Virus record (IMG/VR): IMGVR_UViG_3300021181_000017
Coordinates: 1-45,484 of that record
DNA from: a virus
Direction: 5' to 3' (one strand)
Length of the DNA stretch: 45,484 nt
Part shown: positions 1-45,484 of the stretch, piece by piece
Numbering within the stretch: position 1 is the stretch's first letter
Layout: each line of letters opens with the position of its first letter
Program-made: the position numbers and the translations under genes
The notes under the pieces: generated by a model
Seen by the model: only the letters and a program-made list of their open reading frames with translations
Database searches by the model: none
Told to the model about the DNA's origin: nothing

Positions 1-150
1 GCGGCAGCGAAGGCGGCGAAACATCGAACATCGAACATTGAACAGCCAACATCCAAGGGGGAAAGTGATACGGAAACGGTGAATCTGGCGTTGCTGGACC
101 GGCGGGCGGAGATTGCGCGGTTGAACAACCGCATCCTGGATGAGGAAGCG
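1..150. repeat. Terminal direct repeat, left copy
   Basis: Bases 1-150 match 45335-45484 with two differences, at 6 (a/g, synonymous) and 130 (c/t, Arg/Cys). This is most simply the overlap of a circular assembly or a circularly permuted genome. The differences suggest population variation or read error rather than two separate repeats. Confidence 0.85.
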
Positions 151-471
151 GCGAAGTTTGACCTGGAATTGAAGAAGGGCAAATACCTGGACCGGCACGT
201 GAGCGAGCATACGATCCGCAGCGCGCTGAAGGGGTACCACAAAATGGTGCAGCACGAGATGGAGATCAACGGGCCGAGCCAGCGGCGGGAGAAGCTGAAG
301 GGAATTATTGCGGAGTGCGTGTTGCGGGTTCCGGAGGGGGAAAGGGAGCGGGTAAAAGCGGAGCTCGCGGGATTGAGCGCGTCATTTTTTGAGTACGACA
401 CGCTCGCGCAAAAAGCGCAGATGGACCGCATCGAGGCGAAATGCGAAGCGGAAGCAGCGGCGAGCGAATAG
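1..471 (+). CDS. terS: Terminase small subunit, C-terminal part (gene continues from window end)
   Basis: The frame is open from base 1. Joined to the frame that runs off the window end (start ATG at 45092), it gives a 237-residue protein. This part starts with an Ala/Lys-rich, repeat-encoded linker at roughly residues 82-110 of the joined protein, followed by a long charged helical region ending at 471. DNA-packaging small subunits such as lambda Nu1 bind the packaging site and recruit the large subunit. The assignment rests on the N-terminal helix-turn-helix-like half, the size, and a place just before the terminase/portal block on the circle. Codon 130-132 is CGC (Arg) here and TGC (Cys) in the copy at the window end. 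Family identity is inferred. Confidence 0.6.
   Translation, partial: AAAKAAKHRTSNIEQPTSKGESDTETVNLALLDRRAEIARLNNRILDEEAAKFDLELKKGKYLDRHVSEHTIRSALKGYHKMVQHEMEINGPSQRREKLKGIIAECVLRVPEGERERVKAELAGLSASFFEYDTLAQKAQMDRIEAKCEAEAAASE
18..60 (+). repeat. Interspersed repeat family A (gaacattcaac type) inside terS
   Basis: Tandem 9-mers of the form gaacatNSaac followed by a ccaacatccaagg tail. The same family recurs at 7731, 12970, 15021, 16330, 24429, 25238, 30112, 41562 (reversed) and 42723. Here it is translated in frame as a polar linker of the small terminase. Confidence 0.85.
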
Positions 472-551
472 GCAGGCCCAAAAGATGGGGTGGTCTGGCG
501 CTTTGGGAAAACCGCTTTAGGAAAAAATGATTTCAGCGGGAAAGGATTTTT

Positions 552-586
552 TTTACCACGGATGGACACGGATCAACACGGATAGA
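552..586 (+). repeat. Interspersed repeat family B (cacggat type)
   Basis: Three tandem units of the form cacggatNNa after ttacca. Relatives lie at 12268 (cacgaat variant), 13571, 16534, 18271, 33237 and 43322. Confidence 0.75.
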
Positions 587-878
587 GCAGAGGAACCATG
601 CCGTCAAAGCGTTCCAGCAATTCCTTTGGCATTATTATGGCAAAACTATTTTAGGAAACATTTGAGGATCGCACGGCGGCGCGCAACCCAACATCTGAGA
701 GGGCAAATGCTCCCCGGAATTTTTGGACAACATTTGGCTAAAAAGTTTCGGAGAAAATTTGCGGGAAAACGCGCGGGAAAATTCGCCGGGGCCCGACCGG
801 AGTTTTTCTCGGAAAGGGAAACCGGAATTTCAAAACTTTTTGGATATCGCGGATTCCGAAAATTTGGGCCACCGCGCG

Positions 879-946
879 GAACGCCGGCCTCCGGCCCGGC
901 TTTTGTTGCCGGCATGACCGAGCCGGGCCGGAGGCCGGCGCTCCGG
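879..946. repeat. Inverted pair of repeat family F (gccgggccggaggccggc)
   Basis: A left arm (gcggaacgccggcctccggc) and a right arm (gagccgggccggaggccggc plus gctcc) face each other across about 20 bases, so RNA or single-stranded DNA from here could form a long stem. Single or degenerate members occur at 8488, 32263, 37328, 40331 and 41953. Confidence 0.7.
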
Positions 947-947
947 C

Positions 948-973
948 CCTATATGCGCCGGGGCGCGTATAGG
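948..973. repeat. Near-perfect 12-bp inverted repeat
   Basis: Arms cctatatgcgcc and ggcgcgtatagg pair with one G-T wobble across 2 bases. There is no T-run directly after it, so it is not a classical terminator. It could be a binding site or a processing hairpin. Confidence 0.5.
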
Positions 974-1037
974 CTTTGCGATTTAAGGCGTTTTGATTTT
1001 GCGGGAGGGTGAGGACAGCGGAGGATTTTGCCCAAAA

Positions 1038-1226
1038 TTAAAGCGAAGCTAGGAGAAACTCGACCAATTCGCCCGGCGGCCGGTTGCCGGACTTCGATTT
1101 TAATTTAGCCAGGGCGGCGGGGAGGAGCCGGAGCGTGATGGCCACGCGGCCGGATGCTTTGCGACCGGCGCCGGGGCGAAGGCCGCCGCGACCGGGTTTT
1201 TTGCCGGCTGATTTTCGAGGTTTCAT
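1038..1226 (-). CDS. Small basic DNA-binding protein, ribbon-helix-helix-like
   Basis: 62 residues. The N-terminus is Lys/Arg-rich with a GGLRPGAGRK stretch (about residues 13-22), a sequence I know from the N-termini of phage and plasmid RHH or HTH proteins. It is followed by a short beta-like RVAITLRLLP segment and two predicted helices, the RHH order. ATG 1226 is preferred to GTG 1229 directly before it. A perfect inverted repeat at 1237-1263 lies just upstream, as expected for an autorepressor controlling itself and the divergent operon at 1353. Target and function are inferred. Confidence 0.6.
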   Translation of the reverse strand: MKPRKSAGKKPGRGGLRPGAGRKASGRVAITLRLLPAALAKLKSKSGNRPPGELVEFLLASL

Positions 1227-1236
1227 CACAAAAATA

Positions 1237-1263
1237 GTTTGAAAAAAGAGTTGCTTTTCAAAC
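1237..1263. promoter_or_regulatory. Palindromic operator candidate between divergent genes
   Basis: GTTTGAAAA, 9-base spacer, TTTTCAAAC: a perfect 9+9 inverted repeat in an AT-rich patch between the reverse-strand RHH-like gene and the forward operon. It lies 11 bases from the RHH-like start codon. Confidence 0.6.
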
Positions 1264-1304
1264 GATAAAAAGGCAAAGTGCAGAGGTCAATAGGAATTAA
1301 CCGA

Positions 1305-1331
1305 TTGACGAAACGACCAGACCGAGGTCGT
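1305..1331 (+). promoter_or_regulatory. Possible promoter/operator for the 1353 operon
   Basis: TTGACG at 1305 is followed by an inverted repeat acgacc-N7-ggtcgt (1313-1331). A -10 box is not clear; taaaag at 1331 is weak and too far. Confidence 0.3.
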
Positions 1332-1352
1332 AAAAGTCCGGGTGAAAAATAT

Positions 1353-1883
1353 ATGACAAAATTCAAATGCGTTTGGTTGGAATTCCCCTGCGGTAATCGT
1401 TTCTTCGGCGGTGGCGGCTGGTCCCGCCGCGCCAAACATCGCCCCGCCCCCGAGCGCCGCGAAATAACCACCACCGATGTGGTTTTCACCACCGGCAAAT
1501 CCGTTCTGATCTCCGGAATTCGCAAACTCAAGGTAAATATTTTCAAGGCCGCGACCGGCGAAATCGTCCGCGCGGATTATCCGCTCGAAGGATTGACCGG
1601 CTGCGGTCCCACCACGCGCCAGCTCGCCTCTCGCGCCGCTGCCAGGACCCGCGGCGCTCGAAAAATTATCACCGCCAACGCGGCCACCACCGCCGCGGCG
1701 ATTGATGCGATGATCAATACTCCGGTTCGGCTGGCTCTGCCGGGCATCACGCCCAGGTCTATTCAGGATTGGGCCGCCACCGGCTGCCAGCACCCCGTCA
1801 GCCCTGAGATCATGGAACTCAAAATGAAAAGCGGTGTCGGCTGGGCGGAGTTCGCGCGCCTCGCGAAAGGAGCGTCGCTGTGA
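1353..1883 (+). CDS. Unknown accessory protein, first gene of a three-gene operon
   Basis: 176 residues from ATG 1353. The frame stays open upstream to 1278, but that stretch is operator-like DNA. No family recognised. The N-terminal half is beta-rich with a Gly run (GGGGW) and Lys/Arg. The middle has an Ala/Thr/Arg-rich helical stretch, and the C-terminus has a WAATGCQHP segment and an amphipathic helix. No signal peptide or membrane segment. Its stop overlaps the GTG start of the next gene (GTGA), so the two are translationally coupled. It lies in an island inserted between terS and terL, which fits a moron or defence/counter-defence role, but nothing in the sequence proves that. Confidence 0.6.
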   Translation: MTKFKCVWLEFPCGNRFFGGGGWSRRAKHRPAPERREITTTDVVFTTGKSVLISGIRKLKVNIFKAATGEIVRADYPLEGLTGCGPTTRQLASRAAARTRGARKIITANAATTAAAIDAMINTPVRLALPGITPRSIQDWAATGCQHPVSPEIMELKMKSGVGWAEFARLAKGASL

Positions 1884-2326
1884 AAAAATACGAACTGCTC
1901 GAAAAAACGGCCGCGTCGATTTTATCGACGCCGGATTACAAATGGAGTTCCGGCAACCGCTGCAACATCGGGCTGCTGATCGAAGCGGCCCGCGGTTCGC
2001 GGGCCACCCCGGAGGAATTCCGCCAAGGCGGCCAAATTATCGCCCACCGCCTGAATCTTCGAGGCCTCGCCATGTGGTGCTGCGCCGGCGAGGATAATCA
2101 CATCATCAAATGGCTGCGCGCTGAATATTTATTCACCGCCCGCGAAATTGAAGCGATCGAGCTGCTCAATGATAAAAGCATCGTCCGGCTGCTCGCCCGG
2201 CGCGGCATCCGGCCCGCGCCGCTCTTCAATCGCTCGCGAAAATACGTCGCCGCCTACATCGCGGCCCTGGCCGCGCGCGAAAAACGCCGCGCCCGCGCGC
2301 GGCGGGAAATTCCCATCCATGCTTAA
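1880..2326 (+). CDS. Unknown accessory protein, second gene of the operon
   Basis: 148 residues, start GTG 1880 inside the previous stop codon. Predicted mostly helical, with a conserved-looking core (SSGNRCNIGLLIEAARGS near residues 23-40), a Trp/Cys patch (MWCCAGEDNHIIKWL) and a strongly basic Arg/Ala C-terminal tail that could contact nucleic acid. No catalytic motif is evident and I recognise no family. The overlaps on both sides show co-translation with its neighbours. Confidence 0.6.
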   Translation: MKKYELLEKTAASILSTPDYKWSSGNRCNIGLLIEAARGSRATPEEFRQGGQIIAHRLNLRGLAMWCCAGEDNHIIKWLRAEYLFTAREIEAIELLNDKSIVRLLARRGIRPAPLFNRSRKYVAAYIAALAAREKRRARARREIPIHA

Positions 2327-2792
2327 ATTTCCGAAATATCTGGTGGAACTGGATCGCGAAAAACAATTTGTTGAGCGCCTGCCGGCGACGCCGCTTTGGG
2401 TCGCCCGCCTGCGAAATCCTTTTTGCCTCGCCCTGGTGGAAATCTCTTTTGAAAAAGTGAGTTTGAATTTCTGGCCGCCGGTCGTGGATGGCGACCGCGC
2501 CAGGCTCGCGAACCGGCTCGCCTTCGTACTCGGTCACGAATATGATCTTTACCGGGACGAATTGCCAGCGCCGGCGCTGCTTCCGGAAATCGTCGAGCCG
2601 CCGCGCTATTTGAACATGGTCCGGGCGAATTCAGATTCTGAGTTCGTCCTCGAAGCGCACGCGCCCCGGCTATGGCGGATCAGCGTGGACGTCCGCGACA
2701 ACACCACCGGCGCGACGTGGTGGCGCGGCTTCGGCGTCGAACCGGAGTTTCCGGACGACACTCGGGCCGTCGCGGAATTTTTGCAGATTTAA
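2319..2792 (+). CDS. Unknown accessory protein, third gene of the operon
   Basis: 157 residues. The frame is open from 2148, but ATG 2319 is preferred because it overlaps the end of the previous gene by 8 bases. The protein has mixed beta/alpha character with several Trp and Pro residues and an acidic C-terminus, and no recognised domain. Residues around 41-51 (EISFEKVSLNF) are encoded by a 34-bp block that is repeated almost exactly at 3540-3573 in another frame. It ends an apparent operon that is followed by about 190 bases without a gene. Confidence 0.55.
   Translation: MLKFPKYLVELDREKQFVERLPATPLWVARLRNPFCLALVEISFEKVSLNFWPPVVDGDRARLANRLAFVLGHEYDLYRDELPAPALLPEIVEPPRYLNMVRANSDSEFVLEAHAPRLWRISVDVRDNTTGATWWRGFGVEPEFPDDTRAVAEFLQI
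2438..2471 (+). repeat. 34-bp duplicated block, copy 1
   Basis: Identical to 3540-3573 at 33 of 34 positions (t/c at one site). Here it is read inside the 2319 gene. Confidence 0.85.
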
Positions 2793-2883
2793 TAGGAGAC
2801 ACTCACTTTCACCGGTAGTGGGTTACTTTCATTTTTATACGGTTTCATTGGGTTTTTGGCATGAAAATAAATCGTAAATATGT

Positions 2884-2913
2884 GTTGACAATAAGCGGCA
2901 GATCGCATATCGT
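2884..2913 (+). promoter_or_regulatory. Promoter candidate for the 2983 gene
   Basis: TTGACA at 2884-2889 with TATCGT at 2908-2913 (18-bp spacer), preceded by an AT-rich stretch. It would give a leader of about 60 bases before ATG 2983. Confidence 0.45.
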
Positions 2914-2982
2914 GTATGCCTAATCAATGACTGATTGCTCCCGCCGGGGATACCGGCGACAGAAAATAACTGAGACAAAATT

Positions 2983-3219
2983 ATGCAAGCTACAATAATT
3001 GAAAACGGAAACGGCCTCCCCAATGTCGGCGAAATGGTCTATGACGCAACCTCGGATACTGTCTACCGTATCACTGCCTCCGATGGCCGCATCAGCACCA
3101 ACGGGTCAGGCCGGGGCAATAGCATGACAGCGACGGTCGAGGACATCGGGTCCGCTAGTGACCTGACCGATGACGAATGGGAGAATATCGAATCGAGCAA
3201 TTACGGAATTGTTATCTGA
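2983..3219 (+). CDS. Small acidic hypothetical protein
   Basis: 78 residues, no recognised family. It has polar beta-strand-like sequence (GEMVYDATSDTVYRI around residues 16-30), a Gly/Asn/Ser loop and an acidic C-terminal helix (DLTDDEWENIESSNYG). The acidic tail resembles those of some small phage inhibitors that mimic DNA, but the similarity is only compositional. A TTGACA promoter candidate lies about 100 bases upstream, so it may be transcribed separately from the 1353 operon. The structured element at 3220-3302 begins directly after its stop. Confidence 0.5.
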   Translation: MQATIIENGNGLPNVGEMVYDATSDTVYRITASDGRISTNGSGRGNSMTATVEDIGSASDLTDDEWENIESSNYGIVI

Positions 3220-3302
3220 CAATTTGCCGGGCGCGGCCCCGTTGAAGCGAAAGCTAAAACCGCAGTGAAGTCGCAAGACCGAACTGTTTCCTCGCCCGGC
3301 TC
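3220..3302 (+). ncRNA. Structured leader element, copy 1
   Basis: Shares 28 of 29 bases (caatttgccgggcgcggc then cccgttgaagc) with the element at 36721. The outer stem is gccgggcg (3226-3233) with cgcccggc (3293-3300). Inside are agc-GAAA-gct (3246-3255) and cagt/actg around gtc-GCAA-gac (3263-3286); both loops are GNRA tetraloops. An AT-rich stretch with a T6 run follows, then the start codon at 3318. The outer pair next to the ccggg core is G-C here and A-T in copy 2, which fits selection on RNA pairing. It could be a cis-regulatory RNA, a small RNA or a structured repeat. Confidence 0.5.
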
Positions 3303-3317
3303 ATAATTTTTTGACGC

Positions 3318-3554
3318 ATGAAAAATTCTGAAAAATCCGCTGCGGCTTACGATGCCGCGCAACCCGACCCGCGCAAGCCCGGACGCCCGCCGATAAATGG
3401 CGAGACGGCGACAGGACATATCCACATTCGGACGACATTACCGCGCAAAGGGCATTGGGCGCGGGCCGCTCGACCGAAATCATTGGCGCAATGGGCAACC
3501 GAAATTTTGGACAAAGCATCCGGCTATGAATCGCCTCGCGGAAATCTCTTTTGA
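3318..3554 (+). CDS. Small DNA-binding protein, ribbon-helix-helix-like
   Basis: 78 residues. A Lys/Arg/Pro-rich N-terminal arm (KPGRPPINGETATGHIHIR) leads into a short beta segment, then a helix with LAQWATEILDKASGY, the usual layout of phage RHH regulators. The start follows the structured element with a 17-base gap, suggesting control by that leader. The last residues and the stop codon come from the 34-bp duplicated block also found at 2438. A strong terminator follows at once, so the gene ends the accessory island. Confidence 0.55.
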   Translation: MKNSEKSAAAYDAAQPDPRKPGRPPINGETATGHIHIRTTLPRKGHWARAARPKSLAQWATEILDKASGYESPRGNLF

Positions 3555-3573
3555 AAAAGCGAGTTTGAATTTC
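3540..3573 (+). repeat. 34-bp duplicated block, copy 2
   Basis: 33 of 34 bases match 2438-2471. Here it supplies the last codons and the stop of the RHH-like gene in a different reading frame. Confidence 0.85.
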
Positions 3574-3577
3574 ACTC

Positions 3578-3606
3578 AGCCGGCCAATTGGCCGGCTCTT
3601 TTTTTT
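3578..3606 (+). terminator. Rho-independent terminator before terL
   Basis: A perfect 20-base palindrome built on ccggccaattggccgg (3578-3597) is followed by c and eight T. The core ccaattgg matches repeat family H seen elsewhere, so a repeat seems to serve as a terminator that insulates terL. Confidence 0.75.
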
Positions 3607-3610
3607 GACT
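3605..3610 (+). promoter_or_regulatory. TTGACT start-proximal motif (terL)
   Basis: TTGACT lies 19 bases before the GTG start at 3624, directly after the terminator palindrome. One of eight late genes with this motif 19-22 bases upstream. Confidence 0.4.
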
Positions 3611-3623
3611 TCCGCACTTAATT

Positions 3624-5609
3624 GTGCGGGATGACAAATCGGATTTATCACTTTGGCGGACGGGATTTTCAGCGATCGGCAAAACTTTTCGCGGGACGAT
3701 TTGGGAGAACGCCGCCCGTTTTCAATTTCACGGCAAAGCATACGAGGCGATGCCGCGGGAGCAGGATGGCCGTTTCTGGATTGAATCCGCAAATCATCTG
3801 CGCGGGCCGTTGCTGGCGCTGAATGATCCGCTGGTGCGGCTGATCCATTTGATCGGCGCGACGCAAGTGCTCAAATCGATGTGCGGAGATTTGTGGGTGC
3901 AATTTGTTTGCGAGCATGTCGCCCGGAACATGCTGGTGCTTTTCGAGGATGATCCCAAAGCGAAATTGTTTTGCGCGGTGCGGCTCATGGAGACGCTGCG
4001 CCGGCACCCGGTCCTGAGCCAATGGCTGGCGGTCGGCGAACGGCATGACGCGACGAACACGCGGCTGAAGTTGCCGGGGATGATTCTCCAGGTGTGCGGG
4101 TTGAATGACGGGAATGTTTCGTCGTTGAGCTGGCCGCTGGTATGGATCTCGGAGGCGTGGCAACACGGACGGGACGGCCTGATGTGGAAGGCTTACAAGC
4201 GGACGGACCGTTTCCCGGAGGATCATAAAATCCTGAATGAAAGCCAGGCGAGCGAAGCCGGCACGGATCTGCACGTGAGCGCGCGCGAGGCGGTGCAGGT
4301 GCCGTTGGCCTGGTCATGCCCGGCGTGCGCCGGCCGGCAGACGTGGGAATGGCCTCACTGGAATCATCGGCGCTCAGAAGATTTCATTCCGCGCGAGCCG
4401 AAAGATAAAAACGGGTGGACGGCGCCGAGGCCGGGCAGTTACGCCGGCATGAAGTTTTTGGATGATGGCGAAAACACGCGAAGCATCGAGCAGCGCGCGG
4501 CGAGCGCGTATTGGGAATGCATCTTTTGCGGGTTTCGTATTGAAGATACGCGCGCGGTGCGGCAGGGGTTGATGGATTCGTATGAACAAAAATATAAAAT
4601 TGAGAATGCGAACATTCAAACGACGCCGGCGACGCTGACTTTTACTTTGCCGTTTGAGGCGGCGCGCGACAATCGTTTCAGCGCGACGGTCAAAAGTTTT
4701 TTGATCGCGAAGCACGAGGAGCGCCAGGGGAATTCAGTGAAGCTCGCGCAGTGGTTCATGGCTGAGCGCGCGGTGTTCTTCAGCGAGGATTTGTTGCAGC
4801 CGCAATTGGTCCAGCTCGCGGAGGTGTTCGATCCGAAAACGAAAATCGCGAATTGGCATCACGACGGGATGACGATCGATTGCCAGAAGCATCGCACGCT
4901 GGACACGGTGGGGACGTTTCATTGGAGCGTGGACACGGCGGATAAAAACGGAAATTCGTTCGAGATGATGCGCGGGTTCGCGGAGTCGTGGGAGGAGTTG
5001 GTGGCGGTCCAGAAAAAATATAAGGTGCGAAATAAATATGTGTGCATCGATGGGCGTAAATGGACGCCGGAGATTTTGCGCCGGTGCGCGATGTATCGCG
5101 AACTCGACAAGGGAATGCAGTTCGGGCGTGAGGTGGATTATTGGAGCTGTTGGACGGTGTTGCTCGGCGACGCTCCGATGAGGAATTCGTACCAATGGCC
5201 CGACAAACAGTGGCGGTTGTGGGCGCCGGGAATGCGGCGCGTGGAAAATGTTTTGGATGAACAGGGGCGGAGGATCGCGGTGAGCGTTTTCATGTTTCGC
5301 TGGGCTCATACTGGAGTGGCGGATTTGCTGCATGAGATTTTGATCGGCGGCGAGGGCAAAGTAAAATTCATCGCGCAGAAAAGAGCGGCGCTGGCGCCCC
5401 GCGACCAGGCTTTCGAGGTGGGAGACATGGGGTACGACGAGCAAATGTCCGCCGAGCTGAGATCGCTGCGCAATGGCCGGGCGACTTGGCTGCGGATCGG
5501 CAGCCGGCCCAACCACCGTCTCGACATCGGCCGAATGCGATTGGTCAGGCTCCTCATGGCCAGCCTGATCGGCTACGTAGCCGGCGCCGAGGAGCCGCCG
5601 CCCAAATGA
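3624..5609 (+). CDS. terL: Terminase large subunit, GpA family
   Basis: 661 residues, the size of lambda-type GpA large terminases, which cut concatemeric DNA and drive it into the prohead using ATP. A Walker-A-like GATQVLKS lies at residues 78-85 (loosened from the canonical GxxxxGKT), and a hydrophobic strand ending in an acid (VWISEA, 173-178) stands where Walker B is expected. A zinc-ribbon pair, C232xxC235 and C299xxC302, is typical of GpA relatives. The nuclease half shows SVDTAD (435-440) and VCIDGRKWTPEI (473-484), matching RNase-H-fold acidic positions. A TGA at 3606 forces the start downstream; GTG 3624 is the first option and no clear Shine-Dalgarno precedes it. Confidence 0.88.
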   Translation: MRDDKSDLSLWRTGFSAIGKTFRGTIWENAARFQFHGKAYEAMPREQDGRFWIESANHLRGPLLALNDPLVRLIHLIGATQVLKSMCGDLWVQFVCEHVARNMLVLFEDDPKAKLFCAVRLMETLRRHPVLSQWLAVGERHDATNTRLKLPGMILQVCGLNDGNVSSLSWPLVWISEAWQHGRDGLMWKAYKRTDRFPEDHKILNESQASEAGTDLHVSAREAVQVPLAWSCPACAGRQTWEWPHWNHRRSEDFIPREPKDKNGWTAPRPGSYAGMKFLDDGENTRSIEQRAASAYWECIFCGFRIEDTRAVRQGLMDSYEQKYKIENANIQTTPATLTFTLPFEAARDNRFSATVKSFLIAKHEERQGNSVKLAQWFMAERAVFFSEDLLQPQLVQLAEVFDPKTKIANWHHDGMTIDCQKHRTLDTVGTFHWSVDTADKNGNSFEMMRGFAESWEELVAVQKKYKVRNKYVCIDGRKWTPEILRRCAMYRELDKGMQFGREVDYWSCWTVLLGDAPMRNSYQWPDKQWRLWAPGMRRVENVLDEQGRRIAVSVFMFRWAHTGVADLLHEILIGGEGKVKFIAQKRAALAPRDQAFEVGDMGYDEQMSAELRSLRNGRATWLRIGSRPNHRLDIGRMRLVRLLMASLIGYVAGAEEPPPK

Positions 5610-5641
5610 GGCAGCGCCTATTGGCCCCAATACCAGCCCAT

Positions 5642-5914
5642 ATGGATTGTATAGGTTCTCCCGGAGGGTATATAGGAAAAGCAAGTTGCCGAATTTGGCG
5701 GGTTTCGCGTGGGTGGGCGGGAAATTTTGTCCTACGCAGGGTTTTTGAGGAGGTTTTTCAGCGGGGTTTGAGCGAAAATGATTTCGTGAAAATGCTTTAT
5801 ACTGAATTTTTAGAAATGCTCCAAAGAAGCCCATATGCGTGGCACACCGTTCATTTTTTGGATTGGCAGACCGTGGAGGTAAAACGATTTTGGCCCATAG
5901 ATTATGAAATTTGA
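5642..5914 (+). CDS. Small hypothetical protein after terL
   Basis: 90 residues from ATG 5642. Nothing recognised. The C-terminal two thirds look protein-like, with an amphipathic helix (LSENDFVKMLYTEFLEML) and an aromatic tail (HFLDWQTVEVKRFWPIDYEI). The end overlaps the start of the 5904 gene by 11 bases, supporting a real coupled pair. The first 30 residues are less convincing and the start could lie further downstream. Confidence 0.4.
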   Translation: MDCIGSPGGYIGKASCRIWRVSRGWAGNFVLRRVFEEVFQRGLSENDFVKMLYTEFLEMLQRSPYAWHTVHFLDWQTVEVKRFWPIDYEI

Positions 5915-6140
5915 AGAGGAATTTGAGACGGAATTGCGGCGAAAAATCTCGGCGACGTACGTGGAGAAGGCGAAGAAGAGGTATGACGAGGACCGGCGAT
6001 TTAATGCGGCGAGGAATGAGGGCGGCGGAGCTGCCGGCAGAACAGGTTCGTTTTGGTTTTCGGAAGGAGGATACTGGTGCCTGCTGGCGAAGTGCATTGA
6101 TCTGGGAGTGGGGGTGGAATATTTCGAGGCGCACCATTAA
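5904..6140 (+). CDS. Small charged hypothetical protein
   Basis: 78 residues. An N-terminal helix rich in Glu/Lys/Arg (EEEFETELRRKISATYVEKA) is followed by a Gly-rich turn and an aromatic C-terminus (SFWFSEGGYWCLLAKCIDLG). No recognised domain. It lies between terL and the connector region, where small packaging or neck factors are usual, but the sequence gives no direct support for such a role. Confidence 0.5.
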   Translation: MKFEEEFETELRRKISATYVEKAKKRYDEDRRFNAARNEGGGAAGRTGSFWFSEGGYWCLLAKCIDLGVGVEYFEAHH

Positions 6141-6142
6141 AC

Positions 6143-6162
6143 CGGTCCAATTGGCCCCATCC
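6143..6162 (+). repeat. Repeat family H (ccaattggcccc)
   Basis: Degenerate palindrome ggtccaattggccccat. Relatives are at 3578, 16478, 16874, 31740, 33203, 33378 and 37154. Confidence 0.65.
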
Positions 6163-6178
6163 CGCATTCCTTAGTGGT

Positions 6179-6184
6179 TTGACT
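6179..6184 (+). promoter_or_regulatory. TTGACT start-proximal motif (6201 gene)
   Basis: TTGACT, 22 bases before ATG 6201, followed by a G-rich run. Confidence 0.4.
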
Positions 6185-6200
6185 GGGGGCGGTTGGGTGA

Positions 6201-6830
6201 ATGGATGAGCGGGAACCGATTTTAATCGCGGCGGGTGACACGGCCTGTTGGAGCCGATATTTGCCGAATTGGCTGCCATCGGCGGGGTGGTATGTGCTGG
6301 GCGAGGTGAGGGGGCATGACCAGCCGACGGGGCCGGCGATTTCCTTTAAGAGCGCGCCGGACGCGACGGGCACAGTGCATGAGATCAAGCTGGCGGCGGC
6401 CACCACGGCGACGTGGGCGGCGGGAGAGTCAAGCCTGGTGGAATACGCGGTGAATGATGCCCTGGCGCAGCGGCATTTGCTTTACCAGAATAATTTGCGG
6501 ATCGAGCCGAACCTGGGGACGGGGACGAACCAGGTGGACGTGGAGACGTTTGCGCAACGGATGATCCGGACTTTGCAGGCGACGCTGCTGGAGCTGGTGC
6601 AGCACGCGATGAAGGAGACGGACATTCAAAAGGTGCGGGTGTTGCGCGAGGACCGCAAGGCGATCCGTTACGAGCTGGCGTACTGGGAGGAGAAGCGGCG
6701 GGAGGAGATTGGCCTGGAGAATGTGCTGAGCGGGCGGCCGAGCGGGCGGAAGATCACGCCCATCTTCAAAATCATCGATTACGGAGGGCCGGGGCTGGGG
6801 AACCAGAATCCGTTCGTTCCCAATTCCTGA
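6201..6830 (+). CDS. Virion-region protein between terL and portal (neck or connector candidate)
   Basis: 209 residues. The first ~80 look like a beta-sandwich (alternating hydrophobic strands, many Gly/Thr/Ala; LPSAGWYVLGEV, GTVHEIKLAAAT). The second half is helical and charged, with an EEKRREEIGLENVLSGRPSG linker and a Gly/Asn-rich tail. The position between large terminase and portal equals that of lambda W, a head-tail joining protein, but the length is about three times that of W and I cannot show homology. A role in head completion is inference from position only. Confidence 0.55.
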   Translation: MDEREPILIAAGDTACWSRYLPNWLPSAGWYVLGEVRGHDQPTGPAISFKSAPDATGTVHEIKLAAATTATWAAGESSLVEYAVNDALAQRHLLYQNNLRIEPNLGTGTNQVDVETFAQRMIRTLQATLLELVQHAMKETDIQKVRVLREDRKAIRYELAYWEEKRREEIGLENVLSGRPSGRKITPIFKIIDYGGPGLGNQNPFVPNS

Positions 6831-6845
6831 TCCAAAGAGCGCAAA

Positions 6846-7320
6846 ATGATTTTCACCCGCAAAACCCATGACAAGTTTCACGACGAATGGTTTACCCCCC
6901 CCCCATTTGGTACAGGCGCTGGGAGAATTCGATTTGGATCCGTGCGCCTCGCATTTGTGCCCGAACAAATTGGCGACGAGAACTTTCGGCCCGCGGGAAA
7001 ACGGACTGAAGCAGGAATGGTCCGGAAGGGTTTGGTTGAATCCACCTTTCTCAAATATGCAGCCTTTCGTGCGGAAGATGATGGAGCATGGCCATGGAAC
7101 GCTCCTTTGTTTGATAGCCGGCCAAACCTTATGGCAGATGAAAATGATCGAGGCTTCGGGCTGGGTTTTTCTTATGCAGGGCAAACCGAAATTCGAGAGG
7201 CCGCAACGCGGATTGCCGCAGGGACAAAGAGCGCCGGTCTGGCTGGTGCCGTTTGGGGCGGAGGACGTGGACGCGCTGGCGAAAAGCGGGCTGCCGGGTG
7301 TTTTGCTTAAGATGGTATGA
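6846..7320 (+). pseudogene. dam: Phage DNA N-6-adenine methyltransferase, frameshifted at a C10 tract
   Basis: Reading starts at ATG 6846 (THDKFHDEWFTPP), then changes frame at ten consecutive C (6895-6904). With nine C the product would read straight on as DEWFTPPHLVQALGEFDLDP, the form typical of the phage Dam family (PF05869). The downstream frame carries DLDPC and the catalytic-type WLNPPF (NPPF) motif and ends at 7320; an intact protein would have about 157 residues. The enzyme would methylate adenine in phage DNA. One inserted C may be sequencing error, a true inactivation, or slipped-strand phase variation. The stop overlaps the portal start (ATGA). Confidence 0.75.
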
Positions 7321-9269
7321 ACTGGCGCGAATTAATTTTTGGGCGGGAGAAGCCGGAGCTGGCGGTGGTGGCGACGCGGCAGCGGGATGAACTTTTGACG
7401 GGGTGGGCCTCCGGGCGGGAGAACGGGATCCGGAGCTCGACGGTGGAACCGTGGCACGCGGGGGCGATCCGGGCGGACCGGGAGCATAACCAGAAGATGA
7501 CGCGCATGTACGAGGCGTCAATCACCTCGAACCTGAATCTGGATTTCGTGCCGACGGTGAACAGCGGGAACGCGGAGGTTTTGGTGAGCCTCTATATTGG
7601 CAGGGGCCGGGCCCGGACGCTGGAGAAGGATGATGCTTGTTACGCGGGGATTCTCAACGCGGACATGAATAATATTTGCGGGGATGATCCGTTCCGGCTG
7701 GAGATGCAAGTGAGGGTGAATGGGAAAGGGGGAAACATTCAACATTCAACATTGAACGCTCAACGTCCAAGCGGGGACCAGACGGGGAAGGTTTCCGGCG
7801 GGACGCCGGAAACGGCGGCCGGGACGGCCGCGCTCCCGGGGGATGATGATGAGATTGTGCTGGATACGGCGGTGAATAAGCGGATCGAGGGGGCTTGGCG
7901 GGATTATGGGCGGAAGGAGAATTGCACGGTCAAAAAGGACATGTCGCGGGCGGAGATGTGGTGGCTGGCGATTGCCTCGATGAAGCGGGACGGATCTATC
8001 CTTTTCCGGCATCACCGGGAGTTTCCGTTTAATAAATCGCGGTACGCGATTGAGCCGATTGAGAGCGACCGGTTGCAGGAGTCTTACACGGGAAAATCTG
8101 AGCAGGGGAATCCAATTAGATTCTCGATCGAGCGGCACCGGAAGTATGGGTTTGCGCTGAATTACTGGATTTTGACGCGGCACCCGGGCGAGGTGTTCGC
8201 TTACAACGGGCCGACGCCGAACACGTGGCGGGAACGGGTGCCGGCGGAGGACATCATTCATTTCAACAATATCCGGACGCGGGCGGACCAGGACATCGGT
8301 TTTCCGGCGTACGCGCCGATCATCCAGCATTTACATTTGTGCCGGCAATTCACGCGGGCGCATGTGACGGCGGCGATCTGGGCGCAGGCGAAGCCGTATT
8401 TCATCATCCAGGATTATCCGACGGGGAGTCCTTATATTGGCGATCCTTCGCCGTATGCGAATGCGGTGGAGGTGGGGAACGGGAATGCCGGGCCGGAGGG
8501 CGGCGCTCCGGGGCGGAGAGGCGATGGGCGCGGGGGCGGGCGGAATCCGATCACGGCGGTGGAACCGGCGACGGGGGAGGAGTTGCAGATGGGGAAGAAG
8601 CCGTTCCTGGTGGACCCGAAGTTTCCAAATGAAAACGCGCCGGGGTTCATGAAGAACCAATATGAGATGGTGGCGGCGGGGAGCGGGAAGGCTTACAGCA
8701 CGGTCTCGTGCGACGTGGAGAAGAATTCATTTTCGACAATGCGCAGCGCATTGGTGCCGGAGCGGGATGATTATCGGAAACACCAGCGGCACATGGAGGC
8801 GAGCCTGGTGCGGCCGCATTTCGAGGCGTGGCTGGAATGCGAGTTGTTGTACGGGACTTTGATGGACCTGCCGTTTTCGCGTTACGAGGAGTTTTGCAAG
8901 GCGGCGGTGTTTCACGCGAAGCGGTGGCCGTACATCCAGCCGGTGCAGGACGCGCAGGCGGACATCCTGTGGATGGAGGAAAATATTAAATCGCCGCAGC
9001 AGGTTTTGGCGGAGAGCGAGGACGGGGGCAACCTGGAGGACATTCACGCGCAGATTGCGGCGGCGGTGAAATCCGAGAAGGCGCATGATATTTGGGAAGA
9101 TCCGACGGTGGCGATGCCGAGCCTGAAGAAAGGACCGCCGGGACAGCCGCAGGCGGCGGCCAATCAACCGGCGGCGAAGCCGGGGACAGGGAAGGGGAAG
9201 CGGAATGGCGCGGATTGGAAGCGGGCGGCGAGGAATGGGATGCTGCGAGGGCAGGAGGACAGGGAATGA
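7317..9269 (+). CDS. Portal protein, lambda gpB type
   Basis: 650 residues. The dodecameric portal forms the DNA channel at one head vertex and docks terminase and neck. Recognised by the family-like EPIESDRLQ region and, later, VPAEDIIHFNNIRTRADQDIG followed by helices (HLCRQFTRAHVTAAIWAQAK), as in the lambda portal family (PF05136), plus a Gln/Ala/Pro-rich C-terminal tail. The ATG overlaps the methyltransferase stop. Oddities: residues ~139-176 are encoded by repeat families A and C, inserted in frame as a polar loop (GGNIQHSTLNAQR and a GGTPETAAGTAALPG segment), and ~391-400 by a family F copy (GPEGGAPGRR). These probably sit in surface loops. Confidence 0.85.
   Translation: MNWRELIFGREKPELAVVATRQRDELLTGWASGRENGIRSSTVEPWHAGAIRADREHNQKMTRMYEASITSNLNLDFVPTVNSGNAEVLVSLYIGRGRARTLEKDDACYAGILNADMNNICGDDPFRLEMQVRVNGKGGNIQHSTLNAQRPSGDQTGKVSGGTPETAAGTAALPGDDDEIVLDTAVNKRIEGAWRDYGRKENCTVKKDMSRAEMWWLAIASMKRDGSILFRHHREFPFNKSRYAIEPIESDRLQESYTGKSEQGNPIRFSIERHRKYGFALNYWILTRHPGEVFAYNGPTPNTWRERVPAEDIIHFNNIRTRADQDIGFPAYAPIIQHLHLCRQFTRAHVTAAIWAQAKPYFIIQDYPTGSPYIGDPSPYANAVEVGNGNAGPEGGAPGRRGDGRGGGRNPITAVEPATGEELQMGKKPFLVDPKFPNENAPGFMKNQYEMVAAGSGKAYSTVSCDVEKNSFSTMRSALVPERDDYRKHQRHMEASLVRPHFEAWLECELLYGTLMDLPFSRYEEFCKAAVFHAKRWPYIQPVQDAQADILWMEENIKSPQQVLAESEDGGNLEDIHAQIAAAVKSEKAHDIWEDPTVAMPSLKKGPPGQPQAAANQPAAKPGTGKGKRNGADWKRAARNGMLRGQEDRE
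7731..7842 (+). repeat. Repeats A and C in tandem inside the portal gene
   Basis: Family A (7731-7770) is followed by family C (7792-7840), a double palindrome: ccggcgggacgccgg and cggccgggacggccg. The total length keeps the portal frame open. Other C copies are at 15065, 17331 and 21606. Confidence 0.8.
8488..8516 (+). repeat. Repeat family F inside the portal gene
   Basis: gccgggccggagggcggcgc then tccgg, read in frame as a Gly/Ala/Arg-rich loop. Confidence 0.6.
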
Positions 9270-9290
9270 CCAATGACCAAACTCCCAAGG
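9266..9290 (+). repeat. Repeat family I (accaatgaccaatgacc)
   Basis: gaatgaccaatgaccaaactcccaagg at the 3' end of the portal gene, overlapping its stop codon. Near-identical copies are at 17236, 21564 and 44250. Confidence 0.75.
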
Positions 9291-9309
9291 CCCAAAGAAG
9301 CACCAAACT

Positions 9310-9492
9310 TCAATTTGAGGCGGCGATCTCTTTCATGATTTTCTGGTAGCAATCGTCGCAGAGGTTGCAGTCATCGCCCGGAGGATCGTTCGAGAAATTT
9401 AAAGCGCGTTCGGCCATGGCCTCCGCGTCGGTCCACCCGTCCAGAAAAGTCCTGCCGCACACTGCGCAAATCCATTCCGAGCCGTCATTCAT
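9310..9492 (-). CDS. Small zinc-finger-like protein
   Basis: 60 residues from ATG 9492. The first pair CAVC (about residues 8-11) and a second cluster CNLCDDC (about 43-49) should bind zinc. I recall the general form, an N-terminal WxCxxC and a C-terminal CDDCY, from many small phage proteins of unknown role. It lies on the opposite strand to the virion genes, downstream of the 9503 gene, and is probably co-transcribed with it. Function unknown. Confidence 0.6.
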   Translation of the reverse strand: MNDGSEWICAVCGRTFLDGWTDAEAMAERALNFSNDPPGDDCNLCDDCYQKIMKEIAASN

Positions 9493-9502
9493 CCGATGAA
9501 TA

Positions 9503-9724
9503 TTATTTGTCGGTGTAGTTCCAACCGTCGGGGCCGCGGTGAAGGACCAAGGTTCCGGATTCAATTTCGATTTCGAGGCCGTCCACATCGTACCCGAGTT
9601 TTTCAGCTTGCTCGGCCCAATGCAAAATCAAGTGGGATTGAAGCAGGGGAATCTGCTGGCCGGAAGCGTCAGAAGCGAAGACCTGGCCGTTGACGGCAAG
9701 CATGACGGAGGCGGGTCGTTCCAT
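9503..9724 (-). CDS. Hypothetical protein, first gene of a reverse-strand pair
   Basis: 73 residues, mixed alpha/beta, with no recognised domain. It has a beta hairpin (VMLAVNGQVFASDASG), a helix (LILHWAEQAEKLGYD) and an acidic beta segment (LEIEIESGTLVLHR). It has its own promoter (TATAAT at 9732-9737 on the reverse strand) placed so that transcription would start at or next to the ATG. Its isolated, inverted placement between portal and capsid genes marks it as a moron-type insertion. Confidence 0.6.
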   Translation of the reverse strand: MERPASVMLAVNGQVFASDASGQQIPLLQSHLILHWAEQAEKLGYDVDGLEIEIESGTLVLHRGPDGWNYTDK

Positions 9725-9731
9725 ATGCTGA

Positions 9732-9761
9732 ATTATAACACGAGGGATTTAATTCGGACAA
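9732..9761 (-). promoter_or_regulatory. Reverse-strand promoter for the 9724 gene
   Basis: Read on the reverse strand: TTGTCC (9761-9756), 18-bp spacer, perfect TATAAT (9737-9732). The predicted start of transcription is about 9725, next to the ATG at 9724, so the mRNA would be leaderless. Confidence 0.6.
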
Positions 9762-9796
9762 GGTTTTGGAAGGGTGTCCGCGTTTCAGTTTAACGC

Positions 9797-9838
9797 CCGC
9801 CCTCACCCCGGCCCTCTCCCCCAGGAGAGGGGGAAAGG
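9797..9838 (+). repeat. Repeat family G (ctcaccccggccctctccc)
   Basis: The block ends in a hairpin (ctctcccccaggagag) plus ggggaaag. Further copies at 12346 and 19771 are translated inside genes. Confidence 0.8.
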
Positions 9839-9883
9839 ACGGCAGCCGCGGTTGCAAGCGATGCGCATTTGACGGCGGCAGTT

Positions 9884-9908
9884 GCTGCGGGTCATAGACC
9901 CGCGCTCC
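9884..9908 (+). repeat. Repeat family E (gcgggtcatagacccgc)
   Basis: Palindrome gcgggtcatagacccgc followed by gctcc, directly abutting the TTGACT motif of the capsid gene. Copies at 19085, 19568, 27194, 31702, 41986 (reversed) and 42062. Confidence 0.8.
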
Positions 9909-9909
9909 G

Positions 9910-9915
9910 TTGACT
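9910..9915 (+). promoter_or_regulatory. TTGACT start-proximal motif (capsid fusion)
   Basis: TTGACT 22 bases before ATG 9932, immediately after repeat E and followed by caagggg. Confidence 0.45.
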
Positions 9916-9931
9916 CAAGGGGATTTTGCGC

Positions 9932-12265
9932 ATGGCGAAGAGTTATTTTCGAGCGGGAGTGTTGGAAGCGATCACCGGGAAGGGCGCGAAGCGCGGGTTC
10001 GCGCTGTCGTTCGCGAGCGAGTATCCGGTGCTGCGCAAGGACAAGCGCGGGGTTTATTGGGAGATTTTATCACACGGGCCGGGGGACGCGAAATTGGGTT
10101 TGCTGAATCGCGAAGGGGTGGTTTTCCAGGATCACGATGACACGCAGGAGATTGGCGTGGTGACGAAGAAATCGGCCCGAGTGGATACGGACCATAAGAC
10201 GCGGGCGGAAATTGAACTGGCGGAGGCGGGCTGGCGGACAAGGGCGAAAGCGGACCCGGAGGAAATACCGATCAGCGTTGGTTACAACCGGATGGCTTTG
10301 ATCCGCGTGGTGCCGGGGGCGGACGGGATCCCGGAGCGCTGGTATTCCTGGGAGCCGTATGAAGTGAGTTTGCTCACGGGAGCGCCGGCGGACCCGACGG
10401 TGGGGCTGAATCGCGCGGCGGCACAGGATGACGAGGCGTTTTGCCGGGAGACGCCGCCGACGGTGGAAGGGAAAGACGGGCCAGCGGCCCGTCTCTACAA
10501 ACGCGCGGTGACGCATCGGTGCGGGCGGTGCGAGGGGACGGGGCGATGCGCGTGCCGCGAGGACGATGACGCGCGGGCGGACAAGGATTGCGAATTGTGC
10601 GAGGGGGACGGGGATTGCCACGAGTGCGAAGGGGACGGGCAGTTCGTATCTGCACGGGCGAGCGAGAGACGCCCCAGCGGGGCGTCTCTACAAGACGGGG
10701 TTGACTCAATCACAGATTTAGATGCAGCGGGAATCAACAAACAACTGACGAAGAAACAGCGCGAAGCTATGAGAATTTTATTGAAGGGTGATGCGGATGA
10801 CGGCGGGGACAACAAAGCGGTGTTGGACGCCGCGGTGAGGACGACGACGGAAAAGGTTTCCAAAGAAACGCGGGAAGCGACCGCCACGTCGTACAAAGCG
10901 CGCGCCAAAGAGATTAACGCGGTGGTGAACAAGCACCTCGAAAAGCACGGCGAGCGCATGACGAAGGTGGGCGACAAGGAAGTGAAGTTGCGGGACCGTT
11001 TGGGCGTGATCGCCGCGGAAGCTTTGGAGAGTGACGAGGCGATTGCGGAATTCAAGACCCGTTGCCTCGAGGAAATTACCGCGAGCAAGGAGCCGGTGCC
11101 GGTGATGGCCAGTGATTTTGCCACCCGCGAAGAGATGAGCCAGTTTTCATTGATCCGCTCGATCCAGAGCGCGGCGAAGCAGCGGAGAGAGGGCAAGGAA
11201 GGTTTTCCCCAGGAACTCGAGGGCGATATTTCCAAGGAATACATGAAGCGCTGCCGGGAATCCGAGGGCGGTTACGGAGCGGAGCCGCAGGGTTTCATTG
11301 TGCCGCCGGATTGCCAGTTTGGCTGCGCAAGCATGACGCGGGCGGAGGCGAAGAGCCAGTTCCGCAAGCTGGTGAACCGTTACGGCCGGGACATGCAGGC
11401 GACGAATTTCGGGGCGGGCGGCGCGGTGGTGCCGACGTTCTGGCTATTGCCGGTGATTGAATTGCTGCGCAATAAAACGGTTTTGAACCGGGTGGGCATG
11501 CGGACTCTGGCGGGGCTGACGGGGAATGTGATTTTGCCGCGGTTGGAAGCGCCTTCAACGGCTTACAGCCTGGCGGAAATTGCCGCGGGGCAGGCGAGCC
11601 AGCAGACGCTGGGCCAACTGACGGCGATGCCGCACCGGGTGTTTAACGAGGTGGATTATTCCAAGCAATTGGTTTTCCAATCGAGCCCGGACATCGAGGC
11701 TTTGATCCGGGACGACATGTTCCAGGTGCTGGGTCTGAAGCGGGACATTTTGGGCCTGAACGGCCAGGGCGCGAACAGCGAGCCTTTGGGAATTTTGAAC
11801 ACGCCGGGAATCGGCACGACGACTTTTGGCGCGACGCCCACCTACAAGCAGATGGTTGGGTTCGAAACGACGATCCGCTCGCTGAACGTGACGGGCAAGC
11901 TGAGCTATGTGAGCACTTCGGCAACGAAGGGTTCGCTGAAGACGGTGGCGGAAGCGTTGACCGGGGCGACGACGATCGGCGGGGCGCAGAACGCGATCTG
12001 GAAGAGCATCGGCGGGGACGGCGAGGATGATGGCGTGGTGAACGGCTGCCAGGCGATTGATTCGCAACAGATCCCCAACAATCAAGTACTCGCGGGAGTG
12101 TTCAACCATTTTGTCGAGTGCATGTGGTCGGGCCTGGATATTGTCGTGGATTATTTCACGAAGGCGAGCAACGCGGAGGTGCGGGTGATCATGAATCTGT
12201 GGTTGGACTTCCTGTGCCGGCATCCGCAGGCGTTTGAGGCCTCGACGGACGCGGGCAACCAATAA
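9932..12265 (+). CDS. Prohead protease-major capsid protein fusion with DnaJ-like zinc-knuckle insert
   Basis: 777 residues from ATG 9932. Residues ~1-165 match the HK97-type prohead protease plan (family U35): a D-H-D at 67-69 (catalytic His68 candidate), a SVGY at 115-118 (Ser115 candidate) and EVSLL..APADP near 144-155. Residues ~197-236 hold four Cys knuckles (CGRCEGTG, CAC, CELCEGDG, CHECEGDG), as in the DnaJ cysteine-rich domain. Residues ~257-395 are charged and coiled-coil-like, consistent with the scaffolding/delta region. From ~395 an HK97-fold capsid follows (GGAVVPTFWLLPVIELLRN, EAPSTAYSLAE, LGLKRDILGLNGQG). The zinc insert is bracketed by two repeat D copies. Protease-capsid fusions are known; this insert is new to me. 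Confidence 0.82.
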   Translation: MAKSYFRAGVLEAITGKGAKRGFALSFASEYPVLRKDKRGVYWEILSHGPGDAKLGLLNREGVVFQDHDDTQEIGVVTKKSARVDTDHKTRAEIELAEAGWRTRAKADPEEIPISVGYNRMALIRVVPGADGIPERWYSWEPYEVSLLTGAPADPTVGLNRAAAQDDEAFCRETPPTVEGKDGPAARLYKRAVTHRCGRCEGTGRCACREDDDARADKDCELCEGDGDCHECEGDGQFVSARASERRPSGASLQDGVDSITDLDAAGINKQLTKKQREAMRILLKGDADDGGDNKAVLDAAVRTTTEKVSKETREATATSYKARAKEINAVVNKHLEKHGERMTKVGDKEVKLRDRLGVIAAEALESDEAIAEFKTRCLEEITASKEPVPVMASDFATREEMSQFSLIRSIQSAAKQRREGKEGFPQELEGDISKEYMKRCRESEGGYGAEPQGFIVPPDCQFGCASMTRAEAKSQFRKLVNRYGRDMQATNFGAGGAVVPTFWLLPVIELLRNKTVLNRVGMRTLAGLTGNVILPRLEAPSTAYSLAEIAAGQASQQTLGQLTAMPHRVFNEVDYSKQLVFQSSPDIEALIRDDMFQVLGLKRDILGLNGQGANSEPLGILNTPGIGTTTFGATPTYKQMVGFETTIRSLNVTGKLSYVSTSATKGSLKTVAEALTGATTIGGAQNAIWKSIGGDGEDDGVVNGCQAIDSQQIPNNQVLAGVFNHFVECMWSGLDIVVDYFTKASNAEVRVIMNLWLDFLCRHPQAFEASTDAGNQ
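10471..10500 (+). repeat. Repeat family D (gagacg..ccagcgg..cgtctctac), left of the zinc knuckles
   Basis: aagacgggccagcggcccgt then ctctacaa, in frame in the capsid fusion gene (KDGPAARLYK). Confidence 0.8.
10664..10694 (+). repeat. Repeat family D, right of the zinc knuckles
   Basis: gagagacgccccagcggggc then gtctctacaag, in frame (RRPSGASLQDG). With 10471-10500 it brackets exactly the Cys-rich insert. Confidence 0.8.
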
Positions 12266-12267
12266 TT

Positions 12268-12300
12268 TCAACCACGAATAAACACGAATTGACACGAATC
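12268..12300 (+). repeat. Repeat family B, cacgaat variant
   Basis: Tandem cacgaat units between the capsid gene and the next start codon. It contains TTGAC 17 bases before ATG 12306. Confidence 0.65.
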
Positions 12301-12305
12301 TGATT

Positions 12306-12965
12306 ATGAAATTTTTGAAGAATATTTTCGGGCTGGAGAATGAGTCCGCCCTCACCCCGGCCCTCTCCCCCGGGAGAGGGGGAAAGTACGCCAGCGTTTT
12401 GATTTTGGCGTGCGCGGCGTTGATGCCGGCATTGCCGGCGCGGGCGCAGTTTAATTATTTCGCGGAGCCGCGAACGATCATCATCACGCAACCGCAGGTG
12501 ATCAGCGCGACGCGCTCGAATGACATCATCGACATTCACGGGTTCGAGGGCGTGGGGACGATTGATTTCCTCGAAAGCACGAACTCGCAATCCAAGCCGA
12601 ACACGAACGAGGTGTGGGTGAGCCCGGACCTGACGAACTGGTATGCGATGTCGAATTTCGCGATCTCAGTGCCGTACAATGAAATCGTTTCCAATTTTTA
12701 TTACGCGGGAAGCACGAACCTGGCGACGAACCTGATTTTGCTGCCGGGCACGCGGACGATTCCGAACGCCTCGAGCGCGGGTTTTGTGACGACCTGGCTG
12801 AACCCGGCGCCGTTCACGAACAGCGGGACGTTTGTGATGACAAATTACGAGGAGATCGGTTTCGTGATTCCGGACCAGATGCGTTATTTGCAGGTGGATT
12901 GGATCATTGGCGGGCAGACGAACAGCGTGAGCGCGGTGTTCAAGGGGCGGAAGCAGAACCAGTGA
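12306..12965 (+). CDS. Secreted-looking protein after the capsid gene (decoration or head-surface candidate)
   Basis: 219 residues. A Lys-bearing N-terminus and a hydrophobic run (ASVLILACAALMPALPA) end in ARA|QF, a good Sec signal-peptide cleavage site near residue 48. The N-terminal extension includes LTPALSPGRGGK, encoded by repeat G (12346-12387), so the signal peptide is longer than usual. The mature part is beta-rich and Asn/Thr-rich with a WVSPDLTNWYAM motif like repeats in secreted verrucomicrobial proteins. Position after the capsid fits a decoration protein, but a signal peptide on a virion protein is unexpected; a host-surface moron is the alternative. Confidence 0.55.
   Translation: MKFLKNIFGLENESALTPALSPGRGGKYASVLILACAALMPALPARAQFNYFAEPRTIIITQPQVISATRSNDIIDIHGFEGVGTIDFLESTNSQSKPNTNEVWVSPDLTNWYAMSNFAISVPYNEIVSNFYYAGSTNLATNLILLPGTRTIPNASSAGFVTTWLNPAPFTNSGTFVMTNYEEIGFVIPDQMRYLQVDWIIGGQTNSVSAVFKGRKQNQ
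12346..12387 (+). repeat. Repeat family G inside the 12306 gene
   Basis: Translated in frame as the N-terminal LTPALSPGRGGK stretch just before the hydrophobic core of the signal peptide. Confidence 0.8.
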
Positions 12966-12969
12966 CCGG

Positions 12970-13010
12970 GGAAACATCGAACATCCAACAGCGAACGCCG
13001 AACATCGAAG
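12970..13010 (+). repeat. Repeat family A
   Basis: gaaacatcgaacatccaac and further 9-mers fill the gap between the 12306 and 13024 genes. Confidence 0.75.
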
Positions 13011-13023
13011 GAAAAACAGAAAT

Positions 13024-13485
13024 ATGAAATTTATCGCAAGAAGGTGCTTTTTACGCACGCCGGAATTGGCGGAGGTTGAAATCATTGGCGGGTGCAAGGG
13101 GGCGACGCAGCCCGTGGCCGTGGACGAGAAGGACGCGAGCAAGGGGACTTACGTTCCGTTGCGGCACAAGAACCATATCCATATCGGCGCGATTTTCGAG
13201 CTGGGCACGAGCAAGACGGAGGCGGAGTTGCGCCAGGGGAAGGACCCGGCGCGGCAATTGATCGCGAAGCTGCGGGTGGCGCAGGCGATTTCCAATGCCG
13301 GCGACCCGGAGGAAGTGGCGCATATCGAGGAAGTGATTGCGACGGACAACAAGCGCGAGCAGGAAGCGGAGAAGCGCAACAGCCGGGTGGCGATCAATGA
13401 CGCGACGGACAAGCTGGTTTTGCTGGTGGAGAAACTGCTGGGCAAGCTGGCGGCACCGGAAGCGAGCGCCAAGGGCGCGAAATAA
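13024..13485 (+). CDS. Hypothetical virion-region protein
   Basis: 153 residues. The N-terminal half is beta-like (MKFIARRCFL, ATQPVAVDEK, HKNHIHIGAIFELG). The C-terminal half is a long charged helix (EEVIATDNKREQEAEKRNSR, then DKLVLLVEKLLGKL), likely a coiled coil. No family recognised. It lies between capsid and neck genes and is followed by a clear terminator. The position suggests a head accessory or neck protein. Confidence 0.6.
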   Translation: MKFIARRCFLRTPELAEVEIIGGCKGATQPVAVDEKDASKGTYVPLRHKNHIHIGAIFELGTSKTEAELRQGKDPARQLIAKLRVAQAISNAGDPEEVAHIEEVIATDNKREQEAEKRNSRVAINDATDKLVLLVEKLLGKLAAPEASAKGAK

Positions 13486-13534
13486 ATAATTTCGCCGGCG
13501 GAGTTTAGAGATTTTCGTCGCCGGTGGAGACCAG

Positions 13535-13572
13535 AAGGCGCGTTCCGAAAGGAATGCGCCTTTATGATTTTT
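13535..13572 (+). terminator. Rho-independent terminator after the 13024 gene
   Basis: A 12-bp stem (aaggcgcgttcc / ggaatgcgcctt, one G-T pair) with a GAAA loop, followed by a T-rich tail tatgattttt. Confidence 0.75.
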
Positions 13573-13602
13573 AACCACGGATGAGCACGGATGAACACGG
13601 AT
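13571..13602 (+). repeat. Repeat family B (cacggat type)
   Basis: Three units (cacggatgagcacggatgaa then cacggataag) directly after the terminator. Confidence 0.75.
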
Positions 13603-13652
13603 AAGACCAAAGAATTTTTGCAGGAGCTAACAGAGGCAACCGGGGAGGGAAC

Positions 13653-13757
13653 ATGTTAGCGGCGGCGATGTTGCAGGAGCATTTTTGGGCGTGCTGGTGG
13701 CTGATGGTTTTTATTGTCGCGGCAAGGGCGTGGACTTTCCGGAAAGGGAGGCGGTGA
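13653..13757 (+). CDS. Short membrane peptide, 34 residues
   Basis: ATG 13653 is preceded by a good Shine-Dalgarno (ggggaggga, 4 bases before the start). The product is 34 residues with an aromatic hydrophobic core (HFWACWWLMVFIVAARAW) and an Arg/Lys tail (RKGRR), giving one membrane span with a basic C-terminus. No family known. It may be a small inner-membrane moron or an exclusion peptide. The strong ribosome-binding site is unusual for this genome and is the main support. Confidence 0.45.
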   Translation: MLAAAMLQEHFWACWWLMVFIVAARAWTFRKGRR

Positions 13758-13761
13758 TCGG

Positions 13762-13792
13762 GAAAGACGGGCCAGCGGCCCGTCTCTACAAG
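13762..13792 (+). repeat. Repeat family D
   Basis: aagacgggccagcggcccgt then ctctacaag, ending 7 bases before ATG 13800. Confidence 0.8.
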
Positions 13793-13799
13793 ACAATTT

Positions 13800-14153
13800 A
13801 TGAATCCGTATGAAGTTATGGCGGGGGATTTGACGGCGCTGGCGGCGGAGAGCGGGGCGGCGCAGCCGGTGATTGTCTGGAACGGGAAGACGTTTTCCAT
13901 ATTTCCGAATCTGGCGGAGAACCAGCAGGTTTTGGGGAGCGGGGGTTTCAGCAACGCGTTTGTTTTTAATTTTACGGCGGTGGCGGTGCAGTTTTTCACG
14001 GCGGCATTCCCGGACGTGACGAGCCTGGCGGCGGCGATGGTGAACACGTATTTCGGATATTTGGGCGGACAGTACAAGGTGACGGAGGTGAAGATCCTCA
14101 GCGGGGGGACGGTGATTGGGGTGGTGGGAAATGCGGCGGCGCAGGGAGCGTGA
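13800..14153 (+). CDS. Neck/head-completion candidate
   Basis: 117 residues, hydrophobic and Gly/Ala-rich with a C-terminal beta segment (YKVTEVKILSGGTVIGVVG). Length and position after the capsid genes match lambda FII-type attachment proteins (also 117 residues), but I see no convincing sequence similarity. Repeat D sits directly upstream with little room for a ribosome-binding site. It ends opposite a convergent reverse-strand pair, with a palindromic hairpin between them. Confidence 0.5.
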   Translation: MNPYEVMAGDLTALAAESGAAQPVIVWNGKTFSIFPNLAENQQVLGSGGFSNAFVFNFTAVAVQFFTAAFPDVTSLAAAMVNTYFGYLGGQYKVTEVKILSGGTVIGVVGNAAAQGA

Positions 14154-14161
14154 TTATGCAT

Positions 14162-14182
14162 TATGCATTTTAAAAATGCATA
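14162..14182. terminator. Candidate bidirectional terminator between convergent genes
   Basis: Perfect inverted repeat tatgcattt-taa-aaatgcata, AT-rich with T and A runs on both sides, between the forward 13800 gene and the reverse 14214 gene. Confidence 0.45.
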
Positions 14183-14213
14183 TCTGCATCAAGCTCCGGA
14201 GAAGATCCAAGCT

Positions 14214-14378
14214 TCAAACAGCGCGCTGGCGCATGAGCAGTTTCATGTAATCGCGGCGTTTTTGGTTGCAGGTTGTGCAGCGAAAAGTTTTGGAGGGACG
14301 GCCGCAATCGAAGCATTGGCCGGCGCGGCGGCGGCGGGCGCGGATTCTCTTTATGGATTTAGCCTGGCGGGTGGTCAC
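14214..14378 (-). CDS. Small zinc-finger-like basic protein
   Basis: 54 residues, start GTG 14378 overlapping the ligase stop (GTGA), so it is translated with the ligase. The N-terminus is highly basic (RIRARRRRAG). Two Cys pairs, CFDC and CTTC (about residues 22-37), form a short zinc-ribbon of the CxxCGxP...CxxC type common in small phage proteins. The C-terminal helix reads YMKLLMRQR. Likely nucleic-acid binding; the partner gene suggests a link to DNA joining, which is inference. Confidence 0.55.
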   Translation of the reverse strand: MTTRQAKSIKRIRARRRRAGQCFDCGRPSKTFRCTTCNQKRRDYMKLLMRQRAV

Positions 14379-14974
14379 GATTTGTCCGGACGGCAGCGGA
14401 GGAAACGAGGCTCGCGGAGTTTGCCGGATTTGGTGAGGGCGTAGGCGGCGACTTCCACGATGGAACCGACGGCGATGTTTTCGAGGCCGGCGAAGCAGGG
14501 GCATTTGCCGCGGTCCTCGCCGGTGAGGGGATCGGCCAGGCGAAGGGCCATCAAGCCCAAAGGTTTTTCAGTGACGCGGAGGTCAAAGGTCTCGACGCGC
14601 TTGCAGCGGTGCCAGGCGTGGCCCCAGGGGAGATCCAATTTCTTGGCGACGACGCCTTCGCCGCCCTCGGCCAGGATGGCCTCGAGGAACTCGGCGCCGG
14701 GGCCGCGGCGGGGGCGGGGCAAGGGAAAGATGTCAAGCAAGGCGAGACGTTCAAGCAGCGGGACAGGGCGGAGATCGACGCCTTTAAGGCTGGCAATATC
14801 GAAGGCGATGAACCGGCCGTCGGGCATTTGCTCGCCGACGATGATGGAGCCTTCGATTTCCCGGGTGGACCAGCGGCCGTCGAGTTTTTCCTCGTAGAGC
14901 CAGTTGGCGGAGGGCTGCCAGAGCATTCCCTGGTCGAGGGTGACGGAGTAGAAGGGAGGACGTTCAATTAGCAT
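14375..14974 (-). CDS. ATP-dependent DNA ligase, short form
   Basis: 199 residues. Motif I KLDGRW (K30 is the adenylated lysine; the usual final Arg is Trp here), motif III-like AFDIAS (58-63), motif IV EGVVAKK (106-112) and motif V-like RCKRVETFDL (123-132) mark a nucleotidyltransferase domain. A compact C-terminal OB-like part ends in LREPRFLRCRPDK. The enzyme seals nicks using ATP. It is far smaller than bacterial ligases but complete. It lies on the reverse strand inside the virion gene block with its own promoter (14983-15009), so it is an insertion rather than part of the late operon. Confidence 0.8.
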   Translation of the reverse strand: MLIERPPFYSVTLDQGMLWQPSANWLYEEKLDGRWSTREIEGSIIVGEQMPDGRFIAFDIASLKGVDLRPVPLLERLALLDIFPLPRPRRGPGAEFLEAILAEGGEGVVAKKLDLPWGHAWHRCKRVETFDLRVTEKPLGLMALRLADPLTGEDRGKCPCFAGLENIAVGSIVEVAAYALTKSGKLREPRFLRCRPDKS

Positions 14975-14982
14975 GGGGGAAA

Positions 14983-15009
14983 ATTATGATAACGGGAGGG
15001 GAGTGTCAA
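14983..15009 (-). promoter_or_regulatory. Reverse-strand promoter of the ligase gene
   Basis: On the reverse strand TTGACA (15009-15004) is followed by CATAAT (14988-14983, 15-bp spacer) or TAATTT (14986-14981, 17-bp). The ATG lies 35 bases from TTGACA, so the transcript would be nearly leaderless. Confidence 0.5.
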
Positions 15010-15020
15010 CACCTAAATTG

Positions 15021-15116
15021 GGAAATATTCAACATGGAACATTCAACGCCCAAGGAAAGGGGAAATTGCCGGCGGGACGCCGGCAACGGCGACCGGGACG
15101 GTCGCGCTCCCGGGGA
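15021..15116 (+). repeat. Repeats A (15021-15060) and C (15065-15116) in tandem
   Basis: The same A-then-C order occurs in the portal gene at 7731-7842. The C copy ends 2 bases before the TTGAC motif of the 15139 gene. Confidence 0.8.
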
Positions 15117-15118
15117 CG

Positions 15119-15124
15119 TTGACG
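15119..15124 (+). promoter_or_regulatory. TTGACG start-proximal motif (15139 gene)
   Basis: TTGACG 20 bases before ATG 15139, directly after repeat C. Confidence 0.4.
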
Positions 15125-15138
15125 GGCGGGAATTGTTG

Positions 15139-15960
15139 ATGCCGGAATTTATTAAGACGACGGTGCGGGTGGATGGGACGAGGCTGAACCGCGGGATTGA
15201 ACTGGCAATGGAGTTCACGACGCGGGCGCCGGCGGATACGGTGAATTTCGCGGCGAAGGAAGTGGCGTTTGGAGCTTACGCGCGGACGCCGGTGACGGGA
15301 GCATCGCGGGTGGACGCGGAGCTGGGGGTGATTGGACGGCCGGTGATCGGGGTGAGCGGGAAGACGCTGAAGGGAAAGTTCAATTACAAGGGGACGGCGA
15401 AGAAACGGGTGGTGAGGAACGGGCGGGTGGTTGAGGTGCCGTTCGCGGTGCTGATTGTCCAGGCGCGGACGCGGCCGGGGAGCAATTACAATGTTTTGAC
15501 GGGCGGGCGGTATCAATTGCCACCGGGCATTTATAAGGGGCTGACGGCGAAGCAGGGGCAGATGCTGATGGCGATGTATGTGGATTTGATGATCAAGGCG
15601 CGGCATCGCTCGGCGAACGGGTTTATCCGGGCGGGGTTTATCCCGGCAATGACTTTGTTCAAGGCGCTATCGCCGGTGAAGTACGGCGGGGGCGGCGGGA
15701 ACATACCGCCGGGACAGAACACGTTGCTGGGCCGGGCCGTGCCGGCGCTGGCGGGGCAAACGGACGTGTTTGCGATCATCGAGAACGATGCGGGGGTGGA
15801 CAACCGGAACGCGAGCCATAACGCGGCGATGCTGCGGGTGGGCGCGCCGGCGTTGCAGGCGGCGATGGATGAGGAAGGGCGGAAGCAGATGGAGTATGCG
15901 CTGAGGAAGGCGGGGGAAGAGGATTTGCGGCGGCCGGTGCAGGCGGCGTGGGGAGGGTGA
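15139..15960 (+). CDS. Tail-completion/minor tail protein candidate (HK97 gp10 or lambda Z-like)
   Basis: 273 residues from ATG 15139. The frame is open further upstream, but that part is repeat DNA. The early RLNRGIELAMEFTTRAPADT helix followed by an AFGAYARTPVTGA beta segment resembles HK97 gp10/lambda Z proteins, which close the head-tail joint. The middle is basic (GTAKKRVVRNGRVVEVPFAV) and the end is a charged helix. The order (after the neck, before tube genes) agrees. Homology is not proven. Confidence 0.5.
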   Translation: MPEFIKTTVRVDGTRLNRGIELAMEFTTRAPADTVNFAAKEVAFGAYARTPVTGASRVDAELGVIGRPVIGVSGKTLKGKFNYKGTAKKRVVRNGRVVEVPFAVLIVQARTRPGSNYNVLTGGRYQLPPGIYKGLTAKQGQMLMAMYVDLMIKARHRSANGFIRAGFIPAMTLFKALSPVKYGGGGGNIPPGQNTLLGRAVPALAGQTDVFAIIENDAGVDNRNASHNAAMLRVGAPALQAAMDEEGRKQMEYALRKAGEEDLRRPVQAAWGG

Positions 15961-16001
15961 GGTGTTGCGGGTTGCGTGGTGCGTATTGGGGACGGGAAAA
16001 G

Positions 16002-16301
16002 CTAATCCCAATTTTCTTCGTAATCGCCTTCCAAGGGCTGGATCTGGCCACAGAGAATTGGAGGACCGTTTATATCGCAGGTCGGGGAGACGTTGCGGCG
16101 GAGCCAAAGGACATCGAAGCCGTTATGGTCCTTGATAACTTCATCCTCCCAATGGCCCTGGATGTATTCCTTTTGTTGGGCGGCCTCGAGGTCGATTGCC
16201 TGGGAAAGGGCCGCTGCTGGGGCCGCTGTGGAGCTGGGCAGGCCAATTTTGGCGAGGATGGGGAGCGCGAGGAGGGATTGCAGGAAACCACGGCGGCGCA
16301 T
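16002..16301 (-). CDS. Small exported protein with Tat-like signal
   Basis: 99 residues from ATG 16301. It opens with MRRRGFLQSLLALPILAKIG, a twin-arginine-like RRxFLQ followed by a hydrophobic run. The mature part is acidic with WHED-like and WLRRNVSPTCD segments, two Cys and an acidic tail (GDYEENWD). No family recognised. It is the third reverse-strand insertion in the late block. An exported moron, for example acting on the cell surface, is the natural reading but is inferred. Confidence 0.5.
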   Translation of the reverse strand: MRRRGFLQSLLALPILAKIGLPSSTAAPAAALSQAIDLEAAQQKEYIQGHWEDEVIKDHNGFDVLWLRRNVSPTCDINGPPILCGQIQPLEGDYEENWD

Positions 16302-16329
16302 GGGGGTAGGATACACTTTTTTACGAACG

Positions 16330-16373
16330 GGGGAAACATTGAACATTCAACATTCAACGCCGAACACCCAATG
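16330..16373 (+). repeat. Repeat family A
   Basis: gggaaacattgaacattcaa and following 9-mers, upstream of the reverse-strand 16301 gene. Confidence 0.8.
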
Positions 16374-16627
16374 GCGGAATTGCAATTTCAAAACTGCCAT
16401 TAAGTATAACCGGCTGATTTTTAGGGGATTGCCATGCGAAAAGGAGGGTTTGTCTATGCGGGATGGAGGGTTTCAAATGGGGCCAATTGGACTCATTTTG
16501 TTCCTTGTGGAACGTGGGGAAAGGGATTTTTTGCCACAGATGGCACGGATTCCACTGACGTGAAGGGGGGTTATCGGTGAAATCTGTGGCATCTGTGGCA
16601 AAGGGTTTGACTGGATACTTTTAGGCG
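16374..16627. other. Gap with repeats and two doubtful short frames
   Basis: Contains repeat H (16478-16497), repeat-B-like cacagatggcacggat (about 16534-16550), a second cluster (aatctgtggcatctgtggca, 16581-16600) and the TTGACT motif at 16607. Two short frames exist: 16456-16563 (35 codons, AGGAGG 8 bases upstream) and 16434-16580 (48 codons). Both run through repeats, so neither is called as a gene. Confidence 0.5.
16607..16612 (+). promoter_or_regulatory. TTGACT start-proximal motif (16628 gene)
   Basis: TTGACT 21 bases before ATG 16628, 6 bases after a ctgtggca repeat. Confidence 0.45.
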
Positions 16628-17215
16628 ATGGGCGCGCCTTACAATAATACCCGAAGCAAGCTGGATAGAGCCATCTGCGCGTGGCTGGTGACGCAGCCGG
16701 GGTGCGGGAGCGTCAACGACATTTTGCCTTCGGTATCGGTTTTCCTCAAATCTTACCCTAACACGACGGTGGAGACGGTTTTGAGCAAGCCGCAATCGCG
16801 GTTTAGCGGGAACCGCTGGTGCGATGTGCATGTTCGAATCGCGGGCTCGGCGGTGAAGCAGGTGCCGCAACCGGGCCAATTGGCCCCATCGCAGGCGCCC
16901 AGGGAACTTTTTGACGCGCGGGTGGGCTCGACGATTGATGCGTTGATGCAGTCGGACACAAACGGGGTGGATCTGGCGGCGACGGCCATCGAGATAACGA
17001 ACGCGGGCCGGGCGCTGGCGGTGGACCCGACGAACGGGGCGAATGCGCAGGCGGCGGCGTGGGCGGCAGCGAACGCGGACATGCCGGACTTCACTTGCAT
17101 CATGTGGCTGGACGATGGGGACGGGCCGGGGGAGATAACAGCGGACGAGGAGAATTGCGCTTGGAAGGAAGTGATTATGTTCAAGGCCCTCGCCTGTCCA
17201 TCAAATGTTTCTTAG
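16628..17215 (+). CDS. Tail terminator/minor tail protein candidate
   Basis: 195 residues, alpha/beta. The N-terminal part (LDRAICAWLVTQPGC) starts with a helix like small tail-terminator proteins. The middle (CDVHVRIAGSA) has beta strands, and the second half is Ala-rich and helical, ending in an acidic WLDDGDGPGE segment. The place just before the tube and tape-measure genes fits lambda U or a relative. Repeat H (16874-16890) is read in frame as GQLAPSQ. No clear homology seen. Confidence 0.5.
   Translation: MGAPYNNTRSKLDRAICAWLVTQPGCGSVNDILPSVSVFLKSYPNTTVETVLSKPQSRFSGNRWCDVHVRIAGSAVKQVPQPGQLAPSQAPRELFDARVGSTIDALMQSDTNGVDLAATAIEITNAGRALAVDPTNGANAQAAAWAAANADMPDFTCIMWLDDGDGPGEITADEENCAWKEVIMFKALACPSNVS
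16874..16890 (+). repeat. Repeat family H inside the 16628 gene
   Basis: gggccaattggccccat, in frame. Confidence 0.65.
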
Positions 17216-17224
17216 AACGATTTT

Positions 17225-17587
17225 ATGAGCGAAGGACCAGTGACCAATGACCAAACTCCCAAGGGAGCGGCGTTGCCGGAAGGGGTGAAGTTTTATCCGG
17301 GGGTGACGATGGCGCCGCGGAGGGAAGCACCGGGCGGGACGCCCAGCGCGGCGGCCGGGACGGCCGCGCTCCACGGGAGAATCGGGGCGTTGCATCCGGG
17401 GCATAAGGGAAGCCGGGAGGACGTGGTGAAGGCCATCCAAATGGATAGAGGTCTGGCGGAGCATCATCGGGTGTTTATTTTGGGGGAGATTGCCGCGATC
17501 GAGGGGAAGGCGGTGCAGGTGAGTTTTCATCCGATCGCGATGAAGGACCACTGTGTGGGGAGCTGGCACGTTAAAAAGATTTTTTAA
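17225..17587 (+). CDS. Hypothetical virion-region protein rich in repeat-encoded sequence
   Basis: 120 residues. The first ~50 are largely repeat-encoded: family I gives PVTNDQTPK and family C gives GGTPSAAAGTAAL. The remaining part (GSREDVVKAIQMDRGLAEHH then VFILGEIAAIEGKAVQVSF) looks like a genuine folded domain with a helix and a beta hairpin. No family recognised. It is a clear example of a gene whose N-terminus was rebuilt by repeat insertion. Confidence 0.5.
   Translation: MSEGPVTNDQTPKGAALPEGVKFYPGVTMAPRREAPGGTPSAAAGTAALHGRIGALHPGHKGSREDVVKAIQMDRGLAEHHRVFILGEIAAIEGKAVQVSFHPIAMKDHCVGSWHVKKIF
17236..17262 (+). repeat. Repeat family I
   Basis: cagtgaccaatgaccaaact then cccaagg, in frame at the start of the 17225 gene. 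Confidence 0.75.
17331..17374 (+). repeat. Repeat family C
   Basis: gggcgggacgcccagcgcgg then cggccgggacggccgcgctcc, in frame. Confidence 0.8.
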
Positions 17588-17768
17588 ATGCGAAGTGGGC
17601 GATTGAAACGGAGCCTGGTGGCAGAACCTCCACGCCGAGTTTAACGGCAACACCTGAATTCACCTTCAGAACTCAGAAACCTGCGCGGTCAGGCCTGCGG
17701 AGGCAAAGCACGCACCAGGCTTCAATGTTCATCAACGCCGGCGAGGCGTCAATGCACCAGGCTATGCG
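17588..17768. other. Non-coding gap with inverted repeats
   Basis: No gene seen. gcctggtg at 17611 faces two copies of caccaggc (17728 and 17756), which could pair as alternative long-range stems. Only the TTGACT motif at 17769 links it to the next gene. Confidence 0.45.
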
Positions 17769-17774
17769 TTGACT
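17769..17774 (+). promoter_or_regulatory. TTGACT start-proximal motif (17790 gene)
   Basis: TTGACT 21 bases before ATG 17790, followed by cagggcgg. Confidence 0.45.
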
Positions 17775-17789
17775 CAGGGCGGTTCGCTG

Positions 17790-18260
17790 ATGAGAAACGT
17801 GTTTCGGGTTGCCTGTTCGATGTTGCTGGGAGTGGCATTTCTGCCGCTGGCGGCGGCGGGGCAGGTTTTGACGGGGGGACAGATTTTACCGACGAACACG
17901 ATTACTTACATCCCGCCGACAAACGGGGCGCCCTCGACACTGGTGACGGTATCCGTGCCGCAGACGATTTCAACGATCGGGAACCAGAATTTCGGGACGA
18001 CGAACCAGCTCAACGGGACGGCATATCTCAGTTACAACGGAATTTTCATCTGCCAGTTGATCCAGGCGTGGGGCTCGAACGGGAGCGCCTTTTCCGTCAA
18101 CACGAATCTTACCTACAACCCGGCGGCGACGAATAACGCGGGCTCGCCGGACATCGTTTACACGCTGCCGACGAACCTGACTTTCGGGATCACCTACGGG
18201 ATGGCGGTGACGAACCTGAGTTCCACGAACGACCAGGTGACGATCAACCGGACGAAGTGA
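17790..18260 (+). CDS. Secreted beta-rich protein in the tail gene block
   Basis: 156 residues from ATG 17790. A Sec signal peptide (VFRVACSMLLGVAFLPLAAAGQ) has a likely cleavage after AAA-G near residue 24. The mature protein is Asn/Thr-rich and beta-like (TNTITYIPPTNGAPSTLVTV, ends TVNRTK-like), similar in style to the 12306 protein and the fibres. Function unknown; a virion surface protein or a cell-surface moron are both possible. Its end overlaps the GTG start of the 18257 gene. Confidence 0.55.
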   Translation: MRNVFRVACSMLLGVAFLPLAAAGQVLTGGQILPTNTITYIPPTNGAPSTLVTVSVPQTISTIGNQNFGTTNQLNGTAYLSYNGIFICQLIQAWGSNGSAFSVNTNLTYNPAATNNAGSPDIVYTLPTNLTFGITYGMAVTNLSSTNDQVTINRTK

Positions 18261-18604
18261 CGAGGAATTTTAACCACGGACAAACACAGATGGACACAGA
18301 TTTGAAAGCGGCGCGGACAACGAGAAAATTTGGGCACGGGGGTTGTCCGCAGGCGGATGACGCGACCGAACAGGCTTTGGCGCACACGGCTTTCATCGAG
18401 GCGGGGGCGGACCTGGTGAAGCAGAACGAGGTGTTGAAGGCGTTTCCGTTTTTGGCGGGGACGAGCTGGCGGAAGTATGCGCCGGACCTCCTGCAGGAGG
18501 AAGCTCCAAGCTCCAAGCTCCAAGCTCCAGAGAAGCTTCAAGCGCCAAGCACCAATGCGGAGACGGCCCAGCGGCCCGTCTCTACCACAGAGGAGGGGAA
18601 ATAA
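18257..18604 (+). CDS. Hypothetical protein with repeat-encoded ends
   Basis: 115 residues, start GTG 18257 overlapping the previous stop. The N-terminus runs through repeat B (HGQTQMDTD). The C-terminus runs through an agctccaagctcc-type repeat (SKLQAPEKLQAPS) and repeat D (ETAQRPVSTT). Only the middle (DDATEQALAHTAFIEAGADL and following) looks like a native helical domain. No family recognised. Likely a small tail-region protein extended at both ends by repeats. Confidence 0.45.
   Translation: MTRNFNHGQTQMDTDLKAARTTRKFGHGGCPQADDATEQALAHTAFIEAGADLVKQNEVLKAFPFLAGTSWRKYAPDLLQEEAPSSKLQAPEKLQAPSTNAETAQRPVSTTEEGK
18271..18303 (+). repeat. Repeat family B (cacagat variant)
   Basis: accacggacaaacacagatg then gacacagat, in frame in the 18257 gene. 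Confidence 0.7.
18505..18587 (+). repeat. Repeat J (ctccaagctccaag) and repeat D (18558-18587)
   Basis: Tandem agctcca units are followed by the gagacggcccagcggcccgt palindrome. Both are read in frame at the 3' end of the 18257 gene. Confidence 0.75.
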
Positions 18605-18607
18605 TTT

Positions 18608-19063
18608 ATGTCGGCTCCAGTTCAACGAGGGAAGGGCGTGGTGGCGGGTGTCGCGGGCGCTTTCGATGTTTTGGTTTATGTGACGCAGCAGACGCTGGAC
18701 GGCATGCAGCATTGGGACGAGCAAGTTGGCAAAGATGTCAACGGCGCGGACCAATGGTGGCTGGCGCGCAACGAACACATGGAGACGGACGTGAAGGTGG
18801 AGTTCGTGGCGACGACGAATGAGCTGGCGGCAACGCCGGTGACGACGGGATCGGTTTTGAGCGCATTGGGCCAGCCGCTGACGGGGCCGCTCCAGGCGGT
18901 GACTTTGAGCGGGTTTTTGCTGGCATCGCTGAACGGCGTTTACCAGATGATGACGGGGACGAAGTTCGACATCAAGAATGTGGGGGTCGCCGAGGCGACT
19001 TACAAACTGCGGCGGTATGCGGACCCGACGCAGAACACGCTCGCCAATACGATACCGACTTAA
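18608..19063 (+). CDS. Major tail (tube) protein candidate
   Basis: 151 residues. Gly/Ala/Val-rich with a beta-sandwich-like plan: GVVAGVAGAFDVLVYVTQQ, a long loop, then VKVEFVATTNELAATPV, and a C-terminal GTKFDIKNVGVAEATYKLRR. A compact tube subunit placed two genes before the tape measure is what long-tailed phages show. A good Shine-Dalgarno-like aggagggg lies upstream, fitting high expression. Family identity is inferred from size, position and composition. Confidence 0.55.
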   Translation: MSAPVQRGKGVVAGVAGAFDVLVYVTQQTLDGMQHWDEQVGKDVNGADQWWLARNEHMETDVKVEFVATTNELAATPVTTGSVLSALGQPLTGPLQAVTLSGFLLASLNGVYQMMTGTKFDIKNVGVAEATYKLRRYADPTQNTLANTIPT

Positions 19064-19084
19064 CCGGCGCCGGGTCAGCGAACG

Positions 19085-19111
19085 TGCCGCGGGTCATAGA
19101 CCCGCGCTCCG
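19085..19111 (+). repeat. Repeat family E
   Basis: gccgcgggtcatagacccgc then gctccg, between tube and chaperone-like genes. Confidence 0.8.
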
Positions 19112-19129
19112 AAAAATATTTCAGAATGA

Positions 19130-19852
19130 ATGAGCGAGTTTTCTTTTGCGGACGCGGTTTTGCCGGCGCGGGCGGTGGTGCTGAGGTTGCCGCTGCGGCC
19201 GTATTCGGTCGGGCATGAGATTTTATTGCAGCACGAGCGCAATGCTTTGCTGCTGACTGAAGCGGAGTTTGACCAATTAAGTTTTGCGGACCGCGAAGTC
19301 GCGATCAAGCAGGCGGCGCTGATTTGTTCGAGGACGTGGGCAGAGAACCAGAGGGGATCTCGCGGGGTGAAACTTTGGGGCTGGCTGGTGCGGAATTCCA
19401 ATTGGACGAAGCAGGCTAAATATTTTTACGAGTACCGACACCAGGGGAGCACGTTTCCGCCGGCGCCGGACAAGCGGATTGATGAGATTTATAATAATGT
19501 GGGCGGGAGGATGCTGGGCGGGGAGCTTTTGCCCGGATTGATTAATTTCCTGTTGGGCAAACCGCTGCTGCCGCGGGTCACAGGCCCGCGCTCCGACCGG
19601 GGGAGTGTTTTTGATTTTCCGTTTGGATTGGGGTTGCAGCTTTATTTTACGCAGCTCGAGGTGGAGGGCAGGCGGCATATCGAGAATGAGGAGGAGCGAG
19701 CGCACAAGGAGGAGCGGTATGCGCATATTGCGGATATTAGGAGGGAGCAAGCAGAAGCCGCTTTGAAACATCCGCCCTCACCCCGGCCCTCTCCCCCAGG
19801 AGAGGGGGCGACGACGTCCATCAAAGGCAAGGAGGGCATATGCCGAACGTAG
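19130..19852 (+). CDS. Tail assembly chaperone candidate
   Basis: 240 residues directly upstream of the tape-measure gene and overlapping it by 13 bases, the usual slot for tail assembly chaperones. The N-terminal half is helical (EILLQHERNALLLTEAEFDQ) and the C-terminus is a charged helix. Repeat E (19568-19595) is translated as LLPRVTGPRSDRG, and repeat G (19771-19809) as a Pro-rich PPSPRPSPPGEG tail. I see no obvious slippery site for the programmed frameshift that many chaperone genes use. Role inferred from position. Confidence 0.45.
   Translation: MSEFSFADAVLPARAVVLRLPLRPYSVGHEILLQHERNALLLTEAEFDQLSFADREVAIKQAALICSRTWAENQRGSRGVKLWGWLVRNSNWTKQAKYFYEYRHQGSTFPPAPDKRIDEIYNNVGGRMLGGELLPGLINFLLGKPLLPRVTGPRSDRGSVFDFPFGLGLQLYFTQLEVEGRRHIENEEERAHKEERYAHIADIRREQAEAALKHPPSPRPSPPGEGATTSIKGKEGICRT
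19568..19595 (+). repeat. Repeat family E inside the 19130 gene
   Basis: gctgccgcgggtcacaggcc then cgcgctccg, in frame. Confidence 0.75.
19771..19809 (+). repeat. Repeat family G inside the 19130 gene
   Basis: ccgccctcaccccggccctc then tcccccaggagaggggg, in frame near the 3' end. Confidence 0.8.
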
Positions 19853-21564
19853 CGTTGCAGGCGATTATCGGGGGGACGTCGGCGCCGCTGCGGGGTGAGT
19901 TGCAGTTGTTGCAACGGGAGGCGGCGCGGACGGGGCCGGCGATATCGGCGGGACTTAATGCCGGCGGCGAGGGCGGGGTGCGGGCGGGAGCGATCCGCGA
20001 GACTTTGGTTTTGATGCGGGAGATTTCGCGGGGGAATTGGACGCGGGTGCCGGGAAGTTTCACACTGTTATTGGACCGGCTGGGCCTGCTCAATAAATTA
20101 TTTGGCAGCGCGGCGGCGGCCTCGAATGTGGTCAGCCAGGCGTTGTCGAGCCAGGCGGCGGCGGCGGGAGTGGCGGCGGTGAAGGCGGAGAAGCTGGCAC
20201 AGGTGGCATTCATCGAGGCGGACGCGCTGAAGGCGAAGGCGATGGCATCCGACGCGGCGGCTTTGGCGGCGGGGAAGGAAAATTACCAGGCGGTGTTCAA
20301 GGCGGCGGCGAGCGGGCTGGAAGGGAAAGCCTTGACGGAGGTGACGCAGAAGACGCGGGAAAAAACGGTGGCCTTGCAGGAGGTGTTTGAAAAGGACCAG
20401 TTGGCGGCGATCGCGGCGAACGAAAACGCGGAGGCGTGCGCGGCGGAGGCGCTGGCGGCGCGCAAGGCGGCGACGGAAATCCGGCAGAAGGCGCTGGCGA
20501 GCGCGGAGGCGGCCGAGGCGGAAGCGGCGGGGGCGGCATCGGCGCTGGGGCCGATTGCGATCGGGCTGGCGGCGCTGGTGCTTTTGGGGGCGGTGGTCTA
20601 TGAAAAATTTTGGGGGATGCGGAAGGCGCTGGAGGGATTCAAGATGCCGGCGATTGAAATGCCATATGTCGCCAAAGGGGCGCGGGCCACGGATGAAATT
20701 GCCAATGCGCAACGGAAGGTGACGGACGAGATCCGGAACACGGTGGAGGCGTACCACAGCGCGGAAGCGGCGGCCAAGAGGGTGGGCGAGGCGACGAAGG
20801 AGCATTACGAGCATTTGCGGAAAATGAATTCGCTGGAGAAAGACCCGGCGAAGCGCGCGGCCGGCGAGCTGGCGATTGACCGCCAGGAGAAGAACGTGGA
20901 GCTGGGGAACAAATACCAGGAGAAGCTGAATCTGGAAATCGAATCGCGCAACAAGCTGGCGGCGGCCGGGAAGCTTTCGCAAACGGTGATGAGCGAAGCG
21001 GAGGAAAAGGAGCACGCGAAAGTTTTGCGGGAGAAGGCGGAGGCGGGCCGGAAATTTTTAAAAGATGAGGAGGAAGGGAAGGGGCACGCGGGCAAGGCGC
21101 TGGCGGTGATGCTGGGCGGCTGGCGGACGGAGTTGCCGAAGGTGAACGCCTCGATTGCGCAGGGGCAGACGGAGGCGGAGCGGGCGATCCAGAATGAAAA
21201 GGATTTCCAGGACAAGGAGCAGGAGCGCAAACAGAAACGCGAGGAGGCGGCGCGATTGGCGGCGGAAGGGAAGCGGTCGGGTGCGCGGGCGGCGGAGATC
21301 GGGCAGGAAATACCGGACCTGCAAAAACAAAACGCGCAGGCGCTGAAGGACAAGCGGGAGGAGCTGGCGGCGGAATTGGCTAATGCGCCGCACCGGCAGG
21401 TGCATGGGCACGTAAGCGATTTGCAGAAGGTGGGGGCGTACACGACGGGGGCGGTGGACATCGCGCATCGCCAGTTGCGGGTGCTGGAAAAGATCGAGGC
21501 GAACACGGGGCATTTGGGGAATGGGGGAGGACATGTGGAGCATGAGGGGAGGACGGTGTTCTAA
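19840..21564 (+). CDS. Tail tape-measure protein
   Basis: 574 residues. Long Ala/Glu/Lys-rich helical sequence with coiled-coil periodicity throughout. One hydrophobic segment (ALGPIAIGLAALVLLGAVVY, about residues 235-254) is typical of tape-measure proteins, which set tail length and enter the membrane at infection. The start is ATG 19840 inside the upstream gene. At the commonly used ~0.15 nm per residue it implies a short tail of roughly 85 nm. The tail-end sequence (RQLRVLEKIEANTGHLGNGG) is the usual linker of such proteins. Confidence 0.75.
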   Translation: MPNVALQAIIGGTSAPLRGELQLLQREAARTGPAISAGLNAGGEGGVRAGAIRETLVLMREISRGNWTRVPGSFTLLLDRLGLLNKLFGSAAAASNVVSQALSSQAAAAGVAAVKAEKLAQVAFIEADALKAKAMASDAAALAAGKENYQAVFKAAASGLEGKALTEVTQKTREKTVALQEVFEKDQLAAIAANENAEACAAEALAARKAATEIRQKALASAEAAEAEAAGAASALGPIAIGLAALVLLGAVVYEKFWGMRKALEGFKMPAIEMPYVAKGARATDEIANAQRKVTDEIRNTVEAYHSAEAAAKRVGEATKEHYEHLRKMNSLEKDPAKRAAGELAIDRQEKNVELGNKYQEKLNLEIESRNKLAAAGKLSQTVMSEAEEKEHAKVLREKAEAGRKFLKDEEEGKGHAGKALAVMLGGWRTELPKVNASIAQGQTEAERAIQNEKDFQDKEQERKQKREEAARLAAEGKRSGARAAEIGQEIPDLQKQNAQALKDKREELAAELANAPHRQVHGHVSDLQKVGAYTTGAVDIAHRQLRVLEKIEANTGHLGNGGGHVEHEGRTVF

Positions 21565-21654
21565 TGACCAATGACCAATGTCCAATGACCAGGCGCCGCG
21601 GGGAAGGTTTCCGGCGAGACGCCGGAAACTGCGACCGGGACGGTCGCGCTCCCC
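21564..21654 (+). repeat. Repeats I (21564-21592) and C (21606-21654)
   Basis: Fills the gap between the tape measure and the next tail gene. The C copy reads ccggcgagacgccgg and gcgaccgggacggtcgc. Confidence 0.8.
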
Positions 21655-21679
21655 TGACCAGAACGGGGGGCCGGAACTG

Positions 21680-22540
21680 ATGTCCACGGTGCCTAAATAT
21701 CGCGGGACGTCGGCGCCGGTGATCGAGGAGCAGGAGATCCAGACGGATGTCACGCGCGGGACGATCATCAATACGGTGACTTCGGGGATCAGCGCGCAGG
21801 CGATGATCAACCTGCGCAACCAATATTATTTTGACGGGGTGGATTCGCGGCTGATCACGAAGGGCGGAATGCTAAAGCTGCTGACGCGGGACGCGACGCA
21901 GTACAACTCGCTGGATAATTGGGAATTGATCGGGGACACGGAACGGAAGGACCTGTTTCAAAACCCGAATTGGGGAACGTTTACCTTTGGCGGCGCGATC
22001 CTGACGACGAACGCAATGGCGTGGATCCGAACGAGCTTGCAAAATGAACTGCCGCCGCACGGGGTGAATAATGTTGGAGGGGCGTTTGACCCGATAATGG
22101 GCGAGGACGGCGCTTTGTACCAGGGGCTTTCGCCGCAATCAGGGACTTTATTGGAGCGCGCTTATTCCCGTTACCAGGCGGGGAACGATGAGTTTGAGAA
22201 TGACGCTTACGGGGGCGGATATGTTTTGAAACACACGACGAATGTGCCGGGCCGTTACACGGTGAACATCGCGGATTTCAATGTGGGCAGCATTTATTCG
22301 ACGGCGGCATTGCTGAGCGAAGTGAGCAACACGAACTTGTGGGCGTTTCCGGCGCCGCCGCGGCTTTATTATAAAATCAATTTGCTGGGGAGCGAGGATC
22401 CGCCGAGCGCGACGGGATATTTTTGGGGCTGGAAAAAGGGGCGTTCGACGGAGGACACGGCGGCGAACAACCGGGTGAACATTACGCAGCATTACACACT
22501 GGAGCTTTGGAACACGGATGATTACAACACTTTCGCCTAA
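21680..22540 (+). CDS. Tail tip/baseplate protein candidate
   Basis: 286 residues from ATG 21680; the frame is open upstream only through repeat DNA. A beta-rich soluble protein with no signal peptide, with many Asn/Thr/Tyr and a WGWKKGRSTEDTAANNRVN segment. It directly follows the tape measure, where distal-tail or tip proteins are encoded. No recognised domain. Confidence 0.5.
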   Translation: MSTVPKYRGTSAPVIEEQEIQTDVTRGTIINTVTSGISAQAMINLRNQYYFDGVDSRLITKGGMLKLLTRDATQYNSLDNWELIGDTERKDLFQNPNWGTFTFGGAILTTNAMAWIRTSLQNELPPHGVNNVGGAFDPIMGEDGALYQGLSPQSGTLLERAYSRYQAGNDEFENDAYGGGYVLKHTTNVPGRYTVNIADFNVGSIYSTAALLSEVSNTNLWAFPAPPRLYYKINLLGSEDPPSATGYFWGWKKGRSTEDTAANNRVNITQHYTLELWNTDDYNTFA

Positions 22541-22570
22541 AGGGAGCGACACCTCACCCCCCGAATAATC

Positions 22571-23227
22571 ATGCCTGAAGGAAGCGATCCATTGAAGCCG
22601 GTGGGGGCGGGGAATGAAGGGGTGTACCATGAGAAGACGCATGGGCGGGTGTTTGGGCCGAGCGGGCGGGTCCGGCGGACGAAGGATTTCCGGATCAACC
22701 AGACGCACGAGGGGATTTTTATCCGGAGCAAGATGCGGCCGAGTCCGCCGGGGCAGGCGGCAAGCGGGGTGCAGGAGCTTTTTCTGGTGGCGGTGTTTGG
22801 GAATTATACGGTTTGCAAAAACGCGCAGGGCGGGATGTTCGCGGTGGCGAAGCCGGCGGCGCTGCGGAATTACATCACGTCGGAAACAATCATCGCCAAC
22901 GCGGCGCAGACGGCGGTGACTTACAATTACACTTACCCGCACAACCCGGTCGCGGGCGGGCCGGGCACGGACCCGTTCTCGTATCAGATGCGGGTTTCCA
23001 CGAGCGCGACGGATGGGACGATTGAAAAGGAATTGATTGATCCGCCTTATTTGCTGGCGGGAAACGTGGCGCCGGCCTATCGCGGCAGCACGGCTTGCGT
23101 GATCCTCGCGGCGGGTTGTTCGGGATTTGGTTTTACACTGGACCCGCTGGACCCGTATCAGGCGCCGCTGACGATGGTGGAGGTGGGGCCGCGGGCGTGG
23201 ATCTTCGCGCAAGAGCAGGCGATTTGA
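22571..23227 (+). CDS. Tail tip/baseplate protein candidate
   Basis: 218 residues. Basic N-terminal third (GPSGRVRRTKDFRINQTHEG) followed by a beta-rich domain with Tyr/Asn/Pro loops (NYTYPHNPVAGGPGTDPF). Its stop overlaps the next start by one base (TGATG), so the two tip genes are coupled. No family recognised. Confidence 0.5.
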   Translation: MPEGSDPLKPVGAGNEGVYHEKTHGRVFGPSGRVRRTKDFRINQTHEGIFIRSKMRPSPPGQAASGVQELFLVAVFGNYTVCKNAQGGMFAVAKPAALRNYITSETIIANAAQTAVTYNYTYPHNPVAGGPGTDPFSYQMRVSTSATDGTIEKELIDPPYLLAGNVAPAYRGSTACVILAAGCSGFGFTLDPLDPYQAPLTMVEVGPRAWIFAQEQAI

Positions 23228-24396
23228 TGAACCCGAGCGCGTTCATACCGAACCCCTCGGGGAAGCGGACGAGTTTTTGCCAGTCGCCGCACAATGTGCG
23301 GAATCCGGGCGTGGCGTCGCTGCCGGTCTCGCAATTCAGCTATGAGATGGGGTTTCAGCCGAGTTACCTGGATGTGGTGGCGGCAAATTTCGTGGTGGCA
23401 GGATTCATGTTCCGGTGGATCCCGTACACTTTCCTGGGCTTTTATAATCCGGCTTTTATCACCGCGTGGAACGCGGCGAATCCGGGCGGCCCGATTGAAA
23501 CGCCGGGCGGATTGTTGACCTGGCCGAACGCGCCGGCGAACTGGCCGCAGTGGAATGCGTTCGTGAAAAAGAATTCGTCGGTGCTAAACTCAGGATACCT
23601 GGGGCCGAACTGTCTCATCAGCGCCGGGGCGGTGACGAATTTAAAAAGCGTAAATTATTTGAACGGGGAGAGCGCGGGGTTTCCGACTTACGGCAACCCT
23701 TTCGGCCAGACGACCGGGCTGGCGATCGTGGATCCGGTGGAGGAAAACTTTCTAGGCAACCAAATCATCACCGCGCCGAACTTTTATTTCAATACTGGCG
23801 GCGGCGGCCAGACGCAGTGGCTGGACCCGATCATCCCGGGCACCTACCAAATTACTTTCAGCGGGGCGTATGCTTATCTGGCGGGGGTTTATTCGAGCCA
23901 GGGAACGATGTCGGTCTATGCGGTGGGGCCATCGCCGGCAGGAGGACAGGCGAAGATTTTGCTCGGGAGCATCACCGGGCCGCAGGGAGTCTGGAGCGCA
24001 AACAACTTCGCTTTCAGTTCCACGCAATATTTCGGGCAAAACTTCTGGTACATCCTGGTGGTGGGGACGAACCTGGGCGGGGACCTGAGCAAATTGCTTT
24101 ATTGCACGCAAACGTATGCGAATTTTTGGGACCCGAACAATATTCCGGTGGTTTATAATTCCGGGCCGCTGGGGCCGGCGGATTGGAACGCCTGGCAGAC
24201 GGTGGGGCCCGACGATGATCGGAATCCGATTTATACATCGGGAATCGCCTTCCGTACGGGGATCACCGTCAGCAATCCGCCATTTGGCGCGGGCGGAGCG
24301 CCGCGGGGAAGTTCCAAGCAGCCGCCGTCCGGTTTCCCGACCACGCCGCTGCCGGGGTTTGATGGGTTTGTGAATGGGGGGAGGACGGGGCCATAG
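23227..24396 (+). CDS. Large beta-rich tail tip protein
   Basis: 389 residues, start ATG 23227 in the overlap with the previous stop. Aromatic- and Gly/Asn-rich throughout (VVAGFMFRWIPYTFLGFYNP, then TQWLDPIIPGTYQITFSGAY). The Pro-rich low-complexity tail (SKQPPSGFPTTPLPGFDG) could link to other tip subunits. There is no signal peptide, unlike the fibres downstream. Position suggests a tip or carbohydrate-binding baseplate component; unproven. Confidence 0.5.
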   Translation: MNPSAFIPNPSGKRTSFCQSPHNVRNPGVASLPVSQFSYEMGFQPSYLDVVAANFVVAGFMFRWIPYTFLGFYNPAFITAWNAANPGGPIETPGGLLTWPNAPANWPQWNAFVKKNSSVLNSGYLGPNCLISAGAVTNLKSVNYLNGESAGFPTYGNPFGQTTGLAIVDPVEENFLGNQIITAPNFYFNTGGGGQTQWLDPIIPGTYQITFSGAYAYLAGVYSSQGTMSVYAVGPSPAGGQAKILLGSITGPQGVWSANNFAFSSTQYFGQNFWYILVVGTNLGGDLSKLLYCTQTYANFWDPNNIPVVYNSGPLGPADWNAWQTVGPDDDRNPIYTSGIAFRTGITVSNPPFGAGGAPRGSSKQPPSGFPTTPLPGFDGFVNGGRTGP

Positions 24397-24560
24397 GGAA
24401 TGGGGAGTGGGGAGTGCGGAATGAGGGAGGGGAAATATTGAACATTCAACATCGAACGCGCAATCCGCCTCCTTACGTCGGCGGCTACGAGCGGGTGGAC
24501 GTCCAAGGGGAATTGGGAATTTGAAAAGGGGGGAGACGTGCCAGCGGCACGTCTCTACGG
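24396..24560 (+). repeat. Compound repeat block (N, A, L, D)
   Basis: In order: gggaatggggagtggggagt units (24396-24429), family A (24429-24462), family L ccgcctccttacgtcggcgg (24460-24490), the gtccaaggg tail of A, and family D (24532-24559). No gene. It ends 7 bases before the TTGACT motif of the 24588 gene. Confidence 0.8.
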
Positions 24561-24566
24561 GGAGGA

Positions 24567-24572
24567 TTGACT
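24567..24572 (+). promoter_or_regulatory. TTGACT start-proximal motif (24588 gene)
   Basis: TTGACT 21 bases before ATG 24588, followed by a G7 run. Confidence 0.45.
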
Positions 24573-24587
24573 TGGGGGGGTTAACGA

Positions 24588-25232
24588 ATGGCCGTCAATA
24601 TTCGTCTGATCCAACTCTACGTCGATGTCATCAACAAGGTGATTGTCTCGGTGCAGGGAAGTCCCACGGCGGTGCCGGCATTGTATTACGGGGACAAGCC
24701 GACGTTTCAAATTTTTCCAGTGACGCCGGGCATAACGGGAGTGGCGGCGGGGCCGTTCTCGGGCGGCCAATATGTCCCGGCGAGTTTGGCGGGTTACACG
24801 ATGAACATCACGCTGGGCCCGGCGCCGAACGCGGAGGTGCCAAACGCGAGTTACGCGAGCCTGGACTCGATCGCGTGGGACGCGACGACGAGCAGTTTCA
24901 TCGGGACGATGGACCTGACGCAGAGCGGGGTGGAGGATTTTATCGGCATGGCCTCGAGCGGGGCGGCGTGGTTCAACCTGGATGTGTTCGACGCGACGCT
25001 GAACCGGACGACGATTTACCAGACGACTTCCGCGAGCGTGGTGGTATGGGCGAGCATTGACGCGCCAGCGACGGGGCCGGCCGGGCCGGCGGTGCAGTAT
25101 GTGACGCTGGCGCAGGCGCTGGGGATTTTTGTGCAGATAGGGCCGAACCCGAACAAGTTCATCGAGTTTGCGTACGCGGGCGGGGTGAAGGTTTTTTCGT
25201 GCAACGCGGATGGGACGCAGAGCTGGACTTAA
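24588..25232 (+). CDS. Baseplate/fibre-attachment protein candidate
   Basis: 214 residues. Begins with a beta segment (NIRLIQLYVDVINKVIVSVQ), then a jelly-roll-like region with many Gly/Ala/Thr, and a C-terminal part (GIFVQIGPNPNKFIEFAYAG) that looks like a strand-rich adaptor. No signal peptide. It precedes two long fibre genes, so a fibre-anchoring role is plausible. Confidence 0.5.
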   Translation: MAVNIRLIQLYVDVINKVIVSVQGSPTAVPALYYGDKPTFQIFPVTPGITGVAAGPFSGGQYVPASLAGYTMNITLGPAPNAEVPNASYASLDSIAWDATTSSFIGTMDLTQSGVEDFIGMASSGAAWFNLDVFDATLNRTTIYQTTSASVVVWASIDAPATGPAGPAVQYVTLAQALGIFVQIGPNPNKFIEFAYAGGVKVFSCNADGTQSWT

Positions 25233-25237
25233 AGGAA

Positions 25238-25347
25238 AGGGGAAACATTGAACAATCAACATTCAACATTGAACGCCCGGGGTTTTAAAATATTGCGTAT
25301 TGCGTATTGCGTATTGCTAATCCGCCTCCTGACGCCGGCGGCTACGG
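25238..25347 (+). repeat. Compound repeat A, K, L forming the 5' end of a fibre gene
   Basis: Family A (25238-25280), K = gcgtattgcgtattgcgtat (25292-25318) and L = ccgcctcctgacgccggcgg (25319-25347). Together they provide the TTG start codon and a hydrophobic signal-peptide core. Confidence 0.8.
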
Positions 25348-27191
25348 CGCAACTGGTGACGGGGAATTTGCTGATCACGAACGCGCCGGTGAATACCAGC
25401 ACGCTGACGGTGAACGGGTATGTGTTCACATGGACGAACGGCGGGCCGGTGGGGAACCAGGCGGTGCTGATCACCAATACGCTGGCGGGGGACGGGACGA
25501 ATTTGCTCCAGGTGACGGGGCTTTTGCTGCCGAGCGCGGCGAGCATCAGCATCACGCAGACTAACGGAACGAACCTGACGTTCCTGGGGCTGGGAATGGC
25601 GATGAGCGTGACGACGAACTGGGCGAGCCTGGTGCTGACGACCAATGGGAACTCGCCGGGGACGAATGTGACGGTGCCGATGAGCACGGTGGCGGCGACG
25701 GCGCGCACAAACATGGCGACGCAACTGGTGGCGGACTTGAACACTTATTCGCAGACGCCGATCAACCAGACGAGTTTGATTGCGGCGCAGCTCGCGGGGT
25801 TGACGAACGCGCAGACGCTCGGGAACAAGACGATTACGAATTCTCTAATCAGCGGCGGGACGAACAGCGGGGTGGTGATTTCCGCTTCGCCGGCCATCAG
25901 CGGGGTGCTGGTGGCGTTGACGAATGGGTTCCTGACGAACACGGGGATTTATAACGGGACGAATTTGGGGCTGCCGTTTCGCAGTCCGGGCGGCGGGACG
26001 GGGAGCGAGCAATTTGGATCGGGGGCGGCGGCATCAACGAACCAGGCGACGGCGGTGGGCAGCGGGGCGCAGGCGGTGGGTTCGAGCACGTCCGCGTTTG
26101 GACGGCTGGCGGCGGCGGTGAGCAATAGTGCGTCGGCTTTTGGGGTAGGGGCTTTGGCCGGCGGAGCGGGTTCGATTGCCATCGGCAACACCGCGAATGC
26201 GCTACTGCTGGATGACATCGCCATCGGGGCGCTCGCGGTGGTGTCCGGAGGAAATTCCATCGCCATCGGGGTGACGGCGAATGCGACGGGAGCAAGTTCG
26301 GTGGCCATTGGCAATGGGGCGGCGGCATCGGTGGCGCACCAAATTGTTTTGGGGACGAGCGCGGAGTTTGTGCAATTTCCGGGCAACGTGGCGATGAGCG
26401 GGAACACGACGAACGAGACGGAGGCGGGGACGTTCACGGTGGCCGCGGAAATGATTTTGCGGCGGTTCAATAACACCGGGCTGGCGAACGGGGCGAACCA
26501 GGACGTGCAGTTGGGGACGAATTGCGACACGAAATTGAGCGGGCCGACGGCGGCATTCACGACGGCCGGATTCGCCGCGCCGACGGATGATCAGTTTAAT
26601 TTTGTCCAGAATTCAACGGCGTTCCAATGGACGATCAATAATTTGAGCGGGTTTGAATCCACGGCCGCCAATCGCATTTTCACGGGGACGGGGGTGGACG
26701 TGGTGCTCTCTTCCAACTCATGGGCGCTTTTTAAATACGACGCGGCGCAAGCGTATTGGGTTTTGTTGTTCGCGAGCGGGGCGCCCTCGAGCGGGGGGAG
26801 CGGGAGTTTCAGCGGGACGTTCACGGGGACTCTGGCGACGCCATTGACGATCGGCGCGGCTACGAACACGCCGTCATTTACTTTTGTCAATACGAACTGG
26901 ATCAGCGGGGCCCTTTACACGAATTCCACCGGGCGGCCGATTTTGGTTTCCGGAAGCGTGGTCCTGACGACGGGCTCAGTGGTGGGGTACAGCCAAATGG
27001 CGTTGAGCGTGCCGGGGTCGGTGACGAATTACGCGAGCGTGTTATCGGCGATCGGCGGATTGACGGGGGCGATGACGAACGGGATTTCGCCGGCGTTCGT
27101 GACCAATGGCGGCACGTTCGCGTGGACCAATAGCAGCTCGGGGGCGGGGGACTCGTCCACCACGTGGGGCGGCCAGTTCATGGTTTATTAA
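25248..27191 (+). CDS. Tail fibre with repeat-derived signal peptide and YadA-head-like region
   Basis: 647 residues. There is no ATG in the first 100 codons. TTG 25248 has a good Shine-Dalgarno (aggaaagggg) 6 bases upstream; TTG 25269 is an alternative. Residues ~15-35 (ILRIAYCVLLIRLLTPAATA) form a Sec-type signal encoded by repeats K and L. Long Asn/Thr-rich beta sequence follows. Residues ~265-370 contain repeats of the SIAIG..A.A type (SAFGVGALA, SIAIGNTAN, DIAIGALAV, SIAIGVTAN, SVAIGNGAA), matching the left-handed beta-roll of YadA-type trimeric adhesin heads. The C-terminal part is beta-rich. Likely a trimeric host-binding fibre. Confidence 0.68.
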   Translation: MNNQHSTLNARGFKILRIAYCVLLIRLLTPAATAQLVTGNLLITNAPVNTSTLTVNGYVFTWTNGGPVGNQAVLITNTLAGDGTNLLQVTGLLLPSAASISITQTNGTNLTFLGLGMAMSVTTNWASLVLTTNGNSPGTNVTVPMSTVAATARTNMATQLVADLNTYSQTPINQTSLIAAQLAGLTNAQTLGNKTITNSLISGGTNSGVVISASPAISGVLVALTNGFLTNTGIYNGTNLGLPFRSPGGGTGSEQFGSGAAASTNQATAVGSGAQAVGSSTSAFGRLAAAVSNSASAFGVGALAGGAGSIAIGNTANALLLDDIAIGALAVVSGGNSIAIGVTANATGASSVAIGNGAAASVAHQIVLGTSAEFVQFPGNVAMSGNTTNETEAGTFTVAAEMILRRFNNTGLANGANQDVQLGTNCDTKLSGPTAAFTTAGFAAPTDDQFNFVQNSTAFQWTINNLSGFESTAANRIFTGTGVDVVLSSNSWALFKYDAAQAYWVLLFASGAPSSGGSGSFSGTFTGTLATPLTIGAATNTPSFTFVNTNWISGALYTNSTGRPILVSGSVVLTTGSVVGYSQMALSVPGSVTNYASVLSAIGGLTGAMTNGISPAFVTNGGTFAWTNSSSGAGDSSTTWGGQFMVY

Positions 27192-27193
27192 GT

Positions 27194-27250
27194 GTTGAGG
27201 GTCATAGACCCGCGCGCCGGGGAGGGGCAGAGCAAGGCTCCGCGCTCCGG
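27194..27250 (+). repeat. Repeat family E plus gctccgcgctccgg remnant
   Basis: gagggtcatagacccgcgcg, then a second half-copy, ending 2 bases before the TTGACT motif of the 27274 gene. Confidence 0.75.
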
Positions 27251-27252
27251 GA

Positions 27253-27258
27253 TTGACT
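27253..27258 (+). promoter_or_regulatory. TTGACT start-proximal motif (27274 gene)
   Basis: TTGACT 21 bases before ATG 27274 (18 before ATG 27271). Confidence 0.45.
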
Positions 27259-27273
27259 TCCGCGTCTTGGATG

Positions 27274-29817
27274 ATGTCTAAGACGAAATCCTTTTTGGTT
27301 CTTTGCGCTCTCTGCGTTCTTTGCGGTTACCCGGTCGCGGCGCAGACGACGGTGAACCTGGGGATCTATTGCACGAACTTTGTGGGGTTGCCGGCGGCGG
27401 GCTCGCGGGTGGTGCTGACGCCGCTGGCGCCGCTGGCGCCCTGGACGAACGGCTTCCTGATTCCCACGCCGATCTACGGCTACACGGACACGAACGGGAA
27501 TTACGTTTATAGCAATGTGTTCGCGGCGTACACTTACTCGCTGGAGGTGGACCCGAGTTTCCCGCCGGCTTTCGTGACGAACATCGGGATCCCCGCGGGG
27601 TTGACGGGATTGATCAACGCGGCGGCGTACCAGGGGACGTGGCTGCCGGGAATGCAGATCTTCGCTTATACGAGCACGAATTATCTGCTGCCGACGAATT
27701 ACGTGGCGCAGGGGGGAAGTTTCACGGGGTATTTTTATGATCTGGGCGGGACGAACGGGCAGGGGGGCGGGGGCTTTCCGCTGACCTCCAATGTGAGCGG
27801 GGCGGGCCACACCATCAGCGGCGCGATCTTCAACGGCACGCTGCAAGACACGGGCGGCACGAATCAGGCGGGCAGCGCGAACCTGACGAACCTGGCCGCG
27901 CTCTCGGCCTCCTCACTCGCCTACCTTCAACAGCTCTCCTCGAGCAATGCCGCGAACCTCACGAACCTCAACGCCACGAACCTGACGGGAACGGTCGCGA
28001 CGAATGTCCTGCCGAGCGCGATCATTCCAATTGCGGGAACGAACATGGTGGTGACGGTTTCCGGCGTGACGGCGACGGTGAGCGTGGCGAGCAATGCCTA
28101 CGGGTCATGGCGGGGCAACCTTACCGGCACCTTCCTCGACACCGCGAACACAAACAACAACGCCACGAATGTTTATGGCAAGTTCTCGACAACGCAACTG
28201 ACCAATTCCGGCGCATTGGTCACAAATGCAGTTTCACCAGCGCAGACGGTTTATCAGTCCACGCTTTTTAGTAATGGATTGTATGTCGGAGATGACCAAG
28301 CAATCACCTTTAGTCCGAACGCGGGAGGCAATGGAACAATATTCGGAATTGCCAATCATAGCGGCGGAGGGCCGGGCGGACTCAATTACACGATGGCTTA
28401 CAACAGCAGCGGGTCTGAAGACCATAATTTGGGAGGAGATTTTCTCTATGACAGTATGGAGCGTTTTGGTTCAATCGCAAATACTGGTATAGGTTTTGGC
28501 CCTCATACTCCCATGCTTTTCCGTCGCGACTTCACAGGTCTGACCGGAACTAATTTCGACACGAACAGCGGGCTTTGGGGCTATTCACAGGCATTGCTTT
28601 TCAGCGTGACGGCCAGCACAAATTCACCAAGCGGCTATACCTATTGGAGCTCCGGATTTAGGAATGAAGCTCCGACAAATAACGGTCAGGTGCAATTGCG
28701 TTTCTACTCGGACTTTGAACAGCAAACCGGAGGGCAAGCGGGGTGGACGCAACTCGAACTTAATCCGGGGCCGGGTGATTCGCCGGGTTATCTATCATCC
28801 AATATGCTCGCATGGCGGGCGGGAACTTTTTCAAATTCATTGACGCTGCCTTATAGCGCGGCAAATCAATCCGTGCTTACCGAGAACGGGAGCGGGTCGG
28901 TTTATCCGACAAATGCCCCAGCCATCAGCGCGGCGAACATGACGAGCATCCCGACGAACGGCACTTACACCCTCACCAACGAGCCGCGAGCGGTGACACT
29001 AAGCAACACGAACAACTCATTCACCGGCAACGGCGGCGGGTTGACGAATGTGAACGCGACGAATCTGACGGGGCAGGTGCAGGCCGGGAACGCAACGAAT
29101 TATGCGATTTTGAATGGAACGAATTCTTTTACAGGATTTGAAACAGTCACGAATACTAATGGCCCGGTGTTATTACATCTGGCTACAGGGGGTCAATCGC
29201 TTTCAACGGGAACGAACAGAATAATGGACGGTTACAATGCGGGGATAGAGAGGTTCGAAGTAGATATTACTGGAGAGGAGTCTTGGTTTATTAACTCAGG
29301 GTCGGGAGAATTGGGAAGCGTAAACATTGCCGCACCATCTTCGGAACCGGGGATAGAGTTTCTAAATTCCAGTGGCACCGGCAGGTCGCAAATATGGCTA
29401 ACTTCTTCTGCGGGCGGATTAAGTTTTGGAGCGGAAACCGGGTCTGGCGGATTTGTTGGGCAAATGTTTCTTACGACAGGCGGAATTCTAAATTTAAGTA
29501 GCAATCTAAACCTCTCCGGCTCCGCCTCCGCCGCTTCCGGCACGTTCACGAATGGGGTTTCCTCGCTATCAAGCAACAAACTCGCACCAACATCTATCTC
29601 GTTCCCGGCAACTGGAGCAAATTGGACGAACACGAATACATTTTGTATAGAGGTTTACATCAACAATAACACAGTGACCGGCTCGGCCATCGCTAAGAAT
29701 GGAACAACAATTTTTACGGCGGTGACGGGAGACTGCACGTTTCATTTGCAGAATGGCGAAACCTTCTCCGAGACCTATACTGTGGGAACCCCAACGGCAA
29801 CGTGGAGTCCGTTTTAG
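27274..29817 (+). CDS. Long tail fibre with signal peptide and mosaic middle
   Basis: 847 residues from ATG 27274. The signal peptide SFLVLCALCVLCGYPVAAQ is encoded by a ctttgcgctctctgcgttct repeat known from this type of genome. A domain of ~110 residues (GLPAAGSRVVLTPLAPLAPW) looks like a carboxypeptidase-regulatory-like or Ig fold. Long Asn/Thr-rich stretches follow, with two similar pieces (NLNATNLTGTV and NVNATNLTGQV). Bases ~28,220-28,900 and ~29,100-29,800 are visibly richer in A/T and use different codons, suggesting exchange of receptor-binding segments. The C-terminus is a compact beta domain (TATWSPF end). Probable receptor-binding protein. Confidence 0.62.
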   Translation: MSKTKSFLVLCALCVLCGYPVAAQTTVNLGIYCTNFVGLPAAGSRVVLTPLAPLAPWTNGFLIPTPIYGYTDTNGNYVYSNVFAAYTYSLEVDPSFPPAFVTNIGIPAGLTGLINAAAYQGTWLPGMQIFAYTSTNYLLPTNYVAQGGSFTGYFYDLGGTNGQGGGGFPLTSNVSGAGHTISGAIFNGTLQDTGGTNQAGSANLTNLAALSASSLAYLQQLSSSNAANLTNLNATNLTGTVATNVLPSAIIPIAGTNMVVTVSGVTATVSVASNAYGSWRGNLTGTFLDTANTNNNATNVYGKFSTTQLTNSGALVTNAVSPAQTVYQSTLFSNGLYVGDDQAITFSPNAGGNGTIFGIANHSGGGPGGLNYTMAYNSSGSEDHNLGGDFLYDSMERFGSIANTGIGFGPHTPMLFRRDFTGLTGTNFDTNSGLWGYSQALLFSVTASTNSPSGYTYWSSGFRNEAPTNNGQVQLRFYSDFEQQTGGQAGWTQLELNPGPGDSPGYLSSNMLAWRAGTFSNSLTLPYSAANQSVLTENGSGSVYPTNAPAISAANMTSIPTNGTYTLTNEPRAVTLSNTNNSFTGNGGGLTNVNATNLTGQVQAGNATNYAILNGTNSFTGFETVTNTNGPVLLHLATGGQSLSTGTNRIMDGYNAGIERFEVDITGEESWFINSGSGELGSVNIAAPSSEPGIEFLNSSGTGRSQIWLTSSAGGLSFGAETGSGGFVGQMFLTTGGILNLSSNLNLSGSASAASGTFTNGVSSLSSNKLAPTSISFPATGANWTNTNTFCIEVYINNNTVTGSAIAKNGTTIFTAVTGDCTFHLQNGETFSETYTVGTPTATWSPF

Positions 29818-29858
29818 CAATGACCCTCACCCGCAATCTGAAAATCAGCGGGGCTTGA

Positions 29859-30092
29859 ATGAACCGGCACCCACATCACATCGCGATCGACGCGCTGCTG
29901 GGGGCGGCGGGTGGATTTGTGAGCTGCCTGGCGCATCATCTCTGGTGGATGGAGCCGCTTTGCCGCGCGGTGAGTTTTTACGGGGGCGGCCTGCTGGTGG
30001 TGTTCTCGCTGGTGAGCGTGGGGATTGATTTGCGAAGGAAGATGCGGGCCAAACAGGAAGGGCGTCGCGCGAAGAACGCGAAGAGGGAATAA
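29859..30092 (+). CDS. Small two-span membrane protein, holin candidate
   Basis: 77 residues. Two hydrophobic segments (about 9-27 and 39-58) separated by a short loop with WWMEPLC, then a strongly basic tail (RRKMRAKQEGRRAKNAKRE). This is the layout of class II holins, which open the inner membrane at lysis. The last ~12 residues are encoded by a gcgaagaacgcgaag-type repeat. Neighbours (another small membrane protein, a lipoprotein, a peptidase) support a lysis cassette. Confidence 0.55.
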   Translation: MNRHPHHIAIDALLGAAGGFVSCLAHHLWWMEPLCRAVSFYGGGLLVVFSLVSVGIDLRRKMRAKQEGRRAKNAKRE

Positions 30093-30111
30093 GGCGAGGG
30101 CGGAGCAGCGG

Positions 30112-30157
30112 AGGGAAACATTCAACATTGAACATTCAACGCCCAACATCCAGGGCG
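30112..30157 (+). repeat. Repeat family A
   Basis: gggaaacattcaacattgaa and further 9-mers ending ccaacatccaggg. A TTGACT follows at 30172, but the nearest start is 45 bases away. Confidence 0.8.
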
Positions 30158-30216
30158 GAAAACGGGAGGGGTTGACTCGGGGGAATTGGAGGCATCGCGG
30201 TTAACCAACAAAACCA

Positions 30217-30495
30217 ATGAAGAGCTGGAAAACGACTTTGGGCGGATCACTGAGCGCGCTGGGAACGGCGCTGATGGGCGGTGGGATCCTGCCGCAGCTT
30301 TCAGGCACGTCCTCGAAGCTGCTGACGGGTTTGACGGTGGCGGGTTTTGTGTTGACGGCGCTGGGGACGTTTTTCGCGCATTTGTTCGCGGCGGACCAGA
30401 CGGACGTGATCAACCAGCTCACGGCGCAGCAAAACATTAACGTGAAAAGCCTGGAGACCAAACAGGACAAACCGGGGAGTGGAAATCCAAGTTGA
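30217..30495 (+). CDS. Small membrane protein, second holin-like candidate
   Basis: 92 residues. A Gly/Ala-rich weakly hydrophobic N-terminus (TTLGGSLSALGTALMGGGIL), one strong span (LLTGLTVAGFVLTALGTFFA) and a polar C-terminus with AADQTDVINQLTAQQN. This plan is common in phage proteins annotated as holins. With the 29859 gene it may form a holin/antiholin pair. Function inferred from context. Confidence 0.5.
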   Translation: MKSWKTTLGGSLSALGTALMGGGILPQLSGTSSKLLTGLTVAGFVLTALGTFFAHLFAADQTDVINQLTAQQNINVKSLETKQDKPGSGNPS

Positions 30496-30499
30496 ATTT

Positions 30500-30853
30500 A
30501 TGAAAAACAAAAAAATAATTCGGTTCGCGGTCTGCCTGGCTGGCGTGGCGTGCGTGATGTTGTCGGGTTGCGCGCTGTTTTCAAATCCGAAGGTGCCGGC
30601 GACGACCATCTCGTTTAATCCGAAGACGGACGCGCTGCATATCGTCTCGCCCAAGGATGTGACGATCGGCGGGGTGACGGTATTGAAAACCGCGACTTCG
30701 TTTTCGATCTCGCTGACGAATTACGCCTCGACGAACAATCCGGCGCTGGTCGGCGTGGTGGTTACCGCGCAGGCGGCGATCGCGAGCAACGCGGCGGTGA
30801 CGATTGACGCGCTGGCGGGATTGGCGGCGCAGGCGGCGGGAAAAATTCCGTAG
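30500..30853 (+). CDS. Small lipoprotein in the lysis region
   Basis: 117 residues. The signal peptide ends in a lipobox LSGC (Cys about residue 24), so it should be lipidated after export. The mature part is beta-rich then Ala-rich helical. Outer-membrane spanin subunits are lipoproteins in this position, but this one lacks the Pro-rich character of Rz1 and is longer, so spanin is only a possibility. Preceded by the holin-like 30217 gene with a 4-base gap. Confidence 0.55.
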   Translation: MKNKKIIRFAVCLAGVACVMLSGCALFSNPKVPATTISFNPKTDALHIVSPKDVTIGGVTVLKTATSFSISLTNYASTNNPALVGVVVTAQAAIASNAAVTIDALAGLAAQAAGKIP

Positions 30854-30860
30854 GCTGGCG

Positions 30861-31352
30861 ATGGACTTCGACCTTACCAACGGCCGGCCGGGAGACGCGC
30901 TGCTTTATGATACGCCGGGAGATTTTATCGACCTGATCATCACGCGCACCGGGCCGGCGGCGCACATCGAAATCCTGAAGGGCGCGAATGCCAATGGTTT
31001 CACGAGTGTGGCGAGCCGAAACGGGATGGGGGTGAGTGAATATCCTTTCCGCAGCGCGGGCCTGCTGGCGGTGCTGCGGCCGGTGGGCGGCTTCGATCTC
31101 ACGATGGGTTTCACCTGGTTTGAAAGTGTGCGCGGCGAGAAATACGATTTGAAAGGCGTGAGCGAGGATTTTCTGGCGTGGAAGGACCGGGAGGCGCCGA
31201 ATGAATTGTTTTGTTCCGCGTTCGGGGCGCTGTTTTACCAGAACTGCGGGCTGCCGATGTTCAACCGCAGTTGGCCCAAAGGGCTGGTGACGCCGAGCGA
31301 TTTCTTAAAAACCCCGCGCCTCGACTGGATCTGGACGGATTTCAGCCTGTGA
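30861..31352 (+). CDS. Permuted NlpC/P60-like cysteine peptidase, endolysin candidate
   Basis: 163 residues. The opening PGDALLYDTPGDFIDLII, the AHIEI strand (His35) and the later GEKYDLKG and LFCSAF (Cys118) segments follow the YiiX/YebB-like permuted papain fold (Pfam DUF830 group), in which His comes before Cys. Such enzymes cleave peptide or amide bonds. In a lysis cassette with holin candidates, a peptidoglycan-cleaving endolysin is the natural role. No export signal is seen, so it would rely on a holin. ATG 30861 is chosen because it follows the previous stop by 8 bases. Confidence 0.6.
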   Translation: MDFDLTNGRPGDALLYDTPGDFIDLIITRTGPAAHIEILKGANANGFTSVASRNGMGVSEYPFRSAGLLAVLRPVGGFDLTMGFTWFESVRGEKYDLKGVSEDFLAWKDREAPNELFCSAFGALFYQNCGLPMFNRSWPKGLVTPSDFLKTPRLDWIWTDFSL

Positions 31353-31696
31353 AATTGCCGCCTAAATTCACGACGGTGGGGGAGTTCATGGCGTTCCTGG
31401 TGGCGGTGGCTTTCGTCTTTATCGCGCTGATTTTGCTGCTGTGCGCGACTTGCCGCGGTGAGACGGTGACGAACACGGACGTGATCCGGTTTTACGCGCA
31501 GGAGCCTACCAACGCGGTGGCGACGAACCAATGGCCGCGCACAAATTGTTTTTACCAGCTCCAAAGCTCGCCGGACCTGAAGGCGTGGACGGCGATAACG
31601 AATTTCCCGGCGAACGGGGCGTGGGTGGAGTTCTGGCACCAGACGACGAACGGGGCGCTGTATTACCGGACGCAGAGTTTGGAGCTGACGAATTAG
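31349..31696 (+). CDS. Membrane-anchored protein after the endolysin candidate
   Basis: 115 residues, start GTG 31349 overlapping the previous stop (GTGA). One strong N-terminal membrane span (FLVAVAFVFIALILLLCATC, residues ~16-35) is followed by a periplasm-facing beta domain with LQSSPDLKAWTAITNFP, a motif I associate with verrucomicrobial secreted beta domains. It could be an inner-membrane lysis factor. Its 3' half overlaps a convergent reverse-strand frame. Confidence 0.5.
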   Translation: MKLPPKFTTVGEFMAFLVAVAFVFIALILLLCATCRGETVTNTDVIRFYAQEPTNAVATNQWPRTNCFYQLQSSPDLKAWTAITNFPANGAWVEFWHQTTNGALYYRTQSLELTN

Positions 31697-32129
31697 GAGA
31701 GTGCTGCGGGTCATAGACCCGCGGTCCGGGAGGGGGCAAATGGGGCCAATTGGCCCCATTATTGCCATTGGACGGCCGGCCGTTTTTTTGTCCACCAGCG
31801 GGATCTTCAAATAACATTTTGGCTTCAAAATGGACGTCTGGGAAATTGGTGTCGAGATAGGCTTTAAAAGGTTCGAAGATGGTTTTGGCGGAGGCGGCAT
31901 CGGTGACACAAGCGCCATATTGGAAACCGGTGATGCCGGCCATGATGCCCTTCTTTTCCCAATCGAGCTTTTGGTTGAGCAGGGCGGTGTTGCTTTCCGC
32001 AAAGCTCCGGTTGACGGCGATGAGTTCCGAGGTCATGCGGCGGTATTTGGTAGTAAGAAATAATTGGGCGAGCAGGGCGGAAATCAGGAAAATGTTGGCG
32101 ATGAGGAGGAGATAGTGGTGTCGTATCAT
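31506..32129 (-). CDS. Membrane-anchored coiled-coil protein with run-on C-terminus
   Basis: 207 residues as read. The first ~120 look native: an N-terminal span (YLLLIANIFLISALLAQLF), a charged helix (ELIAVNRSFAESNTALLNQK) and a small alpha/beta part. From about residue 120 the frame runs through repeats H and E (GANWPHLPPPGPRVYDPQH) and then antisense to the 31349 gene. This suggests the original stop was lost when the repeats entered. It overlaps the integrase stop by 4 bases and is co-transcribed with it. It resembles an inner-membrane spanin in layout, but the orientation argues against that. Confidence 0.45.
   Translation of the reverse strand: MIRHHYLLLIANIFLISALLAQLFLTTKYRRMTSELIAVNRSFAESNTALLNQKLDWEKKGIMAGITGFQYGACVTDAASAKTIFEPFKAYLDTNFPDVHFEAKMLFEDPAGGQKNGRPSNGNNGANWPHLPPPGPRVYDPQHSPNSSAPNSASGNTAPRSSSGARTPPTPRSPGNSLSPSTPSGPASFGAGKNNLCAAIGSSPPRW
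31702..31762 (+). repeat. Repeats E (31702-31730) and H (31740-31762)
   Basis: gctgcgggtcatagacccgc followed by atggggccaattggccccat, between convergent genes. Both palindromes could also act as processing or termination hairpins. Confidence 0.75.
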
Positions 32130-33187
32130 AAATTTATCCGTTCATGCGCCCCATTCCTTTCAAACCCGTTCGTTTGAGGCGGTTGCGCGGTTTTTTGGGA
32201 GGGGCGAAGGTTTGAATCCTGCGCCACTTTTACCTTTATTACAATCGTGGAAGCGGCCGGGGAGGGCCGGGCCGGAGGACGGCGCTCCGCCCAAAAATCG
32301 AAGGCGAGTTGCGGGGTTTTTTCATCGCCGGGGATGACGGCGAACCATTCGCGGGCCAGGTCCTCGGGGACGGGCCGGCGGTAATTGGTCTTGATTATCC
32401 AGGGGGAGTTGCCGGATTCATCCGCGGTTTGGGTGATGTTTTTCGTCAGCGCCAGGCGGTAGCTGATGAAGGATTTTCGCAGGATGTTGCGGGTCTGGTT
32501 TTTCCCGGCGGGGATGGCGGCCTTCTGCTTGGCGCGGCCGAGGGCGGCGGAGGTTTTTTTTAATTCCACCATGACCGGGCCGCGGCGTTGCGCGGGCGGG
32601 AGCCGGTCAAGGATCAGGGACAACCAGCCAAACAAATTATCGGAGATCGGCGTGATGCGGTCGCGGCCGCCTTTGCCCGCGGCTTTGGGGACGTAGATTT
32701 GCCGCCGGGGCAGATCAATGTCCGACCATTTCATGCGGCGCACTTCGCGGTGGCGCAACCCGGCGAAGGCCTGGAGGACAGTAAAGGCGAGCATGTTGGG
32801 CAGCGTGCCGGCCAGGAGCTTCTGCAATTGATCCACGGCGAGAATGCGCGGCTCTTTGGGATGGGCCTTGGGTTTTTCCACCTGGAGAATTTCGCGCCAA
32901 TCCATGGGCAGATAGCCCCAGGCTTTGGAGTAGTTGACGAGGCGGACGATGGCGGCGCGGTAATTGTTGCGGGTCTCGACGCACACGCCGAGCGAGCGGA
33001 GCCAAAGGTTGATGTCCGCGGCTTTGACCTCGGTGATGGGGCAATCGAACGATTTGCCGAACCGCCGCAATTGCTGGCCGAGGGTTTTCTCCCAATCCTC
33101 GCCCGCTTCATCCTGTTTAAGGGAAATGAGCAATTCGCGGATTATCTCGGGGCATTTTTTCTGAGGGGATATAGGGGGAGTTGACAT
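32126..33187 (-). CDS. int: Divergent tyrosine recombinase (phage integrase family)
   Basis: 353 residues from ATG 33187. A SAM-like N-terminal domain (residues ~15-105) is followed by a catalytic domain with GLRHREV (Arg145), a Lys/Gly turn (PKAAGKGGRD), NILRKSF (Arg237) and TNYR (Tyr269, the candidate nucleophile). The usual His of HxxR is Asn234 and the usual GH-motif His is Asn260, so the enzyme is divergent or impaired. The frame stays open 69 codons further upstream through repeats and a membrane-like segment. C-terminal residues VAQDSNLRPSQ are antisense to a tRNA T-arm-like sequence. It would mediate site-specific integration. Confidence 0.7.
   Translation of the reverse strand: MSTPPISPQKKCPEIIRELLISLKQDEAGEDWEKTLGQQLRRFGKSFDCPITEVKAADINLWLRSLGVCVETRNNYRAAIVRLVNYSKAWGYLPMDWREILQVEKPKAHPKEPRILAVDQLQKLLAGTLPNMLAFTVLQAFAGLRHREVRRMKWSDIDLPRRQIYVPKAAGKGGRDRITPISDNLFGWLSLILDRLPPAQRRGPVMVELKKTSAALGRAKQKAAIPAGKNQTRNILRKSFISYRLALTKNITQTADESGNSPWIIKTNYRRPVPEDLAREWFAVIPGDEKTPQLAFDFWAERRPPARPSPAASTIVIKVKVAQDSNLRPSQKTAQPPQTNGFERNGAHERINL
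32197..32226 (+). other. tRNA T-arm-like sequence near the int 3' end (attP candidate)
   Basis: ggcgaaggtttgaatcctgc with flanks resembles the T-arm and 3' acceptor part of a tRNA (loop tttgaat; stem gaagg/cctgc with one mismatch). Phages that integrate in tRNA genes carry such a piece next to int. The match is imperfect and no full tRNA is present. Confidence 0.3.
32263..32292 (+). repeat. Repeat family F
   Basis: ggccgggccggaggacggcg then ctccgcc, inside the int coding region (antisense to it). Confidence 0.6.
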
Positions 33188-33197
33188 TTTGTCAACT
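33179..33197. promoter_or_regulatory. Perfect palindrome over the int start codon
   Basis: AGTTGACA-TTT-TGTCAACT, 8+8 inverted repeat. The int ATG (33187-33185) lies at its centre, so a bound protein could block int expression. Confidence 0.5.
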
Positions 33198-33395
33198 GGG
33201 GGAATGGGGCCAATTGAACCCATTCCGGGGGTTTTAGCCACAGATGGCACCGAAGGCACGGATTTAAGAAGGGTCGGTGAAATCTGTGCAATCCGTGGCT
33301 GATTAAATGGGGAGATGCGTGCCAGCCACAGGCCAAGCGCCAGCCCAATGCCCAGCAGCATTGCCCCGATCAAAATGGGTCCAATTGGCCCCATA
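33188..33395 (-). other. Upstream open stretch of int: membrane-like segment plus repeats
   Basis: In frame with int, from ATG 33394, read: two GPIGPI peptides from repeat H copies (33378-33395 and 33203-33223), a strong hydrophobic segment (ILIGAMLLGIGLALGLWLA), and a repeat-B-like region (33237-33301, cacagatggcaccgaaggca). It may be a small membrane protein whose stop was lost, or simply leader DNA. Confidence 0.4.
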
Positions 33396-33397
33396 GC

Positions 33398-33940
33398 TCA
33401 AGCGCGCCTCCTTTGAATTATTTCTGCCTGGACCTGTTTTTCTTTGCCGGCTTGCGTCATGGGCGGCTTATCTTTCGGATGCCAGGGACGCTGCGGGGCG
33501 ACGCAATTGACCTCGTCAATAATTGTCCTGGGGACAAATTTACCTAGCCTGATATTCGGCGCGCACCAAATCATGTAATAGTTGCTCGGGTCCAACAAGC
33601 GTGACTCTTTAGGGTATAATTCCACAGCCTCCCATTCCGGACCCGCGACGTCGTTTTTGATTTTTTGAAATTCCCTCCAGTCATGCCTCGCCGCTCCATT
33701 GTGGCAATAGATTCCCAGGCTCGCCCACGGAGAGCTTTTATCAAACGCCCATCCGCTTCTAAAGCGCCGACAGGTCACCACGTACAAATAATTCTGCCAA
33801 ATCTCGGCGCCATCAGGGGTGCGTTGATCCGTTAGAGCCATTACTTCCCATACCTGCGATGCTGCCATTTCCTGTGAAATTTTTCTCACATGAAGGATTT
33901 CCGGATTGGCCGGCACAAACGGTTTTCGCGCGGTGTTCAT
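33398..33940 (-). CDS. Conserved phage-type hypothetical protein (DUF7694-like)
   Basis: 180 residues from ATG 33940, overlapping the previous gene by ATGA. The core WREFQKIKNDVAGPEWEAVE then LYPKESRLLDPSN and MIWCAPN is the layout I associate with DUF7694 and related small phage proteins found in many hosts, with no known activity. The N-terminal part is alpha/beta. Its C-terminus is Lys/Gln/Arg-rich. Translated with the zinc-binding 33937 gene, probably early expressed. Confidence 0.55.
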   Translation of the reverse strand: MNTARKPFVPANPEILHVRKISQEMAASQVWEVMALTDQRTPDGAEIWQNYLYVVTCRRFRSGWAFDKSSPWASLGIYCHNGAARHDWREFQKIKNDVAGPEWEAVELYPKESRLLDPSNYYMIWCAPNIRLGKFVPRTIIDEVNCVAPQRPWHPKDKPPMTQAGKEKQVQAEIIQRRRA

Positions 33941-34143
33941 TTTCCACCCCTTGCGCAGCCCACACAGAGCAGCGGCATGGCTTTGTCCCGGCAAAGCTTC
34001 CGGACGGCCTGGGGGCCCACCAGGACGGCAATGCCGCAAGCCTGGCAACGCATCTCCAGGGCATCCGGATCCGGCTGGTATCGCATTAAGCCCAGCGCGA
34101 TTTGCTTTTCCCGGGAGGCCGGGACGGCGGCAACGATTTCCAT
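33937..34143 (-). CDS. Small zinc-binding protein
   Basis: 68 residues. Two Cys pairs, CQAC (about 33-36) and CVGC (about 60-63), separated by a helix (GPQAVRKLCRDKAMPLL), giving a single zinc-ribbon-like fold. The stop overlaps the next start (ATGA). No family name. One of at least six small CxxC proteins in this genome. Confidence 0.55.
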   Translation of the reverse strand: MEIVAAVPASREKQIALGLMRYQPDPDALEMRCQACGIAVLVGPQAVRKLCRDKAMPLLCVGCARGGK

Positions 34144-34147
34144 AAAA

Positions 34148-34372
34148 TTATTTTTCTTCCGTGATGGGAATTTTTTGCAGCAACTCCTGGAGAGCCTGCA
34201 AAAGTATTCTTCGGACGCGCGGCGGCGTGCAGTCTTGCAGCTCGAAAAGATCGATCTGGCAGCGGCTAATTAAGCGCAAACCTTCGCAGAGCGAATCCGC
34301 TTGGATTTGTCGAATTGATTGGACGCTGGTTTCACCGGCGAGTTCCTCCTGCCAATGTTCGGCTGTTTTCAT
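34148..34372 (-). CDS. Small helical hypothetical protein
   Basis: 74 residues from ATG 34372, almost entirely predicted helix (HWQEELAGETSVQSIRQIQA; RRILLQALQELLQKIPITEE). No motif recognised. Two bases separate it from the upstream 34375 gene, so they form one transcript. Confidence 0.5.
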   Translation of the reverse strand: MKTAEHWQEELAGETSVQSIRQIQADSLCEGLRLISRCQIDLFELQDCTPPRVRRILLQALQELLQKIPITEEK

Positions 34373-34374
34373 TT

Positions 34375-34650
34375 TCAACCCTCCTCTTTTTTGACGACGA
34401 AGGCCACAAACTCGTAAATTTGCGCCGGGGTCATTTCCGCAAAAAGTTTCCCTATCGCATGGAGTTGCGGCAAATGCTTCGCGCAAACCAGAAATTCGCC
34501 GCCCGATCCATCGTCGTGGGCCTCGATGGCAGGTTCATGGCATTCTCCCTCGCCGACGTGGCATGGCCAGTTCTCGCTTGGATCCATTCTCCGGAGTGGA
34601 ATTTCAAAACCCGATGGCGTGTTCGGGTCGCGTGGAGCTTTATATTTCAT
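34375..34650 (-). CDS. Small Cys/His-rich hypothetical protein
   Basis: 91 residues. Contains CHVGEGECHEPA and CAKHLPQLHA, spaced as a possible Cys/His zinc site, followed by a C-terminal helix (TPAQIYEFVAFVVKKEEG). Similar Cys/His proteins occur in many phages without known role. It lies in a compact leftward operon. Confidence 0.5.
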   Translation of the reverse strand: MKYKAPRDPNTPSGFEIPLRRMDPSENWPCHVGEGECHEPAIEAHDDGSGGEFLVCAKHLPQLHAIGKLFAEMTPAQIYEFVAFVVKKEEG

Positions 34651-34653
34651 AAA

Positions 34654-34722
34654 TCAATTGCCGGCGACCGCAGTCCAACGGTTCCTCACCACGAGTAAAC
34701 GCCGCCCCACGGCCACCGGCAA
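34654..34722 (-). CDS. Possible 22-residue peptide
   Basis: TTG start at 34722, stop at 34654; it reads PVAVGRRLLVVRNRWTAVAGN. It fits exactly between two operon genes and ends 3 bases before the next ATG. Basic and strand-like. Too short to be certain. Confidence 0.3.
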   Translation of the reverse strand: MPVAVGRRLLVVRNRWTAVAGN

Positions 34723-34726
34723 AAAA

Positions 34727-34924
34727 TCATTGTTCAAGGTCATCAATTTTCTCCCAATATTCTTGGGCGTATTTCGTGGATGACGTTTTGTCCCCGTCCC
34801 GGCGCACGCCGACGAATCCTCCATTAGCATTCCTTGTGACGATGCCGGTTCGCCGGTTGTTCCTGCCCTGCAAATTTTGAGACAGACCCGCTTCCGTCAT
34901 TTTTACTTTGTCTCCTTTTTTCAT
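34727..34924 (-). CDS. Small KOW-like protein
   Basis: 65 residues. GDKVKMT at the start, GIVTRNANGGFVGVRRDGDK in the middle and SSTKYAQEYWEKID at the end give a short SH3/KOW-like beta barrel pattern, as in small phage proteins with a conserved GxVxxxxNGxxxVxxDG core. ATG 34924 overlaps the previous gene's stop region. Function unknown; nucleic-acid binding is possible. Confidence 0.5.
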   Translation of the reverse strand: MKKGDKVKMTEAGLSQNLQGRNNRRTGIVTRNANGGFVGVRRDGDKTSSTKYAQEYWEKIDDLEQ

Positions 34925-35352
34925 TTGGTGATGCGCAGTTGGCGGAGGACTTCCGCGGCCCAGCGGAACGCGAGGGAAAGGAGCCAGCCGCTGGCGGCAA
35001 GGGTGAGCGCGGAAAATACTTCCACGCCGGAAGCGAGGAAATTGGGCTCGCCGGGAATCATGAAGGGAGCCAGGGCGATGATGACTATGACCAGGCAGGC
35101 GAACATGCCTCCGGTAAAGATGCCGGAAGCGGCGGAATCCAGCTTGTCCTCGAGGGAGCGGGGGGCATCGGCGGCGGCGTCCCATTGGGTGCCGGACGGG
35201 ACGGGCGGTTTGCCCTGGGGGATGAAGACGGTGGTTTCCATCTGGCAATGGGGGCAGGCGGTGGCGCCGCCGGCATCCGTGGAATCAAATTCGAGGGGCT
35301 GGTTGCAATGTTGGCAGCGGCAGATGGTTTTCAAGCGACCTTCCTCCCCCAT
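34921..35352 (-). CDS. Zinc-ribbon membrane protein
   Basis: 143 residues from ATG 35352. An N-terminal zinc ribbon (CRCQHC and CPHC, about residues 11-34), a polar linker, then two membrane spans (FACLVIVIIALAPFMI and VFSALTLAASGWLLSLAF). The ribbon-plus-two-span plan is common in bacterial small membrane proteins of unknown role. The start overlaps the end of the 35331 gene. Confidence 0.5.
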   Translation of the reverse strand: MGEEGRLKTICRCQHCNQPLEFDSTDAGGATACPHCQMETTVFIPQGKPPVPSGTQWDAAADAPRSLEDKLDSAASGIFTGGMFACLVIVIIALAPFMIPGEPNFLASGVEVFSALTLAASGWLLSLAFRWAAEVLRQLRITK

Positions 35353-35669
35353 GACGGGCCGGTGCGCGCGCAGGCCTCGGCTTCCTCCAAAGTTTTGAAC
35401 ATGCCCCAGCACGTCGGGCGGTCCCAGGCGCCACCATCGAGGCAGCGGACATCATAGCGGGTTCCGGATGGCCACGCTTCGAGCCATTTCGCTTTGTCTT
35501 CAGCAGTGGCGTTTTTCATGAAAGATTCTTGAGTTTGGATATAGGGGACGTGCCACCATTTCTGGTGGGACGCGGGCCGGTCCTCGTTGGCCGTGCAACT
35601 AAAGTTGCGCGGAAGCTTAGAGTTTATGGGAATTTTATCCGTTGCCGGATTGGTTTTGGTGTTGATCAT
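35331..35669 (-). CDS. Hypothetical protein, first gene of the leftward operon
   Basis: 112 residues from ATG 35669; ATG 35519 (62 residues) is an alternative start. The C-terminal 60 residues are the best supported: KNATAEDKAKWLEAWPSGTR, RCLDGGAWDRP, and a helix FKTLEEAEACARTG. Polar, no membrane segment, no family recognised. It heads a leftward run reaching to 33398 and diverges from the 35747 gene. Confidence 0.45.
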   Translation of the reverse strand: MINTKTNPATDKIPINSKLPRNFSCTANEDRPASHQKWWHVPYIQTQESFMKNATAEDKAKWLEAWPSGTRYDVRCLDGGAWDRPTCWGMFKTLEEAEACARTGPSWGRKVA

Positions 35670-35711
35670 GCCCGCACTTTGACGGATCTAAAAATAATTG
35701 CAAGAAATAAG

Positions 35712-35739
35712 TTGACGTTATCAGACATTCCGATATTTT
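35712..35739 (+). promoter_or_regulatory. Rightward early promoter
   Basis: TTGACG (35712-35717), 16-bp spacer, TATTTT (35734-35739) in an AT-rich intergenic region. Transcription should begin at about 35746, at the ATG of the 35747 gene, giving a leaderless mRNA. Confidence 0.5.
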
Positions 35740-35746
35740 AACCTCC

Positions 35747-35932
35747 ATGAGCAAAAATAAAGCCAGCAAACCGGCGTTGGGGATTCCCCGCGCTGTGACA
35801 TTTCACGTTGATGTGGAAAAAGAAATTTGGGACATCGCCAATCACGAGCGCATCACTTTCGCCCAGGCTGTCCGCCGGGCCGCCGCGCGCGGCGCGCAAA
35901 TCATAAAGCGTGAATTGAAAATTGCGGCATAG
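35747..35932 (+). CDS. Small DNA-binding regulator, ribbon-helix-helix-like
   Basis: 61 residues. Basic arm, then a strand (AVTFHVDVEKEIWDIA), a helix with FAQAVRRAAARGA and a basic C-terminus, the RHH order. It is the first gene rightward from the divergent intergenic region, the usual place of an early repressor or Cro-like protein. The likely promoter makes a leaderless transcript. Target inferred. Confidence 0.5.
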   Translation: MSKNKASKPALGIPRAVTFHVDVEKEIWDIANHERITFAQAVRRAAARGAQIIKRELKIAA

Positions 35933-35951
35933 GCGCAAACCCTAGGCTCGC

Positions 35952-36179
35952 ATGAGCGACACCACGGACAGAATGCAGGAAGCGGCCCAATCCCTGGCGG
36001 TGGTCTTGCCGCCCGGCACCGGGTTTATTTTGCTCGCGTTTGATTTCAACCAGTCGGCCGAAGGTGAGTCGCGGTTGGATTATGTCTCCAACGCGCAGAG
36101 AGCGGACGCGCTCAACGTGATGAAATCGTTTTTAAAAAAAAACATTTCGCCGGAAGCCTGGGCAAGGCATTTGCGATGA
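35952..36179 (+). CDS. Small hypothetical early protein
   Basis: 75 residues. A helix (MQEAAQSLAVVLPPGTGFIL) leads to a beta segment LLAFDFN, a YVSNAQR turn and a C-terminal helix. The conserved-looking FDF...YVSNA..R pattern is one I recall in phage early proteins of unknown function. Its stop overlaps the next start (ATGA). Confidence 0.5.
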   Translation: MSDTTDRMQEAAQSLAVVLPPGTGFILLAFDFNQSAEGESRLDYVSNAQRADALNVMKSFLKKNISPEAWARHLR

Positions 36180-36427
36180 ACTCTTTTCCCCCATTGGGTC
36201 AAGAAGTCCCCGCCTTGCCCACCTGGACCTGCCACATTTGCGGCGAAGAACGGCCGGACCGGCGCATTTCCGTGTTCCAGACGGACCTCTCCAAGCAATA
36301 CGGCTTGCCGCCGGGCGTCATGTGGCACAATGTGCGATATTGCAACGACCGCGCCGGCTGCATCCACGCCGCCCCCAACCACCGCCTGCTTCCCGATTGC
36401 TTCCACGACCCAAAGGAGGTCGCATGA
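36176..36427 (+). CDS. Small Cys/His-rich early protein
   Basis: 83 residues. CHICGEERPDRRISVFQTDL, then a Met/Trp/His segment, CNDRAGCIHAA and a second Cys/His group give at least one zinc site. Coupled by ATGA overlaps to both neighbours. Role unknown. Confidence 0.5.
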   Translation: MNSFPPLGQEVPALPTWTCHICGEERPDRRISVFQTDLSKQYGLPPGVMWHNVRYCNDRAGCIHAAPNHRLLPDCFHDPKEVA

Positions 36428-36708
36428 GCCGTTTCGAGCGCAGAATCAAACATGAAGACGGGCTGAAGGGCCAAACGATAAAGGTCCTGGACCAGGCCGA
36501 GGCCATCCGCGCCGCCAAAGTGGCCATCGAAGCCGTGCTGATCAAAATTTCCAGCGATGCCGATTACGCCCGGCTCTTCCCCGCCGAGTGCGAGGAATTC
36601 ACCCTGCTCACCTACGCCCTGGCCCGGCTGTGGGACCGCCCCCTGGCCCAGGTGCGCGAGAAATATTTTCCTGGATTCCCGCCCGCCAAAGAAAGCGAGG
36701 GCGCGTGA
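36424..36708 (+). CDS. Small helical early protein
   Basis: 94 residues from ATG 36424 in the overlap with the previous stop. A basic N-terminus (MSRFERRIKHEDGLKGQ) is followed by continuous helix (AIRAAKVAIEAVLIKISSDA) and a charged tail. No motif recognised. It ends just before the second structured leader element. Confidence 0.5.
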   Translation: MSRFERRIKHEDGLKGQTIKVLDQAEAIRAAKVAIEAVLIKISSDADYARLFPAECEEFTLLTYALARLWDRPLAQVREKYFPGFPPAKESEGA

Positions 36709-36720
36709 AAATTGAAAACA

Positions 36721-36802
36721 ATTTACCGGGCGCGGCCCCGTTGAAGCAAAGATCGCGTCCCACTGCCAAACTGGCACGTAGGAGAACTCCGCGCCCGGTA
36801 AA
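36721..36802 (+). ncRNA. Structured leader element, copy 2
   Basis: A perfect 14-bp outer stem (tttaccgggcgcgg 36722-36735 with ccgcgcccggtaaa 36789-36802) encloses cccgttgaagc and an inner hairpin tgcc-aaact-ggca (36764-36776). It shares its first 29 bases with copy 1 at 3220, apart from one change, and that change is compensated in the stem. It ends 9 bases before ATG 36812, so it is the 5' leader of that gene. Confidence 0.5.
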
Positions 36803-36811
36803 AATAAAATC

Positions 36812-37630
36812 ATGAACCAAAATCACAACGGTACAATTCCCGTCCTGGAACATCCGCCCGGCCGCACGCATCACCTCGCGCCGGAAGACCGCGAGGACGT
36901 GGCCGAACTCATGGACGATGAGTCCACCCGGCGCGAGCTGGAGATTTCCGTCGCAAAAATCCGGCGCGGCCTGAAAGTCTTTCTTGAAGTCGGCAACGAA
37001 CTCATGCGCATCCGGAACCTCAAGCTGTATCGGCTCGAGGCGGCGACCTTTGAGGAATTTTGCCAGAACCGTTTCGGCTTTGCCGCCCGTTACGCGCGGC
37101 GGCTCATCATCGCGTCGGATATCGCCGGGAACCTCTCCGGCGCGGGCAAGGGGTCCAATTGGCCCCCTTTGCTGCCGGCGAACGAAGCCCAATACCGCCC
37201 CCTGGGCCTGCTGCCGCCAGACCAATGGACCAGCGCCTGGGAGGAAGTGTTGCAAACCGCGCCTGAGGGCGTCGTAACCGCCCGGCACGTCCAGGGCGTG
37301 GTAAACCGCCGCCTGGGCAAACCGGAAGCGCCGGCCTCCGGCCCGGCTCGCTCTGCCGATACTATCCAAACGGATGGCATCCGCGGAACGGCGCCCGGCA
37401 CTGCCACGCCGGGCGTCCTTCCCCCCATCGACGTCCCCTCGCTCGCCACGCGCGAGGAGGAATTGCGCCACACCGCTGAGGAAGTCCTGGCCAAACTGCG
37501 CGAGCTGGAGGCCAAGATCGGCGCGCCCGATTCCATCGCCAGCAGCGAAATCAGTTTCGCAAAGGAAAAACTCGAAGCGTTTTTGGAACACCTCGCCCGC
37601 GTCGAAAAACTCCAGGAATCCCGCGCATGA
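36812..37630 (+). CDS. Early protein with a domain shared with the 43333 gene
   Basis: 272 residues. Residues ~48-110 (FLEVGNELMRIRNLKLYRLE then ATFEEFCQNRFGFAARYARR) resemble residues ~30-85 of the 43333 protein, a helix-turn-helix-like domain common in plasmid and phage proteins. A second conserved part (QYRPLGLLPPDQWTSAWEEV) and a C-terminal coiled coil follow. Repeat H (37154-37168) adds GSNWPP, and repeat F (37328-37357) with its flank adds a Pro/Ala-rich linker. Probable DNA-binding regulator or partition-like factor; not certain. Confidence 0.55.
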   Translation: MNQNHNGTIPVLEHPPGRTHHLAPEDREDVAELMDDESTRRELEISVAKIRRGLKVFLEVGNELMRIRNLKLYRLEAATFEEFCQNRFGFAARYARRLIIASDIAGNLSGAGKGSNWPPLLPANEAQYRPLGLLPPDQWTSAWEEVLQTAPEGVVTARHVQGVVNRRLGKPEAPASGPARSADTIQTDGIRGTAPGTATPGVLPPIDVPSLATREEELRHTAEEVLAKLRELEAKIGAPDSIASSEISFAKEKLEAFLEHLARVEKLQESRA

Positions 37631-37818
37631 AAAACGACACCTGCTATCCCGAAAGAATTTACGTCACCGTCAATCCCGATACTGACGGCTCAACCTTTCT
37701 TTCCGCTGAAACGACTTTAAACAATGTCGCTAAAATTGGGAAACATGTGAAATGCGCCGAGTACGTTTTTGTCAAGCGCATGGTCGTGGCCACGGAAGTA
37801 AAAACACAACCGCTATGA
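37627..37818 (+). CDS. Small hypothetical early protein
   Basis: 63 residues, beta-rich (RIYVTVNPDTDGSTFLSAET; YVFVKRMVVATEVKTQ). Starts in the stop of the 36812 gene and ends in the start of the 37815 gene (ATGA both times). No family recognised. Codon use is less GC-biased than its neighbours. Confidence 0.5.
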   Translation: MKNDTCYPERIYVTVNPDTDGSTFLSAETTLNNVAKIGKHVKCAEYVFVKRMVVATEVKTQPL

Positions 37819-38081
37819 CCTATCTCGCCGCCTACAAACAAGCCGCGTTCCTGGATGGCGACAGCCCGGAGGAAATGGAGCGCAGTTTTGAGCGCATTAT
37901 TTTGCGCGGCGGTTTGCCGCCGAACGCGCACGAGGAAATCCCGCCCGGCGATGAAGACGCCGTGATCGCCCGGGCCCTGGCCGCCAAACGCGAGCTCACG
38001 GCCCTGCGCCAGATGCCCGCCGGCCGCGCCATGGATGATTATTTCCGCTCCGTCGAATCCGCCCGCAACCAGAAAAATTGA
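37815..38081 (+). CDS. Small helical early protein
   Basis: 88 residues from ATG 37815. Acidic helices (GDSPEEMERSFERIILRGGL; EDAVIARALAAKRELTALRQ). No domain recognised. Coupled to the gene before it; the frameshifted 38084 gene follows after 2 bases. Confidence 0.5.
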   Translation: MTYLAAYKQAAFLDGDSPEEMERSFERIILRGGLPPNAHEEIPPGDEDAVIARALAAKRELTALRQMPAGRAMDDYFRSVESARNQKN

Positions 38082-38083
38082 TT

Positions 38084-38262
38084 ATGGCGAATCAAAAAAA
38101 AAGGATTTGGTCCAGACCTGGCATATCGTTTTTCGCAAGGACAAGCCGGTGGCCGCTTTCCTCCTGCCCGGATTGGCTGAGGAATGGCGGCGCTCCGCGC
38201 CGCATCGAGCCAAAGACTCGTTTGCGCGAAGGAAAATTTCATTCAAGGGCATGACTCCATGA
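38084..38262 (+). pseudogene. Small protein gene with apparent -1 base at an A9 run
   Basis: ATG 38084 reads MANQKK, then meets nine A (38094-38102). In this frame the rest is unconvincing. One more A would give MANQKKKDLVQTWHIVFRKD and continue as a 59-residue protein ending at 38262 inside the next start (ATGA). The downstream frame looks native. Sequencing error, real inactivation or ribosomal slippage on the A-run are all possible. Confidence 0.45.
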
Positions 38263-38504
38263 GCGAACAAATTTGCCCCACATGCCGCGGTTCCGGAAAA
38301 ATAATTCCGCCTGCATGGATTTGCGTCGAATGCAAACGGGCGATGCCCGAGAATTTTTTTCAATATCACGCGCTGAATATGGAAACGCAGGAGAAAATCA
38401 AGCCTCTCTGCGCCCATTGCATCCGTGGCGACGGCGCTTGTGGCAATAAATTTCTCGGCCCTCCCTGGAAACATTTCGGGCCGTTCCCAGCCGCATCTTC
38501 CTGA
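38259..38504 (+). CDS. Small zinc-binding early protein
   Basis: 81 residues from ATG 38259. CPTCRGSGKI is a DnaJ-type CxxCxGxG knuckle, followed by CVEC and CAHCIRGDGACG, so two zinc sites are likely. ATGA overlap with the previous frame. A relative in style of the zinc-knuckle insert in the capsid fusion. Function unknown. Confidence 0.55.
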   Translation: MSEQICPTCRGSGKIIPPAWICVECKRAMPENFFQYHALNMETQEKIKPLCAHCIRGDGACGNKFLGPPWKHFGPFPAASS

Positions 38505-38506
38505 CC

Positions 38507-38752
38507 ATGAGAACCAAACCGTCACTTGTCGAACCGATAATTGTCCGCAATGGCCGAGAGGTCGCCGTCACTATGGCGCAGGAGTATGATGCTCAACTTT
38601 TGGAAAAAGGGCTTCACGATTGTGAATTGCTGGCCGTGGTTTTAATAACGGCCGCCCTGAGACAACTTCCGGACAAAGCATGTTTGCCGGCACTTCAAAT
38701 GGCCGTGGCGCTGGTAAACGACCGTAAAAAATCCATGACGCACCCAACTTAA
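38507..38752 (+). CDS. Small hypothetical early protein
   Basis: 81 residues. A strand (VEPIIVRNGREVAVTM) then helices (YDAQLLEKGLHDCELLAVVL; LPALQMAVALVNDRKKS). No motif recognised. It is the last gene of the tight early run; a GC-rich inverted repeat (ccggcg...cgccgg) follows at about 38763 without a T-run. Confidence 0.45.
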   Translation: MRTKPSLVEPIIVRNGREVAVTMAQEYDAQLLEKGLHDCELLAVVLITAALRQLPDKACLPALQMAVALVNDRKKSMTHPT

Positions 38753-38869
38753 AAAAAATAGACCGGCGCCCTCACAGACGCCGGCCAGATCAATGACCCG
38801 TTCACTCATCATCCTTACGCGCTTTGCGCCCGCATTTCAAGCCCTTTCCGGCTGCCCCGGAGGCGTTCC

Positions 38870-40000
38870 ATGAGCCAGCTTTCCCCCCGGGATTTCGCCG
38901 CCGCCGAACTTGCCCTTTACCGCGAACTTCACACCCGCGAATTCCGCCGCGAGCATTGGGACCTCATTAATTTCATCAACGACCGCTCCCTTAAAATCTG
39001 CCTCGCCGGCGCCGATGTTCCTGAGAAAAAAATATTTCGCGCCGCCGTTCCGGACAAAGGCAATGTCACCCGCCGCCTCGAGGAGCTGCTCCGCTGGGAA
39101 GTCCTCCTGCTGGACCAGATCCACTACTACTATTTCAATTTGAATTTTGACGGCTGGACCGCTCCCCGCCGCGCGGATAAAGGCGGCCGCAAGCTCCGTA
39201 AAGACACGGATCCCGTTGAGGAACCGCTGTTTTTGCAGTATGGTGAACTGCCGGAGAGTAAAGCGTTTCTGCGCCAGTTTTTCCTTGCAAAAATCGCGGG
39301 AAAATATTCTAAAATTTTGTGCGTCGGTGTAGGGTCTCCGCTGGTAGCTGGACGGCAAGCTGAGGATGAAGGAACCTCCTCAGTCCAAAAGAGTGTTAGC
39401 CCAGTCCGGGCTGCTCCCATTGCTGACCCGGCGGAGAAAAATCCTCCCCTGCCTGGCGCACAATTAATTTCCGAGGCCCCGCCTCCGGGCGGATGGTGGA
39501 ACTTTTATCGCGAACAAATCGCCGCCGGAAAACTCACCACCGAAGAAGCCTCCGCGCTTTACGAGAAAAAAGTGGCAATTGAATTGCCCATCCGGGCTGC
39601 GCCGCAAAATCTATCGCCGCCACGCAATCCACCGCAACCAAATAAAATTCCGCCGCCGCCCGATCCCGAAAAAGAATCCGCCGCCTGGCAATGGGTCGTC
39701 TCGCTGGATAAACGCAACCGCCTTGCCGATCTCCGCTGCGGGTTGCAGTGGCAGGACGCCTGCCGCCGCCACGCGCGTTACGTTTTGGAGAGCCTGCCCC
39801 ATGCCTGGGCCCGCGCCCTGCGCCGCGACCGGCCGCCGCCCGATCCCCTTGCGTGGCTCTCCGGCAAAGCCATCAGCGAGCGCAAAATGCACAAGCTTTA
39901 TTCGCCGGAAATCGAGGAACTTTTGCGTTCCGGCGCGGTTGGTGATTTACCAACCGCGCCCGTCCCGACCGGTTCGGTTGGCAAATTGCCAACCCAATGA
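38870..40000 (+). CDS. Replication initiator, lambda O-like (probable)
   Basis: 376 residues. The N-terminal ~110 (FRREHWDLINFINDRSLKIC then GNVTRRLEELLRWEVLLLDQ) have the winged-helix plan of phage O-type initiators. A Pro-rich variable middle follows, then a C-terminal helical domain (WQWVVSLDKRNRLADLRCGL; QDACRRHARYVLESLPHAWA). The last ~20 codons contain two palindromic iterons, so the protein ends in sequence dictated by its own putative binding sites, as lambda O carries ori within its gene. It probably binds these sites and loads the host helicase. Assignment rests mainly on the iterons and the N-terminal pattern. Confidence 0.5.
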   Translation: MSQLSPRDFAAAELALYRELHTREFRREHWDLINFINDRSLKICLAGADVPEKKIFRAAVPDKGNVTRRLEELLRWEVLLLDQIHYYYFNLNFDGWTAPRRADKGGRKLRKDTDPVEEPLFLQYGELPESKAFLRQFFLAKIAGKYSKILCVGVGSPLVAGRQAEDEGTSSVQKSVSPVRAAPIADPAEKNPPLPGAQLISEAPPPGGWWNFYREQIAAGKLTTEEASALYEKKVAIELPIRAAPQNLSPPRNPPQPNKIPPPPDPEKESAAWQWVVSLDKRNRLADLRCGLQWQDACRRHARYVLESLPHAWARALRRDRPPPDPLAWLSGKAISERKMHKLYSPEIEELLRSGAVGDLPTAPVPTGSVGKLPTQ

Positions 40001-40163
40001 TTTTTTGAGGATTTTAGCGGTTGGCAATTTGCCAACTTTGGCGGAAACCTCAACGCTGTGGCCTGTTTTTCGGTTGGTAATTTGCCAACCGTCGGACCAA
40101 AAACAGGCGAATGGTTGCCCAGGCGGTTGGTAATTTGCCAACCCGGTTGGTTTTTTACCAACT
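39937..40163. other. Putative replication origin: six 19-bp palindromic iterons
   Basis: Copies at 39937, 39976, 40019, 40072, 40125 and 40145, each close to GGTTGGTAATTTGCCAACC. 39976 (GGTTGGCAAATTGCCAACC) is a perfect palindrome. Intervals are 39, 43, 53, 53 and 20 bp. The copy at 40072 is further flanked by cctgttttt / aaaaacagg arms. An AT-rich stretch follows at about 40284-40325. The arrangement resembles lambda ori, where O-binding iterons lie in the O gene next to an AT-rich region. An operator array is the alternative. Confidence 0.65.
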
Positions 40164-40224
40164 CCCGCGCCTCGCGCGCGCGCCGAACGGCGTAGCCGTG
40201 AGCTTAGTGGTATAAGGCTGATCA

Positions 40225-40296
40225 GTACAGCCAGCAAAAAGCTGAGCTGGCTGTACAGATATCTGTACTTCGGTACAGCCAGCCAGCCTTTTTTAA
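40225..40296 (+). promoter_or_regulatory. Three-segment alternative hairpin (attenuator-like)
   Basis: Segment 1 GTACAGCCAGC (40225-40235), segment 2 GCTGGCTGTAC (40246-40256) and segment 3 GTACAGCCAGC (40273-40283). Segment 2 can pair perfectly with either 1 or 3. The 2-3 stem is followed by cagcctttttt, a terminator-like T6. A perfect palindrome gtacagatatctgtac (40253-40268) overlaps segment 2. It precedes ATG 40366. Confidence 0.6.
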
Positions 40297-40330
40297 ATTT
40301 GAAGAATCAGCTATAGAAGAAAAAAACGGA

Positions 40331-40353
40331 AAGCCGGACTCCGGCCCGGCTGA
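40331..40353 (+). repeat. Repeat family F, degenerate
   Basis: aagccggactccggcccggc then tga, 13 bases before ATG 40366. Confidence 0.55.
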
Positions 40354-40365
40354 ACCAGAAAACTT

Positions 40366-40533
40366 ATGATAGAAAAAACCTACAAAATCCAAGTGACGGA
40401 AATGGAACTGACGATGTTGTTCTTCGCCCTCGGCGCGGCGATGGCGGTTTTAGGTCCATCCAGGGACCCCGCAAAAAGCGAAGTTCATTCCATCTATAAA
40501 AAATTGAGGATCGCGCACAGCAAGGAGCCATGA
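40366..40533 (+). CDS. Small hypothetical protein, 55 residues
   Basis: ATG 40366 to TGA 40531-40533. Reads MIEKTYKIQVTEMELTMLFF, then a Gly/Ala-rich turn and a basic tail (SIYKKLRIAHSKEP). The first half has an amphipathic helix and the second a short hydrophobic stretch. It overlaps the next start by ATGA, which supports it as a real gene below common length cut-offs. It is the first gene after the hairpin switch. Confidence 0.5.
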   Translation: MIEKTYKIQVTEMELTMLFFALGAAMAVLGPSRDPAKSEVHSIYKKLRIAHSKEP

Positions 40534-41084
40534 AGCCAGACCAAAAATTTCACGACGGCAAAGCTTTTAAAAGCGTCGAAGAGTTCATGGATCTGCAAGG
40601 CGTCATGCACGAAATCAAACTCGATGATGGCCAGCGCCAGATGATTCTCACCGCCATGGCTTTGCTGGCCATCAAGCGGCCCGGCTGGCAGCACGCCCTT
40701 TCCGATATCGCCCTGCTGATGGACAACCCGCTTCCGGACGGACGTCCGCAAATTTTCTCGGAGATGCAAAAATTCAATCGCGGCCCGATACAATTAAAAT
40801 GGGAATACCAGGTCGAGAATTATACCTGGTTCGCCAGCGTCCCGGCCATTGATCACCACGGCAAAGGCTTCCTGAACATCCACGCCATGATGCGTCCGGA
40901 ATATTGCGACCGCGGCAAATGGCATGTGCTGATCGAGCCGGTTGGCGTCGCGGGTCCGGATAATCAAGAAGGGTTTCCCCGTTACTATTTCAGCCTGGCC
41001 AATCTCAAAGACGAAATGGAGGCCTGGGTAAACAACCGGAACAAATGCCGGCGCGCTTTCAGCGAATCACAAACCCAGCCATGA
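40530..41084 (+). CDS. Hypothetical early protein
   Basis: 184 residues, start in the stop of the 40366 gene. N-terminal helices (FHDGKAFKSVEEFMDLQGVM then GQRQMILTAMALLAIKRPGW) and a beta-rich C-terminal half (YTWFASVPAIDHHGKGFLNI). No motif recognised. Its place after the presumed initiator and origin equals that of helicase loaders, but no P-loop is present. Its stop overlaps the 41081 start. Confidence 0.5.
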   Translation: MKPDQKFHDGKAFKSVEEFMDLQGVMHEIKLDDGQRQMILTAMALLAIKRPGWQHALSDIALLMDNPLPDGRPQIFSEMQKFNRGPIQLKWEYQVENYTWFASVPAIDHHGKGFLNIHAMMRPEYCDRGKWHVLIEPVGVAGPDNQEGFPRYYFSLANLKDEMEAWVNNRNKCRRAFSESQTQP

Positions 41085-41584
41085 CCACCCGCATCCATAA
41101 TTCCAAAATGGAAATTCCGCGGATTTTGCCCGTGGCATGGCCGGATGAACCGGAACCACTCATCAAGCCCATTGGCCTATGGTACGGCGTCGATGGCGGC
41201 TGGCAGGAAAGGTGTGCAGCGGATTTTCCCGAACACATTCACGCCTTCAATTATTCGGTGGACGCCTCCCGCGCCAATGTTCTGTTGCTCGATAGCATCC
41301 CAAAAATGCTGGAGTTCGAGCGCAAATTTTTTAACAACGATTCTCCACTGAATAAAACCTTTCCCGCCACCCATGATTTTCACCCGCTGGAGATAGATTG
41401 CTACGCGATAAACTGGCGCGCGGTCGCGGCCGAATATGATGGCATCGAAATCGCTCCCTATCATTGGCCGATGCGCATGGCGCGGATGTGGTATTACTCC
41501 TGGGACTGCGCCTCCGGCTGCGTCTGGAACACGGAGAAAATTTCCATCGGCCTGATTAATCCCCCCTTGGATGTTCAACGTTGA
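41081..41584 (+). CDS. Conserved phage-type hypothetical protein
   Basis: 167 residues from ATG 41081 (ATGA overlap). It has a pattern I recall from many phages of different hosts: KPIGLWYGVDGGW near residue 25, then YSVDAS...VLLLDS, and YDGIEIAPYHWP followed by YYSWDCASGCVWN. The conserved Trp/Tyr/Glu positions suggest an enzyme or nucleotide-binding fold, but I know no demonstrated activity. The last residues (NPPLDVQR) and stop are supplied by a reversed repeat A. Confidence 0.55.
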   Translation: MTTRIHNSKMEIPRILPVAWPDEPEPLIKPIGLWYGVDGGWQERCAADFPEHIHAFNYSVDASRANVLLLDSIPKMLEFERKFFNNDSPLNKTFPATHDFHPLEIDCYAINWRAVAAEYDGIEIAPYHWPMRMARMWYYSWDCASGCVWNTEKISIGLINPPLDVQR

Positions 41585-41609
41585 ATGTTGAATGTTGGAT
41601 GTTTCCCTG
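41562..41609 (-). repeat. Repeat family A, reversed orientation
   Basis: ccttggatgttcaacgttga and further units ending gtttccc. It is the only copy on the reverse strand and ends the 41081 gene. Confidence 0.8.
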
Positions 41610-41637
41610 CCCGACAGCCCATCGGGTATAAGGCCGA

Positions 41638-41955
41638 ATGGTGGGGTATTCGGTTTCGCCCTTACATTGCAGGGTGCCTCCAACTGTCATTGACGTTAAA
41701 TCCATATCCCGGTTGTCGCCGCAACAAGAGCGAATCCTGGACCTGCTCCACCACGGATTGACCTACAAAGAGGTGGCCGCCGCGCTGCAACGATCCATAA
41801 GCACGATAAAAACGCACGTGGGAATTATTTTTCATAAGACGGGATCGCGCTCGCGAGCGGAGGCGGCGTTTAATTTGTTCGGGCGGCAGCATTGCGCTTT
41901 CGACGTGCCCATAACTCATCTGCCGGTGAAGTGCCGGCGGGCGAAGGCGGCCTGA
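41638..41955 (+). CDS. LuxR-type helix-turn-helix regulator
   Basis: 105 residues. LSPQQERILDLLHHGLTYKE, then VAAALQRSISTIKTHVGIIF and HKTGSRSRAEA, is a clear GerE/LuxR-type DNA-binding domain (about residues 26-80). No receiver or autoinducer domain is present, so it is a stand-alone HTH as in some phage activators. ATG 41638 is used; GTG 41641 is possible. It precedes the Gam-like gene, whose start lies in a palindrome (42142-42164) that could be its site. Confidence 0.65.
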   Translation: MVGYSVSPLHCRVPPTVIDVKSISRLSPQQERILDLLHHGLTYKEVAAALQRSISTIKTHVGIIFHKTGSRSRAEAAFNLFGRQHCAFDVPITHLPVKCRRAKAA

Positions 41956-42088
41956 GCCGGGCCGGAGGCCGGCGTTCCGGAGCGCGGGTCTGCGACCCGC
42001 AGCCACATCCGCAAACCAAGCCGCTTCCTGGTAATCCCAAAGAGTTTCTAACTGGCGCGGCGGCTGCGGGTCATAGACCCGCGCTCCC
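41953..42088 (+). repeat. Repeat block: F (41953-41981), E reversed (41980-42005), E (42062-42088)
   Basis: gagccgggccggaggccggc, gcgggtctgcgacccgc and gcgggtcatagacccgc within 136 bases, with no gene. It ends 46 bases before the TTGACT at 42134. Confidence 0.75.
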
Positions 42089-42141
42089 ATCGGCCATTTG
42101 GCTGACGGGCGTTTGGCCGACTGCCGGAGGGAGTTGACTTG

Positions 42142-42164
42142 TGACATGTTCCGTACGCATGTCA
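42142..42164. promoter_or_regulatory. Palindrome over the gam-like start
   Basis: TGACATG-N9-CATGTCA with the candidate start ATG 42159 in the right arm. TTGACT lies at 42134, 25 bases before that ATG. Confidence 0.4.
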
Positions 42165-42689
42165 ACAATCTCACCCCCCGGCCGGTTGGCTGGAAAAATT
42201 CCAAAACTTCAAACTCGGGAGGCCGTTGAATCCGCCCTGGGCGAACTGGCCTTGCGCCGCACGCGGATCAAGACGGAAGAGCAGGGGCTCCAGGAGGAAA
42301 TCACCAGCGCCCGCACCCGTTGCGAAGCGGACACGGCGGCGGACCGCGCGGAGGGGACGCGGCTCGAGGAGCAGCTCGAGGCCTGGGCCAATGATCATGG
42401 CGAGGAATTTAAGGAAAAACGCTCGGTGGATTTTATCCATGGCACGGTGGGCTTTCGCCTGGGGCAGCGGCAATTGAAGACGCGCGCCAAATGGACGTGG
42501 GCGGATGTGGCGTTCGGCCTGCTGGGCAAGATGGAGGATTACGTGCGGCGCACGCCGGCCGTCGATAAGGAAAAGATTTTGCGGGACGCCGGGGGCGAGC
42601 AACCGGTGCTGGATGCGGAGGAGTTGAAGGAGATGGGCGTGAGGGTGGTGCAGGAGGAGAATTTTTATGTGGAACTGAAGGAACTGTGA
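42159..42689 (+). CDS. gam: Host-nuclease inhibitor, Mu Gam-like
   Basis: 176 residues from ATG 42159 (GTG 42141 is possible). An N-terminal coiled coil (ALGELALRRTRIKTEEQGLQ) is followed by KRSVDFIHGTVGFRLGQRQL and a C-terminal region with VDKEKILRDAG...LKEMGVRVVQEENFYVELKE, the order and wording of the Mu Gam family (PF07352). Mu Gam is Ku-like: it binds DNA ends and protects them from host exonucleases. A free-end stage during infection or replication would need this. Followed by a gene whose GTG option overlaps its stop. Confidence 0.75.
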   Translation: MSTISPPGRLAGKIPKLQTREAVESALGELALRRTRIKTEEQGLQEEITSARTRCEADTAADRAEGTRLEEQLEAWANDHGEEFKEKRSVDFIHGTVGFRLGQRQLKTRAKWTWADVAFGLLGKMEDYVRRTPAVDKEKILRDAGGEQPVLDAEELKEMGVRVVQEENFYVELKEL

Positions 42690-42768
42690 GACGCGCCAGC
42701 GGCGGCGTCTCTACAAAATTAATGGGAAAACATTCAACATTGAACATTCAACATCGAACGCCCAATTG
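42687..42768 (+). repeat. Repeats D (42687-42716) and A (42723-42768)
   Basis: gagacgcgccagcggcggcg then tctctac, followed by aaacattcaacattgaacat. They form the junction between gam and the next gene and encode its N-terminus. Confidence 0.8.
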
Positions 42769-43297
42769 TCCGGCGTGCAATCGGCCGGCGGGGGAGTTGA
42801 TCCGGGGAGTGTGCGGAAAATGCAAAGTGAATTTTGCGGCGGCGCACAAGGGGAAGCTCTTGGTGGAATGGAGGCCTGAAGACTTTAAGTATCGTGGCGC
42901 GGATTGCGTGGTGCGGGTTCCGGAGGGGAATGGACATCCCATCATGGACGAGGAGGACGCGGGTAAGGCGCGGGCGCGGGAAATCATCGCGGTGGCGCGC
43001 GAGGACGCGGCGGATTTTTACAAACGGCTGATTCGCCTGGTGATCCAATACCAGGGGGACCGGATGATGGCGCTCCAGGCGGCATGCATCGCGATGGAAT
43101 GGTTCGAGGTGGTTGGCTGCGAGGAGGCGACGGAACTGGCGGTAAAACTTTACGGCAATCCCAAACGCAAGGCGGCGGTGAGCAAGGCGGTGAAGATGTT
43201 CCAGGACGCATTGGGCATCGAGCCCGGCCGCGGGCAACGCTCCGCCGGCGCGCGGCAGGCGATGGGACGGGCAAGGAAAAAACAATTACAGCGTTGA
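42722..43297 (+). CDS. Hypothetical protein with N-terminal zinc ribbon
   Basis: 191 residues from ATG 42722, which lies in repeat A; GTG 42686 in the gam stop is the alternative. After a repeat-encoded start (GKHSTLNIQHRTPN) comes CPACNRPAG...CGKCKVNF, a zinc ribbon. A helical domain follows (DAADFYKRLIRLVIQYQGDR, then MMALQAACIAMEWFEVVGCE) with a basic tail (GRGQRSAGARQAMGRARKK). Likely DNA-associated; no family recognised. Confidence 0.5.
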   Translation: MGKHSTLNIQHRTPNCPACNRPAGELIRGVCGKCKVNFAAAHKGKLLVEWRPEDFKYRGADCVVRVPEGNGHPIMDEEDAGKARAREIIAVAREDAADFYKRLIRLVIQYQGDRMMALQAACIAMEWFEVVGCEEATELAVKLYGNPKRKAAVSKAVKMFQDALGIEPGRGQRSAGARQAMGRARKKQLQR

Positions 43298-43352
43298 AAC
43301 GTTGAAACGTTGAAACGGAATTTGAACCACGAATGAACACCAATAAACACGA
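43293..43352 (+). repeat. Repeats M (gttgaaac x3, 43293-43318) and B variant (43322-43352)
   Basis: Tandem gttgaaac is followed by accacgaatgaacaccaata. The start codon of the 43333 gene lies inside the second repeat. Confidence 0.7.
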
Positions 43353-44268
43353 AGTGGAAAAAAAACTTTCGCCAGCGGAGACGCGGGAACTGGCGCGGCA
43401 TGAGAAGACAATCCGGCAGGGGTTGGGGAAATCGCTGAAGGTGTGGCAGGCGTTGAACCAGATCCGGGAGCAGCGGCTTTACCGGGAGAAGTTCGGGACG
43501 TTCGAGGATTATTGCCAGCGGAAGCTTAAGATTAGCCGGTCCCGGGCTTATCAGCTTTGCTGGGCCGCTGCCAAATCCATCGCGCTGGCGGAGCAGGGGA
43601 TTGCGGTGGAGAACGAATGGCAGTCGCGGAATTTGTCCACGGTCGTGGACACGGCGGAGACGGGCCAGCGGCCCGTCTCTACAACCGAGACAACCACTTA
43701 CGATGAGCGGGCATTGCGGCAGCATAAGCTGGCGCTGGCGGAACAGTTGCAGTTGATCCGGGACCGGCGCGGGCATCTGGCGGAAGGGATGGCCGCGCTG
43801 AAACGGTTGATGATGGAGAACGCGCGGATCTCGCGGGAGATCGGGCTGCGCTGGCAGGCGGCGTGCAATCATGATCGGATGACTCCGGAATTTTTCGCGA
43901 AGAATTTGTGCGCGGACCTGACGGGGAGCGATTTCGCGGAGGCGAGCCGGACCATCGCGATCGCGCGACGTCTGAAGGACAGCGAAGTGAAGGACCTGGC
44001 GGAGGTGGCGCCGCTGGCCCAGGAGCTGATGGGGGCGAGCGGATTGATCGAGACGCCGCGGCGGACATCGCCGCAGAAGGCGAGCGAGGTCGGATTGTTG
44101 GAAGTTCTGTTGAACGGCCTGACGAAGTTCCGGCAATTGTTCGAACGGGTGCAGCGGGACCGGGCTTCGAGCGAATGGACGGCGGCGGAGCGCCGGGCGT
44201 TTTTGAAAGACACGGAATGGCTGGCGCGCGAGCGGGAGGAGATTGCCGCAATGACCAATGACCAATGA
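43333..44268 (+). CDS. HTH-domain protein, related in part to the 36812 gene
   Basis: 311 residues from ATG 43333. Residues ~28-85 (GLGKSLKVWQALNQIREQRL then YREKFGTFEDYCQRKLKISR) match the pattern of the 36812 protein, so the two share a domain. A repeat D copy (43657-43684) adds ETGQRPVSTT in frame. The C-terminal half is a long charged helical region (RTIAIARRLKDSEVKDLAEV). Probably DNA-binding; a ParB-like or regulatory role is possible. The last codons lie in repeat I. Confidence 0.5.
   Translation: MNTNKHEVEKKLSPAETRELARHEKTIRQGLGKSLKVWQALNQIREQRLYREKFGTFEDYCQRKLKISRSRAYQLCWAAAKSIALAEQGIAVENEWQSRNLSTVVDTAETGQRPVSTTETTTYDERALRQHKLALAEQLQLIRDRRGHLAEGMAALKRLMMENARISREIGLRWQAACNHDRMTPEFFAKNLCADLTGSDFAEASRTIAIARRLKDSEVKDLAEVAPLAQELMGASGLIETPRRTSPQKASEVGLLEVLLNGLTKFRQLFERVQRDRASSEWTAAERRAFLKDTEWLAREREEIAAMTNDQ
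43657..43684 (+). repeat. Repeat family D inside the 43333 gene
   Basis: gagacgggccagcggcccgt then ctctacaa, in frame. Confidence 0.8.
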
Positions 44269-44282
44269 CCAATGACCAAGCA
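44250..44282 (+). repeat. Repeat family I
   Basis: Three to four tandem atgaccaatgacca units spanning the stop of the 43333 gene and the start of the 44265 gene. Confidence 0.8.
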
Positions 44283-45089
44283 TCCCAAAATCAAATGAGT
44301 TTTCCAATAGATGGCGCGAACTGCCAGGGCGATTCGGTCTATGACCGCGAGGCGAGGTGCATCGAGGCGGTGACGGTGTGCGTGGGGTTTGACGATATGC
44401 TGGACCTGACGCTGGGGTTGAATCATCCGCACCTGGATTTTTTAACGGTGATCACCAGCCATGAGGACGCGCGGACGCATCGCGTTTGCCAGAAGCATTC
44501 GGTCAATTGCGTGAAAACGGATTTGTTCCGGAAGAACGGCCGCCGGTTCAACAAGGGCGCGGCGATCAATGCCGGCATGGACCATTTTCAGCTTCACGGC
44601 TGGCGGCTGCACCTGGACGCGGACATCGTGCTGCCGGATAATTTTCGCCGGGTGCTTTTCAACCACACGTCGCTGGAGCGGAATTGCCTTTACGGCGCGC
44701 CGCGGGTGGACGTGGTGGGCAAGGAGGCGATTGCCGCATTCGTCCAGGCGCGCAACCGGTTTCCGCAGCACGCGCATAACACGGGGATCTCGCCGGTGCA
44801 TGGGGGCGCGGTGCATTGCCCGACGCCCTCGGCCTCGAGCGCGGTGTTTGTCTGTAATTTGCGCGGGTATTGTCCGATCGGGTTTTTTCAATTGTGGCAC
44901 GCGTCCGAACAACGGCCGTATCCGCACAGCCTGGGGACGGCGGCGCATGATGATGTGATGTTCGCGCAGAGCTGGCCGGAGGCGCGGCGGCGGGTGTTGC
45001 CGACGGCGTTCTGCTATCACATTTCCGGCGCGCCGCCTTTTTACGGGGAGAACTGGGACGGGCAACGCCGGCAGCCGAGGATTGATTGA
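44265..45089 (+). CDS. GT-A fold glycosyltransferase
   Basis: 274 residues. ATG 44265 lies in repeat I; ATG 44295 is an alternative. The core has an AVTVCVGFDDML start, a Rossmann-like LTVITSHEDAR..VCQKHSVNCV, KGAAINAG and LHLDADIVLP with the DAD metal/nucleotide-sugar motif (about 118-120), as in GT2-type enzymes. Later HNTGISPVHGGAVH and HDDVMFAQSWPE are typical acceptor/catalytic regions. It would transfer a sugar from a nucleotide sugar to DNA, protein or a surface glycan. Next to the small terminase gene; with the adenine methyltransferase it hints at modified phage DNA. Confidence 0.7.
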   Translation: MTNDQASQNQMSFPIDGANCQGDSVYDREARCIEAVTVCVGFDDMLDLTLGLNHPHLDFLTVITSHEDARTHRVCQKHSVNCVKTDLFRKNGRRFNKGAAINAGMDHFQLHGWRLHLDADIVLPDNFRRVLFNHTSLERNCLYGAPRVDVVGKEAIAAFVQARNRFPQHAHNTGISPVHGGAVHCPTPSASSAVFVCNLRGYCPIGFFQLWHASEQRPYPHSLGTAAHDDVMFAQSWPEARRRVLPTAFCYHISGAPPFYGENWDGQRRQPRID

Positions 45090-45091
45090 AA

Positions 45092-45484
45092 ATGAGTTCA
45101 AAGCTCAAGGTTCAAAGTTCAAAGCAAAAGACCAAGCAGGCTGCAAGCCGTCTGCCGAAGCGGGTGCGGACTTTGCGCGTGCTGGCGGAGCTGGTCCGGC
45201 ATCATTTTAAAATTCCCTGCGACCGAATGAAACTCAAAAATTGGCAGACGCGGCGGGACCCGCCGTTTCCATCACCGGGCGCGAATAACGAATATGAGGT
45301 GAAGGGGTGTTTGGAGTGGGTGGGGAAATATGTTGCGGCGGCGAAGGCGGCGAAACATCGAACATCGAACATTGAACAGCCAACATCCAAGGGGGAAAGT
45401 GATACGGAAACGGTGAATCTGGCGTTGCTGGACCGGCGGGCGGAGATTGCGCGGTTGAACAACTGCATCCTGGATGAGGAAGCG
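45092..45484 (+). CDS. terS: Terminase small subunit, N-terminal part (continues at base 1)
   Basis: ATG 45092. Residues 1-20 are polar (partly from a caaagttcaaag repeat). Residues ~20-75 (LPKRVRTLRVLAELVRHHFK then IPCDRMKLKNWQTRRDPPFP) form a helix-turn-helix-like domain as in Nu1-type packaging proteins, which bind cos or pac. The frame passes into the terminal repeat at 45335 and is the same frame as base 1, giving 237 residues on the circle. It follows the glycosyltransferase gene by 2 bases. Confidence 0.6.
   Translation, partial: MSSKLKVQSSKQKTKQAASRLPKRVRTLRVLAELVRHHFKIPCDRMKLKNWQTRRDPPFPSPGANNEYEVKGCLEWVGKYVAAAKAAKHRTSNIEQPTSKGESDTETVNLALLDRRAEIARLNNCILDEEA
45335..45484. repeat. Terminal direct repeat, right copy
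   Basis: 148 of 150 bases equal 1-150; the differences are at 45340 and 45464. Confidence 0.85.

Follow-up and report, generated by a model that had tools for sequence, protein, structure and literature searches.

Short interspersed repeats of Limisphaerales type, oriented with GC skew, in the genome of a temperate phage

We found 62 dispersed short elements of about 15 families (counted with copies split) in the 45.3-kb genome of a temperate phage of an uncultured Verrucomicrobia-type bacterium (IMG/VR record IMGVR_UViG_3300021181_000017; "the window" is the whole stretch analysed, 45,484 nucleotides). Judged by their sequences, the families are of chromosomal, host type, and several of them occur in Limisphaerales. 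The viral repeats are mostly single-armed and strand-coherent. Their orientation in viruses tracks GC skew, not gene direction, and this strand coherence with its skew rule is a new result. We put at about one half the probability that a host enzyme inserted elements of the host lineage repeatedly and strand-specifically into DNA that is single-stranded at replication forks.

A blastn comparison of the window (without its terminal repeat) with itself returned 219 matches, versus 0, 0 and 2 for three third-order Markov sequences of equal length. The matching segments number 59, total 2,494 bp and fall into 16 groups. Repeated 16-mers cover 438 positions in the window versus 4–10 in the simulated sequences. 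The sequence-only reading had listed at least 14 families in about 60 places; this is confirmed and the families are real, but the inventory was corrected on family D, on the cluster at 39931–40142, on missed heptamer arrays (14190, 18498, 24393, 25288 and 45095) and on the terminal-repeat copy. A regulatory or origin function is possible for palindrome D, which is perfect, and for the local cluster at 39931–40142. The element at 10–63 sits in the 150-bp terminal repeat and was tallied once. Searches of the window with Rfam and for tRNAs returned no matches. The elements belong to heptamer arrays, GTAG-tagged REP palindromes, GGAGC-tagged palindromes and a CCCTCACCCC family. The STRR-type families (A, H and L) consist of tandem 7-bp units, lag 7 being prominent among lags 2–15, and 11 heptamer arrays are found in the window at a looser threshold. 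Family B has six copies, reads GTAGAGACGGGCCGCTGGCCCGTCT on the minus strand, and is a 20–40 bp palindrome with an unpaired GTAG at one end. As for gene placement, 24 of the 62 elements lie well inside genes, 7 inside but less than 30 nt from a gene end, 12 span a start or stop codon, and 19 are intergenic. We rejected a chimaeric assembly, given that conserved genes hold elements in frame and that other viruses show the same pattern.

The elements lie on the plus strand, apart from inverted pairs, one mixed cluster, palindrome D and copies noted as reversed. Family A, a heptamer array (GGGAAACATTSAACATTSAACATTSAACGCCSAACATCCAAGG), is found at 12–61, with an identical copy in the terminal repeat at 45346–45395; in frame in the portal gene (7727–7777); from the final base of gene 12306–12965 (12965–13011); close to the end of gene 15948–16403 (16325–16379); between genes (30105–30161); and close to the start of gene 42686–43297 (42719–42766). 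Its sole reversed copy (41560–41611, minus strand) is at the stop of gene 41045–41584. Immediately 3′ of the portal copy, and also in frame, is family C (7783–7840), a double palindrome of CCGGCGGGACGCCGG and GGCGGCCGGGACGGCCGCGCTCCC. The same order recurs at 15016–15116, close to the start of gene 14986–15960, and the fixed compound order claimed for A and C is thus real at both sites (7727–7840 and 15016–15116). A GGGGAGT heptamer array precedes A at 24393–24464, and at 25234–25322 A spans the start of gene 25248–27191 and is followed by a TATTGCG array. Family C lies also within gene 17225–17587 (17311–17380) and behind family H at 21563–21653, where H bridges two genes, covering the stop of the first and the start of the second. 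Family H (TGACCAA heptamer; read as TTGGTCA, it may share its sequence with a cyanobacterial STRR) supplies the portal stop codon with its first bases (9267–9290), stands at the start of gene 17225–17587 (17232–17264), and forms an array covering one gene's stop and the next gene's start (44249–44288). Family L (AAGCTCC heptamer) has a short copy at 14190–14217 and an array followed by family B within gene 18257–18604 (18498–18592). Further B copies lie in the major head protein gene (10461–10503 and 10664–10696), between genes (13752–13794 and 24529–24558) and within gene 43333–44268 (43653–43689).

Family F (ACCACGGATGNACACGGATNAACACGGAT) occurs at 549–584, where the major head protein gene stops (12264–12298), between genes (13566–13603), at the start of gene 18257–18604 (18265–18307) and at 43318–43354, where it provides the start codon of gene 43333–44268. 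Family I (CCCTCACCCCGGCCCTCTCCCCC...) is present as a single arm at 9788–9846, as a copy close to the start of gene 12306–12965 (12344–12400), and as a C-terminal extension of gene 19130–19852 that reaches past the aligned homologues (19761–19816). Family E (GCGGGTCATAGACCCGCGCTCCG) lies at 9875–9909, between genes (19084–19114), within gene 19130–19852 (19563–19600; residues absent from the relative L017), at the stop of gene 25248–27191 (27188–27219) and, followed by D, in an intergenic stretch (31697–31760). Family G is a candidate insertion in a variable region of the portal gene (8481–8515), lies within the minus-strand integrase gene (32260–32292), and is reversed to the minus strand at 37322–37358 and 40327–40351, both where GC skew is negative. 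Inverted pairs are formed in the window by G and K only: G at 876–948 (arms 876–903 minus and 919–948 plus), and K (GCCACAGATGGCACGGATT...) at 16528–16602 and 33232–33299. A cluster of G (plus), E (minus) and E (plus) at 41954–42093 is one of a small number of inverted layouts in this genome. The D palindrome (AATGGGGCCAATTGGCCCCATT; 16471–16503, with further copies at 3578, 6138, 16864, 31737, 33198, 33368 and 37143) is absent from the sampled hosts.

We then compared the phage with its relatives. Alignment shows that the portal A and C block is an in-frame insertion that has kept the gene open, 29–35 of its 39 residues being gapped in all seven relatives. This bears out the earlier claim of repeats in frame in virion genes and supplies the orthologues without the insertion that the sequence-only reading had proposed to align; these relatives lack the insertions, and the same sequence at every site in close relatives would have spoken against recent spread from the host. 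In the major head protein, the first B copy is partly gapped in L017, and the second is gapped at 10 of 11 positions in L017 and ungapped in L025. The predicted portal structure (mean pLDDT 43.8) is too poor for placing the insert. The syntenic L017 has no dispersed repeats, versus 54 bp/kb in the window and 92 bp/kb in L025, a distant relative that is even more saturated and has families of its own; L015, L013 and L010, like L017, have almost none. Repeat sequences vary between phages, and unrelated IMG/VR viruses are likewise saturated. No close strain with empty sites was found. TerL searches of genome contigs gave no relative, and neither TerL against INPHARED phages nor a single-sequence capsid search of IMG/VR gave a match.

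The family A pattern was found in 13 stretches of seven genomes among 85,462 species searched, all seven in one order, Limisphaerales (Verrucomicrobia subdivision 3), in agreement with the claim that the families are of chromosomal type. In G001, the best-matching host genome, families A, F, I and L reach high copy number, which supports for these the idea of host repeats spreading into the phage; B, D and H were found at high copy number in none of the host genomes tested. Therefore, the true host is probably unsampled. Family B gave just four single matches in 320 Limisphaerales genomes, a set without the true host, whereas the L025 palindrome is present in 10 of the 320 (its reversed control in 0). 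Queries with the patterns of A, B and the L025 palindrome and with the D/K region gave partial sharing only. The earlier suggestion of recent, active spread is not upheld, since the copies have diverged (within family A, 61–81% identity to the reference copy) and B, D and H are not high-copy in the tested hosts.

In G001, A, I and L occur mostly as inverted pairs around a short spacer, balanced in orientation; the phage copies are single arms and thus not whole copies of the G001 unit. Heptamer arrays with an inverted partner number 34 of 58 in G001 versus none of 11 in the window. We do not take single arms as a universal difference between phage and host, since a second genome, G002, has unpaired A copies; for some of its apparently single I copies, the search seems to have missed a second arm.

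The strand rule came from exploration, not from prior prediction. Direct versus inverted matches number 266:2 in one virus and 82:18 in the window, versus 165:167 in G001. The orientation of family I agrees with local GC skew in 38 contigs and disagrees in 8 (p=9e-6), while against gene direction the count is 31:22 (p=0.27). GTAG palindromes obey the skew rule in five of five skewed viral genomes. Orientation set by transcription fits the window and L025, but was dropped because other viruses have the opposite gene direction and the same skew rule. The mostly one-way orientation hints at a strand-specific insertion process.

These observations are consistent with the following route. Short interspersed repeats of the Limisphaerales lineage would have entered this temperate phage many times and largely independently, since for 15 of 20 A, F, I and L copies the nearest match is chromosomal and not another phage copy; other phages with repeat-rich hosts would have received theirs likewise. 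Insertion, or survival, would depend on the DNA strand, as set by the genome's strand asymmetry rather than by transcription, which is most simply explained if single-stranded DNA at replication forks is the target and GC skew is linked to replication. The enzyme would be host-encoded, acting in trans with HUH/TnpA-like chemistry, and the copies that survived would be the intergenic ones, those at start or stop codons, and those in frame at tolerant sites of virion proteins. TnpA(REP) cleaves single-stranded GTAG REPs in vitro (PMC8266576), and the lagging-strand template is the target of IS608 and ISDra2 (PMC6006769). If GC skew marks the leading strand as usual, the GTAG strand here would be on the leading-strand template, a mismatch with the preference of IS608. 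More tentatively, the unrelated repeat classes (heptamer arrays, GTAG and other palindromes, the CCCTCACCCC family) might all be spread by one host-encoded, replication-strand-specific, non-RAYT process, which would act in trans on phages and whose strand specificity would be hidden in the paired chromosomal copies.

Mobilisation in trans could also be the work of a host RAYT (TnpA-REP), the classical transposase of REPs, which the sequence-only reading had suggested looking for. Y1_Tnp genes are found in six of eight family A-type genomes tested and in seven of eight carrying the L025 palindrome, and both B and the L025 palindromes bear the GTAG tag recognised by TnpA-REP (PMC8266576). However, none of nine phage records has a Y1_Tnp (PF01797) match, and 20 host RAYT neighbourhoods (68 kb) hold three family hits, which is no enrichment, and no copy of B. 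Moreover, at least six GTAG palindromes occur in genome G060, where Y1_Tnp gave no match, and the tag is missing from the heptamer families and from I. We therefore regard a RAYT driver as improbable. It is scarcely credible that the elements entered once and multiplied inside the phage genome by a phage-encoded recombinase: elements of B, C, E and G are mostly nearest to another phage copy, but the 15 of 20 A, F, I and L copies nearest to a chromosomal one, even with the true host unsampled, argue otherwise, and none of the phage genes was recognised as transposase-like.

Known polar chromosomal motifs are coherent in orientation and follow GC skew. The viral elements, whose coherent orientation tracks the skew as well, might similarly be functional sites kept by selection, like Chi, KOPS or packaging signals. 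This seems highly improbable for some 15 unrelated sequences that differ from phage to phage, lie in frame in virion genes and are nearly missing from L017, L015, L013 and L010. An ordinary prophage, long resident and collecting chromosomal repeats at the rate and by the route of any host DNA, would need nothing special about phages or strands. The phage has an integrase gene, heptamer arrays lie within predicted host genes too (18 of 47 in G001, 9 of 29 in G002), and in a survey (PMC3733652) intragenic GTAG repeats were most numerous in Opitutus terrae, also a verrucomicrobium. We consider this explanation rather unlikely, since G001 copies are paired and balanced in orientation while phage copies are single and strand-coherent, and heptamer density is 24–47 per 100 kb in two phages versus 4–19 in sampled hosts, among which the true host is not included.

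How REP-like and heptamer repeats spread has long been an open question, because in chromosomes the copies are old and difficult to date, and many of them are paired. Phage genomes offer syntenic orthologues with and without elements and make visible a strand rule that is hidden in chromosomal copies. If upheld in a wider survey, the rule would point to single-stranded DNA insertion and offer a way of finding the enzyme behind it. The virion genes of some phages can accommodate in-frame insertions, and repeat families can be an aid in linking a virus to its host lineage.

Among known systems, STRR heptamer repeats have reportedly been seen within an RNA gene (Vioque, in 1997). The STRRs of cyanobacteria (PMC2670836) resemble A, H and L in being dispersed tandem 7-bp units, many different ones per genome, and hairpin-forming in G001; here, however, they are verrucomicrobial and viral, and the window has no hairpin pairs. 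In Opitutus terrae, GTAG-tagged REPs abound and are found inside genes (Di Nocera et al. 2013, PMC3733652). Family B and the L025 palindromes are like these in length (20–40 bp), in the GTAG at one end, in being sometimes intragenic and in phylum, but ours are in phage genomes with many companion families and a single orientation; no word beginning with "phage" occurs in that paper. Family B has the palindrome and the GTAG, but neither high copy number in the host genomes tested nor a linked RAYT in the phage or among the 20 host RAYT neighbourhoods. The A, I and L elements of G001, inverted arms around a short spacer, are built like the inverted doublets of REPINs (Bertels and Rainey 2011, PMC3116915), whereas the phage has single arms; none of these arms is a palindromic GTAG REP. 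A MITE of a DDE transposase would have terminal inverted repeats and a target-site duplication; host A, I and L units have inverted arms, and the phage copies of these families do not. Strand-specific insertion, as proposed here, is the chemistry of IS200/IS605 and TnpA-REP (PMC6006769, PMC8266576), although the phage encodes no HUH Y1 transposase and there is no obvious agreement in the strand used relative to GC skew. Rickettsia palindromic elements, which we liken by insertion behaviour and not by sequence, also sit in frame in protein-coding genes that stay open, as portal A and C do, whereas here the insertions are in phage virion genes, involve many families and follow a strand rule.

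Self-comparison of the window gave 219 matches against 0-2 in simulated sequence, and the dense, multi-family repeat content proposed by the sequence-only reading is borne out by 62 elements. By the gene limits called in the present analysis, 24 elements lie well inside genes and 7 at an inner gene edge, 12 span a start or stop codon, and 19 are intergenic. Families A, H and L are heptamer arrays, a class that also includes single arrays; F and K are CACGGAT-type repeats. B is a GTAG-tagged palindrome, C, E and G are palindromes bearing a GGAGC-type tag, I is the CCCTCACCCC family and D is a perfect palindrome. Three two-copy repeats of 30-40 bp are also present, at 3219-3251 and 36718-36750, at 2432-2471 and 3534-3573, and at 310-339 and 42899-42928, the last two pairs not being found in the sampled hosts. 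Five copies of GGTTGGYAATTTGCCAAC within about 210 bp (39931-40142), at the end of and after a gene with a weak helicase-loader (DnaD-like) match (phrog_16826, E=0.003), may represent a replication origin or an operator array.

The 45,484-bp IMG/VR virus record encodes a large terminase, a head-tail joining protein, a portal, a major head protein, an integrase and a Mu Gam-like protein, and is therefore a temperate tailed phage. Its 150-bp direct terminal repeat (1-150 and 45335-45484, with two mismatches between copies) may be a circular assembly overlap or att-like ends. A related terminase is found on about 18 IMG/VR contigs (37-51% identity), the closest with a common gene order being L017 (portal 53% and capsid 51% identical). 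Dispersed repeats occupy 54 bp per kb in the window, 92 in the distant relative L025, 21 in the partial L019 and 0-7 in other relatives, with none counted in L017.

We then compared repeat-bearing genes with their relatives. In the portal, the A+C block accounts for 39 residues; each of the seven relatives has a gap over 29-35 of them, and homology resumes in frame on either side. Judged from these alignments, the block is an insertion and not ancestral sequence. In gene 19130, a family E copy and a C-terminal family I extension are both extra relative to L017, and a family G copy in a variable region of the portal is a candidate insertion only. The capsid family B copies are gapped partly or almost wholly in L017. 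The second of these copies is ungapped in L025, where the alignment is weak. The major head protein gene (9926-12265, phrog_617) also has DnaJ zinc finger-like CxxCxGxG-type cysteine motifs, conserved in L017, in a stretch flanked by two family B copies.

A search of 85,462 species found the family A pattern in 13 stretches of seven genomes, all of one order and titled Verrucomicrobia, subdivision 3 or Limisphaerales. The best match, G001 (MAG FW301_bin.11), has high-copy A, F, I and L; its contigs were sampled partly for having matches, and its densities are therefore upper estimates. Families C and G are present in G004 and E in G002, whereas B gave only four single matches among 320 genomes and neither D nor H turned up in the sampled hosts. 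The suggested host type is thus supported for several families, and the true host is probably a relative that has yet to be sampled. Of 20 phage copies of A, F, I and L, 15 resemble a chromosomal copy more closely than any other phage copy, an argument for repeated acquisition. Families B, C, E and G mostly show the reverse, which would follow if the right families are missing from the sampled hosts. G240, a genome of the same order, has a 3.1-kb contig (C190) with a strong terminase relative (627 bits), in support of this order being where the phage clade finds its hosts. In the host genome G060, GTAG palindromes are clustered (L205:3760-5008), and three fall within a minus-strand open frame of 863 aa that appears to be a chromosomal gene containing REPs in frame. 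A 7-bp period exceeds other periods in the window, L025 and the hosts, and no 7-bp array was detected in L017 or the other related phages tested. Host loci (L100-L119 and L186-L204) hold heptamer arrays of very many different 7-bp units, a variety that suggests a general process making period-7 arrays.

Other viruses show the same phenomenon. L025, whose terminase is 38% identical to that of the window, is even more repeat-saturated, with the same classes and different sequences; 10 of 320 genomes of the order carry its palindrome CGCAACCTNAAGGTTGCGGCTAC in their chromosomes (reversed control, 0 matches). Family I has 84 matching stretches in IMG/VR, and only one of 16 records tested has even a weak match to the window terminase. 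Of nine such records examined over their whole length, several have abundant dispersed repeats; in G337, one of these, much of the repeat content comes from low-complexity coding sequence and not from elements of this kind.

Viral copies are mostly single and strand-coherent, with direct:inverted ratios of 82:18 in the window, 221:47 in L025 and 266:2 in one other virus. Dispersed matches in G001 are balanced (165:167), and its A, L and I copies, mostly in tandem-gene spacers, form inverted pairs (24/25, 10/10 and 38/51 copies, respectively). Such paired copies could not show a strand rule in any case. Transcription as the determinant of orientation was rejected: family I is co-oriented with the genes in the window and in L025 and opposed to them in four other viruses. 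Its orientation instead follows local GC skew, with 38 contigs agreeing and 8 disagreeing (p=9e-6) against 31:22 for gene direction (p=0.27), in an exploratory test with analyst-chosen cut-offs (3-kb flanks; |skew| of 0.03 or more) on contigs that may have common ancestry. Composition alone would predict the opposite sign, because it is the G-rich strand that carries the C-rich arm. The same rule holds for GTAG palindromes, whose sequence is unrelated, in all five skewed viral genomes, and one of two reversed copies in L025 lies in a local opposite-skew patch. All 43 forward elements of the window are in positive-skew DNA, and two of its five reversed ones are in negative-skew DNA (Fisher p=0.009).

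The skew rule suggests that DNA strand governs the insertion or survival of the repeats. The REP-associated transposase (RAYT) put forward as driver finds no backing: no Y1 transposase was found in the phages searched, and the repeat families do not cluster around host RAYTs. Our literature searches, covering few subscription journals, returned no account of repeat-saturated phages or of the strand rule. Precedents on chromosomes exist for every repeat class, and Opitutus is known to have REPs within genes (PMC3733652); here the repeats sit in phage genomes. Insertion into single-stranded DNA at the replication fork, as with IS608 (PMC6006769), by chemistry akin to that shown in vitro for TnpA(REP) (PMC8266576), would give the strand rule and is a candidate mechanism.
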